In this document: positions 1-64,000 of the stretch, piece after piece
How positions within the stretch are numbered: position 1 is the stretch's first letter
Layout: every line of letters starts with the position of its first letter
Source: Heterotrichella gracilis
Taxonomy: Eukaryota; Sar; Xanthophyceae; Tribonematales; Xanthonemataceae
Assembly: GCA_032358255.1 (NCBI GenBank)
Contig: JAULBX010014759.1
Span: forward strand, 30,119 to 94,118
DNA: 64,000 nt
Direction of reading: 5' to 3'
Translations under genes and position numbers: made by a program
Notes under the pieces: model-generated
Database searches by the model: none
What the model was told of the DNA's origin: nothing
The model's input: only the letters and a program-made list of their open reading frames with translations

Positions 1-190
1 ACACGAGAATCACGCTGCGCCACACAGCCCATCGCGCCTGCCAATGACGCCCAACCGCACCACCCCCCCACACACTTTTCTGACTTTACAGTGAGATGCG
101 CTCCCACAACCCGCAACACTCCATCAATTGTATCCAACCAGCGCGTGTCCTCTTCCTCTCTTCTCCCCCACCCACCCCCCACAGACGTAC

Positions 191-1527
191 CTTGCATCCC
201 TGCGTCGCCGTCCTCCCCTTTCCTCCCGCCATACACCATCCCCTGGAACCACCCCGCCTCCCCAGGAACCCTAGTGAGGTAGTAGGGTTTGCGCTCCCAC
301 AGCTGATGATCCGCCCCATCCGGCACGTGCATGTGGACGGCATCTGAGTAGGCGGTGGTGCGCCAGGTGGCGCCCCCTGGTTGCTCGGTGCGGTATGCGC
401 CAAGGTAGTACTCGGGGTCAAGCATGTCCTGGACCTGCAGGGTTTAGGGGTTGGGTTCAAGAGGGTACAAATCAGGTCTAAGTGTGTAGGGATTTAGCTT
501 GATTTTGGGAAATGCGTGTAGGGTTGAGTGGTATTTTGGTACATGCACTATCTGCATGTGAGAGCGCGTCTGTGTCAGCGAGTGTACAGCAATAGGTGTA
601 TATATGGCAGTGCCTGTTCTGCACTACGCACTCGCCCGCAACATACCCTAGTTACCTTAGCAATAATAGCAATAAGTACAACAAAACTTTATAATAAAAT
701 TACATGCGCCACTGTGAGTCAACACACTATGCACAGCGCCGTGTGCCATGCCAAGGGTGGTGGGTGAGCGGGTTGTGCGCCCGGGTGTGTGTGTGGGTTG
801 CTGTTGAGGGTTTAGGGTTTTGCCTCACCATGCCTCTCAGGCGCACCAGGCCCTCTGGGGGCACCAGGTCCATGTTGTCCACATTGATGCAGGGGACCTG
901 CAACACACCAGAGAATTTAGGGTTTAGGGTCTTGCAGTGTAGGTGTAGTGTAGTGCAGGGCGGAGAGTCCATGCTGAGAGGATCTGCAACACAGCAGATG
1001 ACAACGAGAATAGACGTCAGGCCTGTTCGAGTTCGGGCCTTGGAAGTGAGGTCCTATACGCTGCTATTATGCACCGCTGCAGGCAGATATTGAGGGGGTG
1101 TAAATGGGGGGATGGTGGGATCATAGGTGGTGCATGGGGTAAGTTATATATCAGCATTTAAACGCTTCAGCATGAATGCCTAAGCTTGCTATGCAGATAA
1201 TTAAGAGTTAAGTTCATATCACCTTTGTGTAGGTAAACGGCTATGGGTGTAAGAACAGACTATCCGTCTATTCATGAACAGACATTTTAGTGACTGGGAG
1301 GGTCTAAATCATGTGCTGCTGTAGTATGGGGGCGCAAAGCAGGGTCGTGCTTAACGCAAAGACACGGTTTTCACAAGTGTGTTTACCTGATCCACGAACT
1401 GAGGGTCTTGGAGGAGGGACTTGAACGCATCACGGGCCGAAAACTCGCCCAAGCTTTTGGGGTTGGTGGCCTGGTACTGGGCGAATAGGCTGTTGATGAG
1501 GGCCACTGGGGTTTTGATGGCCTCCAT
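191..1527 (-). CDS. MCMBP: MCM complex-binding protein (MCMBP / plant ETG1 type), 5' part only
   Basis: Three exons are readable on the minus strand: 1387-1527, 829-897 and 191-434. They join in phase with GT-AG introns and give about 151 residues. The ATG at 1527-1525 opens a leader that reaches VPCINVDNMDLVPPEG. Next come LVRLRGMVQDMLDPEYYLG, WRTTAYSDAV, LWERKPYY and RVPGEAGWFQG. This order (RGMVQDM, YLG, WRT, WER, VPGE) is the signature of the MCMBP/ETG1 N-terminal region. The family binds MCM2-7 in the nucleus, helps unload or assemble the helicase, and affects sister-chromatid cohesion. The remaining exons lie beyond base 1, so the gene is partial here. It is divergent from PSMB4. The family call is from motifs only; the start is the first in-frame Met of the exon. 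Confidence 0.86.
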
Positions 1528-2090
1528 GGCGGATACAAATGCCAGGAGGTGGAGAGAAAGGCGTCACTGGGTAGCGCAGCGTTGCAGTCTGGCTGTGCGC
1601 TGTTGTGTGTTTAAACTTAGTTTCAAACGGCGGTACAGTGAGTCACGAAGGTTGCAGGGCGATTGCGGTTCAACGGCTTCCTCTGCAACGACCCAGGGAC
1701 CGTGCGACAGATATACAGGTGTTTCCTGGCGCGTTCAGGAGTGAAGAGCCCCTTGAATCTGGCTGATGCAGGCTACAAATAGGTGGTCCCCTGCTTTTCA
1801 AACTGCGCTGGGCACGGGAGTTTTCCATCCTCGAACGTTCCATTGTTGTTATCCCCCTTGTAATGCATGCATAAACGAAAGCAGTGCACTCCCTACTCCT
1901 CAATAAAACAGCAAGCCACCGTTCCTATACTCCAAAGCTGGTGTGGCAAGATCATAATTGCCTTTAAGTCGCCAAACGGCTTTGCCTGTGGATACCCCTT
2001 TCATGCGCATCATCGCCTGAAACGTTTGTGGCTCCCACCCTTTCCCAGCCAGCTTCACGGCCGTAGCCCTTTTGCAAAACTTGGGAAGCA
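1528..2090. promoter_or_regulatory. Shared upstream region of MCMBP and PSMB4
   Basis: This 563 bp gap separates the start codons of two divergent genes, so it must hold both 5' leaders and promoters. I see no TATA box at a convincing distance and no other gene. Open frames here on both strands show no recognisable protein. The role is inferred from position alone. Confidence 0.5.
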
Positions 2091-5000
2091 ATGTTGCCAC
2101 GACCCACCTCTCACTCATCAGCCATTGGGCCGGGATGCGCGGGACCATCGCTCGCATTCCCTTCATCCTTCTCCTACGACCAACCACCACAGCACAACAG
2201 CCATGTCCCCTTGGCGGGAGGGGCAGCCTTCGCAGTGGACCCAGTGGCATCTAAGGGAGGCGACCCTCGTAAACACACGACGTAAGACACTGTTCCTGTC
2301 CTGCTTGTTTTGTATGCGAATTGCATTGTTGGTGGGATGGAGTCACTGTGCAGAGCATCGGTATATTTTGTATGGTGCAGTGAGTGTCTGAAAGGGTTTT
2401 ATGGAGTTCATGTATCCCTACGGTACTCCCTGTGAGCCAGTAGAAACCTGTTCGATGGGGATGCTGTCATTGCAAACGAAACAAGGTTTCACCCAGGTTA
2501 TTTTTTATATCCTGTCTGAACGGGTTTTATGCACCTCAGGTATCCCTACGTAACGGGGACCTCCGTGTTGGGAATAACGTACCAGGATGGGGTGCTGATT
2601 GCCTGCGATACACTTGGTAAGTCTGGCCATTGGCATTGCAGGGGTGCAGACAACAGGGTCCCTTGGTCATACACAGGCTGACTGCAAGGGTTTAAAGCGT
2701 GTATTGGTTCACTTGGACTCCCTTTCACAATTTTGCATATGTGCCATGGATGTACCGGCGGTTTCTGTTACCTCTGAACTTTTAAAGAATTTTTCAAAGC
2801 TAGCAGTTTGAGCAGTCATTATTGCATGCACGTCCAGATGGGTGCATCAAACCCTCAACAAACCTACGCGAGCCCTTGGCAAACCCTCTCCCTGCCCTAC
2901 CAGGTCTCTATGGTTCCACCAAGCGCTGCAAGTTGGTGGACCGCCCCACTTGAAACCCTCCCAAAGCCCCTCAACCCAAAACCCTCGTCAAACCCTCCCC
3001 AAACCCCTCTCCCTCATCCCCACAGGCTCCTACGGCTCCACCAAGCGCTACAAGTCGGTTGACCGCATCAAGAAGGTCAACGACAGCTGCATCCTGGGCG
3101 CCTCGGGCGAGATCTCGGACTTCCAGTTCATCCTCACCCTGCTGGAGGACCTTGCCACCGAGGACTTTTGCATGGATGATGGCCACAAGATGTCTGCCAA
3201 GGAGATCTATGCGTGGCTCACGCGGGTGCTGTACAACCGGAGAACAAAGTATGACCTATTACCCATGATAACCCTATTCCTAGGCTTTGGAAACGTGTTT
3301 AGGGACCCACAGTGTGAAGCATGAAACCCCAAATCCAAAGCCCTCCAGAGGAGTTTTTGCATGGTTTGACGGCACAAGATGTCTGCCAAGGAGATCTGCG
3401 CGTGGCTCACGCGGGTGCTGGACAACCGGAGAACAAAGTATGACCTAGTCCGAAACCCTGAGCATCTGCCTCCTATATCCCCTGTGTCTTTTGTGTTCTC
3501 CCAGACAGGTATCATCCCATGTCTCTACCTTTTCTCCCGTACCTTTTGTTGTTCGTTCGCGGTGTTTGAAACCCTTGGAATGCCCTCCTATATCCTCTTT
3601 TCCTCTGCAGGTTTGACCCCCTGTGGAACTCCCTGGTGGTGGGTGGCTTTGCGGATGGCAAGCCATTCCTGGGGAGCGTGAGCATGCTGGGGGTGCACTT
3701 CACAGACGCACACGTGGCAACAGGTGGGGTGTATGCTGTAGGGTTTTATACTGTAGAAAATAAGGGTTGTAGGGTTTTAGGGTCGTTCTGGGCAGTGTGT
3801 GCATGCTAAGGGTGCGCATCACAGACGCACACGTGGCAACAGGTAGGGTGTACCCTGTAAGGTTTTAGAGTTTCGCCCTGGCAGTGTGAGCATGCCGGGG
3901 GTGAGGCGCGCACGTGGCAACAGGTGTTTAGGTTGTTGGTTTAGGGTTGCCTTGGGGCAGCATGAATGTGCCAACCGACTTGTGCAAAGCTGCCCCTGAC
4001 TCTGCAACCCTGATTCCCTGTCACCCCTTTGCAGGCTTTGGCAACGACCTAACACACCCCTTGTCCGTGACAAGCCACCACCTTGCCCGCCTCCTGCAGG
4101 CTTTGGCAAAACTTTAAACCACAAACCCTACAGCTAAATCCCACCTACTCCCCCGCAGGTTTTGGCAACCACCTTGCGCGCCCCCTGTTCCGCGAGAAGC
4201 ACCGCCCAGACATGAGCGAGCAGGAGGCAATAGACCTCATGTGCGAGGGGCTCAAGGTGGGGACAAAACCCTAGCAGAACCCTAAACTGTGCCCTAATCT
4301 CAAAACCCAACATGATGAGGAGATAATCGACCTTGGTCCATGCAACGGTCCATGCAACCCTCATCCTTCAAACCTCGCCCCGAGAAGAGTATGACCAAGG
4401 GCATCCTAGCCATTGTGACCAAAACTCTACAAACCCTGATCCTTCTCCCTGCAGGTTTGCTGTTACCGCGACAAAAACAGCATTTTAAAGTTTTAATTAA
4501 CCAAAAATATTAAAACCTAAAACCCCTCCCTGCAGGTTTGCTACTACCGCGACAAGAACAGCATCAACAAGTTCACACTGGCCAAGGTGACCAAGGACGG
4601 GGTCACTATCTCAGATCCCTTCGCACTGGAGACCAAGTGGGACTACAAGGTAATCCTGAATGCCCTGCGCTGGAAAACCCCGTGATGCTGCAACCCTCAG
4701 CACGTGTTGCCCCACTAGATACCCTTTCGAAGGGGGTATGTGTGTCCCGCGTATGTGTCACTTCACTACAACAATCAAAGGAATATGTAATCTAATATAA
4801 TCTAAAATTTAAATATAGAAACTCAATTGAGTGCATGTCACTTTGCTACTGCTATAATGCGCCAGTGCCACGGGTCGTGAAGACACCACCACATGGGGTA
4901 GCATATGTCCCTCATATTCCATCCATCTGCCATTACCCTGCCCTGCACTCCCAGCCCCAACCCCATTTTACTCCCTGTTGTGCTACGGCTCTTATTGACT

Positions 5001-5193
5001 GCAGATCTTTGAGAACCCTAAATACTGACTCTAAACACACAGTACTGAACCTCCATGTTCTGCTGCAGACCTTTGAGAACCCAGCGCCCCAGCCCTCAAC
5101 CCTGAATCCACAACCCTAAAGCAAATATTGACCCTTCCTGTGCTGCTGCAGATTTTTGAGAACCCAGCGCTGAATGCAGTGGGGACGTGGTAG
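2091..5193 (+). CDS. PSMB4: 20S proteasome subunit beta type-4 (beta7)
   Basis: Seven exons: 2091-2281, 2540-2616, 3026-3248, 3611-3723, 4159-4256, 4536-4649 and 5152-5193. They sum to 858 nt, giving 285 aa plus TAG. Exon 1 gives a roughly 60-residue N-terminal extension; this subunit carries a propeptide, but the exact start (only in-frame ATG, 2091) is less sure. After it come YVTGTSVLGI, GSYGSTKRYKSVDRI, LGASGEISDFQ, WLTRVLYNRRTKFDPLWNS, GVHFTDAHVATGFGNHLARP, YYRDKNSINKF and the C-terminus NPALNAVGTW. The match is closest to plant PBG1. GTS rather than a mature catalytic Thr fits a non-catalytic beta subunit of the inner ring. Introns 2-6 contain degraded repeats of the neighbouring exon edges, including decoy splice sites. 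Confidence 0.96.
3340..3447 (+). repeat. Intronic copy of the PSMB4 exon 3 end
   Basis: Copies about 100 bp of exon 3 (3153-3252). It runs from the GAGGACTTTTGCATGG region through AAGATGTCTGCCAAGGAGAT, GTGGCTCACGCGGGTGCTG and the donor AACAAAGTATGAC, with only scattered changes. It lies 100 bp downstream inside intron 3. The donor site is kept, but small indels upstream change the frame. It looks like a partial tandem duplication or a cryptic alternative exon. Confidence 0.9.
3783..3930 (+). repeat. Two intronic copies of the PSMB4 exon 4 end
   Basis: The end of exon 4 with its donor (GACGCACACGTGGCAACAGGT, 3703-3725) recurs almost intact at 3825-3845. It recurs again, more decayed, at 3880-3925 (GCGCGCACGTGGCAACAGGT). 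Each copy keeps the CAG/GT donor junction. Confidence 0.9.
4034..4110 (+). repeat. Two intronic copies of the PSMB4 exon 5 start
   Basis: TTTGCAGGCTTTGGCAACGA at about 4030 and CTGCAGGCTTTGGCAAAACT at about 4095 both repeat the exon 5 acceptor and first codons (CGCAGGTTTTGGCAACCACC, 4155-4174). Both keep the AG acceptor. The first copy also carries a diverged version of the following CTTGCGCGCCCCCTGTTCCG stretch. Confidence 0.85.
4452..4490 (+). repeat. Intronic copy of the PSMB4 exon 6 start
   Basis: TGCAGGTTTGCTGTTACCGC and the following GACAAAAACAGCAT repeat the acceptor and first 12 or so codons of exon 6 (4531-4575). The copy lies 80 bp upstream, then runs into AT-rich intron sequence. 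Confidence 0.88.
5001..5085 (+). repeat. Two intronic copies of the PSMB4 exon 7 start
   Basis: GACTGCAGATCTTTGAGAAC (about 5000) and CTGCAGACCTTTGAGAACCC (about 5065) repeat the last acceptor, CTGCAGATTTTTGAGAACCC, at about 5146. All three are usable-looking acceptors. The true one reads IFENPALNAVGTW and stop. Confidence 0.85.
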
Positions 5194-6067
5194 GCGTGGC
5201 GCTGATGTGGGCTGGGTTGGGACCCGCGGGGTGTGTATGGGAACTGACAATGGGCTGGGCTGGGGATGGGCAACGGGACATGCTGGGAATCAGAAATGGG
5301 CTGGGCTGGGGATCAAAGGCGGCTGTGGCCGGGACCAGTGGGACGGACAAAGCACGGCGGTGGATCCACATTGCGCACCATCCACCATGGCTGCGCGTTC
5401 TGGATCTCAAGGGGTATGAGGTCAGCGGAACATTGCCACAAGATATAAGAACGCTTCAAGCTCGCATATGGCTTACTAGCATTCTACACCATGTACTGGC
5501 GCTGCTTGTGTGCTGCTGTCATGCAGGGTGGGTGGTATTGTGTGTGCATGCAACATGTGCTGCCCAGCGCTTGGAGTTGGAGTTGGAGACGCCTGAAGTG
5601 CTCACCCTCGGTGCTGTGACAAAATGTGTCAATGACGTACATAGTCTATGCACTGCAAGTTACGGCTCAAAGCCGAGTTTGAACTGGTACCTTTTATAGC
5701 GGCGACTACTAGGCCTAGGGACTGTCCCATACAATATGACTCTAGAATCTGAGATTCGCACCCTCTGAGGACTTTTGGTGAGTCATTAAAATCCCTCCTT
5801 AGCCTTGAAGGCTTTTGCAATGCATTGCCATTGGAGTTTATCGTGCACCCCACCAACTTCCTGATTCAGAAGCCTTGGTAACATATCAATGGCTTTGCAC
5901 TGCCATGCATGCATCCATGCTGGCAGCACCTTCAGTAGCCTTGTGGTTCATTGGTTGGCAACTCAGTAGGCTGATTAGTGGGTATCACATGGCAGCCATG
6001 CGGCAAGCATTCCCTTTCAGGAATCGTCTCGTCTCACCCTTCACCTAATTACTTGTGGCTGCATTGA

Positions 6068-6104
6068 ATGATGCAAACTTTGAATTTCTCAAAGTTTGCA
6101 TCAT
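6068..6104. repeat. Perfect 16 bp inverted repeat, 5 nt loop
   Basis: ATGATGCAAACTTTGA (6068-6083) is followed by five bases and then its exact reverse complement (6089-6104). It would fold into a short stable hairpin in either transcript. Position after PSMB4 and before the VPS39 stop suggests a 3'-UTR structure or transposon remnant; nothing in the sequence decides. Confidence 0.8.
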
Positions 6105-6425
6105 GCCATTGTGGTACGCGTTTCAACAGGTGGCTAACACCCACGCCATACCTTGCAGTGCCTGTTGCCAAGCTCAGCAGGCTTACAGGGATGCGAGCCA
6201 CCCGCAGCCATTGTGGCAACGTTATTGCGCCAATCTGCGCCAACGACGAATAATTATTACAGATGTACTTGCACTCCAAAGTCGTGGCCAGCAAGGGAGA
6301 CCCTCAATTTTTTTACAACCCCATCCCCATGATCAGATTGACTTATCCAGGCCTTAGGCTAAGGAAATGGGCCAATGTAATGGACTGCGCCCTCAATCCC
6401 CGTCCTTAAAGCTCCCAAAGATATA

Positions 6426-6504
6426 GGTTACCCTTGTTTCCAGCTTGTGTGCAAGAATATAAAACCGTAATATTCTTGCACACAAGCTGGAAACAAGGGT
6501 AACC
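6426..6504. repeat. Perfect 35 bp inverted repeat with 9 nt loop
   Basis: Bases 6426-6460 are the exact reverse complement of 6470-6504; the loop is 6461-6469. The stem begins GGTTACCCTTG at the outer end. A perfect 35 bp stem is too long to be chance. Candidates are a small-RNA hairpin precursor, a recent palindromic insertion (foldback/MITE core), or an RNA 3'-end structure, since it sits about 150 bp past the VPS39 stop codon in that gene's direction of transcription. Confidence 0.9.
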
Positions 6505-6654
6505 CCGCTCAGACAGAAAAAAACAAGAAAAGCGCCAGCAAATGATACACATTCTTACCCACCCATCCACAACACCACCCAGCCCAAGAAAACCCATTGG
6601 CCCCCCACTCCCACCCCGCACCCACCTACCGCCCCGCTCCCGCGGCAGGGGGTG

Positions 6655-9600
6655 TTATTGCCTCTGCCCAGCCCCTTCGCCCCCTGCATCCCACGGCGAT
6701 GCCCTGAAATCCCTCCCGGTGAGGGGGCATGTGTGCGCATCCCCCTGCCTTGAGCACTGGTAGCACACGGTCACCCCATTAGGGTACACCACAAACATCT
6801 TTGCACCCAGGCGCGTGTGGCACACCCGGCACACCCGCTCTTCATCGACCTGCAGGCCAACAGGGTTTTGATGAGACCCTTAGTAGGGTTTTGTGGGCAT
6901 CATAGCTGCAGCGCATCCAGCCATCACTGATCCCATTGCTGGCAGGCCAATCAGGCAGTGGAGAGGGGTCTCCGGGCGATTGCCGGGTATATTGCAGTGA
7001 GATCGATATCAAATATGGCAAAGCAGAACTACGCGCCTGCACCATCATTCATCTCCGACTCATTCTCGCCCACACAATGTGCATACCCGCCCCTATCCCC
7101 ACTATTTCCCCCCCACGCACCACCACCCGTCGCCCCAGCGCCTTTGCCCTCGCCGCCGCCACCCCCAGGTTCCTCCCCCTCTCAAGGTTGCGCACTATCA
7201 ACCCCTGGCGCTGCCGGTGCACCCGCTCTCGCAGCATGCGGGCCAGCGTGTCTTGAGCAACAGCCAATGGCATGTCATCCGAGAGGGCATCCAAGACCCT
7301 TGTGGGGTCTAGGTGGGCGCCTGTGGGGGATGGGGGGTCAAAATTGTAGGGAAAGGGAGGCGCCGATGGCTCCGCGCAATGCATACCGCGGCTCCTGCTC
7401 CCCCTGGGGCCCACACATGTGCCAGGTGAAGATGCCTCTCACAAGTCAAACCTGGGCAGGACCATAACCACAGCACCCTAAACATCCCCAAACCCCCTCG
7501 CATCGTACCTTGCGCCGCTAGCAGGTGGGTGGCGTCCGCGTAGCGCGGCTCCTGTCCCCCTCCCGGCCTCAGCAGCATATCCAGCAATGCCAAGTGCAGG
7601 TGACCCTCACTGGCTGCGTGCTTGGCGCAGTACGCCTCCGCCCCCGCCATGTCACGCAGTACCAGGGCTAGGATGCGCAGGGCGGAGCGGTGGTCCCCCA
7701 ACTGCGGGAGGTGGATGGGAGGTGGGTGGGGAGGGGCGGAGGGTGCGCGGTTTGTGGTTGGCCTCATTGGAAATACTGGTGGTTGCGGGTGCAAGGGTAT
7801 GTGTCTCTGTACGTCATGCCTGGCGCAGTATGCATCCGCCCCCCGATACTGCACTACAGTGCGCCATGTGTGGGGATGCGGCATGCATGGGGATGCGGCA
7901 TGCCCAATTGCCACCTATCTAACCGTGCGATAAGCTAGCTGCCGGCAACGATGTAACTCACGCACGTCGCAGTGTACTATTGCAACCTATAATAATGATC
8001 TGTTGGTCTGCCCACCTTGCAGAGCAGCATCAATGTTCCCAGGACCTTTTTCATGTTTTACAGCTTGCCGTATGATCATCAGCGCAATGCAACATGTGGC
8101 ATCGAACCATTGCAGATGTGTGCCCCCACCTTGCAGTGCAGTATGACTTGCTCCCTGTACAGCCCAGTGGGCCCCAGCACTTGGAGAACCCCCGCCACGT
8201 CATACCCACTGTCACACTCGAGGTAGGCCTGTGGGGGTTGTGGGGGTGGTGGTGAGGGTGGGTGGGTGGGGTAGCACAAGGGGCGTATTTTGCAAGGGGG
8301 GATAAACTTTGGGATCAAATGTTAGTCGCGTATATTGATTATCGTCAGGGCGCTACGATGCAGACCAATCTCTGCTTTGAGGATGAGCTGTCATCAATAG
8401 AAAACAAAATATAAATAATCAAATGAATGGATTTTCTGTTAATTGTATTGGAATTTTGATGATGAGCCGATCACCGTTCTGATAATGAGCCAGCCATCAG
8501 CGGATGCGCCAGGTGAATGCTCATAACCGCACACAGATCACCACTAATGGCAGGCAATCATTATCAATGCCCTCTCCACCACGAACAATAGGCGCATCAA
8601 CCAGTGCATGCCCCAGATGACCACACACAATAAATCAAGCCAACATTTTCCTACCCCAAAACCCTACGGCCAACCTCAAGAAACCCCACCCTCGGCCCCA
8701 AGTACACCACACCCACCTGAAGCTTCTCCCGCAGGACCTCCACCTCCCCTCCCCCCTCCTGGCGCCCCTCCACCCCACCACCACCACCACCACCACCACC
8801 CAGCTCCGGCGCAGCCTCCAAAATGGCTGCTGCCAGCTCAGTGGCCAGCATGGTTCGGTGGTGGGGGGTGACGCCAGGCACCCCCGCACCCACCACCTGT
8901 TCCAAGTATCGCCATCGCACAGCAGGGGGGGTGCTGCGCAGGAGGTGCAGGGCTTGATCGGGGGGGAGGGGGCGCACCTGAGGAGGGGCGGGGTTCTAAT
9001 GAGGGGCTATTGCCCAATTGGAGATGGGATGGGGATGGCGTGGATAATGAGGCGGTGGGGTGGTTACACCAGACATGTACAATGAAAAGATGTACTTAGA
9101 GGATGGAGGAAAGGTGGTGCAGGGAGGCCGTACATGGCCACCTTGTCGAGTGTGCGCTGCGTTGCGTTGCGTTGCGTTGCGTTGCGATGTGTACGTTTTT
9201 CAGAGGTTTACGGTTTTGGGTTTAGGATTTAGGGTAAGCGGGAAAGCACCCACCTGTAGGACTTGCAGCGCGTGGTCAGGGGAGGTGTGCAGCAGCCAGG
9301 GGAGGTACTGTGTGACCAGCTCAACGGGGAGGGAATCCTGGTGGGTGAGGAGGGAGGTGCTGCACTCCACTGCCACCCGCTCGGCGCCTGTGGGGGTGGG
9401 TAGGGGTGGTGGTTGGAATTAGTACTATTAAGAACAGATTATCGCCGTGCTCTCCGTGGCCATCCCTAGGCTGGTGTCCACTCGCTAAACCCCGCCATGT
9501 ATTCACCACCCTATCACACACCCATATGCATGTGCTCCACCCCACAGACAACCCAATGCTCTACACCCTGTACCCCACACATCCACAGCCAACCCTAAAC

Positions 9601-12600
9601 CCTACACCAAAACCCTTCGCGCACCTCTCTCCGCGACCTCCCCCAGACTGCTGTCATCCTCCTCCACCACCCCACCCGCCAGGTCTCTCCAAATCCCCAG
9701 CGCCCCAGCCGCATCACCATGCCCCGCCTTCAACAGCGCCAGCGCGTGCCAATGCCCTCTCTGCCCCAGAACCCCCTCCACCCCCGCCACATCCACACGA
9801 TTGTCCCCCCTGGCAAAACCCTCCAGTAGGGTGAGTGCTCCCAGGTCTGACAGGAGGAGGGAGGCAAGGGTGTCGATGCCAGCTGGAGCCTCCACGCCCT
9901 CTCGCCCTCTGATCCGGAGCAGGTAGTCCGCCACCGCTTGTTTACCCTAGGGATTTTGGGGAACGGGGTTAGTGGATCGACTGTTGCTCGCTTGGGAGAG
10001 GGTTTCAGTGGCGCATTGGGGTATAGGTGATAATCATTTTGATTACAAGCCCTGGGGAGTAATTGGAGGGTTCTCCCGCTCAAATTTCATTCACATCAGC
10101 CTCTCTCCATCAAGCATCGGTTTTTTTAGTGTTTCCCATACGCCATTCCGTCGCACCCACCCACCTCCAACGCCAACAGTGCAGCATGCTCCTCCGCATC
10201 CCCCCCGCCCCCCCTCCCATTCCCATTCATCCTGCCCACCCCCTTGTCGATCATCGTGTGCAGCTCTTGCAAGGGGGGGTGCAGGCCCCAATACCTCTTA
10301 GAGGGGAGGAGGTGGTGCCAGGTGGCGGCGTAGGACGGGAACAGGGGGAAGAGCTCAATGGGCTGAAACAGGGAGGTGGAGCATTGCTCCAGGAGCTGCA
10401 TGGCGCGCTGGAATTGGAGGTCTGCATGGGATAGGAGGAGGATTAGAGGAATCTGCACAGGAATACAGCTTCCACATTACTACTGAATCATGCAAAAATT
10501 TAACCTTGCTCATCCCACATTTCACCCTAGCCCATACCCTTACCATGATATGAGCAGCCGCGCCAACCAGCGCCAGCACCCGCACACCATCCCGACCCTG
10601 GTCACACATTTTCCCGCTCCAGCCCAAACCTTCTAGCTCGGCCCTCACCATGGACGAGCAGCAGTGCTGCCGGCGTCCGCGCGGTTTCTGCCCACGGCGC
10701 CCCTTGTCCCGCCACCAGCGCCACACTCCAGCAACAGCCCCATGCTTCAACCCTAAAGTTGTGCCACACCCTTGCCCAAACCTAGCCCGGTCCTCACCAT
10801 GGATGAGCAGCCGCGCTGCCTGTGCCCCCGCATTTTCTGGCAAAAGGCGCCCCCCGCATCGCCCCCAGCCACAGTCCATCTCAACCTCACACCCTAAAAC
10901 CATGCCCAACCCTAGCCCAACCCTCACCATGTATGAGCAGCAGGGCTGCCTGCGACCCGCACGTTTTCAACCCACGGCGCCCCCTGCCCCCATCCCACCT
11001 TACCCCACACCCCAGCCACAGCCCAATACCATGAACCTGAACCCTAAAATCATGCCGCACCCCAGCCCCAACCCTAGCCCGCCCCTCACCGTGTATGAGC
11101 AGCAGTGCTGCCTGCGCCCGCGCGGTTTCTGCCCAGGGTGCCCCCTGTCCCGCTGCTGCCTCCGCCAGTGCCAGTGCTGCTTCTATTCTCCTGGAGGCCA
11201 TGAGCTGCCTGGCCTGGTCCTCAAGGGGGATGGGGCGCAGGAGCCACACCTGGGGAGAATGGATGGAGAAATTACTTTGCATTTTCTTTGTATGCGCATC
11301 TGATTATTACTAACATGAATGAATACCATGAGCTGCCTGGCTTGGTCCGCAAAGGGGACGGGGTGGAGGAGCCACACCTGGGAAGGGAAACAGATAAGGA
11401 CACTTATTTTGCATTTTTAAATGCAAACATCTATACCATTTGTATTATACCATGCATAACCCTGGCCATTCCCTACCTACCGAAGACTGCAGGGGCTCGG
11501 GCCTTCAAGCCCAATGGAAAACCCTACCCCGCCGTTACCAGGCAACTCCTCCCTTGGCCATGCAACCCCAGCCCCGACCTCCAGTAAAAATCCCTAGCCC
11601 GGAACCCTACCTTGCTGTAACCCGCCACCACCAGGCAGCTGCCCGCAGGGTTGCCCGCAGCAACCATGCTCTGCCCGGGTGCTGCCCTCCCCACACACAA
11701 TCGACTGCACCCCCCTTGCGCCGCCGCGATCAAACACGTGCACCCCACCCTCCAGAAAGAAAACCCCTGATAAACTGAGCCCAAACCCTACCTTGCTGTA
11801 CCCCGCCACCACCAGGCAGCTGCCCGCAGGGTTGCCCGCCGCAACCATGCTCTGCCCGGGGGCCGCCCTCCGCCCCTCCCCATAGGCTATGGTCTGCACC
11901 CACCCCGCGCTGTCCCGATCAAATACGTGCACCCCGTCCTCGCACACCGCCAGCACATAGAGCCCGCTGTGCAGCAGGGCGCAGGGGGGAGAAGGGAAGG
12001 TGAGGCCGGCACTGGTGGGGCTTCCCTGTTCATCCACTAGGATGCCGGCCTGATCCTGCAGGAGGTTGGAGATTTGAATGTTTGGATTTTGGCAGGGTAA
12101 AAAAGCAGAGCAGGGTTGCCAGCAGCAGCCCAGGGCGCCTTCGCAACCAGCTATAATTACACCACCACCACCACCACCACCCACCGCACCATGAGCAGCA
12201 GCGCCAGCCCCGCCTGTGGCAATGCTGCCAGCAGCAGCGGGCAGGGAGACTCCGGAGCACCAAAACAAGCTCAAAGCACAACACACCACCACCACCCACC
12301 GCACCATGAGCAGCAGCGCCAGCCCCGCCTGTGGTAGGGCCGCAAGCAGCAGCGGGCAGGGCAACTCCGGTGGCACCGAAAACAGCTCCGAGCACACCCC
12401 CGACCCCGGCTGCAGCAGCAGGTACTTAAAGGGAGTGCACAGCAGCAGGCGGCCGCCCACCCACGCCATGGACTGCATGCAGGGGGTGATAAATTGATTG
12501 CAGGAACGGGCAAAACGGCAAATGCACGAGCGCAAGGGGAGCGTGCAGGCACAGGATGAAGGGGAAGGGGGTTTTCAGATAGCAGCAGGCATTTTAAGGT

Positions 12601-14298
12601 TGTGCACAGCAGCAGGCGACCACCCACCCACGCCATGGACTGCGCGGTAAGGGGAGGGGAGAGGGGGGGTACGGGCTTGATCCAGCGGCGGGGGGCTTGC
12701 TTACGCCAACTAAGACTACGCTTGTGCACGCAGTGCAGTGTGCAACCCCGCTCTTGAAGCTACACCCTAAACCGCCAGCAGGGAGCCAACACCTGCACAT
12801 GTGTTGAGCGATAATCCTTTTGCAATCCTCGCCCTTCCAGTGACAATCAGCTGCAATGCAGATTAACCCACCACCCGCCTGCGCCCCTTGCCCAGGTGCC
12901 ACCCCATGCACGCCGCAACCGCGAATCGCATTGGTTTACGCAACATGCACCTGCGTATCGTGACCGTGCTTGCAATGCGTATGCACACTCACATGCCGTT
13001 CAGGATGCCAGCGGTATTGTCCACGCCATGCTCCTCGTACACAAACCATGCTAATATTTTCCTATTGTTTATCAAATTTAAATGAAATATATAATACAAC
13101 CATCCTCATGCACCCCCTGGGTGAATCGACTGCCACAGGATGCACCACCCCCCATCCCCGAACCATGTCACCACCACCACCACCACCACCCACCTTGATC
13201 CCAAATGGCTCCGGCAGCTCAATCTGCTTCACACACAGCGTGCTGCTGCCCAGCGTGCCCGTGGCATTGCCCACCGCGTGCACCTCGTACACCACCACCC
13301 GCACCGACCGCTTGGAGGATTTGACCGCCACGGCCAGCATGGGGCGGTGGTGGGGTGCTGGGTGGCTGGCTGTGAACGAGGTGATTCCCCTCATCCCTGC
13401 TAGTAGCTGACCCTCTAGGGTTTCCGTGTCCAGCAGGGTGAGGGTCCCATCGCAGAGGATGGCCAGGCGGTGGGCGGTGGGGAGGTGGGTGATGGCGAGC
13501 AGCGGCTGTAGGGGTGGAGAGTGGGGGTTATGTGGGTATGGGGGGAAGGTGATAGGGGGCTGATGGTAAGCTGTGAAGATGGTCTGTGTCGAGAGTTAGG
13601 TATGTATGGTGGTTTGTTGGGGGGGTCGGGGAGCGAGAGGGTGTTGGTGAGTATGTGTGGAGGGGTATGGTGGGTGATGGCCAGCTGCGGTGCGGTCCCT
13701 CAGAGGGACTTCTGAAGACGACGGGGTTGGGGTTTATTTGGTGTTTAGATACGATGGTCGAGAGATGGGTGACTTTGCGGCATGCCATGTGCTGGATGGC
13801 ATTCGAGCCGTTTAGTTTCTGTTGGGATGGCTGGGACTATGCAACTATAGGAGGATGCAGATTACTTGCAACTGTGAGTGCCACGACTGGAAGGCTTTAA
13901 GCAGCAACGTTTGCAACTCCACATGCCAGCCAGGGCGATGACTAAGCATAGTCGAGCCTGTGCCAAAACATGTGTGGCCAAATGTAATTGTCCATAGGCA
14001 AAAAGTGTTTTTTCAAGGTTTAGCTCCAGTTGAAACAGGTCCCAGCGGCACAACTTGTGTGCATGCATATGCAGTGCCTCACCTTCTTCCCCACATGCTT
14101 CCTGGCTGACAAGCTGAACTTGACCGAGTTGTGCGAAAAGTGCACGTGGTATTCCTCCAGCTGCCCATCAGACAGCCCCAAGTACACCTTGGCTCCCGAG
14201 TTGGCAACGGCAACGCAGGATATCGTCGAGGTGCGTATGGGGTGCTCGTGGGCAAGCCACGATTCAAAAGCACTCCTGGCGGGGCCATCCCACGCCAT
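6655..14298 (-). CDS. VPS39: Vps39/Vam6-like HOPS subunit
   Basis: Thirteen phase-consistent exons: 14083-14298, 13194-13505, 12305-12472, 11792-12055, 11090-11249, 10240-10421, 9625-9946, 9254-9387, 8717-8977, 8130-8228, 7509-7701, 7127-7320 and 6655-6849. They total 899 aa, close to animal and plant Vps39. An N-terminal CNH (citron homology) beta-propeller fills about residues 30-370 (VYLGLSDGQLEEYHV, RLAILCDGTLTLLDTETLEG, SMAWVGGRLLLC, GILVDEQGSP, VWLLRPIPLEDQARQLM). An alpha-solenoid of clathrin-like repeats follows. The last exon is the Vps39 domain 2 zinc motif VCRVCHTRLG...FVVYPNGVTVCYQC. HOPS tethers late endosomes to the vacuole through Rab7. Exon 9 encodes a Gly-rich insertion (GGGGGGGGG). 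Introns around exons 3, 4 and 5 carry copies of exon edges. The alternative, Vps3/TGFBRAP1, fits less well than plant Vps39. Confidence 0.94.
10645..10990 (-). repeat. Three intronic copies of the VPS39 exon 5 donor end
   Basis: The end of exon 5 (11085-11150, reading QAALLLIHG with donor GTGAGG on the minus strand) recurs at about 10928-10985, 10795-10850 and 10645-10710. Each copy contains the GCGCC...CTGCTG...CTCAT/GTCCAT...GGTGAGG pattern with its donor. Together with the genuine site this is a four-step ladder at roughly 145 bp spacing. Confidence 0.88.
11326..11385 (-). repeat. Intronic copy of the VPS39 exon 5 start
   Basis: The genuine acceptor and first codons of exon 5 (11190-11251, VWLLRPIPLEDQARQLM) recur at 11326-11385 as a near copy reading VWLLHPVPFADQARQLM, complete with CCCAG acceptor. 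The copy is open over this stretch and could act as a mutually exclusive or cryptic acceptor. Confidence 0.88.
11607..11695 (-). repeat. Intronic copy of the VPS39 exon 4 end
   Basis: The end of exon 4 (11785-11880, AGNPAGSCLVVAGYSK plus GTAGGG donor) recurs about 180 bp further along the minus strand at 11607-11695, including GGGCAACCCTGCGGGCAGCT and the donor. Another decayed fragment follows it. Confidence 0.88.
12178..12246 (-). repeat. Intronic copy of the VPS39 exon 3 end
   Basis: The end of exon 3 (12297-12360, encoding LPQAGLALLLM, donor GTGCGG) is repeated at 12178-12246, including GGCGGGGCTGGCGCTGCTGC and the flanking GGTGGTG run. A matching copy of the exon 3 start (SMAWVGGRLLLCT with its acceptor) lies on the other side at about 12595-12655. 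This exon is therefore echoed in both neighbouring introns. Confidence 0.88.
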
Positions 14299-15151
14299 CC
14301 CTGCTCACTGTTGTAGCTTCATCACACAGCAATCTTACAGGAGGAGCACTCTGCAGTAAGCAGTTTCAGATCTAATATACGGTACAGCAATTTTGTCATC
14401 GGCATCTGCCCCTCTGATTGAGATGGGCGCCATGAAATCTATTGAGACGGGTGGTACCCCTGCCATGCGGTCTGAGCCTAGCCAGGTGGGTTTTTGTGAA
14501 CATCAAGTTACTGAATGCACGCCGATATGCCCTTCTTGCACGGTGCAATCTTGGGTACAAGGGCTTTGCATGCATGCATTGTTCGCAGTGAAGTTTTCAT
14601 CATAATAACATTGCTCCCCTGTTACAAACTTCCAAAAAATTAATTGGTTGACTGACAGCTTGAAGTTGACTTGGCTATTTACAGACGTTGATTGGCGCGC
14701 AGGTCCTGCTTGTTTGTTTTTTAAGCCTGTCACGAAGGTAAGTCGTGACTGGTGACGCTAGGTGCCTGCAAAGGGACACACTGAGCTGCATTTCAGACGT
14801 GCAGCGGGTGTCGTAGTTTTGGGACAGCACACCTCTCAGCAATGGACTGACGAACTGAGGGCTTTAACCAACTGTCAGTCAAAGGTATTTCTATTAGCCT
14901 AACGTGTTTCCAACCGAGTTTGACCGGTGTGTGCTTTACTTGCTCTCCTTTCACTGCTTCTTTAGTGCTCAACTACCTTGTCAAGCCATAGACCCAACCT
15001 GATATGGTTAACGAGGTGCAACAGTATCGCGGTTGTTGTTGTTGTCTTACCCTGATACTTAAACACGTTTTACGTTTGTTTCTTGCAACGACCCTCATTT
15101 ACATCAACCTTGACTCAGGACCTAAGCTTTGCCTTTATCAAAGCTCGCACC
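14299..15151. promoter_or_regulatory. Shared upstream region of VPS39 and TOP2
   Basis: This 853 bp lies between the divergent start codons of VPS39 (14298) and TOP2 (15152). It must contain both promoters and leaders. The composition is near-neutral, with no recognisable coding exon. No specific element can be assigned. Confidence 0.5.
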
Positions 15152-18100
15152 ATGGAGATAGACCTCATCAACGATGAGAACCATGCCCACCTTGGAAAGG
15201 TGCGTGGCCCAGCAAGTTGCCATGTACATCACCTTTGGTTGTATCCTGTATGTCACCTTTGGTTGTATTCTAAATATGCACTATGCGTCCACACCACATC
15301 ACAGCACGGACGTTACCTGGCCACTGAGCACTTGGCTAGCCTGCAGTCTGCACGTTCCGCTGTTGTGCTTGAGCAAGTCTCACTGGGTGCGATTGCTTGT
15401 ACACCTGTGTAACTGTTTCTGATGACCCCCACTCTCAACTGTCGTTGACCGTGCATTGCTAGTGTTCCGTTGTATGCATGCATACTGGGAACGCAACCTT
15501 TCAGCCAATACAGGGTGCACCGTTGATACAAGACCTGGGTTTGACCTGGGTTTGATACTTGTCTCGAACTAACCATCCTTCTATGTGCAGGGAGGCTTGG
15601 CCTCCTCAAGCCACGCAGCGCAGCCGCTGGGGAACAGCAACAAGCAGAACAAGCAGAAGAAGACGATTGAGGAGATCTACCAGAAGAAGAGCCAGCTTGA
15701 GCACATCCTGCTGCGCCCTGACACCTACATAGGCAGCACTGAGAAGCAGCAGCAGCCTATGTGGATCCACGATGGCGAGAAGCTGGCCTTCAAGACCATC
15801 AGCTTCGTCCCTGGGCTGTACAAGATCTTCGACGAGATCCTGGTGAACGCAGCTGACAACAAAGCAAGGGATGCAACCATGGACACCCTCAAAGTGGAGA
15901 TTGACGTGGTGAGTACTGTGTAGTGGCTGTGCTATGTTAGGACCACCTGCCTGGCGCCATGTGTACATGGCTGACTGCCACCTTGCTATATGGGAATTGC
16001 AAGTGTCTTGGGCTGTCTTGGGCTGGTGCAAAGTAACCAGTGGCTGAACCGTTTGTGCACCTTGTTGCAGGAGGCTAACACCATCAGCGTGTTCAACAAC
16101 GGTAATGGCATTCCTGTTGAAGTGCACAAAGAGGAGAAGGTGTATGTCCCGGAACTGATCTTTGGCCACCTGCTCACCAGCTCCAACTACGACGATGACG
16201 AGAAGAAGGTAAATGGTATGAGTGATCGTCACCCTCGATGATCCTTCAGGGTTTCCCTAAGGATTCCACTAGGGCCATCCCAGGTGAGGGAGAAAAAAAT
16301 TGCCAGATACTCTAAATTGTGCCGCTCTGATTGAATATGGGTCACCCAGATCCGCCTCTGTTGTGACTCAAAATTGGTGACCACTCACTGTGCAGTGCCT
16401 TTGGGTGAATAGAGTCGGTTGCACTGCTGGGTTACCAGCTAGCGCTTGGCAAGTCAGCGCAGCTGGCGCAAAGCATGTAAGGCTAATACCAAGCTCCCTG
16501 GATTACTGGAGCCATGTAATTTTTCGACTCACTGTCGCAGGTTGTCGGAGGGCGCAACGGCTACGGTGCCAAGCTGGCCAACATCTTCTCCACGCAGTTC
16601 ATTGTGGAGACCTGCGACGGCACCCGCCAGAAGCGCTACAAGCAGGTGTTCACCAACAACATGCAGGCCAAGGAGGCCCCCAAGATCTCGGCATGCAAGA
16701 CCACAGACAACTGGACCAAGATCACCTTCAAGCCTGACCTGGGCAAGTTTGGCATGCAGTGCCTGGAGGAGGACACCATTTCCCTGATGCGCCGCAGGGT
16801 GTATGACCTGGCTGGAGTGCTGGGCAAGACTGTTAAGGTATGCAGCTCATGTGAACTTGTAGTACGAAATCAGGATCATGCTATTGCCAACAAATTGTAG
16901 AATAGGTATTGTAGTCTGGATCATGCATGGAGGGCCTTCTGTTGAGTATAAATCCAGGAACAAAGATCAGGCACAGTCACCAAGTTACAAGTCAGCCCCA
17001 GGCCTGCTGGTCCTGCCATTACCCATTGCACCATAGAATGCGTCGGTCACCTATGCATCCCTCCCACCTGCAGGTGTACTACAACACCTCCCGGCTGCCA
17101 GTGAAGACTTTCCAGGAGTACGTCGACCTGTACCTGGGGCCCAAGGAGAACGGCGCGCCCCGGATCTACGAGAAGATCGGGGAGCGCTGGGAGGTGTGCA
17201 TCAGCGCCACAGAGGGCCAATTCCAGCAGGCAAGTGGGTGCATGGCGCAATGGGACAAACTTGCACCAGATTTACACTGGGGCGAGGGGCAGAAGCTTTT
17301 CCAGTAACAGAAGCAATTGCATTGCAGTGATTCCAAAACTTTTGCTCATTTCTAGGTTACATTTCTTCAAGGTGTGCCTGATGCCATGCCGCGCGCATCA
17401 TGCAAAGGAGGACTGCCGTGGCACCAAGAGCGTTTCACGAGCACCAAGCATTTTTAAATGGCACATTGGTGGTTGTGATGGTTGTGTACTTCCACCTGCA
17501 GGTCAGTTTCGTCAACTCCATCTGCACCTACAAGGGAGGCACGCACGTCAACTACATCGTTGACCAAGTCAGCAAGTGAGTCTCCCTTTCCCCTTTCCTG
17601 CGAAATCCCTTGACAAATGTTCCCTCTTGTGTTAAGGAGTGACATGCAACTCTGCAAATCGTCAATAGTTTTAGCCCTTTAAATTGCGCACGGCCACAGC
17701 TCACATCGCTCACACCCAGTCTCTTTGCGCAGGTCCCTGTGTGACATGCTGAACAAGAAGAACAAGCAGGCCAATGTCAAGCCTTTCATGGTCAAGAACT
17801 ACCTGTGGGTGTTCATCAATTGCAAGATCGAGAACCCTGCATTCGACTCTCAGGCAAGGACTTCCCTGGCAGCCTGAATTCTACACTATGTGCTTTGTGG
17901 GTTGGCCCAACCTGGTATTCTTTGCTCGTTGGTGCTGCTGTAATTGTCTGAATCCTTTTGCACTGTGTGCTTCGTGGGTGGGCTCTATTTGGGGTGATCA
18001 ATAATTGGGGTCGATTTTCCTGTCTGCTTGGAATTGTTTGCACTGTGTGCAAAGAAAGCCCAGCAGCTGCCCTTTCCCTTTCCCTTTCAGTGGAGGGGCT

Positions 18101-21100
18101 GAAAGCTTTAGCACTGCAACCCTCTCTGCTGCGCTGACCAAGGAGATATGCACACTAGGCAGCACTATGTACACAGCATCCGGCCCTTGGATGTGACCTC
18201 TGTGCTGCGCAGACCAACCCAATGCTGCGCGCCTTGCTCTTTGGCTACAAGCGCACAGCAGCATTATGGAATGTGTAGGGTTGGGCCTAAACCCTGACCT
18301 CTGTGCTGCGCAGACCAAGGAGAACCTAACCCTGCGCGCCTCCAGCTTTGGATCCAAGTGCGAACTGCCCGACCCCTTCCTCACCAAGGTGTTCAAGTGC
18401 GGCATTGCGGACAACATCCTCTCCTTTGCAACCTTCAAGCAGAACAAGGATCTCAAGAAGAGCGATGGGGCCAAGCGCCAGCGCATCGTGGGTGAGTATT
18501 ATAATAACTGTGAATTGATGGGTGTGACTGCAATGTATGGCCTGCAAAATCAGCACTGGCAGTGCGCATGACAAAGCATTTGTAGCTAGATGATGCCACA
18601 CTGTCAATTTGCGGACTTTATGAATATCACGTGATAGCTGCAGCTCATGAGTGGCAGTATACATCACTGCCGAATAGTCAGCAGCATGGCCAATACATCA
18701 AATTTCATGCATAAAAACCTGGACGGGTCTGAGGCATGCCACCAGGTCAGCACAATGGGGTGAGGAAAGGGCTTAAAGGCTTTGAAATACTCTGGCTGCA
18801 CTGCTTGAAAGTATGGCATGGCATGTGGTGGCTACGCGCAAAGAGGCATGCTACTAACCTTGCGTCTTGAATCGTTGCCAGGCATCCCCAAGCTGGACGA
18901 CGCCAATGAGGCTGGTGGCAGGAACTCCGAGCGGTGCACCCTCATCCTCACAGAGGGAGACTCTGCCAAGACGCTGGCGGTCAGCGGACTGAGTGTGGTG
19001 GGCAGGGACAACTTTGGTGTCTTCCCACTCAGGTGGGTTGGGTTAGGTGGGTTGGGCCTTCATATAAAATTGGTATTGTGCTTTCATTGGTTTGCACATA
19101 ACAACCTCTCGAACCGGAATGAGGAATCTGAGGGGCAATCTTCAATTGCAACTTGTCAAATGGCAAGCCCATTTTGGCAGTCGCCCTGGTGGCAGCGTAA
19201 TGTGTTGCGCTTGGGCCAGCACATAACGACATGCTTCATTGTGCGCCTGCAGGGGAAAGCTGCTGAATGTGAGGGATGCCAGCGCGGTGCAGATCTCTGC
19301 AAACGCAGAGATCCAGAACATCAAGCAGATCCTGGGCCTGCAGCATGGCAAGGTGGGCAGCGCACCATGGTTCCCAGCATATCAGTTCGTTCAGTCAAAC
19401 TGTAATTGAACCCACTGTTGCCTGTGCCCTCCTTGCTGTCATGAAGCCGCGCACACCAATGCATTGGCTGCATGGCTCGGCCTACGCACAGTAGCACACC
19501 ATGCACTGGAGCTAGTGAGTCTACAGTGTGCAGTTGTAATCACCATGAACTGATGTGACTGATATATGCTTCTGAAATACAAATAAATAATAAGAATTCA
19601 TTTGTTTGTGTTTCAGCAATACACTGACGTGAAGCAGCTGCGCTACGGCCACCTGATGATCATGGCGGACCAGGACCACGATGGCTCCCACATCAAGGGC
19701 CTCATCATGAACTTCTTCCACCACTTCTACCCATCCCTGCTCAAGCTGCCGGGCTTCCTCATCGAGTTCATCACGCCCATCATCAGGGTGAGGAACACAT
19801 GCGCATAGCACGTGCACAGCATGCCCATCAGCAGAGCATGCAGTGTACACAAACATACCGACTAGATTAGTATGTCCCTGGAGAAGGTGACAGTGCTCTC
19901 CAGCCACACATGTGCATGTGGCACCCATTGTGCGACGCGCACACTTAGTTGCATTATTTTTCCAGGCCACCAAGGACCGTCGCACCATCTCCTTCTACAC
20001 CATCCCTGAGTACGAGGAGTGGGTGGAGCAGCAGGGCGACCGCCAGCGCCAGTGGAAGATCAAGTACTACAAAGGGCTGGGGACCTCCACCCCCAAGGAG
20101 GCCAAGGAGTACTTTGCAGACATCCAGAAGCACAGGAAGGAGTTCCAGTGGGCAGGTATGCAACTTTTAAAACCAAACCACAAGCAACAGATCAGACCAG
20201 ATCTGTCTGCATTGTGTGGACATCAGGCATCACTTCCATCCCATTTTAAGGCATGAGATTGGTCTATGAATCGGTTATGATGCTGTGGTATCTTGACGTT
20301 TCCTTTCCCATCAGGAAAGCAGGAATTTTTGTTGTGTGTATCATATTGGTGATTCTCACCCTTTTTTGCTTGCGCTGTTCAGACGAGGACGACGGCGAGG
20401 CCATCAACATGGCCTTCTCCAAGAAGAAGATCGAGGAGCGCAAGGCGTGGCTGCGCAACTTTGTGCCCGGCACCTACCTGGACCACTCCCAGAACCGCAT
20501 CAGGTACACGGACTTCATCAACAAGGTAAGGCGCATACTGCCACTGTGGGCTGCAGGGCTCAGTTCGTGGTATTGCGGCGGTATTGATAACCAAACCCTT
20601 AACCCTACACTCTGACCTCACTCACTGTGCAATGCCACACTGTGGACATTTCTTGACCCCCGTCCCTACACCTATCTGAGCACGTTGTACACACGCGTTG
20701 CTTTGCGAATGTGTGCGCCTGAAAATCCTGCATGCTATTTCCACCTCCCAAAAGCCTACTCAACCCTCCCCTGCTCCCTACCCCGCTGCAGGAGCTGATT
20801 CTCTTCTCGCGTGCCGACCTTGAGCGCTCCATCCCCTCCATGGTGGACGGTCTCAAGCCAGGCCAGCGCAAGATCCTGTATGCGTGCTTCAAGCGCAACC
20901 TGCGGGCGGAGATCAAGGTGGGGCGTGGACATTGAAGGTGGCTGCTGACATGCACTGCAGGGCCATACTTGCATTCCATCACATGTCCGTAATGACGACC
21001 CGTGTCATGCACAATGCATGTGTTGCAGCAGTGTTGCCAAATGGCACCGCCGATGCTGACTCCGCCAAGGTGTCACTGCCCAACCATAGAAATTCGGACT

Positions 21101-24100
21101 GCGCCTTATGTTTGATGAGAAGGCGAAATTGATTTCCTGTATGTATCAATGAAAATTTAAATCATTTTACTGCAGGTTGCCCAGCTTGCCGCCTATGTGT
21201 CTGAGCACTCCGCCTACCACCATGGCGAGACCAGCCTGTCATCCACCATCGTGGGCATGGCGCAGGACTTTGTAGGCAGCAACAACATCACATACCTCAT
21301 GCCGGCAGGGCAGTTCGGGTCGCGCATCCAGGTAAGGGATGTACAGAGCGCAACGTCACATATCCCCTGGATGTATCATTACACCCCTTGACCCAAGGCA
21401 AGACTGCAAAAACACTGTCAGTCCCACTTACATTCCCCCGACTTCAGTTATATACATGCATGTATTCCCCCTCAAACTTGCACTCCCGCTCGAAAGCAAG
21501 ATTAGCAGTCAACCCCTATACATGCTGCGCCAGGCAGGCTGACTTCAATCTATTCTTATGCACATAACCTCTTGCTCCAGGGTGGCAAGGACGCCGCCAG
21601 CGCCAGGTACATCTTCACCCGCCTGGGCAAGATGGTGCGCCACCTGTTTAACCAGCATGACGACAGGCTGCTCAACTACCAGAACGAGGAGGGGCAGGGG
21701 ATCGAGCCAGAGTGGTGCGTGCAGGGTGGGGTATCGAGGTGCTAAGGGTTTTACTCCAACATATCCTAAATCATCAGCCGCTTTTGAGGGCATGAACGCA
21801 TGGGGGAGCATCAGCATCCCCAACTACACCCTCAGCCTAAATATCCTAATCTAGGCCAAACGCTGGTGCTATACTGCTTGGGCATCACATCGTTTATAAA
21901 AAAAATCAAACCCTCATTCTGCATCCCCGCAGCTATGTGCCCACCATCCCCACCGTGCTCATCAATGGCGCGGAGGGCATTGGCACCGGGTGGAGCACCA
22001 GCATCCCCAACTACAATCCGCGTGACGTGGTGGCCAACCTCAAGCGCATCATCAAAGGGGACGAGCCGGTGACCATGCACCCCTGGTACCGCGGCTTCAA
22101 GGGCCAGATCGTGGAGGTGCCCTCCAAGACCGCGGGCAAGTCCTACGCCATCTACGGCACGGTCACACAGGTGCGGTTCCCAGAGTATGCCCCATGGGGT
22201 TCTGAATGGAATGTTTTTAGAGTTTGTGACCAGCTGGCAACCAGGTGAAGGCCCAGGGGCTGTGCGGACACAATGGCGCTGGGGATGCTGCTGTTGGGAT
22301 GGAGCATGCACTAGGGCAGACATGCACACGTTTGCATATACCTTGGCGCCATTATGGCTGAGCAATGGATGCCGCATGAGTGTTAGTTAGTTAGTTACAT
22401 GTGCAGACTGCTGTTACCTGCACATGCCCCCTGCCTGCACTGTTGCGTGGCATGCCATCAAGGCGGCTTTCCTCCCCACCTGAATGACCTCGCCCTGCTC
22501 CCCTCCTTCAGCTGGACAGCACCACCATCGAGGTGACTGAGCTGCCCATCAAGAGGTGGACGCAGGACTATAAGGAGTTCCTGGAGGGGCTGATCAAGCC
22601 GGAGGACAAGAACCAGGCGCCGTTCATCACGGATTACAGGTGGGTGCTGAACAGGTCCCAGGGGGAGGGCTGAAGACTCCATCTGCTCCCAGAATTTGAT
22701 AGAAAATATTCCATAACAGGCTCAATAACAATTTATAATAATTAAAAATAGCAATACACCCAGATCAGCAGTTCGACCCTGATTCAAAGCCCCGTAATGC
22801 CCTGTCCTTAAAATGCTGGCTGCATTGCTATGTAGTGGTCAGCCATTCCCTGCACATGAACCACCAGAATGCCGCTGCTGCTGACGGTGAGTTTAACCGA
22901 CTCCCAGATATGCAGCACATTGACCCTGTATTGGCTTACATTTCCTCCCGAGGTATTCTGCTGATACTGCGTTTGGCTGATTTGGATCCCAGGGACAACA
23001 GCACCGACTCCAGCGTGCACTTCACCATCACCATGGCTGAGGACAAGCTGCGCGAGGCGCTGGCCGGGGGCCTGCATGACAAGTTCAAGCTGGTCACAAA
23101 GATGTCAATCGGTGGGGGCCTGCACTTGCTCGCATAGCAACCACACACTCCTGCATGGCAAATGCGCAGCAGGATTTATGTCTTTGTGGCGTTGCTACCA
23201 GCAGCCCCGCTGTGGCGCAATTGCCAGTATGTTATAATGTGGATACTTGATTTCCCCTATATCATGACACGATGGCATGGCATGTGCATTTGCACCTTAT
23301 TGACCCCCTTTGACATGTGGCGGAGTGCCTTCATTCTGTATTGGGGATGCAAAATGGCTGCATATTTACCTGCCATGTGTGCCCCTGCAGGCAACATGAT
23401 GCTGTTTGACAAGGACGGCGTGATCCGGCGCTTTGAGACGCCAGAGGACGTGCTGAAGGAGTTCTACTCGCTGCGCCTGGAGTACTACGTCAAGCGCAAG
23501 GCGTACCTCATCAAGGTGAGGGCTGCGCATGGGAGTATTGTAATAATATGATCATGTCTTTATTAGGGTAATGATCCATGGATATGATTTACCATGCCCT
23601 TTTGACAAGCTTCTGCTGCTTCTCACATTTGCCAAGGTTCCTCACGCTGCACCCCTGCCCAACCCAACCTCTTCAAATCTTCTTCTTTTACCTCAAATAT
23701 CCCCCGGGTTATTTGCACCGTTGCGTGGTGCGGCGGAATGTCCAGAACCACAAGATTGTTTCCTCTTGCCTTCTGTGCATGGTCGCTCATTGTCACCATT
23801 TTGTTTTTTAAATCTTTTCTGTAATTTGTGTGTGTGTAATGTGCAGGTTGCCGAGGCTGACATGCTGAAGCTGAGCACCAAGGTGCGCTTCATCAAGGCG
23901 GTGGTGAGCGGCCAGATGGTGATCAGCAACCGCAAGCGGGCAGACATTGAGGCGCAGCTGGAGCGGGAAGGATACGCAAAGCTGGCAAAGGTGAGCACAA
24001 TGCGTCAGGGGAGGGGCTCCGCTGGAGCAGGGGGTGCAGTCTGGCCAGGGGGGCACAACGAAGAGGATTCACGGTTTTGGTTGAGCCTGGGATATAGCTG

Positions 24101-27100
24101 GAGAGGGTCCTGGGCATGGGTGCACACACATGGGAGCCACAGGTAGCCCGGACCTTACACCCTTCCACCAGTGCCGGCCAAAGACTGCACAGCCATAGTG
24201 CTTGGCGAAGGTGTAGCATACTGTGCTGTAGACTGCACATACCTGTGTACACGACGCACCCTTGGTGAACAACTTTGTATGAAAGTTCTCCCCTTGCTCC
24301 AGGCCGCGAAGGCGCATGACGTGACCAGCCCAGACGACGAGGAGGAGGCCCCTACAGGCGCCACCTACGACTACCTGCTGTCAATGTCCATCTCAAGCCT
24401 CACGCTGGAGAAGGTGCGTGGGGGCTAGTTAGCAAGTGACTCAGTTGTTATGATTCATATAACTTATTAAAGAGCAGGTACACCAATGTATTGGCAATGC
24501 TCCTTCCAAATTACCACATCTCCTTGCCCTACTTTCCTTCCCTTGCTGCCTCTGTCTATCGAATCCCCCCAATGCCCTCCCCCTCCCTCCTCATAATCCC
24601 CTTTCTTGCAGGTCTGGATGACTAGACATTAGGGATGACCAGCCATTTGGAGGCCCTGCAACACACCTCCCCTCCCTTGCTACCCATTCCATCCCTCCTG
24701 CTTCCATTTCTTCTTCCATTTTGTACCCCTCTGATCTTTACCCCCTCTTCCCCCCCTTATTCCCCTCTAGGTGCGTGCCCTGGATGACGAGGCGTGTGAG
24801 ATGGCCCGCCAGCTGGAGGCCCTGCACGGCACCTCTGAGAAGCAGATGTGGGTGTGTGACCTGGACGCGCTGCTGGTCAGCCTGGAGGAGTATGAAGCAG
24901 AGGCAGAGGCCAACGACAAAGCGCTGGCTGGGCAGCAGAACAGGGCCAGGGGGGGCAAGAAGGTGCGGGGGGAGAGGCTGTATAGTAAGGGGAGGGGTGT
25001 TGCCTACATTCCCTTGCAAATGGACATGTTGGAAACAGTGCACTCTGCTGATCTGCCTGAGAGGAGTACGAGGCGGATGGAGAGCCTACCAATTAAGGTG
25101 CTGACTGGGCAGCAGAATATGGCCAGAGGGAAGGGGGAGGGGGCGCTGTGTGTTGTGATTGACCCCCTGTAAATTCGTAAAAAATATGTGATTGGAAAAA
25201 AACTTTTTATTGTGTTACATGCCATTTTCCTTGCGTGTGAATTTCTGGATGACAAGCCATTGGCCAGCCAGCAATGCAGGGCGCATGCTCATGTCCACAC
25301 TCTTGTGTGGGCATACATACTCAAGTGCCCGACAAAGCTCCCTTCCTCATGCTCTTCACTTTTGTTTGCGTGCAGGCCAAGGGTGGCGCCAAGAAGAAGG
25401 GTGGGTATGGCTCGGACTCTGACGACGAGTTCATGGATGGGGACGAAGATGACAGCTGGGGCGCAAAGGTGAGCCACGCATGTTGACAAACCAAGCATGA
25501 GCGCGCCAACACCTAATCAATATTTTAATTATATACGGTGTATGAATTGTACATAATAATATTGTCACTATATTATTATTGTCACAATTCCCACTCCGCG
25601 TGTATTCATACTAACTATTGTACCATCAAGCACCCAAGAGATCACTAAAAACCTTTGATTTCCTCTGCAGCCCAAGAAGAAGGCACCAGCCAAGAAGACA
25701 ACTGGCTCGGCACCCATGCCTGCGCAGGACCCAGGCGCGCCAAGGTGGGTGCACTCGCCTTTCTTCAAGGCTGCATGCTCAAGACCATATCTTGCACCTG
25801 GATGTCATGCGCATTGGCATGCCTGCAGCTGACATGCGCTATACTGCACACCCTGGCACGCACATTGTGTACCTGCCATGATGGTTGCCAACGCTGACAC
25901 AGACCACCTCCCTCTCGTTAAAAAGTACCGCATTGCAATAAATACTCCGCCACAAACAACATTGCTCGTTTTTGCAAGCAGGCCCGCCCCGGTGCCCATC
26001 CCCGCCCCGGGCCCCATCCCTCCGCCGGGCACCAAGGCCCGCGGCAAGAAGAACGGCGCCCAGCCCGCCACCTCCGATGCCACCGACCTCATGGACCTCA
26101 CTGAGCCTGCACCGCAGCTGGCATCCAAGCCCAAGGCAGTGGCCAAGAAGGTCCCTGCAGCCGCCAAGCCCAAGGCTGCACCCGCCAAGGTGGCCAGCAC
26201 GTCTGCGGGTGATGACTCGGACGAGGATGACTACCAGCCCAACCTGATGGACCGGCTGGCAGGTGGGTGCAGGGTTTACCAGATCAATATTGCATCACCA
26301 TATTATATCCTTTTAATTTCAATTACCATTTAGGACAAGGGTTACATTATATGCCCCCTCACTCTGCATGCCCTCTCCAAACCCCATGGGCACCCACAAT
26401 GTGGAGTGTGATCAATTTATAACTCGATTATTTTAAGGGCATATTTTCTGACACCCTTCTCCAAATACCTGTTCCCAGGCCGCATGGGCACCCTCAATGT
26501 GGAGACCTCCGATGCCAGCCGTCCCCCACGCGGTTCTGGTCGGGCTGCAGTACACAAGCCCACCAGCTACGCAGAGGGGAGCGACAATGGCAGTGATGGC
26601 GAGGAGGAGCCCTCAGGCAGCGAGGTCAGCAGCCCAGAGGAGGACAGGTGAGTGGGTGAGGGGCAAAGGGGTGGATGAGGATTGTAGCCCAGTGTAGGGT
26701 GTAGGGTGCATGCACAGGCTTTGTGGAGCCATCGGTGAAGAGTGGAGGCTTTTTGTGGGTCCAGGGTGCCCGCTGGGGTAATTTGGCAGGCAGCCAGGTT
26801 GACTTCAGACTTGGTTGGAGTGTGGGCAGTGCACCTACTGCAGGCCCTGACCCCTCCCCCCACCTGTTTGCAGTGACGACGAGGTGGCTTCCCCTGTGGT
26901 GGCCAAGCCCAAACCCGCCCCAAAGCCAAAAGTCAAGCCAAATGTGGCGCTAGAGGACAGGTAGGTGCAGGGCTGTTGTCAAGTTAATGATTAGTATGGT
27001 ACTCGCTGGCATTTGGGCATAAGAATCAAAATGGAGCTTGTAAGTGCCTGGCCCTGACGCCCACCCTTTCCTGTTCAGTGATGATGAAGTGGCCTCTCCT

Positions 27101-28783
27101 GCGGTGGTGAAGCCCAAGCCCGCTGCCAAGCCCAGGGCCATGCAGCAGGTGGCAATGGAGGACAGGTACGTGTGTGAAGGGCTGGGGTGAAGGGGCTGCG
27201 GTTGTGAGATTGCCTGAGAAGTGTGCATAGTTGTAGGGTTTTAAAGAGGATATTGTGATGGCATTCTGGGGGATGGGTTTGAGAACAATGGAGACCAAAT
27301 TCCCTTGACGCCCACGCTCACGCAGATGCCCTCCTTTCCCTGCAGCGCCAATGAGTTGGCCCCCTCACAGGCTGCCAAGCTCAAGCACCTCCCCATCACC
27401 CACTCAGATGCTCCCCCCCTTGCAGTGATGACGAGATGCCCTCCACCGAGGCGGCCAAGCCCAAGCCCGCCCCCAAGCCCAGGGCCCGCCCCGCAGCCGC
27501 GCGCCCCAAGGCGGTGGAGGTGGTGCTGCTGAGCAGCGATGACGACGAGGAGGAGGAGATTGATGATGATAGTGGCAGCGAGTTTGAGGGAAGCGACCCC
27601 ACGCCGGTCAAGCCCGCCAAGAAGGCGCCAGGTAAGGGATAGAGAAAATCTTTTTGATACAAGGGAAATTACATTTTATCAAAAGATTTATGTAAGATCT
27701 AGTTGTCTGTTTTTGTGTGTCTGATTAAAATGAACTGCATGGAATCCCTGTCATTGAGGCTACCACATGCCGAGCACCAATTTGGGCACACATGAGACAG
27801 GGACTCAATGATGGAGCTGGGCAACAGTAGGGCGTGCATGCCATGCGGCTGGGGATGATTCGATGTGTGCAGAGAAGCAACGATGCATTGCACAAGTATG
27901 ACAATGTTACAAACACCCTGATACAAAAAAAATCCCCATCCCAAAAATACCAATATACAAAATTGGCAGCATGCTTTGACGTCAACTGATCCCTTGCCTC
28001 CCCCTTCCCATGTAGCCCGCAAGGCCCCAGCAGCCAAGCCTGCCCCCTCCGCCAGCCAAGCCGGCGCCAAGCGCAAGCCAGCCGCAAAGGGATCAGCCGC
28101 AACCCTGCTGGCACGCCGGGCAGTGTGCGCCAGCACGAGCGGCGACGCGTACCACTTTGGGGATGACCTGCAGGAGAGCGTGGCCTCGCCCTCAGTGGTG
28201 CCCAAGGTGCGGGAATAATAGGAGAGAGATATTGCTGGGGTGAAAGTGTGGGGCTGTGGGTGACATCCCGCCTGTCGCATGAGTGCATGTTGTTGCATGC
28301 TAGCCCCCAAGGGCAGCTTGGCAGATTTCCCCATGCGAGCTGTTCAGATTGGATCTCGTCCCGTTGCCATCTTGCCATAGCAAAGCTCAGTTGTTGCTCG
28401 CCACCCTCCCCTGAGCCTAATGATCAGTGTGTCCATTATGATGTAAATAGATAATTGATTTACTTATTTATATTTGTTTCCTAAACCCCATCCCCCTCCT
28501 TGCGCAGAAGGTCAGCCGCATGCGCCCCTCGCCCTTCCACAAGGGGTCAGGCATGCCCAAGGCTGCCAAGGCCAAGCCCGCCGCCAAGCCATCTCAAATC
28601 GATGACTCAGAATCTGGCGAGGAGGGAGGCGACTCCCCTGCAGCGGCAGCCCCTGCACAGGCTCGGGGCCGCCCCGCCCGCCGCGCAGCCACCGCCGCTG
28701 CCATCCGCTACGTGGAGGACCTGGGGAGCAGCAGTGAGGAAGGGAGTGGGGATGATGCATCGGAGTTCAGCGATGATGAGTGA
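15152..28783 (+). CDS. TOP2: DNA topoisomerase II (eukaryotic type IIA)
   Basis: Thirty-two exons, 1,673 aa. Exons: 15152-15199, 15591-15908, 16071-16208, 16541-16837, 17074-17229, 17502-17575, 17733-17853, 18314-18491, 18882-19032, 19253-19352, 19617-19787, 19966-20155, 20383-20525, 20792-20917, 21176-21331, 21581-21714, 21933-22170, 22512-22639, 22993-23111, 23391-23515, 23847-23990, 24303-24413, 24771-24962, 25376-25468, 25671-25744, 25982-26262, 26479-26647, 26874-26960, 27079-27165, 27426-27631, 28016-28206, 28508-28783. GHKL ATPase: LVNAADNKARD, GGRNGYGAKL (about 171-180), and the QTK loop (384-386) split across an exon junction. TOPRIM: LTEGDSAK and MADQDHDGSH (Asp545/547/549). Catalytic Tyr799 is in SARYIFTRLG. 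Residues past about 1,190 form a Lys/Ala/Pro tail with acidic-Ser blocks, typical of the nuclear regulatory tail but longer than in plants. The enzyme passes duplex DNA through a transient double-strand break in chromosome segregation. Introns 5 and 7 start with GC. Confidence 0.98.
18196..18250 (+). repeat. Intronic copy of the TOP2 exon 8 start
   Basis: GTGACCTCTGTGCTGCGCAG and ACCAACCCAATGCTGCGCGCC repeat the acceptor and first codons of exon 8 (18296-18345, CTGACCTCTGTGCTGCGCAG then ACCAAGGAGAACC...CTGCGCGCC) about 105 bp upstream. Skipping to this copy would lose the QTK-loop Lys codon order. Confidence 0.87.
22382..22430 (-). mobile_element. SINE-like 3' fragment in TOP2 intron 17
   Basis: GTTAGTTAGTTAGTTACATG on the plus strand reads CATGTAACTAACTAACTAAC on the minus strand, the same tail as at 33621. 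It is preceded by AGCAGTCTGCA, similar to the family core. Only about 50 bp are recognisable. Confidence 0.45.
25055..25290 (+). repeat. Intronic copies of the TOP2 exon 23 end
   Basis: GAGGAGTACGAGGCGGATGG and CTGGGCAGCAGAATATGGCC (25061-25130) are a diverged copy of the exon 23 end (24885-24950: GAGGAGTATGAAGCAGAGGC, CTGGGCAGCAGAACAGGGCC). A shorter third fragment occurs at about 25225-25285 (TGACAAGCCATTGGCCAGCC). The copies carry stops or frame changes. Confidence 0.75.
26874..27631 (+). repeat. Duplicated exon set in the TOP2 tail
   Basis: Exons 28 (26874-26960) and 29 (27079-27165) are both 87 nt with identical phases. They encode DDEVASPVVAKPKPAPKPK and DDEVASPAVVKPKPAAKPR. Exon 30 (from 27426) starts with a third version, DDEMPSTEAAKPKPAPKPR. 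Between exons 29 and 30 a decayed unit at 27346-27390 (NELAPSQAAKLK after an acceptor) lacks a donor and is best read as a dead copy inside the intron. Confidence 0.88.
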
Positions 28784-30713
28784 GGGTGGGAGGGGAAGGG
28801 GCAGGAGATGCCTGCACGTCGGCTGGGGCGCCTGGAAAGGTCCATGGGGATTTCCTCACCTGTATCATTCCCCCAGGCTCGGCGCCGCAGGGATGCCGCC
28901 CGGTTGACCCCAAGAGCAGCGGTGAGGAGGGGCGTGGGGATGAGGGTCCCAATTGTTGGGGGGGCTTTGGTGATGAGTGGGTGGTGTGATGAAGGAAGGG
29001 ACGGCCTGGTGGCCATGAAATGCTGGGGTTTATCCCAACAAGGACAAACTTAGATATGTAGCAGATTTTCTAGGGCAAGAGCAGGACTCCTCCTGGCAAG
29101 AGCACACAATGCTGCTTGAGGATCACACATGCATTTAGTGCAATGGCCCAAATGCAGCAGTGCAGGTTTGCAGGCATGGCGCAAGTAGAAAACAAATCTT
29201 AGCATGGCGGTAGCTAGCAGACCAACCTATTACAAGGGGCACTACCCGAACCTCGCCATATTGAGGGAATTCTGGCAATTTACCGAGTTTTTGACTTTGC
29301 CAAACTTGGCACCTCCTCAGCACACCAATATTTGGCATGGTAGATGTACCCCAAAGCAAACGGTTTTGGAACGATTGTTGTATCAAACGCTGGGTAAAAA
29401 ATCTCATCTGCCAGTACAGTAGTATGATCCCGGATGAATAGGCCTCAAACCCTGGCTCTTGATCTTCAACAATTCCCAGAGACGGATAAATATTCACTGA
29501 AGATCTGACAGATCAATGATGACATGAACAAAACTGCTTTGCTCCAGGACCTGGTGAATGCCTTCTGTTCCAGTGGACTGCCCACCATGAACCATCTACC
29601 TTCAGGTCTACAAACTTCGATGTCCCATACGGGAGTCACAACTTGACTGCGACAAAATAAATCATCGAATTGCGGATTGGGCAGGAATAATGGCCATAAA
29701 TAATTAATTCATTTACAAAAGAGATGGCAACTCTTGGGCTCGCAACTGCCAGCTTTGTGGACAATGGCGTGTATGAATCATCAGATAGAGGGACAGAGCG
29801 TTTATTTCCAGTACATCCACTATGCATTCAGGGAGTGTGTGGTACTACCCTATTGCACCTCCTCAACACTGTCAGACAGTGTATCGCCATAAAATTATAT
29901 TGGTGACTGAGAGGGGTCTAGACTCGCTGAGCGTCTCTGCTCACTGTGTCGGCACAGAGTCTACCAGGTACCTGACAGAGACGGTGTATTGGGAATGACC
30001 CCTCAGAATCGGACACGGTCGCGACTCGCGGGCCTGGAGTTAATCCAAATAACCGTTATAAACTACCAGTATTGGGCAAAAACAGTTCATTGAGCTTTGT
30101 TGCAGCATTATTTCAGAGTATTGGGCCATCCGGTCGGGTCAGACTTTGAGGGGCCATTCCCAATACCCCATCGTTATAAACATTTTACATAGGGTAGTGC
30201 AAGTATTCGGGATTTTGCTGGGTATTATAATAGAGTACGTATTATGCATTGCGTTAAAATATATGACATACATTGTACCGGCCAATGAAGCAAAATATCC
30301 AGTTTCCTCAAAACTGGTCATATTGCGGTATAAACTTGGAGAGAATAGCATTCCAAACTATGGATTTGTTTTTAATAATCTGAGACACTCAACACAAGCT
30401 CAACACAAAATTGGTATTCAACCACACACTCCTCTAGGTAGTACGAAAAAAGAACCCTCCCCAACGCTCAACATGGCATCACCCTTGTTAAACCATCCTG
30501 CATGTCATTGATGCAATAGTTATCTCCGGCCTTGCCTACCACTCGCAGCAATACATCAACCTGCATTCTCCTCTGGTTGGAGACAATGGGCAATGTCATA
30601 CGTAAAGGTACCCCATACCCAAGACGCTGTTTCTGCATTTGTTAACTGGCTCGCGAGCGTCACCCCCACCGCTCCAATAAAACACCCCACCCACCCCACC
30701 CCATCTGGCTTTG
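28784..30713. other. Convergent intergenic region, TOP2 to RLK-A
   Basis: 1.93 kb lies between the TOP2 stop and the RLK-A stop on the other strand. I recognise no gene. Immediately after TOP2 (28878-28930) there is a weak copy of last-exon sequence. The middle (29000-30500) is AT-richer and contains an imperfect inverted repeat, listed separately. Small open frames occur but have no supporting feature. Confidence 0.6.
29986..30166. repeat. Imperfect inverted repeat, possible MITE
   Basis: Bases 29986-30005 (starting GTATTGGGAATGACCCC) match the reverse complement of 30147-30166 with one mismatch. Weaker pairing continues inward for about 15 bases, with roughly 140 bp between the arms. This is the form of a small non-autonomous DNA element or a foldback, but no clear target-site duplication is visible. 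Confidence 0.5.
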
Positions 30714-33700
30714 CTAGGAAGGTGCCGAAGGTGGCACGGGAAGCCCTAGCTGCGGCGCACTGGTGCCATTTGCATGTGCTGCCTGGCCAGTTGCGGCGGG
30801 AAGCGCCGCCGCATCTCTGTGAGGGGTAGTGCCACCGTCTGTAGCCAACCATGCCGCAGCAGCTGCCCGGATGGCGCTCGCAGACCCTCCCACCGTGGAC
30901 TGCCCCTCTGCTCCACCGGAGTTCACAGCGTCGCACTGCACATCCTCAACCCTAGAGGCCCCATCGCCACCAACGCCGCCACCGTTCGGCACATGCTCGC
31001 CGGAGGCCTCCTCCAACGCATGCTCCAGAACTGTCTGTAGCGCCACAGGGCTGCCATCCTCGGCGCTTCCCGGCGCCCCAACGCCGTTGTCCCCACTGGA
31101 GGTGGCGGCCTCCCCCTCCTCTTTGATACTCCCCCCTGGCGAGGATACCAGTTGACGGGGTGACGACCCCGTGAGGGATAGTGAACGAGGCACAGACGCA
31201 CCCCCGCTCAGCATTCGTCGGAGGCGCCCCATCACACCGCCGGCGTGTGCCCCGCTGTCTTCCCCGTCATATGATGCCGCAGGGCTGGCGCGCAAGCTGG
31301 CACCACCTGACCTGTTGCGCCCCAGTGGAGTGACGTGGCTGGTCCCAGAGGTAGATCGCCAGACCCACATGGCCTTTGTTGCATTTGCGCCATCGCCGCC
31401 ATTTGCGCCACCTTGGCCACCACCACCATTTACTCTATCAGACCCATCCCGTGGTGTGGATGTCGCGGGCGCTCCGGGATGTTGCGCAGCGTCTGCGCCA
31501 CCTCCCTTAGTGCCAAAATGAAAGGAGCTGTCCCGTGAGGCAGGTGGGCTCCTGCTGCCGCTGTCTGCCCTGCCGGCACCGGAGAGCTTGCGCGCAAAGA
31601 TGCTGGTCATCGAGCGCTTGGGCACAGCAGCGATGCCAGGTGCTTCCGTGCGCTTGGGCACATCAGAAATGCCGGGTGCGTTCATTGCCGAGTCGGTGAC
31701 ACCTGAAAGGGGTTTGTGGGAGGATGCGTTGATAAAAACATGGTCATTCGGCTGTAAATCAAGTCAAGTCTATGCCGCTGTGCTAGGTTTCTAATGCATA
31801 ACCACACACAATTCACACACCATGGCCAGCTGGCCCCCAATCAACAACTACTACCGCACTAGATTGGGTTCATCACCACCACGACACCACCACCCACCCG
31901 ATGAGGACGGTGGAAGCGCCCCTCCTTCCACCTGCATGGCTTTGAATATGCTGTCCCGTGGGGGGGTGGGCTGGCGCACAAGGGGCGGGGCCGGGAGGGT
32001 GTCTAGTGATGATCCTGCGATGACATGGGTGGGGGTGGATGAGCAAAGCCTGATCGTGGGTTTACATGGTGGCCCTAGTTTACCGTGCTGAATGTATTGA
32101 GTATTATCAAGAACTGGCCGTGGCGGAATGTCAAGGGCATGTATCACACTTTGGAGTACAGGGTATCCAAGTGATGTAAGCACTGACCGCTAGCTAACAT
32201 GTGACACAACTTTTACTGATAGGAGCATACCGCATGCCCCTCCATGCAAGGGTGGCCGACTACCCAGTATGCTCGCATGTTACATGCCCCGGCACCACTC
32301 TATGCTGCAAAACAAGTACAAGCAAATATGGGATTCAATCCCCCAACTAAAGAGCGCTGCCCCTTCCCTACCAACCACAAACCCATCTACTCACTTTGAG
32401 CATCCTTGCTGGGCCTCCCAAGTCTTTGCGTCTTTGGCATTTGGTCCAATCTCTCCACTATCTCCGCAGCGGTGGGTCGATCCTTGGGGTCCTTGGCCAT
32501 GCAGTTGGAAATGAGCTGGGTGATGGCAAGAGGGCAATCCTCGGGCACTCTGCAAGGGGTGGAAGGTGGGGAGAGGTGAGGGGTGGGGCCCCATGGGGGG
32601 GGGGGGAGGGCACATGCCTCGAGTCAAACTTTTGGACCAAACAGGAACAACAGAGTGGTAAAAAAGCAAGACGAGAGAGGGAGGGATCCTGTTAACGTTC
32701 CGTGTGGCCACTTCCAAGGTGTAATATGTGATAAATAAAATGAGGAAGGGAAATAGCAATGTCAGGACAGGGCTGGGTGGCGCAAGCTTGTGCTAGGCTG
32801 ATTGCTGAGCTGGCTTTGTTGCCGGTACGCATGTAATAATAATAAAGTGCATGGGATGTGCTGTAGATAGGTGCTTTGGCATTAGGTGATTGTGCGGTAT
32901 GAAATAATTTGCAGCGTCTCTTAGGCCATCATGCTCCTCACCGCAAGGCCCTCATCCGCCCCAAATGTGCCTTCTCCCCGCTGCACACCTCCCACAATAT
33001 GACCCCTGCAAGAAGCAAGGTAATACATTAAGTGTCAAAACTGCAACAGCAAGATACTAGAGCAAAAGACACTACACCCCCACATCAATGACACATATGC
33101 GCGCCTGTGCACACTGCCTGATTGTCGGTACAGGGCTAGACTGTTCATAAATATTTGATAATGTAGTGTGTCAGGACAGGGCTGGTTGGCGCAAGGCATG
33201 CAGGACTAACTGCTGATCTGGGTTTTTCGCTGGAACGCATGTAAGTAAACAATGTAGCTTTAGATGGTAGTGCAAAATTGCGAGACTGTGCTTACCGTAG
33301 GAGTAGATGTCCACTTTGTCGTCACACATCTGCTGGTCAAACAGCTCGGGAGCCATGTAGCTGATGGTGCCAAAATTGGCCAAGGTGCGGGTGTGGTTTG
33401 ACACCTGGGGCGCCAAGAAGGGTTCAGACTGCATGCTGGGTGGCGGTAACTGACCATGGTGCATGGCAATTTATGTGTGTGTGCAAGGCCTGGAAGGGGT
33501 TGGAGGAGGTGGGCACGTGATTATGAACTCAATGTGGGTGATGTAAAACCCCCATGTATTGTGCGCGGCAAATGAGCGGGGCACGTTGAATGCAAACATT
33601 TGCACCGATGGGTAACCCCCCTTAGTTAGTTAGTTAGTTACATGCATTCCAGCAAAATAGCCAGATTAGCAGTCAGTCTTGCACATGCGGCGCCACGCAG

Positions 33701-36700
33701 CTCTTTCCCACCTTGGCAGAGAACCACTATGTAATAGCATTCAGTAGCCAGTCACTATCACAATGATCACACGTAAATCCCTTTAGAAAAATATTGAAGT
33801 CCATTTTGGCAATTATGCATTCTGATGATGAGGCCCACCCAAGTGCCTTTGTAATGCTTTATGGCCAATGAATTGCGCAGATTTCAATAACTTTCTTGCC
33901 GACCCCTGCACCGTACTCACCCTTGCCATCCCCACGTCCGCGATCTTTGCGCTCCCCTGCCCCGTGAGCAGCACGTTAGGCGACTTCATGTCAAAATGGA
34001 TCACCTTCCTCGAGTGCAGGAACAACATGCCCATGGCAATGTCGTGCGCTATCTTGCTGCCTCTGAAACGGGTGGAAGGGAGGCGTTGGAATGGGAGGGC
34101 AAACCCATTGCGACCATAGATGCTGTCAAAGGTGGGCAGGAATAACGCATTGAACACATTTCAGCTGAAAAAATGCTATACAATAACCTTTATGTAATGA
34201 CCAGAAATTCCGTTGTGGATATGTTTTTGGTGTGACGAAGCGTGCAAAATTGGTTATTACATTAGGACGACTTTTTAAAGTCCTTTTGGTTACATTACCA
34301 CTAGTAAGAAAATAATGAATTAACTACCCACACACCCATCAAATTATGGGGTTCAACTAGCAAGATGGTGGTCGCCGTGCGCATGCAATCACCTCTCAAC
34401 GTGCACCCACCTGTTGTTCCAGCTGACCACCCTCCTCTGTATAGCCTTGAGCAGGTCCCCACCCGCCATGCACTCGGTGACCATCATGATGCGGTGGTTC
34501 TTGTCGATGGCCATCCCCATGAACTGAACCACGTAGGGGCTCTGAATGGAGCGCAAGATGGACACCTCGTTCAGGAACGTCTCGCACCCCTCCTCGTCTT
34601 GCGCCTCCATCACTTTCACGGCAACTGGGATTCTGCCGCTGAGGGTTGCGCGATACACCTGGGCGCGGGGAGCGGGGAGGATGGGGTGAAAATGGGGACA
34701 GGAGGTTGTACCAACTGTGCATGGATGATATTGTTGATTGTCGTGGATGTGGTACACATGTACCCACCACAACAGGGAGAGCAGGAGCACAGGGAAAGTG
34801 AAAGGGGAGGGAACTTGCCTGCAGGGAGACTACGACAGGACAAGAATAGGTCCTACAATTGCTTGCCTGCGGGGGGACTAGATTGGGACTAGAATAGGTC
34901 CCTAGAACTTGCTTAAGCCTGCAGGGGGACTACAATAAATAAATAAAAATGCTTCCCTATTCTATTTCTTGCCCATCACAATGGAGCGCCGCACCTACAC
35001 CCAACATGCTGTTCATCCCCCTCTTGTTCCCCCCCACCACCTCCATAATCTGCTCCCACCCATCACTTCCATAACTCATCCACGCCACACCACGCCCATG
35101 CACTCTCCCCAATCCATATCCTCTCACCTTGCCGAATCCGCACGTCCCCAGTAATTGCTGCGAGCCATCCGCGTTCAGGCACACAGCGATGTCATCACTG
35201 TTCAACATGTGGCTGCCCCAATCTGAAGGGGACAACAGGCTGGCGAGGGAAGCACGCAACGCTTGCAGGTAGGCGCTCTTGGCATTGGGATCAAGCACGG
35301 TTTCATGCTCGCTGGCTAGCATGGAGCTGAGAGTGCGCCCCCGGGTGACGCCCTGCATGGGTGCATGCGAGCATGTGAATCGCATGTTGCAGGAATAATA
35401 AATGAGCTGCCCAGCATTGAGGCACAGGTTAACATACAACGACAGGAATTCGTCGGCAAACAAATTTCCAAAGCAGAGCCTGATGCACCATGGCCAGCAC
35501 GCTGGGATCATTCGGTGCAGACAATGCGGCAGAACTTTCCATAATGTTTAATCTAATTAAATTATCAACATTTATGATAAAATCTGCCACATGGATATGC
35601 AATGCTCTTAGAGCCCATGTGGATGCACCTTCCACCCACCTGCCCTCCAGACCCGCCCCCATCGCTCTCGGACGTCCGCAACGCCACCAGCGGGCCTAAA
35701 CCGGAGCCCTCACTTGACGACTCCACACGTGATGCAACCCCTGAAACCGCTGAAAATGCTGAAACCGCTGCTACCTCCCCCTCCCCCAACCCCCCGGACT
35801 GCCGTTGAGAGGCGGTGGCAGAGGCGTGGGTTTGGCCAGACTGGGGGGGGTTGTTGAGGTCCAGTGAGCGCTTCTCGGGATCTGGTACAGCCTTGCGACG
35901 CATGCGGCGTTTCCAATAGACCCACAGAACTGGGACGAGGATTGCTACGAGTGCAGCCACGACACCCACAACAATGAAGACGCTGTCATTGGAGGAGGAG
36001 GAGGTAGGCACGGTGGGCGGGGGTGGCGAGGGGGGGGCGGGGAGGGTGTGAACATCTGTGGGAGAGGGCAACCCTGTTGTTTGTAGTGGTGGCTACGGAC
36101 GCTCGCTTTGGGGGGTATCAAGCTTCACATGCCTATGTGCCCTCAGGCGGCTGGTCATGTACTCCTACATATCTATGTGGCGCATGCCTTGCACTGCATG
36201 TGCTACAATTTAGCCATCAAACACACCACCAACCATACACTAAGGTGTACAAAAAGGGATACTTACAATAATAACAAAAAGTTAAAGGTACATAGTACTA
36301 TACCCCTTGCATACATCCCCACGCCCCACATCTCCACCCACCTCGCACCAGCTCCCCCTGGGGGATGTACATCACCGACACCAGCGCCTCCCGCACGGCA
36401 GCAGGCAGCACCGACACGGTTATGTTGCAGAACGTCCCCTCTCCCTCCACAGCGTAGCACCCACTCTGCTCCACATTCTCTTCCAGCAGCGGCTCCACCA
36501 GGTATGTGAGGTTGGCGGCCGGGATGGAATACAGTTGCAGCGTGGTGTTGGCCATGGCTGGGTAGCAGTCAGGAGCGGTGGCGCAGGCGCATGACAACAC
36601 AATGGACTGGACCGACTGCGGGTCAACCTGCAGGAGTGGCCAAGGTGTGGGTGTGCGATGGGGTGCCGCGTGGAAGTTGGGGGGTCCTCACGCTGACAAG

Positions 36701-39700
36701 GAACACCGTGGAGCTTTGTGTTTGGGCTCGGTATTCAGTTCCCAATTTGCCGTCTTACGGTAGTTATGGGTGTGCACTTGACCAAACATGGTATTGGTGC
36801 GTGCAAACTCTCAACAGCCCAAATGCCCCACACCCACACCGACATGCACGCTTGCACCCGACTGCACCGCTGAGCACGCCACCCTCAAACAAACCCTACC
36901 GCACGCCCTCGCCTCGCCCGTACCACCCTAGCAGTTGCCCCCACATGTGCCAACACTGGTGACAAGCCTTGGGCCCCACCTGTGCACTTAGTTCCACCCC
37001 CACCGCCTGCCGCGCCTGCCCCGCCAGGAAGTTTGAGCGCCATGTGTAGCACGGGCCCGCGCCACCGCTGCCCTCGCACGCATACAGGTCGCACACAAGG
37101 GCCGGCACTGCACACAGGAATGTGTGGTGTCATGACTGTATTTTACTAGCTCAAGCAAGGAAGTGTTGCGTTGCTAAAATTTTGGAGATCTGAAAGGGAC
37201 CTGCTAATAGGCATGCATGGGGGCAACACAGTTCTACATCCCATTTTACTAGTATCATGTGCACTCCCAACCCAACCCAATATTTGGGCTTTGCACATTG
37301 AAGAAATGAAAAAGCCACATTCTTTGCATGCAAAATACTCATTGTTTACTTGGTATCACATACTACACCCATCCCTCCCATTAGTGCACGCAGTTGTTGA
37401 TGTGCGAGAGCACAACCTGGCAGGCCCTAGCATGGGTGTCAATGGTTCAAGCATGGGGATGGGTGGAGTGCCCCTGTCGCGCTTATCATGCAGCTGCAGT
37501 GCCCTAGCCTCAGGCCGTCCTAGACAATGGTTGCAAGGGTTCCCACGCCGCACTAGGTAACCCTGAGGCGTGGTTGACACGCAGCTGCAGTGTCTCCTGC
37601 GAGTAATTGGGAGAGATTCCTCTCCAGCCCGCCACTTGATAACCCTAGGGCGTGGTTGCAAGGGTTCCAAGAAAGGTCAAGCACTCACGATTGTTGCCGG
37701 CTGTCGCAGCACGACCACAAAGGCTGCGTTGTTGCCCACCAGCTCCGGCGCAGTGTCAAACCAGCAGGGCGCGTCCACGCATCGCGCCATGCTGTCTGTT
37801 CTAGTGGGCAGGTAGGTGTGCGTTTGGTAGGCGGCTGCGTCCGCAATTTGGATGAGGAGGGACGCAGACAGCGTGTTTGTGCACGCTGCGTCCAAGCTTG
37901 GAGGGCATGTGCACTGGAAGGAGAAGTGGGTCACCTTGTTTTGAAGCGGCTGAAGGGCGGGGGACACAAAACGTCGTGAATGAGATGGCGACATGGGAGG
38001 GGCGGGCATGTGGATAGGCTATGGGTGGGTGGGTGCCCTGAAACTTTCTCAAGTAAGAATACGTGGCAACATACTGTAAACCCTGGCTGATATCTAGGGT
38101 ATTCCCAAAAATCCTAAGCTGTAAACCCTCAATACCAACAAACCCTTTAACTCAAAATAGATGGTGAGCAGAATGTGCCAAGACATCACTGACGCCTCAC
38201 TACCAGCAGCGCCAGCTCAGGGCCAAGGCCGCTGTCTCACAACCTATTATTATTATTATTATTATTACACACCTATTATTATTATCATTATTATTATTAT
38301 CTCACAACCTAGGCTGCACACAAATCCACAGCATATTCAAGCTGTGCACTAACACCCACACCACCACCTCACCCCAACCGCCCATGCCAGTGATGTAACC
38401 CCCAGCCCCTCGATTTTTGTGCACGTCCCTTTGGCCCCCACTTACCGTGCCCGAGTAGACAAGCTCTGTGTATTGTTGGGGTGCAGTGTCATCCCCCGCC
38501 ACCACCCACCCTCCCAGAGACACGTTTCCTGTGCCATAGGCAGTCAGCGTACATGGCATCTCTTGGTCTGTTGGGCCACACAAAAATAGATGGTGGGTTA
38601 GTGGCTTCGCTTCATTACACTAAAAATATCAACAAAAAACGAGTGTGTGCATAAGTAAGGGGCATTTTCGGCAAGCGGAACAGCTATGTCAGGATGATTG
38701 GCCACAAATTATGTTGCTGGAATGCAAGCCACTAGTCGAGACTGATTTTGTGCTATCTACAGAGATTGTCAACCAAAAGACAAAGACTCAAAAGAAAAGA
38801 CATGCTATCCAGGTATAGTCACCTTCCACACACCACCCCTGCTAATCTGGCCAGAAACAAACTGAGTTGCTGCCACCTCCTTTGGCCCCAGCTTTGCACG
38901 CATCATTGCCCCGCACATCCACGTGACCACCAGCGCCGCCACACACCACACGCAAACCCTGCCACCACCTCCTGGCCCCACCTTTGCAGAAGCCCTGGGC
39001 TCCCGGCAGGTCTGTGGTGTCGCACAAGTCCACGTCGATGTAGCACCAAGGCTTGCCAAGGTTGGCAGTCATACAGGCCAGCAAGGTACGCGTAACAGTG
39101 TCAACAACCCCCGTGATGGCTGTGGCCTGCTGACCAGTCTGGCAGGTGCAGCCGTCCACGGTTTGGGGGGTGGGCACAGCTGCGCGGAAGGTGGGCAAGT
39201 GAGGCATGTTGGTAGTGATCGTGGCGGTGGCGGTCAACAATACACAGCATGAATGACAACTCCGTGTGACACCACACAGTGTCTATGTTAGTTGGCTGTG
39301 GCACGATGAGCGCCCATTGACACAGTCATGCTAACCTCTGGCCTTGTGTGGGGGCACCATGCGTATGTGTGCACTGCAAAATCTGCGTTTGGACATTTTC
39401 AAATTGTGCTGCAGGGGAAGCCGGGGCAGGTGTGCACAGGCCCTACCTGTGCAGTAGTCAAACGGCTGGCCTTGCCTATCCACGTTGTGGGCATGCTGGC
39501 AGGTGGTGGGGTCCACGTTGCAGAAGGGCAGGATGACGTCAGGCCACGCCACGATGCACTGCCCATCCACAGGAAAGATGATTTGGCCTGGGGCGGCGCT
39601 GCTTGGGAACGGGTCCCCAGTGCACACACAGCCATCGGGCGTCTTGGCAGGCTCGATGAGCCCTGGAAAGCCCGGGGAGGTATTATGGTAAGAACGTTGT

Positions 39701-40397
39701 TGGGTGTATAGCATGCTGTGTATATGTTCTGGATGCATCCTTGCTGCACAGCTGGACAGTGACAACGTGCATCTCATGGATGACTCTGTAAAAGGGTTGT
39801 TCAGGCTCCCTGTTGTGCACAGCCTGTGGTAAACAGTCCATCATTGGCAGGCAACAGGTTCCTCACCTTTGGAAGGAAACCCGAAGAATGGATTGTCCTG
39901 CAGCAGTGGTTGCAAATATGTTAGTTAGTAGTGGGTGTGGAAGTGGACAACAAGGTGTCCATCGTGATAAGGCAGAAACCTGGTGTTAATAACTTGAGCA
40001 TCTCCACACACAAGCATGCCCAGACAACAGTTTGCACTTTGCTCTCCACTGGAGAATTGACAGGTTGCTTGCAGCAAACAACAGGACAGGTCCAACCACA
40101 AGAAACGTGATTAGTGTAAAGCCTGCATGTGCACGAAGTTATGCACGACCTGGAGGGAATGCAATAGACCCTAAGCACTAAGCACTGCCTGATCTATCGG
40201 CCCCACTAGCCCAGGAACTTTGGTATGGCACAGTAAGGCAGGATATTTGTTGCAGCTGCCAAGGAACTTTTGCTCTGCAGGTGGGTGGGGTGCAGGTGGG
40301 TGCTGTTAAGCCTTACGTGGGTTGCCAGGGCGCCCACGGCCAAGCATGCCCACACAATAGCTGGCCACAGGGCGCCCACAGCCCACTTGCTGCCCAT
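30714..40397 (-). CDS. Receptor-like TKL protein kinase, copy A
   Basis: Seventeen exons: 40317-40397, 39867-39897, 39447-39662, 38982-39179, 38446-38567, 37685-37949, 36980-37107, 36342-36627, 35640-36055, 35128-35352, 34411-34658, 33921-34062, 33296-33404, 32942-33005, 32395-32549, 31898-32014 and 30714-31702. They give about 1,263 aa. Domain order: signal peptide (IVWACLAVGALA); secreted part to about residue 440 with repeated CxC motifs (DGCVCTG, DGCTCQT, FQCTCPP, LSCACAT) and PWCYID; one membrane span (about 469-491, FIVVGVVAALVAILVPVLW) followed by KRRMRRK; kinase (GFGKVYRA, VAVK Lys671, HFDMK Asp763, ADVGMAR Asp781, SYMAPELF, ILWEVCSGEK, DPKDRPTA); Gly/Ser-rich tail of about 360 residues. 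HRD and DFG are HFD and DVG, but the catalytic Lys and both Asp are kept, so activity is plausible. The exon 6 donor is weak: the strong GTGAGT would break frame. Ligand and pathway are unknown. Confidence 0.88.
32759..32845 (+). mobile_element. SINE-like repeat copy, AAT tail
   Basis: GTCAGGACAGGGCTGG, a GGCGCAAG core, then TTGCCGGTACGCATGTAATAATAATAAA. It is about 65% alike the copy at 33169 and has a short simple-repeat tail, as in short retroposons. It lies in an RLK-A intron. No promoter boxes were identified. Confidence 0.55.
33169..33250 (+). mobile_element. SINE-like repeat copy, GTAA tail
   Basis: TGTCAGGACAGGGCTGGTTGG, CGCAAGGCATGCAGGACTAA, then GCTGGAACGCATGTAAGTAA. Same family as 32759-32845 and 43626-43705, in the next RLK-A intron. 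The 3' end is a TAAG/TAAC tetranucleotide. Confidence 0.55.
33621..33710 (-). mobile_element. SINE-like repeat copy, TAAC tail (inverted)
   Basis: On the minus strand the element ends GCTGGAATGCATGTAACTAACTAACTAA. Upstream are GCAAGACTGACTGCTAATCTGG and a GTGGCGCCGCATGT core. This is the clearest copy of the tetranucleotide-tailed family, inside an RLK-A intron. Confidence 0.6.
34811..34934. repeat. Tandem repeat, about 49 bp unit, in RLK-A intron 10
   Basis: CTTGCCTGCAGGGAGACTAC, CTTGCCTGCGGGGGGACTAG and AAGCCTGCAGGGGGACTACA mark three starts of one unit, each followed by ACAAGAATAGGTCCTA or a variant. The third unit is truncated. Confidence 0.8.
38236..38310. repeat. TAT/ATT microsatellite flanked by direct repeats
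   Basis: Two runs of ATT/TAT trinucleotides (about 38245-38267 and 38273-38300) are bounded on each side by the identical decamer CTCACAACCT (38236 and 38301). It lies in RLK-A intron 5. Confidence 0.85.
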
Positions 40398-42003
40398 TGG
40401 CCTAAACCGGCTCACGTAGCCATGTCCCAGTAGGAAGCGCAGGGAGCATTCCAAGACTGCGCAAAAGCTGCTGACAGCACTTGCCCAGCGACACCGTGAA
40501 CTAACAGAAGCAGCTGCTGACACCAGGTTGCTGCTGCACTGATGGATTGGGTGGTTGGTGTTGCAAGACTCGTGGCAAGTGCTCAAATTTCAAGCATCCG
40601 CCAAACTGGTAACCAGGCGGTACACCGAGAACCCACGCCCCTTATTCATGCAAAGGCCATCAACAGACTAACATCAACTAGCAGGTGCAGGTACTACTAT
40701 GTGACATAGATAAAGGACCTCAACCATCACCAGTCGGCCCCATTTGTTTGGTGGGCGCCGGCTTAAAACTGGAAGCCCCACTTGTCACTGTGTATGATAG
40801 ACATCTGGGGTGCAACCAGTATCGGACAGAGTATGTTCGATGTAGAACAGGGGTGCAGGTGCAGAAGGCTTTGGAGGTGGAGGAAAGTTTCCAACCTTTG
40901 TCTGCGTTTGAACAAATTTCGTTCTGCGTTCCTGGTTCCGGCGTTCACCCCTGTCACGACACGTCATACTATGATATATTCAGGGGTTTGGCCTGGCCTG
41001 TAGGGTTTCTGCTGTGGCCTACAAGAAAGCTGTGGGCAGCCAGGCACCGATGGCAGGCAGGCCCAGCAATGCTGTGACAGCACACACAAGAAAAGAGAAA
41101 ATCTGAAAGCATCCTCAACGCCAGAACTCAGGGTGTTCTTCGGTTTCTATCTAAAACTTGGTATGGCCAAGCATTTCCTTACAATACAGCAATACCCGGG
41201 AAGTAAGCATCGTGCTACACAGCTTCAGAGTGCACGCTCAAGTTTTCCAGAACTTAATCTACATATGTTAAGTTACCCAGCTGGGCTCACTCGGAGGCTA
41301 TCTCAGTGGCTGTACTTCCAGCCTAAAAGTTTAGGATGCATGACCACCACACGGCAAAGTTGCATTCCCTTGTGTGGGGATAACAATTGCAAGAGTGGTG
41401 GTGTATTGGCACAACAGCCAACGCGCAATTAATTAATACATTGGAAGCATCCATTGCACCCAAGCTTCCTGAAAGACTCGTTGGCATCAAAGCAACCACT
41501 GAAACGACAAATTATGAAAAACATTGTTATTGAGATATAACAGAAGGATAAATATACCGGCTGTATACAATTGCAATAAATAATTGTTTTCTGAAGCAGA
41601 GAAAGAAGCTACCTCCATTCACTATAGTAGCTCAGGGTGCACTGCATTGAAGGTGCACCCTGTATATATTCAGCAGAGCAAAAACAAATTGCCAAGCAAA
41701 GCCTCCCCTAGCATTGCCCAGAATATGCACCACAGAATACACCATGCGCTCAATCTCCTCTCCCTACTCGCAACAATCATAACAGCCCCAGAATGAAATC
41801 TGGGGCATTGGTCTATAGTCCCCTTAAAATGCATTAGAGACACCCCCATTCCCGCCCCAATTTTGCTCCTGTGCTCTCCTCCGCGTCATCCCATCGTCAC
41901 CACGCGCCACATGCTAACAGGGTTATGCCACTGTCAGGTGTGGTCATTGTTTTGTCAGGATATTGCAGCGGAGCAAATGGCGGTGGGAGACCTAGGGAAC
42001 TCG
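40398..42003. other. Intergenic region between the two receptor kinases
   Basis: The 1.6 kb holds the RLK-A promoter and leader and the RLK-B 3' untranslated region. Part (41500-41900) is AT-rich. A 9 bp stem (CAGGGTGCA / TGCACCCTG, about 41634-41662) is the only structure I see. No coding exon is recognised. Confidence 0.5.
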
Positions 42004-45000
42004 TCAACACAAGTCAACGTCCGTTATTCCCCCCCGCTGGAGTTGTTTGGCATCGCCTTGCATGTCCCCACCCGGTTCGTTTGATACATGCCCAGCCATG
42101 GCCTCCTCCTCCCGCAGGCGTTCCACCACTGTCTGCAGCAACATCGATCCGCCATCTTGCCCGCTATTTGGAACCCCTGCCCCATCCATCCCGTTCCCGG
42201 CAACCACTCCCTCCTTAAAGCTTTGCACATGTGACCCCGTGGGCGACAACGACCGCAATCCACGCTCCCCGCTGAGCATGCGTCGGATGCGTCCGGTAAT
42301 GCCACCATGCCCACCGTCATCGCCCCCCGATGACGTGCGGCTGCCGGTGGAGCTGGCCCCCGACCCCTTGCGCCCCAAAGGCGTCCCCTGGCTGCTGCCC
42401 GAGACTGATCGCAACATCCACATGGACTTTGCCGCAGGTGCACTACCACTGTGGCCACCGCCGCGCATCGTGGCATGCAAGTCGGCATCAGGATTCGAGG
42501 ATGTCGTTGCGGTGGTAGCACCTAGGCCGATATGTCGCGCCGTTGTCTCAAACTTGAAGGACGTGTCAATGCTTGGGGTGGGGCCGCCATTTGCGTTGCC
42601 CTCCGATGTGCTGGTTAATGGCTTGACAGCAAAAATGCTGGTGCGCTTGGGGATGGCAGAAAAGTGGGTGGGAGTGGGCGGTGGAGCTGAGGAACCTGCA
42701 AGGCCGGGATGTGGGTAAGCTTGCAATGCATGCACCGCATATGTGGTTACTCACACATGGCATAACATACAGCTTTCAAATTAATGCGACATCGCCCACG
42801 ACATCCACCCACCCACCTGGTGCCGGCCCCTCCCCGGTTGTAGTGACGATGCTGTCGTGCGGGGGGGTGGGTTGTCGCATGATGGGAGGTTGGCCCTGTA
42901 TCTCTGATGCCGTGAGGGGTACAACTGCATGGTGGGGAGTAGGGGATGAGGGATAACGTTGAAATGCGGGGCACCCCACAAAAATGAGAAAAGAGAGCTT
43001 GACCTTGGCAAAGGTCTATCCGCTGTGGCACATTGTACAAAGGGGACAAGCATTGATGGTATTTACCCATGGTAAAGAGTGCTTTTGATTTTAAACCCGT
43101 CCGCCCTCTTCAAAACACGAAATGGCATGTGTATTTGGCACCAACACATGTGGACCAACAAGCACCGATGCACCTGTGTCATACACAAAACATGGTGATG
43201 CTTCCTCCCAGCAAGAACGCCCAACCCACCCACCTGGCCCGTCCATGCTGTTCCCCCTTGTCCTCTGCGCCTTAGGCAATTGGTCAAGTTTCTCCACCAC
43301 CTCCGCAGCGCTGGGTCGGTCCCTGGGTTCCTTGGACATGCACGCAGAGATGAGCTGGCTGATGGCTAGGGGGCAATCATCGGGCACGCTGCAAGTGCGG
43401 GGATTGGGTTGTTGGGGGAAGGGAAGGGGAGGCACGTGGGGTTGCTTTTCCATTACATAGCACAAGCCCTAACAAACGGACATGGGCCAACTGCCTTAGG
43501 GCTACTAAGCAAGCCCCGTGGTTTGGCGACACCATCACACGTTGTTCATTTACCATTGCTGAAGCATGATCAATACCTCACCCAGCATGACCTCAAGTTG
43601 CGCAATGTCAATATATTGTATAAGCAATGTCCAGACGGAACTGCTTGGCGCTTCATGTGCAAGACCGACTGCTAATCAAGCTGTATTGTTGGAACGCATG
43701 TCGCTATGTTAGGAACTGAAAACATGGGCAACCACATGCCATTGCATGTTATGCAACAAACAAGATACGCAACAAGGGTGGTGCATTGCCACAACATCTT
43801 AGTTCCCTCACCGCAACGTCCTCATTCCCCCTCTCTTTGCCCGCTCCCCGGTGCACACCTCCCACAATATGACTCTACATGCCACAAAGATTAGGTATCA
43901 AGTCTAATCCCAATTAATTGGGTCTTGTTTTGTACAGCCTGAGTCAATGGCCTCTTCATTCAATTCTGGTTGCTCGCAGAGACCGTGGGTGGCAAGGTGG
44001 GCGTTGCATATGCAGGCGCAATTCAATGAAGCAAGCACCATTTTTTTATGAAAATAACCCCGCCCTGACTATATATAATTGCATTCTCTCACCCATAGGA
44101 GTAGATGTCCACCTTGTCGTCGCACATAGTCTGGTCGAACAGCTCGGGTGCCATGTAACTGATGGTGCCAAAGCTGGCGAGCGTGCGGGTGTTGGTTGAA
44201 ACCTTACGTGCAAGGGAGGGGGGTTGCAAATCAGGTGGGTGGGAGCGAGCGTGCGATGCTTGTGTGCAACAGTGGTGAAAGCCTTATAGTGAGGACTCCC
44301 ATGCGGTTGTGATGAGATGCATTTTGTCGGGGTGTAGGCCTATATCGATGGCGGTGGATCACTCCAACAAGGCTTCGAGGGGTTGGGCACGCAGGGCAAT
44401 AACCAAAAACCTTGACAAGGGTTGTGCATTTTCCTAAGCATAGTGGACGAAAAACTCTCCCATCACCACCCCTGCACCCGTACTCACCCTGGCCATCCCC
44501 ACATCCGCGATCTTTGCACTCCCCTGCCCCGTGAGCAGCACGTTTGGCGACTTCATGTCAAAGTGGATGACCTTCCTCGAGTGCAGGAACAAGAGCCCCA
44601 TGGCCACGTCGTGCGCTATCTTGCGGCCCCTGGTGTAAGGCCAATGTGATGTGACGGCGCGGGAAAAATTAAGCCCATGAAGCGACTTAGGATTTGCTAT
44701 TATGAGCATGCGACCGCACCCAACATGTATGCGTTAAGAAAGGGCAATATACAAAACATGTTGGACACAACTGTCTGGCAAGTACCCTAGCTATATACAT
44801 TGTTGATCAATACCCTCATACATGTGTGCATGCTTGCCCCACTCCCTTGCCGCCGCCGTTCCACATGAGGCAATCATCAGCAAACAGCCATGCAACGTTT
44901 GCACCGCTGTGCTGCTCCAAAATTGGTGATCCAAATGGCAATTTAAAACCACGCAACAAAAGTGCATTAAATGGGCGACGTGTTGCACCCCACCTGTTGT

Positions 45001-48000
45001 TCCAGCTGATTACCCTCCTCTCTATTGCCTTGAGCAGGTCCCCGCCCGCCATGCACTCAGTGACCATCATGATGCGGTGGTTCTTGTCGATGGCCACCCC
45101 CATGAATTGCACCACGTAGGGGCTCTGCATAGAGCGTAGAATGGACACCTCGTTCAAGAACGTCTCACACCCCTCCTCGTCTTGGGCCTCCATCACTTTC
45201 ACAGCAACAGGGATCTTGCCGTTGAGCATTGCGCGGTACACCTGCAGGAGCGGAAGAAACGGGAGAGGGTGGAAATGTTGGACCATTGGGTGGTTGTGGG
45301 CCATCCCTTCAACAACCGCCAAACATTCTCAAACCCCATGAGCGCCCTCAACAGCCCTCACTCCACACCTTTGCCCCAGCCCCACCACTCACCTTGCCGA
45401 ACCCGCCCGCCCCCAAAAGCTGTTGGGAGCCATCCTCGTTCAGGCACACAGCAACGTCATTTGCGTCAAGCACATGACTGCCCCAATCTGAGGGGGACAA
45501 GAGGCGGGCCAGTGAGGCACGCATGGCCCGAAGGTGGCCGCTGTCTTTAGCTGGAGCGCCGTCGGTGTCGAGCATGGAGCTGAGGGTGCGGCCCCGCGTG
45601 GTGGGGGCGCCAAGGTGGGGGGAAGTGTGGGCCTGCATAAAGTGGGATATGGAGGGGGTTAGCACGGCTTCCCCACATGACCCGCCGCCCAAAACCACAG
45701 TTGCCCCTCCCCACCACCATGCTCATGTACACCACCCAATCGGCTCATAACAAGCCCATATGCACATCCCCGTCACACTGCTCATATGCCACTGGGCTCA
45801 AATGCAATGACACACAACGGCACTATAATCATGATGATCACACCGGGCGAGCCACCAGTGCTGCATGTCAATGCAGACTTTGCAACATTTGGTCACCAGG
45901 TCAAATGTGACGTACACCGTTATTTATATTCAAAAGGACTGTCGCAAACCCCACCTGCGTCTCAAAATCCCCCGCGTCGCTCATAGTTGTCAACAATGGC
46001 GGGTGCGGCCCCATCCCAGAATGCCCACTCAATGTCCCCACAAGGGACACCTCCTGCCCCGCTACCGCATCCCTACCAGCCCCCCATCCACCCCCCCTGC
46101 TGGAAGGAGTTGTTTCAGAGGTGTAGGTCGGGCTTAAGTGCGACAAGCCAGTATAATCCAGCGGCCGCTTTTCTACATCTAGTGCCGCCTTGAGTTGTTT
46201 CCTGCGACGGTAGTAGACCCACAGTAGTGGGCCGACCACAACTGCAAGCCCTGCTAGTACCCCCACGGCAATGAAGATGTTGGTGGGGCTATCTTGGGAG
46301 GGAGGCGGGGGATACACCTCCGGTCCGGGCACGGGCGCCGCAGGCCAGACTGGAATGGTGCCCACGTCTGCAGCAAAGGGACGGGGATTTGCATAATGTG
46401 GATGCAACACGCATGAGCACGGCTGGCATGTGCCAAGGTTCAAGGTATTGATGGCATGGGAGACCATTGTGCGCACATGGGCCAAGAGAAGCTAGCATGG
46501 GTTCATGTGAAGCATGCCATGTGGCCTATGTTGCGCAACGACCATGGCACCATTCCCTCGTCCTCAACTTGCTACCCCCCTGCATGTGCAACAACCATGT
46601 GCAAGTTGGACCCAAAGGTTCATCTACATCCAGTGGTACGTGACTCGCATACATGGTGCCCTTCATGCGGTTGCCACCCCACCATCAAATTACGCACCCA
46701 GGAAAATATCCCCTTCAGGCATGTAGAACACTGAAAGTAGTTGTTGCCGCATTGCATCATCCAGCTCAAACACCGTGATGTTGCAGTATGCATTCCCCAG
46801 CTGCGTCGTTTGGCAGTCATCCTTGAGCAGGCCTTGCCGAAGCAACGGCTCTACCTGGTGCGTGAGGTTGGCGGCATGTGTGGCATACAACTGGAGGGTG
46901 GTGTTGGCCATGGCGGGGTAGCAACCGCGCGTGTTGTCGCACGCGCAGGACAACACAACGGACATAACGGACTGTGGGTCAACCTGTTCCAGGAATAGTG
47001 ATGGCAGCGGTTGGATATGTGGGGATTGGAAACGGTAGAGGCAAAAGTGAATAAAGAGGGAAGGACGTAAGTGCCACAAGTTTGTGGAGTACATGAAACT
47101 GCTTGGCACATGGTACAATGCATTGTGCCTTCCTGCTTTGTCTAGTGTGTGGCTTGTTGCAATGGCAGTTAGGGTGTGGGCGGCCTGGCCAATATTAATG
47201 CGGTATGATTGTGGCGTGCACGAATGCTATTGACAACCCTTGCCAATCCATCGCCACTGACCCCCACCTGAGCACCCAGCTCCACCCCCACAGCCTGGCG
47301 CGGCTGCCCTTGCAAGAAGTTTGCGCGCCAAGTGTAGCATGCGCCCTGGCCACCGCTGTCCTCGCACGCGTACAACACGCACACCAACGCCGGCACTGCA
47401 CACGGGCGTAAGGTCACGGCTCAGATGGAAGCTTACACATGGCGCGACATGGCACAACCTATCACCATGCAAGGGGGTACCGCCACGGCAAGCAAACATG
47501 CAGTGACCAATGTAAACCCGGGCTCGTCCACGCCTATCACACGCTTGCGCAACCAGATGATTGTATCCAACAGACCCTAAGAGGGCAACAACATGAGAGG
47601 GTGTTGCCTAATTTGCAAGGGGGTTCAGGCACGCACGGTTGTGGACTTCGGGCTGGCGGAGCACCACCACAAAGCCCGCGTTTCTGCCCATCAAAAGTGG
47701 CGCGGTGTCAAACCAGCACGGCGCGTCCACGCAGCTCGCCATGTTGTCGTTTCTGGTGGGCATATATGTGAATGTGCCAAGAAATGCATCTGCGTCTACG
47801 GATTGGACGAAGACAGAGTTGGACAAAGTGGTTGCGCATGTCGCCTCCTGCCCAGCCGGGCAGGTCCACTGGATGGAGAAGCGGGTCACCTTGTCTTGGG
47901 CCGGCTGCAATGGGATGACAAGGGGTGCCAGTTATTGCGGTCCAAAAGGAATGCACATGCAGGTGACGTAATGCTGCTGCCTTTAACATTAACACATCAT

Positions 48001-50395
48001 CATGCGGATACCTTTGTTTACATATTCTGACTAAATTTTACGAGGCTATGCTTCAGGCTATGCCTTGTGATTCACGCTTTTTGGTGTCTGGCGAGGTGGA
48101 ACACGCCCTGTTGTGTGTGTTGTGCCTGGCTATGCCCTGTGGGCGTTCCTTTCTTTCTTTCTTTCTTCTACTGTTGCACCCCGGCCACCACCACCTCGCC
48201 GCGGCCATGACTAACACCTTTGCAACCCAACATGCCATCCGCCATCCTTACCAATGGCCCTCATTCTCCCTCCTCACCATACGTACCGTGTCCGCATAGA
48301 TAATCTGGGTGAATTGCTCCTCCGCGGTCTCATCCCCCGCCACCACCCACTGGCCCAAAGACACGTTGCCCTTACCATAGGCAGTCAGCGTGCCCAACAT
48401 GCCCTGATCTGTGGCACACAGACACCAAACCATCCTTTAGATCGAGGGCAAGGGGGGAGAGGGGAACGTGGGGGGAGAAAGGAAGGGGGGGGACAACGAC
48501 ATCAGAGTATTTACAATCTGTTACAAGTACACTATAAACCTATGAAGCGCTGCCCGAGATGTGTTAAATTAGTATTTACATGTTAAGAGCAAATTTGCAA
48601 TTCAATATATGCGGCGCCAGGCAAGTCTGTCCTGAAATCGCTTGTACCATTTCTGCATTCTTTGCGCGGATATGTCTATGATAACTAGGTTAGCCTAAGT
48701 ACATGGCAATGGCTGCTCACCCGTCCACGTGGTTGCAATGCACGGGACTGGCTACTACCACTGTCGCACCTTTGCAAAAGTCTTGCGTCCCAACCAGGCT
48801 GACGGAATCGCACATGTCCACGTCGATATAGCACCAAGGCTTGCCGAAATTGGTAGTCATACAGGCCAGCATGGTGCGCGTGATGGAGCCAACGACCCCA
48901 TTCAGGGCGGTGGCCTGCTGGCCAGGCTCGCAAGAGCAGTTGCGCATGGTGGAGGGGGGAGCCGCGGCTACAGAGCGGCAACAGAGACTTGGCGATGCTG
49001 ATAGTGGACAACATGTCTATAGCAATAGTGGCCGTTGACCATGTCACCATAGCAATGATCATGTAAGCATAACCATGGCATTCTTAGAGTGGCATGGCAT
49101 GGCGTGGCATTGGGAAGAGTACTGGCTCGAGCTTGGTTGGAGGAAAAAATGATTCGGTTGGAACCATACGCAGCCCACAAGCCAAAGCAGGTGGTGGCAG
49201 ATTGGCCACCGGTGTGTGTGTTTCTGCGGGAGCACTTAACCGAAAGTGCAGGTAGATCTAGACTGAACCAGGTCAACAACAACCATATGCCAAGACTAGA
49301 TTATCTGGCACCACCTAGTGCAAGTCTGACTGCTACATCGGCTGCGACAAGGTTTTACTTCACTTGATTGTAGCTGATATTTGTCATCATTTGCTTCCTT
49401 TTATCGCAGCTGATGTTTGTTATCGGCATTGGGTGTGCGGTGGCACCGGCCTACCTGAGCAGTAGTCAAACGGCACGCCTCGGCTGTCCACCGAGTGGGA
49501 GTGTAGGCATGTGGCGGGGTCCACGTTGCAGAAGGGCAGGATGTTGTCCGGCCACGTGAAGATACACTGCCCATCCACAGGGAAGATGAACTGGCCGGGG
49601 GAGCCGAGGGTGGGATATGGGACCCCAGTGCAGGTGCAGTCCTTGGCTGACTTTGCAGGCTCGATGAGCCCTGTGAGGAGTGGGGAGGTTGGGTGTGAAG
49701 GATGAAAAGGACTCTCCACTGTGCACCACCATACCAGCAGAGCCAGGTCTACGCATGTACATCAGCTTTCACAGCAGCGTCCTTCACCGTCTCCTAACCT
49801 TGCTCAGCAGTTGGTCCACACGCAGCAAGGCACCGGGTTCCTTCGTGGTGAGGTTATGCTGGTGCAGGTGATGGCAGGCAGGCACGCTACATGCACCCTC
49901 TATCTGGCTCACCTGCCACAGGCGTGCCAAAGAAGGCCTCTCCCTGCAGGGTGCACAACGGCCCGTTAATGGTGAGCATGGCAGCAGGGTACTGGTGAGT
50001 GTGGCAGGGTGCACAACCGCCCTACTACTAGCGATCGTGGCAGGTAACTACTTGGCAATATGCAGCCCATGGGACGTGCTGCAGCGTGAAGCAGGCAAAA
50101 AGTGAGCCAAAAGGAGTGGGCTTTTATAGCTGGGTCCACTTGCCCACCTCAAGTCTTGACTTCAACATATGCATGCATGCATGCCTACTGCTGTGTGGAG
50201 TAACAAGCCTAGGCACTTTGTGGCACACCTTAGTTCAGTCAAGCTCAACGGGCCACAGTTGCCGTTTGCTTTACTGCTGCAGTCAACAGTCAGGTCTAGA
50301 CGAGGTCTAGTCGAACACTGAAGTCAAAAGGGGCTTACCTGGGCCACTGCGCCGCAGACAATGCACGCCATCACAACCACAACGGCTGCCCACAT
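42004..50395 (-). CDS. Receptor-like TKL protein kinase, copy B
   Basis: Seventeen exons, 1,158 aa, all phases closing: 50339-50395, 49913-49943, 49455-49670, 48770-48967, 48287-48408, 47637-47904, 47268-47395, 46698-46983, 45955-46367, 45393-45632, 44994-45241, 44488-44629, 44093-44202, 43812-43874, 43234-43388, 42817-42924 and 42004-42695. Ten exons have the same length as in copy A (31, 216, 198, 122, 128, 286, 248, 142, 155 nt, and others within a few codons), so the genes are tandem duplicates. Signal peptide MWAAVVVVMACIVCGAVA; ectodomain with DCTCTG, NCSCEP, KPWCYIDVDMC and SCACDN; membrane span about 466-487 (IFIAVGVLAGLAVVVGPLLW); kinase with GAGGFGKVYRA, VAVK, HFDMK, ADVGMAR, APELF and EPRDRPSA. 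The tail after the kinase is about 100 residues shorter than in copy A. Plasma-membrane sensing is inferred from the architecture; substrate and ligand are unknown. Confidence 0.92.
43626..43705 (+). mobile_element. SINE-like repeat copy in RLK-B intron
   Basis: TGTCCAGACGGAACTGCTTGGCGC, TGTGCAAGACCGACTGCTAATC, then TTGGAACGCATGT. Same family as the copies in RLK-A introns but at a non-orthologous position, so it inserted after the gene duplication or the others were lost. Confidence 0.5.
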
Positions 50396-52147
50396 GGTGA
50401 AGGTGGACCGTGTTATCCTAGCAGGAGGGCATGGCGAGCCGGTGTCAAGGTTCAACGTTGGTTACGTGCCCATACTGCGTCGGCTGCACAGCTCGCAGAC
50501 TGTTGCAGCTGCCATTGGCGTTCCCAAAAACTCAGGACCCTCTAGGGACCCTCCAGTGAGAAAGTACAGTACAGTCCCTTGTTGGCAATGTGTCAGGGAA
50601 CCAACCACAGTTCACTAGTAAAGGCGACTAAGGACGCCAGGCGTGGTGGTGCCCTTCTATCGCGACAACTCGAAATGGTCTGTCACAGGTACTCGGCACA
50701 CCAGCCCCGTTCAGGTAACCATGACAGTACTCTCAACCAGGGGGCAGAGGTAACAAAGACAGACGCTTCTACTAACACTGGCGGGACTTGCTACCCAGAT
50801 GCTTCTAGTAGCACTGCAAAATGTGGAAGGTCTGCCAGGGTGCCGAGATACACGTAGATAGCGTTTGCCCAGTTGTTCAAAACTCGCGGGACGGTACTGC
50901 CTGCGCTGGATTCCACGGGCTGAAGACCGGTGCAAAGAGGCCAACGTTTCAATAGGTCCTAAGATGCAACACAGTCTCTGTGACACCAGTGGCATAGTCA
51001 GGTCTTGGCGTGTTTTAAAACGACTTTTTGTTTACGACTTTTCCGTTCACCGCTGCCACCCAGCGGCCTTTTAAAGATAATAATATCACCCCCGCGACGG
51101 TTTGGCTCGCCAGGCCTTTTTGTTGATACGCCAGGCATACCCCGAGGTCAAACAGTGCAGCGGCCGCCAGCCAGCAGGTTTTTGTCACAAGCACGCCGTG
51201 GCTTGCAGTACTGTCAGTGACAAGGCGTGCCACCCGTCTTTGGCTCCTCGGCTTCTCATGACATCGTCTACAGCCTGTACACGTGTAGTACAGGGTCTTG
51301 AAAGGGTTTCTTCTCAGGGTCTTGAAAGGGTCTTGAAAGGGTCTTGAAAGGGTTTCTTCTCAGGGTCTTGCACAAATTCTCCTGATCAGGATCTTGCAAG
51401 GAAGGGACCCCGCAAAAAGGCGGATTTAGGGGGCAACCCTATAGCTATGCAGTGCTCAGTCAGTCAGGGACCGTCAGCGCAACCTTTGCTTTGTTCCAAA
51501 ACGCAGGACAAAACCCTAACCGCACCCAATTCCAGGATCAACCCAAGGATGAACGCAGGATTTCCAAGCATTCAGTCCAGGATCAGGCCCAGCACACTTT
51601 TTGCCCTGGCTGTCTCAAATCCTTGGCCCTAATGTCTATTAACGCATGCCCAGCCCAGGCCTTGCGCCTTGTCTCTGGAAGCCTTCATGGTTTCAACCTG
51701 GGTGAGTTTTTCAAGCACTGCTTACATGGACAGCCAAGTCAGCCACGGCTGGCTAACGAGTCTGTGCATTCAGTGACATCCAGTGACAGCGGGTTTTGGA
51801 TGGGCAGTGGAAACCAATACTTGGGTACCCAAGTGCTAAGTCACCCTTGTTGTCCGGACAGTGGCAAGTGCCATGGTGCCCTTGGCAGGCACAAGCTGGC
51901 AGCAGGCTTGACAAAAACAACTAATTTTAAGAAATTTAAAAGCTTCCAAAGCTTCCAAAGGTCACTCGGTCAGAGGCTCTCGTTGCGTTGCAGGACTTCA
52001 TACAATCATGCAATGCACACCGTCAGTGCATGCTCATTGCACACTGCACGCTGTTCACCTGTCCCATACATGGGTACTATTACTCCTGGGCGGAAGCAGG
52101 TTCCAATGCCGACACTCCCCATGGGATGGCACCCCCCTCGCTCCCCC
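50396..52147. other. Intergenic region between RLK-B and the riboflavin gene
   Basis: Contains the RLK-B promoter side (right of 50395) and the 3' untranslated region of the PYRR-like gene (left of 52148). A plus-strand reading frame stays open from 51452 to 52321 (289 codons, treated as non-genic; see rejected list). No recognisable protein is encoded. A short-unit tandem repeat lies at 51291-51370. Confidence 0.5.
51291..51370. repeat. Tandem repeat of AGGGTCTTGAA
   Basis: The 11-base unit AGGGTCTTGAA occurs repeatedly, interrupted twice by AGGGTTTCTTCTC, giving a nested pattern (unit, TTTCTTCTC unit, three plain units, TTTCTTCTC unit, CAGGGTCTTG). Confidence 0.85.
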
Positions 52148-55100
52148 TTATTGCCCCGTCGCAACACCCCCCCTGGCCCCCGTGGCCCCCTCACCCTGCG
52201 CACTCCCCCCCGCCACCATCTCCCCCCTCAGCTTCATCAGGAGCCTGCCCAGGTGGTTGTGGCCGCTGCCATCGAACCCCCGCCCCCAGAAGAAATCGTG
52301 CGGGCTGCCCTCGACCAGTAAACAGGGCCTGCAGTGGTGGGTAAAGGGGGGTGTTAGGATAGGTTCCGGTGAAAACCCTAAGGTATAAACCTTAAAACCC
52401 AACAATTGAAGGGGAGGGTGAGATGTGGGTGAGAGCGATCAGCCCTCAAACCAGTAAGCAGGGACTGCGGGAGGGGCAGGGTGGTGGTTAGCGAGTGACA
52501 CACAAACCCTAAACCCTAGACAGTGAGGTATAAGGGGGGTCGTGCAGGAGGCACTGGGTGGAACCCTAAATCCTAAACAGCGGTTGGGCGGGTTGCCCTT
52601 GACGACCAAGACCCAGACTCTGGGCCAGAGCAGGCAGTTTGGAGGGACAAGGGGGGGTTGACCAAATTTGTATTGATATTGGTCTAATAGTCCAATAATA
52701 GTCGCCTAATCACCGTACTTTTACAGCCGTCCACACTTAAAGATGCATATACATTCACAACCTAAAACCCAACTCCCACCCACTCACCCCTCGCCCCCCC
52801 TCCCCGCGGTATCCACCAGCAGCTCACGAGGCCCCTGGTGCGCCTCAAATTTGGCCCTCAGCCCTTGCTCCATGGCCGCCAGCTTGGCAGTGGCCCAATC
52901 GGGGCGGACGAGGTGGGGACGCAGGCGCTGGGCACCCCGCCCCGTGCGCGCTGCCTCCTCTGGGGACTGGGCGCTGGCTGCGGTGGGGGGAGGGGGTGGC
53001 GGGTGGGTGGTGGGTGGTTATAAGGGGGGGGGTGCAGGTTGTGTGGGGGTTAGTGTGGCGTGGGTGAGGAGGGTGGAGGTGGGGCCGCAAATGCCTGGGG
53101 CAGCCGCCAGGTATAATGATCCACAATGTAGTAATTACTACATATATATAACAAATGGCAAACGCAGCTAGGCATGCTGCCAGGCTCGTCATGGACATTT
53201 CACTGAGGGATGGCACGCCTGGACATGGGGAATGGACCAACACAAAAAAACCCTCATCCTCTCCCACCCATGGTTTCCACCATCGCCTGGGATTCGGGGT
53301 CGTCCACTTCAGCACACTTCTGAGCCAGTAACAGTGTTCCACCAAGCAATTGGGATACATTTAGGCTCGAACCATAATCCCGCCTGATAATAAAGGTTTG
53401 AACCTTTCCCATGGATGTAACTACCCGCAGCTTGGGCCACAGGCAGGCATGCCAGGCAGGCATGACCCGGTGACCATGTCCCCAAGCCGTTGTGCTGTGC
53501 TGATCCAGGGCCACATATTGATGATGGTTTATCATCTCATTTATTACTGTGCTGCTCCAGGCCCTAACCAGGCTTCCTCAGCAATGCACTCCCCCCCTTG
53601 CTTAGCAATACTCACCTATGGTTTCCACCAGCTCCCGGGCCTCGGGGTCGTCCACTCCAGCAAACTTCTGTGCCTGGTAGTAGTGTTCCACAGAGGACCA
53701 GGTGCGCTGCGGCTGCCCCTGAGATTGCGGTTCGTGCTTTTGGTGATCCCGGGGTTCTTGGGGCTGTCCCCGGGAGGTGGCAGGGGCCAGGGGGAGCGTT
53801 ATCGGGTGCGGCGAGAAGTTGGAGAGGGCCCCGTATTTGTCCCAGGCTTTGTAGAACTCGGCCACCTGCACAGCGTGGGTGGGTTTTCAGGCGCAGGTGA
53901 GATTTGTGACCCCAATTTCAGTTCTTTCAACGGCCGGCTACGCCTATGCCATCCCTGGTCCATGATGGCATGCCTGCTGGTCGGACATGAACATGTGTGC
54001 TCATGAGGATTCTGAGTTCATCAGGAATGCCTGAGGCCATGTCCACGCGCATGAGCAGTATTGGTGAGTAACCGATGGTGGGTACACGTACCTTGACCCT
54101 GCGCCAGTTGCGCCTGCCGCTCCCCTCCGCCTCGCCCCCCCGCCCCCCCTCCTCCAGCCCCACCGTGCCGCTCCCCCCTTGCTCCCCCGCCCCCATCTGG
54201 TTGTGCAGCGCCCTCAACCCCCCTGAGGAGGGGAGGTAGCCGGTGAGGAGCAGGTCTGGGCCGACCTGCAGGGGTGGGGGGTGGGGGATGAGGAGTGGGG
54301 GTGGGGAGTGGGGGGTGAGGGGTGCGGGATGGGATGGGGGGTGAGGGATGGGGTGGGGTGGTGGGGTGATAGTGGTGACCGCATGTGAGCGCGTGTGGGG
54401 AATGTCACAATACCAAGTGGGGGATGAATGGGGTGGGGTGGTGTGGTGAGGGGTGGGAGGTGGGGGGTGGGGAGTGGGACGGTGGATGGTGACGATAGCA
54501 TATCACACCCAGAGGTGCCACAGCATCGCAACATCGTGCACCCCCACAACCTTGCATCCAGGAATTCAGCTGTTGTGGCGCATTAGGGTGTATAAACCCT
54601 GTACAAAGTGGCACCACATGGTGCATCAGGGTTTCGCTAGGGTTTCCGCGCCCCACCTGCTGCCACGTTGTTTCCGATAGCTGCACCGCCTGTGTCATCT
54701 CCACAAACCCTAGGTCACCAACCGGGGAGGGGGCGCGCACACCACCAATCTGGGCAACAGGGAAAAGGGTGTCAACAATCATGGAAAGAGGGAGAAATCA
54801 ACCCTAGCGCACACGCTTGGGCGTCGAACACCACGAACCCTACGTCCAACTTTGTCACATCGGCCGCAATGCTAAACAAAGGTCAGGGTTCTGTGTGGAT
54901 GACCCCTGCTACACAAACCCTCAACCTAATGTCAGACTCTCCACCCTGACTTCCCAGCTTGGGCGACAACTGCCATGTCTTGTGGATGACCCCCCTGCAA
55001 TGGCAGGCGCAGCCAACATGCCTCCACAATCCCACAGGCACTGCACCAACCCTAAACTGCACCCGAGCGGTCCCCCTCACACGCCCCAAGCCGCCATCCC

Positions 55101-58100
55101 ACACGCCGCACACCCTAGACCCTATAACGCACCAGCTTGGGCGCCACGAATGCCATGGTTTTGTGGATGACCCCCCCAGCAATGGCAGGCGCAGCCAGCG
55201 TGCCCCCGCATTCCCACAGGCATTGGAGGAACCCCCGCACATAGCAGTACCCCGCCACCGCATCGGGGGTGAGGAAATCGAACTCCACCACCTCCACCCC
55301 CCTGGATCTGAGGCGCCGCTGGAAATCCGCCCTTGCGCCCCGCTGGGTCATGACGATGGTGGGGGCCAGGGAAATGTCCCACAGATTGGCTTCCTGCGGG
55401 GGTGGGAGGGGTGGGGGCTAAAGAGGCGGCTTGGGACGTGGGTAGGGTGGTGCGAGGTGGGTTGGTGAGAGTTCATGCAATCACAGAAGGGGCTTACTTG
55501 CATCCTTACTGCACACTAAATTCCAGCAGTGCAGCCAGAGTAGCAGTCTGTCCTACAAGCCTTGCGCCAACCTCACTTGATCAAATGGCATTTTTTTAAT
55601 CACACCAAATCCCACCCGATCACCCACCTCAGGCAGGTCCAGGGTGCGCGACATGACTATGCGCACAGGGGTGTGCCCCCCCTCCTGGCGCGTGGTCAGC
55701 CGCGGGTTGTCCCTGCGCACGGTGTTGCCACCCACTATCACCGCGTCGCTGCGCGCCCTCTCTGAAAACACGCGCAGCCGCGACTGGCTGCTGCTGACCT
55801 GGAGTGGGGAGGGTGGAGGGATGGCGGGGTGAGGGGGTGATCAGCAAGTACATTACACATGCACAGCCATCCTTGCTATCACTATGTGATACTGATGCAT
55901 TGCGCCGACAGTCTGTAGCGGTCTAGATGGTGATACCATCGCACCGTGCCACTGCAGGTACCACAAGCAAGGAAGGAAGGCCTCCATGCGCTTGCAAATG
56001 CCACAGCGCTGTGGTGAAGTGAAGCCAAATACAGCACTTGCAACAGCCTAATATTTCATTCTCCACCACCGAGACCTCGGAATGCTCATACCCCAGTGGG
56101 AAACTCACCCATGCTGAGTGGCCCGAGCACGTTGCGATCTTCCCATCCAATGTCATGGCGTACTTGAGCAACCCTAAGGGTTTCTTCAGCAGCGCGCGGT
56201 GCAGCAACGCCTCGTTGGCTGCCAGGACCGAACCCAGGGCCTCCTCCTGCACACATAGGGTTTGGGGTTTGTAATCCAGGGTTTAGGGTTTCAGGTTTGG
56301 CGTCCAGGGTGCAGCAGCACTTCATTGGCGCCAGGACCGAGCAAAGGGCCTCCTCCTGCACACACGCAGGTTTAGGGTTTATATTTAAGGGTTTAGGGTT
56401 TCAGGTTTGAGGTCCACGGTGCAGGGGCATCTCATGGGCGGCCAGGACCAAACCCAATGCCTTCACACACAGGGAGTTGGGTTGATAGCCAAAGCTTTGG
56501 GGTTTCTGCTGCTGCATGCTTGGAGAGTATTCCCTACGCGTGACATTAGGGTTTAGGATTGAGACAACAACATGCCCGCTCCATCGCCCCACCCACCAAC
56601 ACATACCTATATCCCCGCTACTCATGCACCACCGCCACCACCACCCACCTGCAACGCCTCATCCACGCTCCCCCCTCCCTCGCCAAGCACAGCCACAGCC
56701 ACCCCCGCCTGCCGCAGCCCCCCCACAGCCACCCCCCCCAGGTGGGTTAGGGGGTGCTTCATCCCCACCACCACACGCGTCACCCCCCCTTGCACCAGCG
56801 CGCGCAGGCTGGTGGCATCCCCATGGCAGTCGCCTGTTTCTAGGTTGAGGTAGGCGGTGGCGCCTGATGCTGCAGGCCCTGCGCTGGTGATTGCTTGCAC
56901 CTCGGCAGAGGCAGTGCCCTGCAGGGAAAGTGGAACAGGGTTTCATTCTATTTCAAAATAATATAATCTCTCTTATTTTAGAGGGGGTGGGAGGTGGGCC
57001 AGCTTTCATGTTTTAGGCTTCAGGTCTTTAGGTTGAGATAGGCTATGGCGCCCAATGCTGCAGGGTCTGCGCTGGTGATTGCTTGCACCTCGGCAGAGGC
57101 AGTGCCCTGCAGGGATGAGGTTGCGACGGTAATGGGATGTGGGACGTTGAGGTAGATGAAATCTTGTCTTCACTGCAATTTGAGACAACCTAGGCCCTTT
57201 CCCCTCGCCACAAGCACGATGACGGACCTATTGGATCCCACCCTAACAAACCACCACCCACCCTGCGCCAGCTGGGATGGGTGGGTGCTGGCAGGGCCAT
57301 GTCGCTGGGTACCACTGGGAAAAGCAGTCCTGATTACAAACACCACCACCCCTTGCGTCTCATTCACCCCACCACCCACCTGCGCTCGTTGGAACGTGGA
57401 TGCCAGTCGCGTGCCATCTGGTGCCACCAGTAGGCACCCAGCGTTGGGGTGGGGCTGGGTCAGGCCTGCAGGGTTGGAGGGTTTTAGTAGGGTTTAGGGC
57501 AGGGGTGGAGGGTTTTGGATATGGGTTTGGATGGTATTGGTAGCGTGGGGTGGGCCTGGGTCAGGCATGCGAGGTAAAGAGCGGTAGGAGGCATTAGATG
57601 CATGCAGCACTTGATAGGGTTTTTTGTGCGGACATGGGGCAGCACAGTACCCTAACTCGCAAACCCCAAGTTACAATAATCACCGGCCCTTTAATACTCC
57701 TCACCCGCCAAGCTTGCTGCCGGCCGTGCAGCCTCAATGAGGTCCCACAATACCCTAACCCACACACCCTACAATTACCCCAACACAGACCCTAGAATGT
57801 CCCTCACCTGCTGAGCTGTCTGCCAGCCGTGCCGCCTCGATGAGGTAGCGCAGGTCATGCTCTGCAGTGCACAGCAAACTTTAATGATGCTGATCAATGG
57901 CCAATCAATCTACTCTAAGCTGATCAGCCACCAGGTAGCGCAAATCATGCTCTGCAGAGTACAGGAAAGATAATGATCAGTGGCCAAATTACAATCTGGG
58001 CTAATCAGTGACCAATTGTAATCATCTGACAAATCAGGACCCCGTCATGACAATCAGGTAACGCAGGGTCATGCTGTGGGGTACACAGGAAGCATAATGA

Positions 58101-59771
58101 TCAAGCGTCAATTGTAATAATCTGGCTGTGCCGTGACCCTATCACCACAACTGCAGGCTGTGCAGGTTGTGCTCCACTTTACATAGGAAAGAGGTGGGCT
58201 GAATATGCAATAAATCACACATGAAGCATTGTCGAGGCCTCTCGGGTGGTGCGCACCTGTTATGAGTTGAGGGTTGCTGCCATTCTGCCCTGCCCCACAC
58301 CACACACCCTGCAATGAAATGCACACATTGAGGTTCAAAATGTAGGATTTAGGGCTTAACGCTGCAAATTAGACATGGGCAACCATTCGCCCTTTGGCGC
58401 AAGGGCCCAGTCAACACGGCTTTGCCATTGGAGGTTACAAAAAAATGCAATATGACAACGCGCAACACGGCACCAGCAATACAGGGTACACCGCAGCATT
58501 TGACAGACGCAGTGGGGCACCAATAAGAGGTGTGTGCTGGGTCTGGCTCTGGAAAGCAACAATGGAGCAGTGCTCCTCCGCCCCCATTGTCACGTGCAGC
58601 ATGGTGGCGTTGCGCCGCTATCAAACCCTAAGCCCTAGCAGGCGGTAACCCTACAATGCAAATTAAAATGCATCATGCCGACCAATAATACCGCGTCACA
58701 TGAACTGACGACCTGACTGGTGCCGCATTGCCACCTGTCATGTTGGCATCCTGTGCACCCTGCCTCATTGGTGATACAACAGACTGCGCTGCACTAATCA
58801 ATGCCACAAGGAGGAAGGGAGCCCATGATGACAGCATGACAGAGCACAATGCGGCACCAATAAGGACTTTTGCTCGCCCAAAGTGGGATGCAAGAATAAA
58901 ACCAGTACTATCCCCCCCACTGATGCATCGAGGCGCCGCTAAACCCTGCCGTGTGCGCCGCGTAACCCTTAAACCCTGCCGTGTGGTTACCCTACAGTGG
59001 AGCCCTGTGATGCACGCCACACACCCCTCTCCGCTGCCTACACTGTGCTGAGGCAACATGGAGTGCAAGGCTATGCTCCCGCCAGTTCACATAAGCGGTC
59101 TGCCCACTATGGTGTGCAGCTGCAAACTCTTAACCCTAACCGGTGTGATGGTGCATGCTGTGTCCTTGTCGATGTGCTCATGCGCAGCTGCTGTCAAACC
59201 CTAAACCCTAGCGAGTGATGGTGCCTGCCAAGCACTTGTGGACGTGACAGTGAGGAGGCAAAGTGGGATGCATGGCCGAATTTGTAACGATATAGAGAGC
59301 ACTGTGGCCTTGCCAAACCGTGGTGGTAGGTAGTGCAGTACATAGGCGCATTTTATTAACTTAGTCGAGCCATCCACCGCTTGCAAACCAATTCTAGGGT
59401 CTTGTCGCCAGCAAAGTAAGTCAGTGATTCAGCCTAGGCGCTTCTACACTAGACCACATCACCAAAGCTACACACAGTTGCATATAAAACATAAGTACCT
59501 CTCACATGAGTTGCCTCCCTAGTGTGGCCATGCACACGCAGTGAACAGAACCACCACAAGTGCATTCCCATTTGCAGGCACAAGGACAGGCATTAGAAAC
59601 TTATTTTCTTACCAGCTGTAGTGGGCGGGGCTGGATCTGGCGGGGGTGCCGTCCCCTGGAGGCGGTTTGGTGTGGCCCCCTTGGAAGCGTTTGGGAGGTG
59701 GATGGCTGGCTGTGGTTGGTGAGCCTGGATGAGATCGACTGTGACGGGAATTGTGACAGGCCCATTGTCAT
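52148..59771 (-). CDS. PYRR: PYRR-type riboflavin biosynthesis protein: RibD-like plus NADAR domain
   Basis: Exons: 59613-59771, 58257-58308, 57808-57861, 57380-57465, 56649-56918, 56109-56246, 55628-55798, 55133-55393, 54657-54749, 54092-54265, 53616-53865, about 52790-52977 and 52148-52328; roughly 690 aa. The Ser/Thr/Arg-rich first exon looks like a plastid transit peptide (inferred). A deaminase-like domain follows (IEAARLAD, QPHPNAGCLLV) with lost zinc ligands: SAEV for HAEV, and LETGDCHG for the PC-x-H-x-G-x-T-P-x-C loop. The RibD reductase part is intact-looking: YAMTLDGKIAT, SDAVIVGGNTVRRDNPRLTTR, VRIVMSRTLDLP, and FLQCLWECGGTLAA. The C-terminus is a NADAR/YbiA domain: LSNFSPHPI, VEHYYQAQKFAG, SPHDFFWGRGFDGSG and LGRLLMKLRG. 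Plant PYRR proteins share this order: inactive deaminase, pyrimidine reductase, and a NADAR domain proposed to hydrolyse damaged intermediates. Exons 1-2 and the last donor are the weak points. Several introns carry exon-edge copies. Confidence 0.92.
52432..52610 (-). repeat. Intronic copies of the PYRR last-exon start
   Basis: The acceptor and first codons of the last exon (52300-52335: CAG then CCCTGTTTACTGGTCGAGG) recur on the minus strand at 52440-52470 (CGCAGTCCCTGCTTACTGG, TTGAGGGC). A shorter copy is at 52585-52612 (TTGGTCGTCAAGGGCAACCC). Confidence 0.75.
53255..53350 (-). repeat. Intronic copy of the PYRR NADAR exon end
   Basis: Reading the minus strand, LLLAQKCAEVDDPESQAMVE and its donor repeat the genuine exon 11 end (53616-53700, YYQAQKFAGVDDPEARELVE). 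The identity GTGGACGACCCCGA and TGGTGGAAACCAT make this unmistakable. The copy is in frame locally and could be a second NADAR half-exon or a dead duplicate. Confidence 0.88.
54840..55040 (-). repeat. Intronic copies of the PYRR exon 8 end
   Basis: 54957-55040 repeats 55134-55222, the end of exon 8 (GTGGATGACCCCCCTGCAAT, ATGGCAGGCGCAGCCA on the plus strand), with the donor side. A shorter, more decayed third copy (CTGTGTGGATGACCCCTGC) is at 54890-54910. The ladder spacing is about 120-180 bp. Confidence 0.9.
56310..56470 (-). repeat. Two intronic copies of the PYRR exon 6 start
   Basis: The exon 6 acceptor side (56197-56262: GCCAGGACCGAACCCAGGGC, CTCCTCCTGCACACA on plus) recurs at 56310-56365 (GCCAGGACCGAGCAAAGGGC, CTCCTCCTGCACACA) and at 56412-56470 (GCCAGGACCAAACCCAATGC). 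Each is separated from the next by TTTAGGGTTT-type telomere-like sequence. Confidence 0.9.
57033..57117 (-). repeat. Intronic copy of the PYRR exon 5 start
   Basis: 57033-57117 repeats 56838-56935 almost exactly over its last 60 bases (GCGCTGGTGATTGCTTGCAC, CTCGGCAGAGGCAGTGCCCT, GCAGGGA). It includes the acceptor, so two equivalent acceptors lie 190 bp apart. Confidence 0.92.
57705..58125 (-). repeat. Array of PYRR exon 3 copies with intervening intron
   Basis: The genuine exon 3 (57808-57861) has its acceptor side (TAGCGCAGGTCATGCTCTGCAG on plus) repeated at 57935-57965 (TAGCGCAAATCATGCTCTGC) and 58056-58090 (TAACGCAGGGTCATGCTGTG). Shared intron sequence follows each (AATGATCA..., CCAATTGTAATCATCTG). 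On the other side, 57712-57752 copies the exon end (CTGCCGGCCGTGCAGCCTCAATGAGG). Confidence 0.85.
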
Positions 59772-59919
59772 CTGATATGAGGTATCCGTAAATATAGTTG
59801 GAAGCAATGGTGTGTGGTCAGCCGTACAGGGACACTACCGGATGATGGAGTGGAGTGGAGTGGGTGACATTGGAGGATTTGGCGGTAGTAGTGTACGCCT
59901 TGAAAGCAAAGATTGTGGT

Positions 59920-60408
59920 TTACGAGAAAGTAAAAAGCCGATTTGCTATGTTAAGGTAAGGGGAGAATAACCCAATTGACGGGAACTCAACGCGGGGCTG
60001 CAAACGCTGCCCACCAACGAATGCAGCCAGCCACAACGCTTGGACCACTTGAACCACAATCGCGTAGCTGGGCTTCGAATCCAATAAACGGTACTGCCGA
60101 AGTAACGTGATTGCGTTAGGACAGCGGTTGCACAAGCACAGAACTAGCAGGACTGGGATTAACAAGTCGTTGGTGTGGAGAAGAACGCTTTGGCTGCTGA
60201 GGTAAGAAGCCCACCAGACCAAATTGTTGACAAAATGCGAGGGGGGTAAAACTACGTTTTCACTGAGGAAACCTATCGACCCCTCCAATTGTATGCCATA
60301 TTGGACATTTGGGGAGGTCCGGGGCCAATTTGAGGCGTGTTGGTAGATAGGCTTACGTACTCGTGACCTACCCCTTCGCAGTTCGTCCCCTTGTCCAAAC
60401 GTTATCAA
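59920..60408 (-). CDS. Unrecognised 162-codon open frame
   Basis: A minus-strand frame from an ATG at 60408 to a stop at 59920 encodes 162 aa. It has hydrophobic stretches (VLLVLCLCN, VVQALWLAAFVGG) and otherwise mixed composition. It lies between divergent genes, has no obvious splice signals, and matches no family I know. Its length is moderately unusual for this composition, but chance is quite possible. It could be a remnant of a mobile element, or a 5' leader of PYRR. Confidence 0.22.
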   Translation of the reverse strand: MITFGQGDELRRGRSRVRKPIYQHASNWPRTSPNVQYGIQLEGSIGFLSENVVLPPSHFVNNLVWWASYLSSQSVLLHTNDLLIPVLLVLCLCNRCPNAITLLRQYRLLDSKPSYAIVVQVVQALWLAAFVGGQRLQPRVEFPSIGLFSPYLNIANRLFTFS

Positions 60409-60873
60409 ATATCAGATTGTAAAGAACACGGCTGCTAGCAGCGTCAAATAGACAGGAGCAGCAACGCTGTGCTGTACTGTGATACAACTCCTGAAGGCTA
60501 TCGTGGCAAGGCAAAAGTTCACGCACCCACACCACGCTGGGGCCCCAGCCTATATGCATGCTATGTTGCATATGCATGCACTCCGTTTCCCAACGACCAA
60601 CACAGCCACTGACCTCGAGGCTTAGAAAAGTAGTTATTTTCTCGCCTCAACCTCCTCTTGGGGTCTACTCTGCCCCTTCTTATTCCAGCTGGGCAAGTGG
60701 AGAGTGTATGTAAAGTGGAGCAGTTGGGGTGTGGACTGACTTCCCAGTAGTACTCAAGAAACCGTCACCTCCTCTGTGGTAAAGGTTGTAGAGTTACACA
60801 GTGGCGGGGAGGTGGAGCGTCCAGTGCACGTGCCTGGCTGTAGGCCTGGCTGCCCCGAACCTCTAGGGAGCTT

Positions 60874-60928
60874 CACAGCCACAGCCACAGCCACAGCCAC
60901 AGCCACAGCCACAGCCACAGCCACAGCC
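60874..60928. repeat. CACAGC hexanucleotide repeat
   Basis: About nine perfect copies of CACAGC/CAGCCA, followed by degenerate units (CACAGCCAAAGCCAAAGCC) up to about 60980. It lies in the PYRR-PEX1 gap, 350-450 bp before the PEX1 ATG. Confidence 0.95.
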
Positions 60929-61332
60929 CACAGCCAAAGCCAAAGCCAGTGTATATTCAAGCTTCACATCCACAGCCAGTGCCACAGCTATACCCGCAGC
61001 ACATCGCCACAGCACGTGGGTGGCCCAAGGTGCACCCACCACCCACCACCCACCACCACCACCGCCATACACACACCTCCACCCCCGGGGCACACCAGGG
61101 GCAAAACAGACGTGGGTGCTGAGGAGGGGAGGGAGGGGTGTCGTCCGTGACTTGAGGCTGCATCAACTAATGAGAGGAAGTGTTGGTTTGGCGCCCTAGG
61201 GGTGGTACGACACTTGCAAGATGGCGTGACAGCTACTTTGAGACCACAGCACGTCCGGGCTTGCAAGACTATCAGAACCAAGTTCAGCATTGATCTTCAT
61301 ATTGCAGTATCAACCCCGAACCAGTGGCAGCA

Positions 61333-63809
61333 ATGGAGTTTCTGGACAGCTGGGTGACCTCCAGCGAGGAGCAGCGGTGAGTGGCTAGGGTTTTGAGTTA
61401 GGGTTTAGGGTTTAGCTTTAGGGTGTGTGGACAGCTGGGTGACCTCCAGCGAGGAGCAGCGGTGAGTGGGTAGGGTTAGGGTTTAGGGTTCAAGCTCTTA
61501 GGGTTTGGGTTCTGGAGGTGGGGACCTTCAGTGAGCAGCAGCGGTGAGTGGACTTATGTGCATTCAAGGGGTCATGCAACCTGCCTTGCATACCGTACCC
61601 TGGTACTTCCCATCAGTCTGCCAGTCCTCACCACGCCACACCACGCCACCACCACACACACACACGCTCGAGGCACGCCCCCCCTGGACCAGCGCCCTCG
61701 TGCCCTGCCTGCGTGCACCCCCTTCGTTTCACACCATCAGCAAACAGACACTCCCTTTCCCCCACACACACACACTCACTCACCACCCCCTCCCAACCCC
61801 CGCAGCCGCACTCGTCTCATGGTCACCCACACCCCTGACCGAACATGCTTCGTGGGCCTGCCCCCCTCACTCATAGGCAGGCTCATGGAGGCAGGCTGCC
61901 CACTGCCACTGGTGATGGAGCTTGTGGTAGAACGACAGACAACAGGTGCGAGAATCTCCATTATATCCCCAGGACCCTTCTGTCAGTCATAACCCTACAC
62001 TCTGCACACTAGGGTGCCGGGACAAGACCGGCACCTGGAGTCGCCAATGTAATCCACCTAGACCCTGGCGGCAGTAACCTTGTCAGGTTTAACTGTGTAG
62101 GGTCTATTGAGGCAGGCGACAGGTGGCCACGTACCATACAGGTCATATATGTGTCACACAAATATTGCTTCCAATCAAATCAAATGAATTTAAGAAATTG
62201 CTGTAAATGCCAAGGGCTTCCGTAAACCATCCACACCCAAGGATACTCACTGCGGCGCTCACTGTACCCTGTAGGGCTTTCGTCCGGCCCGCCCCCCAAG
62301 CCCTGGCACGTGGCGTGGAGCGGCGCGGCATCTCAGGGAAACTCCATTGCCATCCCCATGGCACTCGCCACGTGCCTGCAGGTGAGGATTGCCCTTCACC
62401 CACCTCCGCTGCTTGCTGTGTCGCACGCGCACAGCACACATTGGAGCGTGAAAATGGGCCTTTGCTTGTGAAACTGGCCCGCTTAATTCTCCCCGTTGCC
62501 GTCTCTCTTCCTTTCCACACCTTGCATCGTGCACACAGGAGCATTTCCAAGCCACGTGCCCGCATGTATACAACTGGCTTGCATGTTTCTTGCCTGTAAA
62601 AATGCCCAGAACATAAAATAGGTGACGATAATGGCATCCCCCAATTTCCCCACTTTTTCCAATCCCCGCAGATCCCCAACGGCACCCCCGTCAGCGTGCG
62701 TGCCCTGCCAGCAGTGGCACAGGCGGTGAGTGTGAGTGTGGCCCCTGCCTCTGTGGATGACTGGGAGGTGGTGCAGCTGCAAGCGGGGGAGCTTGAGGGG
62801 GGTATGCTGGCACAGGTGGGTGTGAGAAGGTGGTGCTGATGCTGGTTGGTGGGTAATGTTGAGCTTGTTGGTTGGGTGCTGGAGGGTTTTGATTGGGTGT
62901 AATCTTCTCCAAAGGGGCTCCATTGTCAACCATCTTTAGTAATCCCGATAAGAAATATTATCTTGCAAGAACATAATGTATGCTCACCCCAGTCATGGAG
63001 CATAAGCCATTGCACGGGCATGATGCAAGAAAGTGTGAAGGTGCAACTCCAACACTGTGTTCCCAGTTGATTTTTTTAATGCGTCTTCCCTTTTGCGATG
63101 CCAGGTGGGGGTGGTGGAACAGGGCACCACATTCCCGGTATGGGGCCCGGGGAGGTCAAAAATGCTGCTGAATGTGACGGCCACTGTGCCGGCTGGGGTG
63201 GTCAAGTTGTGCCCCGGCTCAGAGATCTACGTGGCGTCCATACCCCGCCAAAACCCTAATCAAACCTCAGTAGCTCCGGCCAGGGTGGAAGAGGGCAGCG
63301 GAGTGGCAGCTCCAGTGGCAGTTGTTGTGCGGGCAAGCCTCAGGGTGCAGGTAAGGGTTTCCAACAACACCCTAAACGCCCACCACTTGCTTCTGCTTGG
63401 CTAGGGTTCCAGCACCAGTGGCAGGTGTCAGGGCGAGCCTGAGGGTAGGTAAAGGTTACAGGCACAATTCCTGTCCAAAGCTTAAGGTTGCAGTGCCCTC
63501 ACCGGTTTCAGTTGTGGCGTCCCGCTGTTTAGTGTGTAGGATTTAGGGTGTAGGTGTGCTTGTCGGCTCACCTGATTGTTTGGCCGCCAAACTTTGGCGC
63601 GTTTGCCCTCTCCAGGACCCCCCATCACCAGATTTTACACCCCTCGCCATTTTGGACCCCTCCGACGGGGCACCTGAGCACGCCGCCGAAATGCGGCGCT
63701 GGGCATTTGGCACCATCCCCACCACCTGCGCCCAAATACACCCCTCCACGGCGCAGCAGATGGCACTGGAGGAAGGGGCATGCCTCATGCTGCAGCCGCT
63801 GACTAAGAG
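61333..63809 (+). CDS. PEX1: Peroxin-1 AAA ATPase (PEX1), N-terminal part
   Basis: Six exons are present: 61333-61376, 61806-61945, 62275-62381, 62672-62815, 63105-63350 and 63616-63809. All are in phase, giving about 291 residues; the gene continues past the window. Motifs follow the PEX1 N-terminal double-psi/beta fold: CFVGLPPSLIGRLMEAG, LVMELVVERQ, WHVAWSGAASQGNSIAIP, GTPVSVRALP, VSVAPASVDDWEVVQL, VGVVEQGTTFPVWGPGRS and KLCPGSEIYVASIPR. The AAA domains D1 and D2 must lie to the right. PEX1 with PEX6 extracts ubiquitinated PEX5 from the peroxisomal membrane. The ATG at 61333 opens a short first exon whose donor region is copied twice in intron 1. The exon 5 end is also copied once, at about 63408-63455. 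Confidence 0.9.
61426..61555 (+). repeat. Two intronic copies of the PEX1 exon 1 end
   Basis: GGACAGCTGGGTGACCTCCA and GCGAGGAGCAGCGGTGAGTGG (61345-61385) recur exactly at about 61428-61468. A trimmed form is at about 61517-61551 (GGACCTTCAGTGAGCAGCAGCGGTGAGTGG). All three keep the same GCG/GTGAGTGG donor and are separated by TTAGGGTTTAGGG-type sequence. Confidence 0.93.
63408..63455 (+). repeat. Intronic copy of the PEX1 exon 5 end
   Basis: CCAGCACCAGTGGCAGGTGT and GGGCGAGCCTGAGGGTAGGT are a diverged copy of the exon 5 end (63308-63354: GCTCCAGTGGCAGTTGTTGT, GGGCAAGCCTCAGGGTGCAG, GTAAGG), 100 bp downstream. Confidence 0.75.
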
Positions 63810-63924
63810 GTGGGTTTGAATTGTAATGATGCCGAAGTTTTGCTGTGCAATTTTCTTCAGTGCCAGCGGTTCCCTGGTGCCAGGGAAAGTAATCTTCTTT
63901 CCTTGCCAGGAGGACTTCATTATA

Positions 63925-64000
63925 AGTAAGTAAGTAAGTAAGTATTTGCTTTCCAGCTTTGAAAGCCAGGTTAGCATGTCTGGGTATGCCTCACCCCAGT
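63925..64000 (-). mobile_element. SINE-like 3' end with TTAC tail, cut by window end
   Basis: AAGTAAGTAAGTAAGTAAGT, then TTTGCTTTCCAGCTTTGAAAGCC and GGTTAGCATG. On the minus strand this is CTGGAAAGCAAA followed by a (TTAC)n tail, resembling the tetranucleotide-tailed family. It lies in a PEX1 intron and continues past the window. Confidence 0.4.

What the first reader, a model, noticed from the sequence alone, without database searches (positions are those of the whole stretch)
3153..63455. Exon-edge echoes: introns carry repeated degraded copies of the adjacent exon boundary
Seen directly: in PSMB4, VPS39, TOP2, PYRR and PEX1, at least 18 exon boundaries have one to three copies inside the neighbouring intron. 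Each is about 30-100 bp, in direct orientation, spaced roughly 80-190 bp apart, and usually keeps the splice site itself. Copies occur on either side of exons, at donors and acceptors alike. Inference: a recurrent local process (replication slippage or template switching near exon edges, or unequal exchange) copies exon/intron junctions, and decay follows. Decoy splice sites on this scale would be expected to generate alternative or nonsense-targeted transcripts. I know of no named system with this pattern.
Basis: partly seen in the sequence, partly recalled or inferred. Interest (0 to 1): 0.85.

Follow-up and report, generated by a model that had tools for sequence, protein, structure and literature searches.

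The report
Exon-edge duplications decaying inside algal introns
In this alga-like genome many introns hold worn-out extra copies of the end of their own neighbouring exon, apparently scars of short local DNA duplications made when broken DNA was mended, often with telomere-type repeats beside them; short duplications are a known kind of mutation, but this density and the telomere link look unusual.

Summary
In 274 kb of nuclear sequence (window plus 21 other 10-kb stretches) 63 of 398 predicted introns contain a direct copy of their own exon edge. Edges from other loci gave 0 matches in 15,920 draws, and non-adjacent edges of the same gene 1 in 6,516 comparisons. Lags run from 67 to 236 bp in 69 of 70 events; inverted copies are almost absent. 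The copies decay as non-coding DNA while the exon is conserved: mismatch is 9.5/10.3/18.2% by codon position and 33 of 38 gaps shift the frame. They keep splice dinucleotides about as often as chance decay predicts. Assembly error and selected decoys are thus unlikely. Best reading: recurrent short tandem duplications, often with filler DNA, of the kind left by break repair. A duplication across an exon edge is tolerated and stays recognisable because the exon is constrained; a true edge preference is possible but not shown. New here: the DNA between copy and exon is rich in the genome's telomere repeat TTTAGGG (38 of 70 fillers against 8.8 in matched controls), suggesting telomere-type break repair. 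No RNA or relatives were available.

The parts
2385..2422 (+). PSMB4: degraded copy of the acceptor edge at 2513-2550 (lag 128)
   Evidence: 87% over 38 bp; the downstream exon was read by eye, the gene finder missed it
2852..2944 (+). PSMB4: copy of acceptor edge 2968-3066 (lag 116)
   Evidence: 75% over 100 bp
3166..3258 (+). PSMB4 donor edge (source) of exon 3026-3248
3259..3354 (+). filler between exon edge and copy; no second copy found in the genome
   Evidence: only itself found
3355..3447 (+). copy of the PSMB4 donor edge, lag 189, 93% identical, donor GT kept
3788..3948 (+). two successive copies (3788-3867, 3880-3948) of PSMB4 donor edge 3669-3748
4031..4109 (+). two copies (4031-4075, 4095-4109) of PSMB4 acceptor edge 4155-4200
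4445..4483 (+). copy of PSMB4 acceptor edge 4526-4564, lag 81, 92%
4999..5087 (+). two copies (4999-5018, 5043-5087) of the last PSMB4 acceptor edge 5126-5170
10538..11153 (-). VPS39: overlapping copies of exon-edge units, lags 149-443, with telomere-like filler
11603..11941 (-). VPS39: unit around an exon edge duplicated, lag 181, 83% over 158 bp; the gene finder calls both copies exon, one is probably an echo
12117..12396 (-). VPS39: tandem array, period about 110-115 bp, overlapping predicted exons
18121..18254 (+). TOP2: two copies (18121-18146, 18194-18254) of acceptor edge 18295-18361
21786..21828 (+). TOP2: copy of exon segment 21973-22015 (40 nt inside the exon), lag 187
24614..24669 (+). 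TOP2: copy of acceptor-side exon segment 24780-24835, lag 166
25045..25130 (+). TOP2: copy of donor-side exon segment 24870-24953, lag 175
26382..26406 (+). TOP2: copy of exon start 26480-26504, lag 98
53265..53342 (-). copy of donor edge 53613-53691, lag 348-349, the longest lag found
54954..55052 (-). PYRR: copy of donor edge 55132-55234, lag 178-182
56197..56453 (-). PYRR: tandem array, period 110 bp, exon acceptor edge plus telomere-like repeats
57029..57115 (-). PYRR: copy of acceptor edge 56841-56927, lag 188, 92%; no second copy of filler 56928-57028 found
57643..58103 (-). PYRR: one short exon (about 57808-57861) with copies of its edges on both sides
61343..61551 (+). PEX1: first donor edge in three tandem units, period 85 bp, TTTAGGG-like filler
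63410..63457 (+). PEX1: copy of donor edge 63307-63359, lag 103

Best explanation
The echoes are decaying short tandem duplications (mostly 65-240 bp from copy to copy) made one after another in genes, most likely when breaks with long single-stranded ends are filled in and joined, often with extra filler DNA between the copies. A duplication inside an exon breaks the protein and is lost. One across a splice junction is harmless, because one junction stays in use and the other becomes intron; the exon copy is kept constant by selection, so the match can still be read after the surrounding intron has drifted. In this genome the process is tied to the telomere repeat TTTAGGG: fillers and echo introns are rich in it, so the mending may use telomere-type synthesis (telomerase and/or CST-primase), or telomere-like tracts in introns may be the fragile places that break. 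Shown: local, direct, own-edge copies, neutral decay, longer introns, telomere-repeat enrichment. Inferred: break repair and the telomere enzymes.
For: Own-edge specificity: 63 of 398 introns against 0 of 15,920 other-locus draws. Direct orientation and short lag: 171 direct pairs of at least 30 bits with lag 15-250 bp against 5 inverted in 274 kb. Tandem arrays with constant period exist (periods 85, 110, 115 bp), and 13 of 35 pairs with testable flanks also share the intron flank at p < 0.05. Neutral decay of the copy with a constrained exon: 9.5/10.3/18.2% mismatch by codon position, near the 1:1:2 expected, and 33 of 38 alignment gaps not multiples of three. Splice dinucleotides kept in 23 of 27 donor and 19 of 25 acceptor copies against about 79% expected. 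Echo introns are longer (median 384 against 275 nt; 228 after subtracting the lag). Telomere link: 49 of 63 echo introns against 106 of 335 others carry the heptamer (odds ratio 7.6; 5.4 for introns of 200-700 nt, 44 of 58 against 90 of 245); within-gene permutation p 0.0018; fillers with motif 38 of 70 against mean 8.8, maximum 17, in 1000 matched draws from non-echo introns; the other 19 cyclic words of the same composition reach at most 2.6 per kb in fillers against 42.6. TTTAGGG arrays begin within 10 bases of the start of 7 contigs. Telomerase RNA-binding domain, Ku and several family-A polymerase loci are present. Precedent: PMC7215372 and PMC2246262 (passages read) report telomere-repeat insertion at breaks, sometimes with direct target duplication, attributed in the former to staggered breaks; PMC8355091 (passages read) reports small tandem duplications from CST/Pol alpha-primase fill-in.
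Against: Several young-looking pairs lack recognisable duplicated intron flanks although the exon part is 92-93% identical (PSMB4 3249-3610, L018 6559-7055, L006 9451-9939), so plain tandem duplication does not fit them and filler or a more complex event must be assumed. The orientation expected if telomerase extends both 3' ends (G-rich next to the left copy, C-rich next to the right) was not seen: donor fillers lean the other way (p 0.05), acceptor fillers lean the expected way without significance (p 0.3). 32 of 70 fillers have no telomere heptamer; against other parts of the same introns the contrast is smaller (34 of 65 fillers against 18.5 of 65). Part of the telomere association lies between genes. 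Edge matches are more frequent relative to intron-only repeats than the uniform models predict. After subtracting the lag echo introns are slightly shorter than others (p 0.013). No relative with an empty site was available.
Confidence: 0.62

Rival explanations
1. A process aimed at exon edges (breaks or template switching concentrated at splice junctions, for instance through transcription structures or nucleosome edges) copies the junction into the intron; this is not just a general duplication seen best there.
For: Observed 63 edge to 16 (or 11) intron-only repeats against 1.7-2.5 predicted for whole-unit and 0.4-0.7 for filler-bearing duplications. Lags cluster at about 100 and 187 bp; 9 of 69 fall in 187-189, p 0.0075 against a smoothed distribution. 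Telomere heptamers are 6.3 per kb in introns, 1.9 in intergenic DNA (only 40 kb) and 0.9 in exons.
Against: Whole-unit duplication explains much of the ratio, and intron-only repeats were scored without gaps, which undercounts them. Intron-only tandem repeats of similar lag do occur.
Confidence: 0.2
2. Replication slippage or unequal exchange between chromatids, without break repair, makes the tandem copies.
For: Direct orientation, local, and some arrays of two to three units with constant period.
Against: Almost no lags below 60 bp (1 of 224 pairs with lag 15-2000 bp), filler between copies in part of the pairs, and the telomere-repeat link.
Confidence: 0.1
3. The copies are kept for a function, such as decoy splice sites or alternative exons that send transcripts to decay.
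For: Copied donors are nearly as strong as the real ones (17 of 27 at least as strong).
Against: Codon-position pattern and frameshifting gaps show unconstrained decay; splice dinucleotides are kept only as often as neutral decay predicts; acceptor copies are weaker than the true sites (9 of 25 at least as strong).
Confidence: 0.05
4. Assembly artefact or collapsed haplotypes.
For: Reads were not available here.
Against: Copies differ from the exon by 0-30% in a codon-structured way and hold indels; they occur in 13 of 22 stretches, from 11 contigs.
Confidence: 0.02

Closest known systems
Short tandem duplications from staggered-break or paired-nick repair (CST/Pol alpha-primase fill-in: PMC8355091, passages read; rice 'patch-mediated' duplications: known to me only through its citation there and recall)
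   Same: Direct, adjacent, short duplications; extra mutation at some junctions
   Different: Here the lag has a floor near 65 bp and modes near 100 and 187 bp, the density in genes is very high (a recognisable one in 63 of 398 introns), and telomere repeats are associated
Interstitial telomeric sequences inserted at breaks in mammals (PMC2246262 and PMC7215372, passages read)
   Same: Telomere repeats inside the genome linked to break repair; duplication of flanking sequence in 6 of 130 rodent, 4 of 25 primate and 3 of 66 horse loci (2 more of the 66 with other changes)
   Different: There duplication is the exception and telomere tracts are the search target; here the duplication is the main feature and the telomere words are short and degenerate, within introns
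Plant telo boxes (PMC3022908, passages read)
   Same: Single telomere units scattered in genes; a telomerase-at-free-3'-ends model proposed
   Different: Concentrated in 5' UTRs, and among introns in the first two, in Arabidopsis; no link to exon-edge duplication in the passages read
Intron gain by tandem duplication (PMC4974935 and PMC2891723, title and start of abstract seen in a search listing only)
   Same: Tandem duplication beside splice sites
   Different: Here existing introns are lengthened; in the table, 29 of 30 donor copies end at least 84 nt before the far splice site
Direct repeats near splice sites (PMC11782384, abstract and first part of the discussion read)
   Same: Direct repeats near intron borders read as break-repair scars
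   Different: Those are 4-30 bp repeats shared by the two ends of an intron; here copies of one edge, mostly 30-110 bp, lie inside the intron

Membership tests
Short tandem duplication by break repair | copies in direct orientation and close together | tested here: met
Short tandem duplication by break repair | whole unit duplicated, or separated by filler | tested here: inconclusive
   intron flank also homologous at p < 0.05 in 13 of 35 pairs, not shown in 22; arrays
Short tandem duplication by break repair | ancestral allele without the duplication | not testable with these tools
   the genome tool states that it holds no relatives of this genome
Telomerase-mediated insertion at breaks | species telomere repeat present between the copies | tested here: met
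   38 of 70 fillers against 8.8 expected (32 of 70 without); telomere identity
Telomerase-mediated insertion at breaks | strand orientation expected from extension of 3' ends | tested here: not met
Telomerase-mediated insertion at breaks | bases in register at the empty site | not testable with these tools
   no empty site available
Alternative or decoy exons under selection | coding or splice-site constraint on the copy | tested here: not met
Intron gain by tandem duplication | copy of the upstream edge ends at the 3' splice site | tested here: not met
   read from the table: 29 of 30 donor copies end at least 84 nt before it, one (window 11671-11791) 14 nt before it
Dispersed introner-like elements | copies at many places in the genome | tested here: not met
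   one echo stretch and two fillers searched, each found only at its own place; the tool skips very common words, and only these three were tried

The most novel reading that the evidence does not exclude
In this lineage gene-body breaks are routinely mended by a telomere-type pathway (telomerase and/or CST-primase synthesis on long 3' ends) that leaves duplications of set size, near 100 and 187 bp and possibly set by nucleosomes, with telomere-like filler preferentially at exon edges, and this pathway is a main source of intron growth.
Probability: 0.25. Interest if true: 0.8.

Novelty: new variant of a known kind. Interest (0 to 1): 0.62.

Why it matters
Introns usually drift too fast for their growth to be read. 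Here the constrained exon acts as a ruler, so single duplication events can be counted, aged by codon position and linked to a repair signature. This would make a direct test possible of how introns lengthen, how spliceosomes tolerate strong decoy sites nearby, and whether telomere enzymes mend ordinary breaks in algae. It also warns gene annotators: my own gene finder took some echoes as exons (seen by eye in the predicted proteins).

Tried and rejected
Assembly artefact, slippage, selected decoys and intron gain were considered and set aside as told above. A strict model of telomerase extending both 3' ends failed its orientation prediction. The search for a genomic source of two fillers found none. 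A first gene finder over-predicted tiny exons and was replaced. A first simulation timed out without output and was replaced. Ten literature searches listed no title or abstract start that describes exon-edge copies with telomere filler; only listings were seen for most papers and only open-licence PubMed Central papers are searched, so this is weak. Passages of two algal genome papers (PMC5966456, PMC8226300) held nothing on it. Comparison with relatives was not possible.

Rows dropped before counts: loci L004, L005 and L015 (GC 35-37%, unlike the nuclear loci) and L022 (all N); predicted genes under 300 coding bases; introns under 80 or over 1500 nt, or beside exons under 20 nt. One search used 35 of 59 pairs (39 reach the splice site, 35 of these have both flanks). 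In the simulation only 255 of the 398 introns, those without a recognisable repeat and with long enough exons, served as templates. The 63:11 ratio was made by comparing the lists by eye.
Full report
What was checked. The window is G000:C149:30119-94118, part of a 68.5 Mb genome in 903 contigs. It encodes intron-rich nuclear genes of an alga-like organism: TTTAGGG telomere arrays begin within 10 bases of the start of 7 contigs, and the best solved-structure match of the PSMB4 model is 7qve chain u, which I recall as the spinach proteasome. The species was not identified. Pfam supports the gene names: proteasome subunit, CNH, TOPRIM_C and DNA topoisomerase, RibD_C and PEX-1N above cut-off; the two Vps39 models matched below cut-off.

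The observation. A self-comparison of the window gives 54 direct pairs of at least 28 bits with lag 50-300 bp and 1 inverted pair; three dinucleotide shuffles gave none of that score at lags of 50-500 bp in either orientation. One search lists 97 pairs at a lower score. It yields 398 usable introns. A local alignment of each exon edge (up to 100 bp plus the splice site) with the interior of its own intron passes score 40 for 34 donor and 36 acceptor edges, in 63 of 398 introns; 16 of these 70 are in the window. Controls at the same score: reverse-complement edges 0 and 1 of 398; reversed edges 0 and 0; edges from another locus 0 of 7,960 and 0 of 7,960; non-adjacent edges of the same gene 1 and 0 of 3,258. 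The pattern occurs in 13 of 22 stretches, from 11 contigs, and is uneven: chi-square 123 on 39 degrees of freedom between genes with at least four introns, from 9 of 13 introns in one gene to 0 of 23 in another.

What the copies are. Lags lie between 67 and 236 bp in 69 of 70 events, the last being 349. In the whole sample direct pairs of at least 30 bits peak at 100-120 and again at 180-200 bp; 171 have lags of 15-250 bp, 1 of them below 60, against 5 inverted pairs. Mismatches between exon and copy are 9.5, 10.3 and 18.2% at codon positions 1, 2 and 3, and 33 of 38 gaps are not multiples of three (the smaller set gave 9.7, 11.1, 18.7% and 31 of 34). This is what is expected if the copy drifts freely and the exon changes mainly at silent sites. 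Splice dinucleotides survive in 23 of 27 donor and 19 of 25 acceptor copies, about as expected from overall identity. Copied donors remain strong (17 of 27 at least as strong as the true site), copied acceptors less so (9 of 25). Echo introns are longer by about the lag (median 384 against 275 nt; 228 after subtraction, then slightly shorter than the others, p 0.013). Residues 3-199 of the PSMB4 model align with its solved relative without the copies. Assembly error and selected decoys are therefore unlikely.

How they arise. Tandem arrays with constant periods (85, 110 and 115 bp) and shared intron flanks at p < 0.05 in 13 of 35 testable pairs speak for tandem duplication. In other pairs with a 92-93% identical exon part, such as PSMB4 3166-3258 and 3355-3447, nothing beyond the exon and splice site matches, and no second copy of the 96 bp between the copies was found in the genome. 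These fit duplication with filler, or a local templated insertion. A simulation of uniform duplication with neutral decay gives 1.7-2.5 edge matches per intron-only match for whole units and 0.4-0.7 for units with random filler. Observed are 63 to 16, or 63 to 11 when intron-only repeats inside echo introns are left out (one search compared by eye). Much of the apparent edge preference can thus be geometry and selection, but an additional preference is not excluded; the intron-only count was made without gaps and is a lower bound.

The telomere link. Introns carry TTTAGGG-type heptamers at 6.3 per kb, intergenic DNA at 1.9 (40 kb only) and exons at 0.9. They occur in 49 of 63 echo introns and 106 of 335 others (odds ratio 7.6; 5.4 for introns of 200-700 nt). 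In the filler between copy and exon the density is 34-36 per kb, elsewhere in the same introns 10.6, in other introns 4.5. 38 of 70 fillers hold at least one heptamer, against a mean of 8.8 and a maximum of 17 in 1000 matched draws from non-echo introns; against other parts of the same introns it is 34 of 65 to 18.5 of 65; the 19 other cyclic words of the same composition show nothing comparable. Within genes the association remains (49 observed, 40.6 expected, permutation p 0.0018). The motif is in the filler only in 19 events, beyond the copy only in 7, in both in 19, in neither in 25. So telomere words came partly with the duplication and partly stood in the duplicated unit; repair with telomere-type synthesis and breakage at telomere-like tracts both remain open. 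A strict prediction of strand orientation was not met. Telomerase, Ku and family-A polymerase matches are present, which only shows that the tools exist; CST genes were not searched.

Known and new. Short tandem duplications from fill-in of staggered breaks are known (PMC8355091, passages read). Telomere-repeat insertion at breaks, at times with duplication of flanking sequence, is known in mammals: 6 of 130 rodent, 4 of 25 primate and 3 of 66 horse loci (PMC2246262 and PMC7215372, passages read). Scattered telomere units in plant genes are known (PMC3022908, passages read). PMC8226300 (passages read) calls TTTAGGG ancestral to green algae. What I did not see in the listings of ten searches of an open-licence library is the combination and the scale: recognisable own-edge duplications in 63 of 398 introns, a floor near 65 bp and modes near 100 and 187 bp, and telomere-type filler. 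I therefore rate it a new variant of a known kind.

Limits. One genome, self-made gene models without RNA, no relatives and no reads. Some echoes were taken as exons by the gene finder (seen by eye), which hides events. The 187 bp mode rests on 9 of 69 events (p 0.0075) and needs a larger sample.

Noticed in passing
window 33169-33254 and 32760-32836: An element of about 80 bp in two predicted introns of one gene; the first has 42 listed matches in the genome, itself included, the others at 77-95% identity (a lower bound), like a short interspersed or introner-like repeat.
   Followed up: partly
window 6436-6500: Near-perfect inverted repeat of about 30-bp arms between PSMB4 and VPS39 (read by eye); possible hairpin or element end.
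   Followed up: no
window 30749-40456 and 42072-50346: Two neighbouring, similar receptor-kinase-like genes (read from predicted proteins, not run against Pfam) with almost no exon-edge echoes, in contrast to their neighbours.
   Followed up: partly
window 26874-27639: TOP2 tail: three similar predicted exons in a row (26874-26960, 27079-27165, 27426-27639), so whole-exon duplication also occurs; a further degraded copy lies in the intron at 27319-27395.
   Followed up: no
G000 contigs C1 and C100 (L004, L005, L015): GC 35-37% against 51-61% in the other stretches, and few local repeats there; C1 is 894 kb. Organelle, foreign or AT-rich nuclear DNA.
   Followed up: no
G000:C442:116638-117765 and C111:216815-217945: Two nearly full-length family-A DNA polymerase matches in uninterrupted frames of 943 and 948 aa in an intron-rich genome: organelle-type genes or bacterial contigs.
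   Followed up: no
lags of direct pairs, 21 loci plus window: Second mode at 180-200 bp, 9 of 69 lags at 187-189; nucleosome-sized, unexplained.
   Followed up: partly
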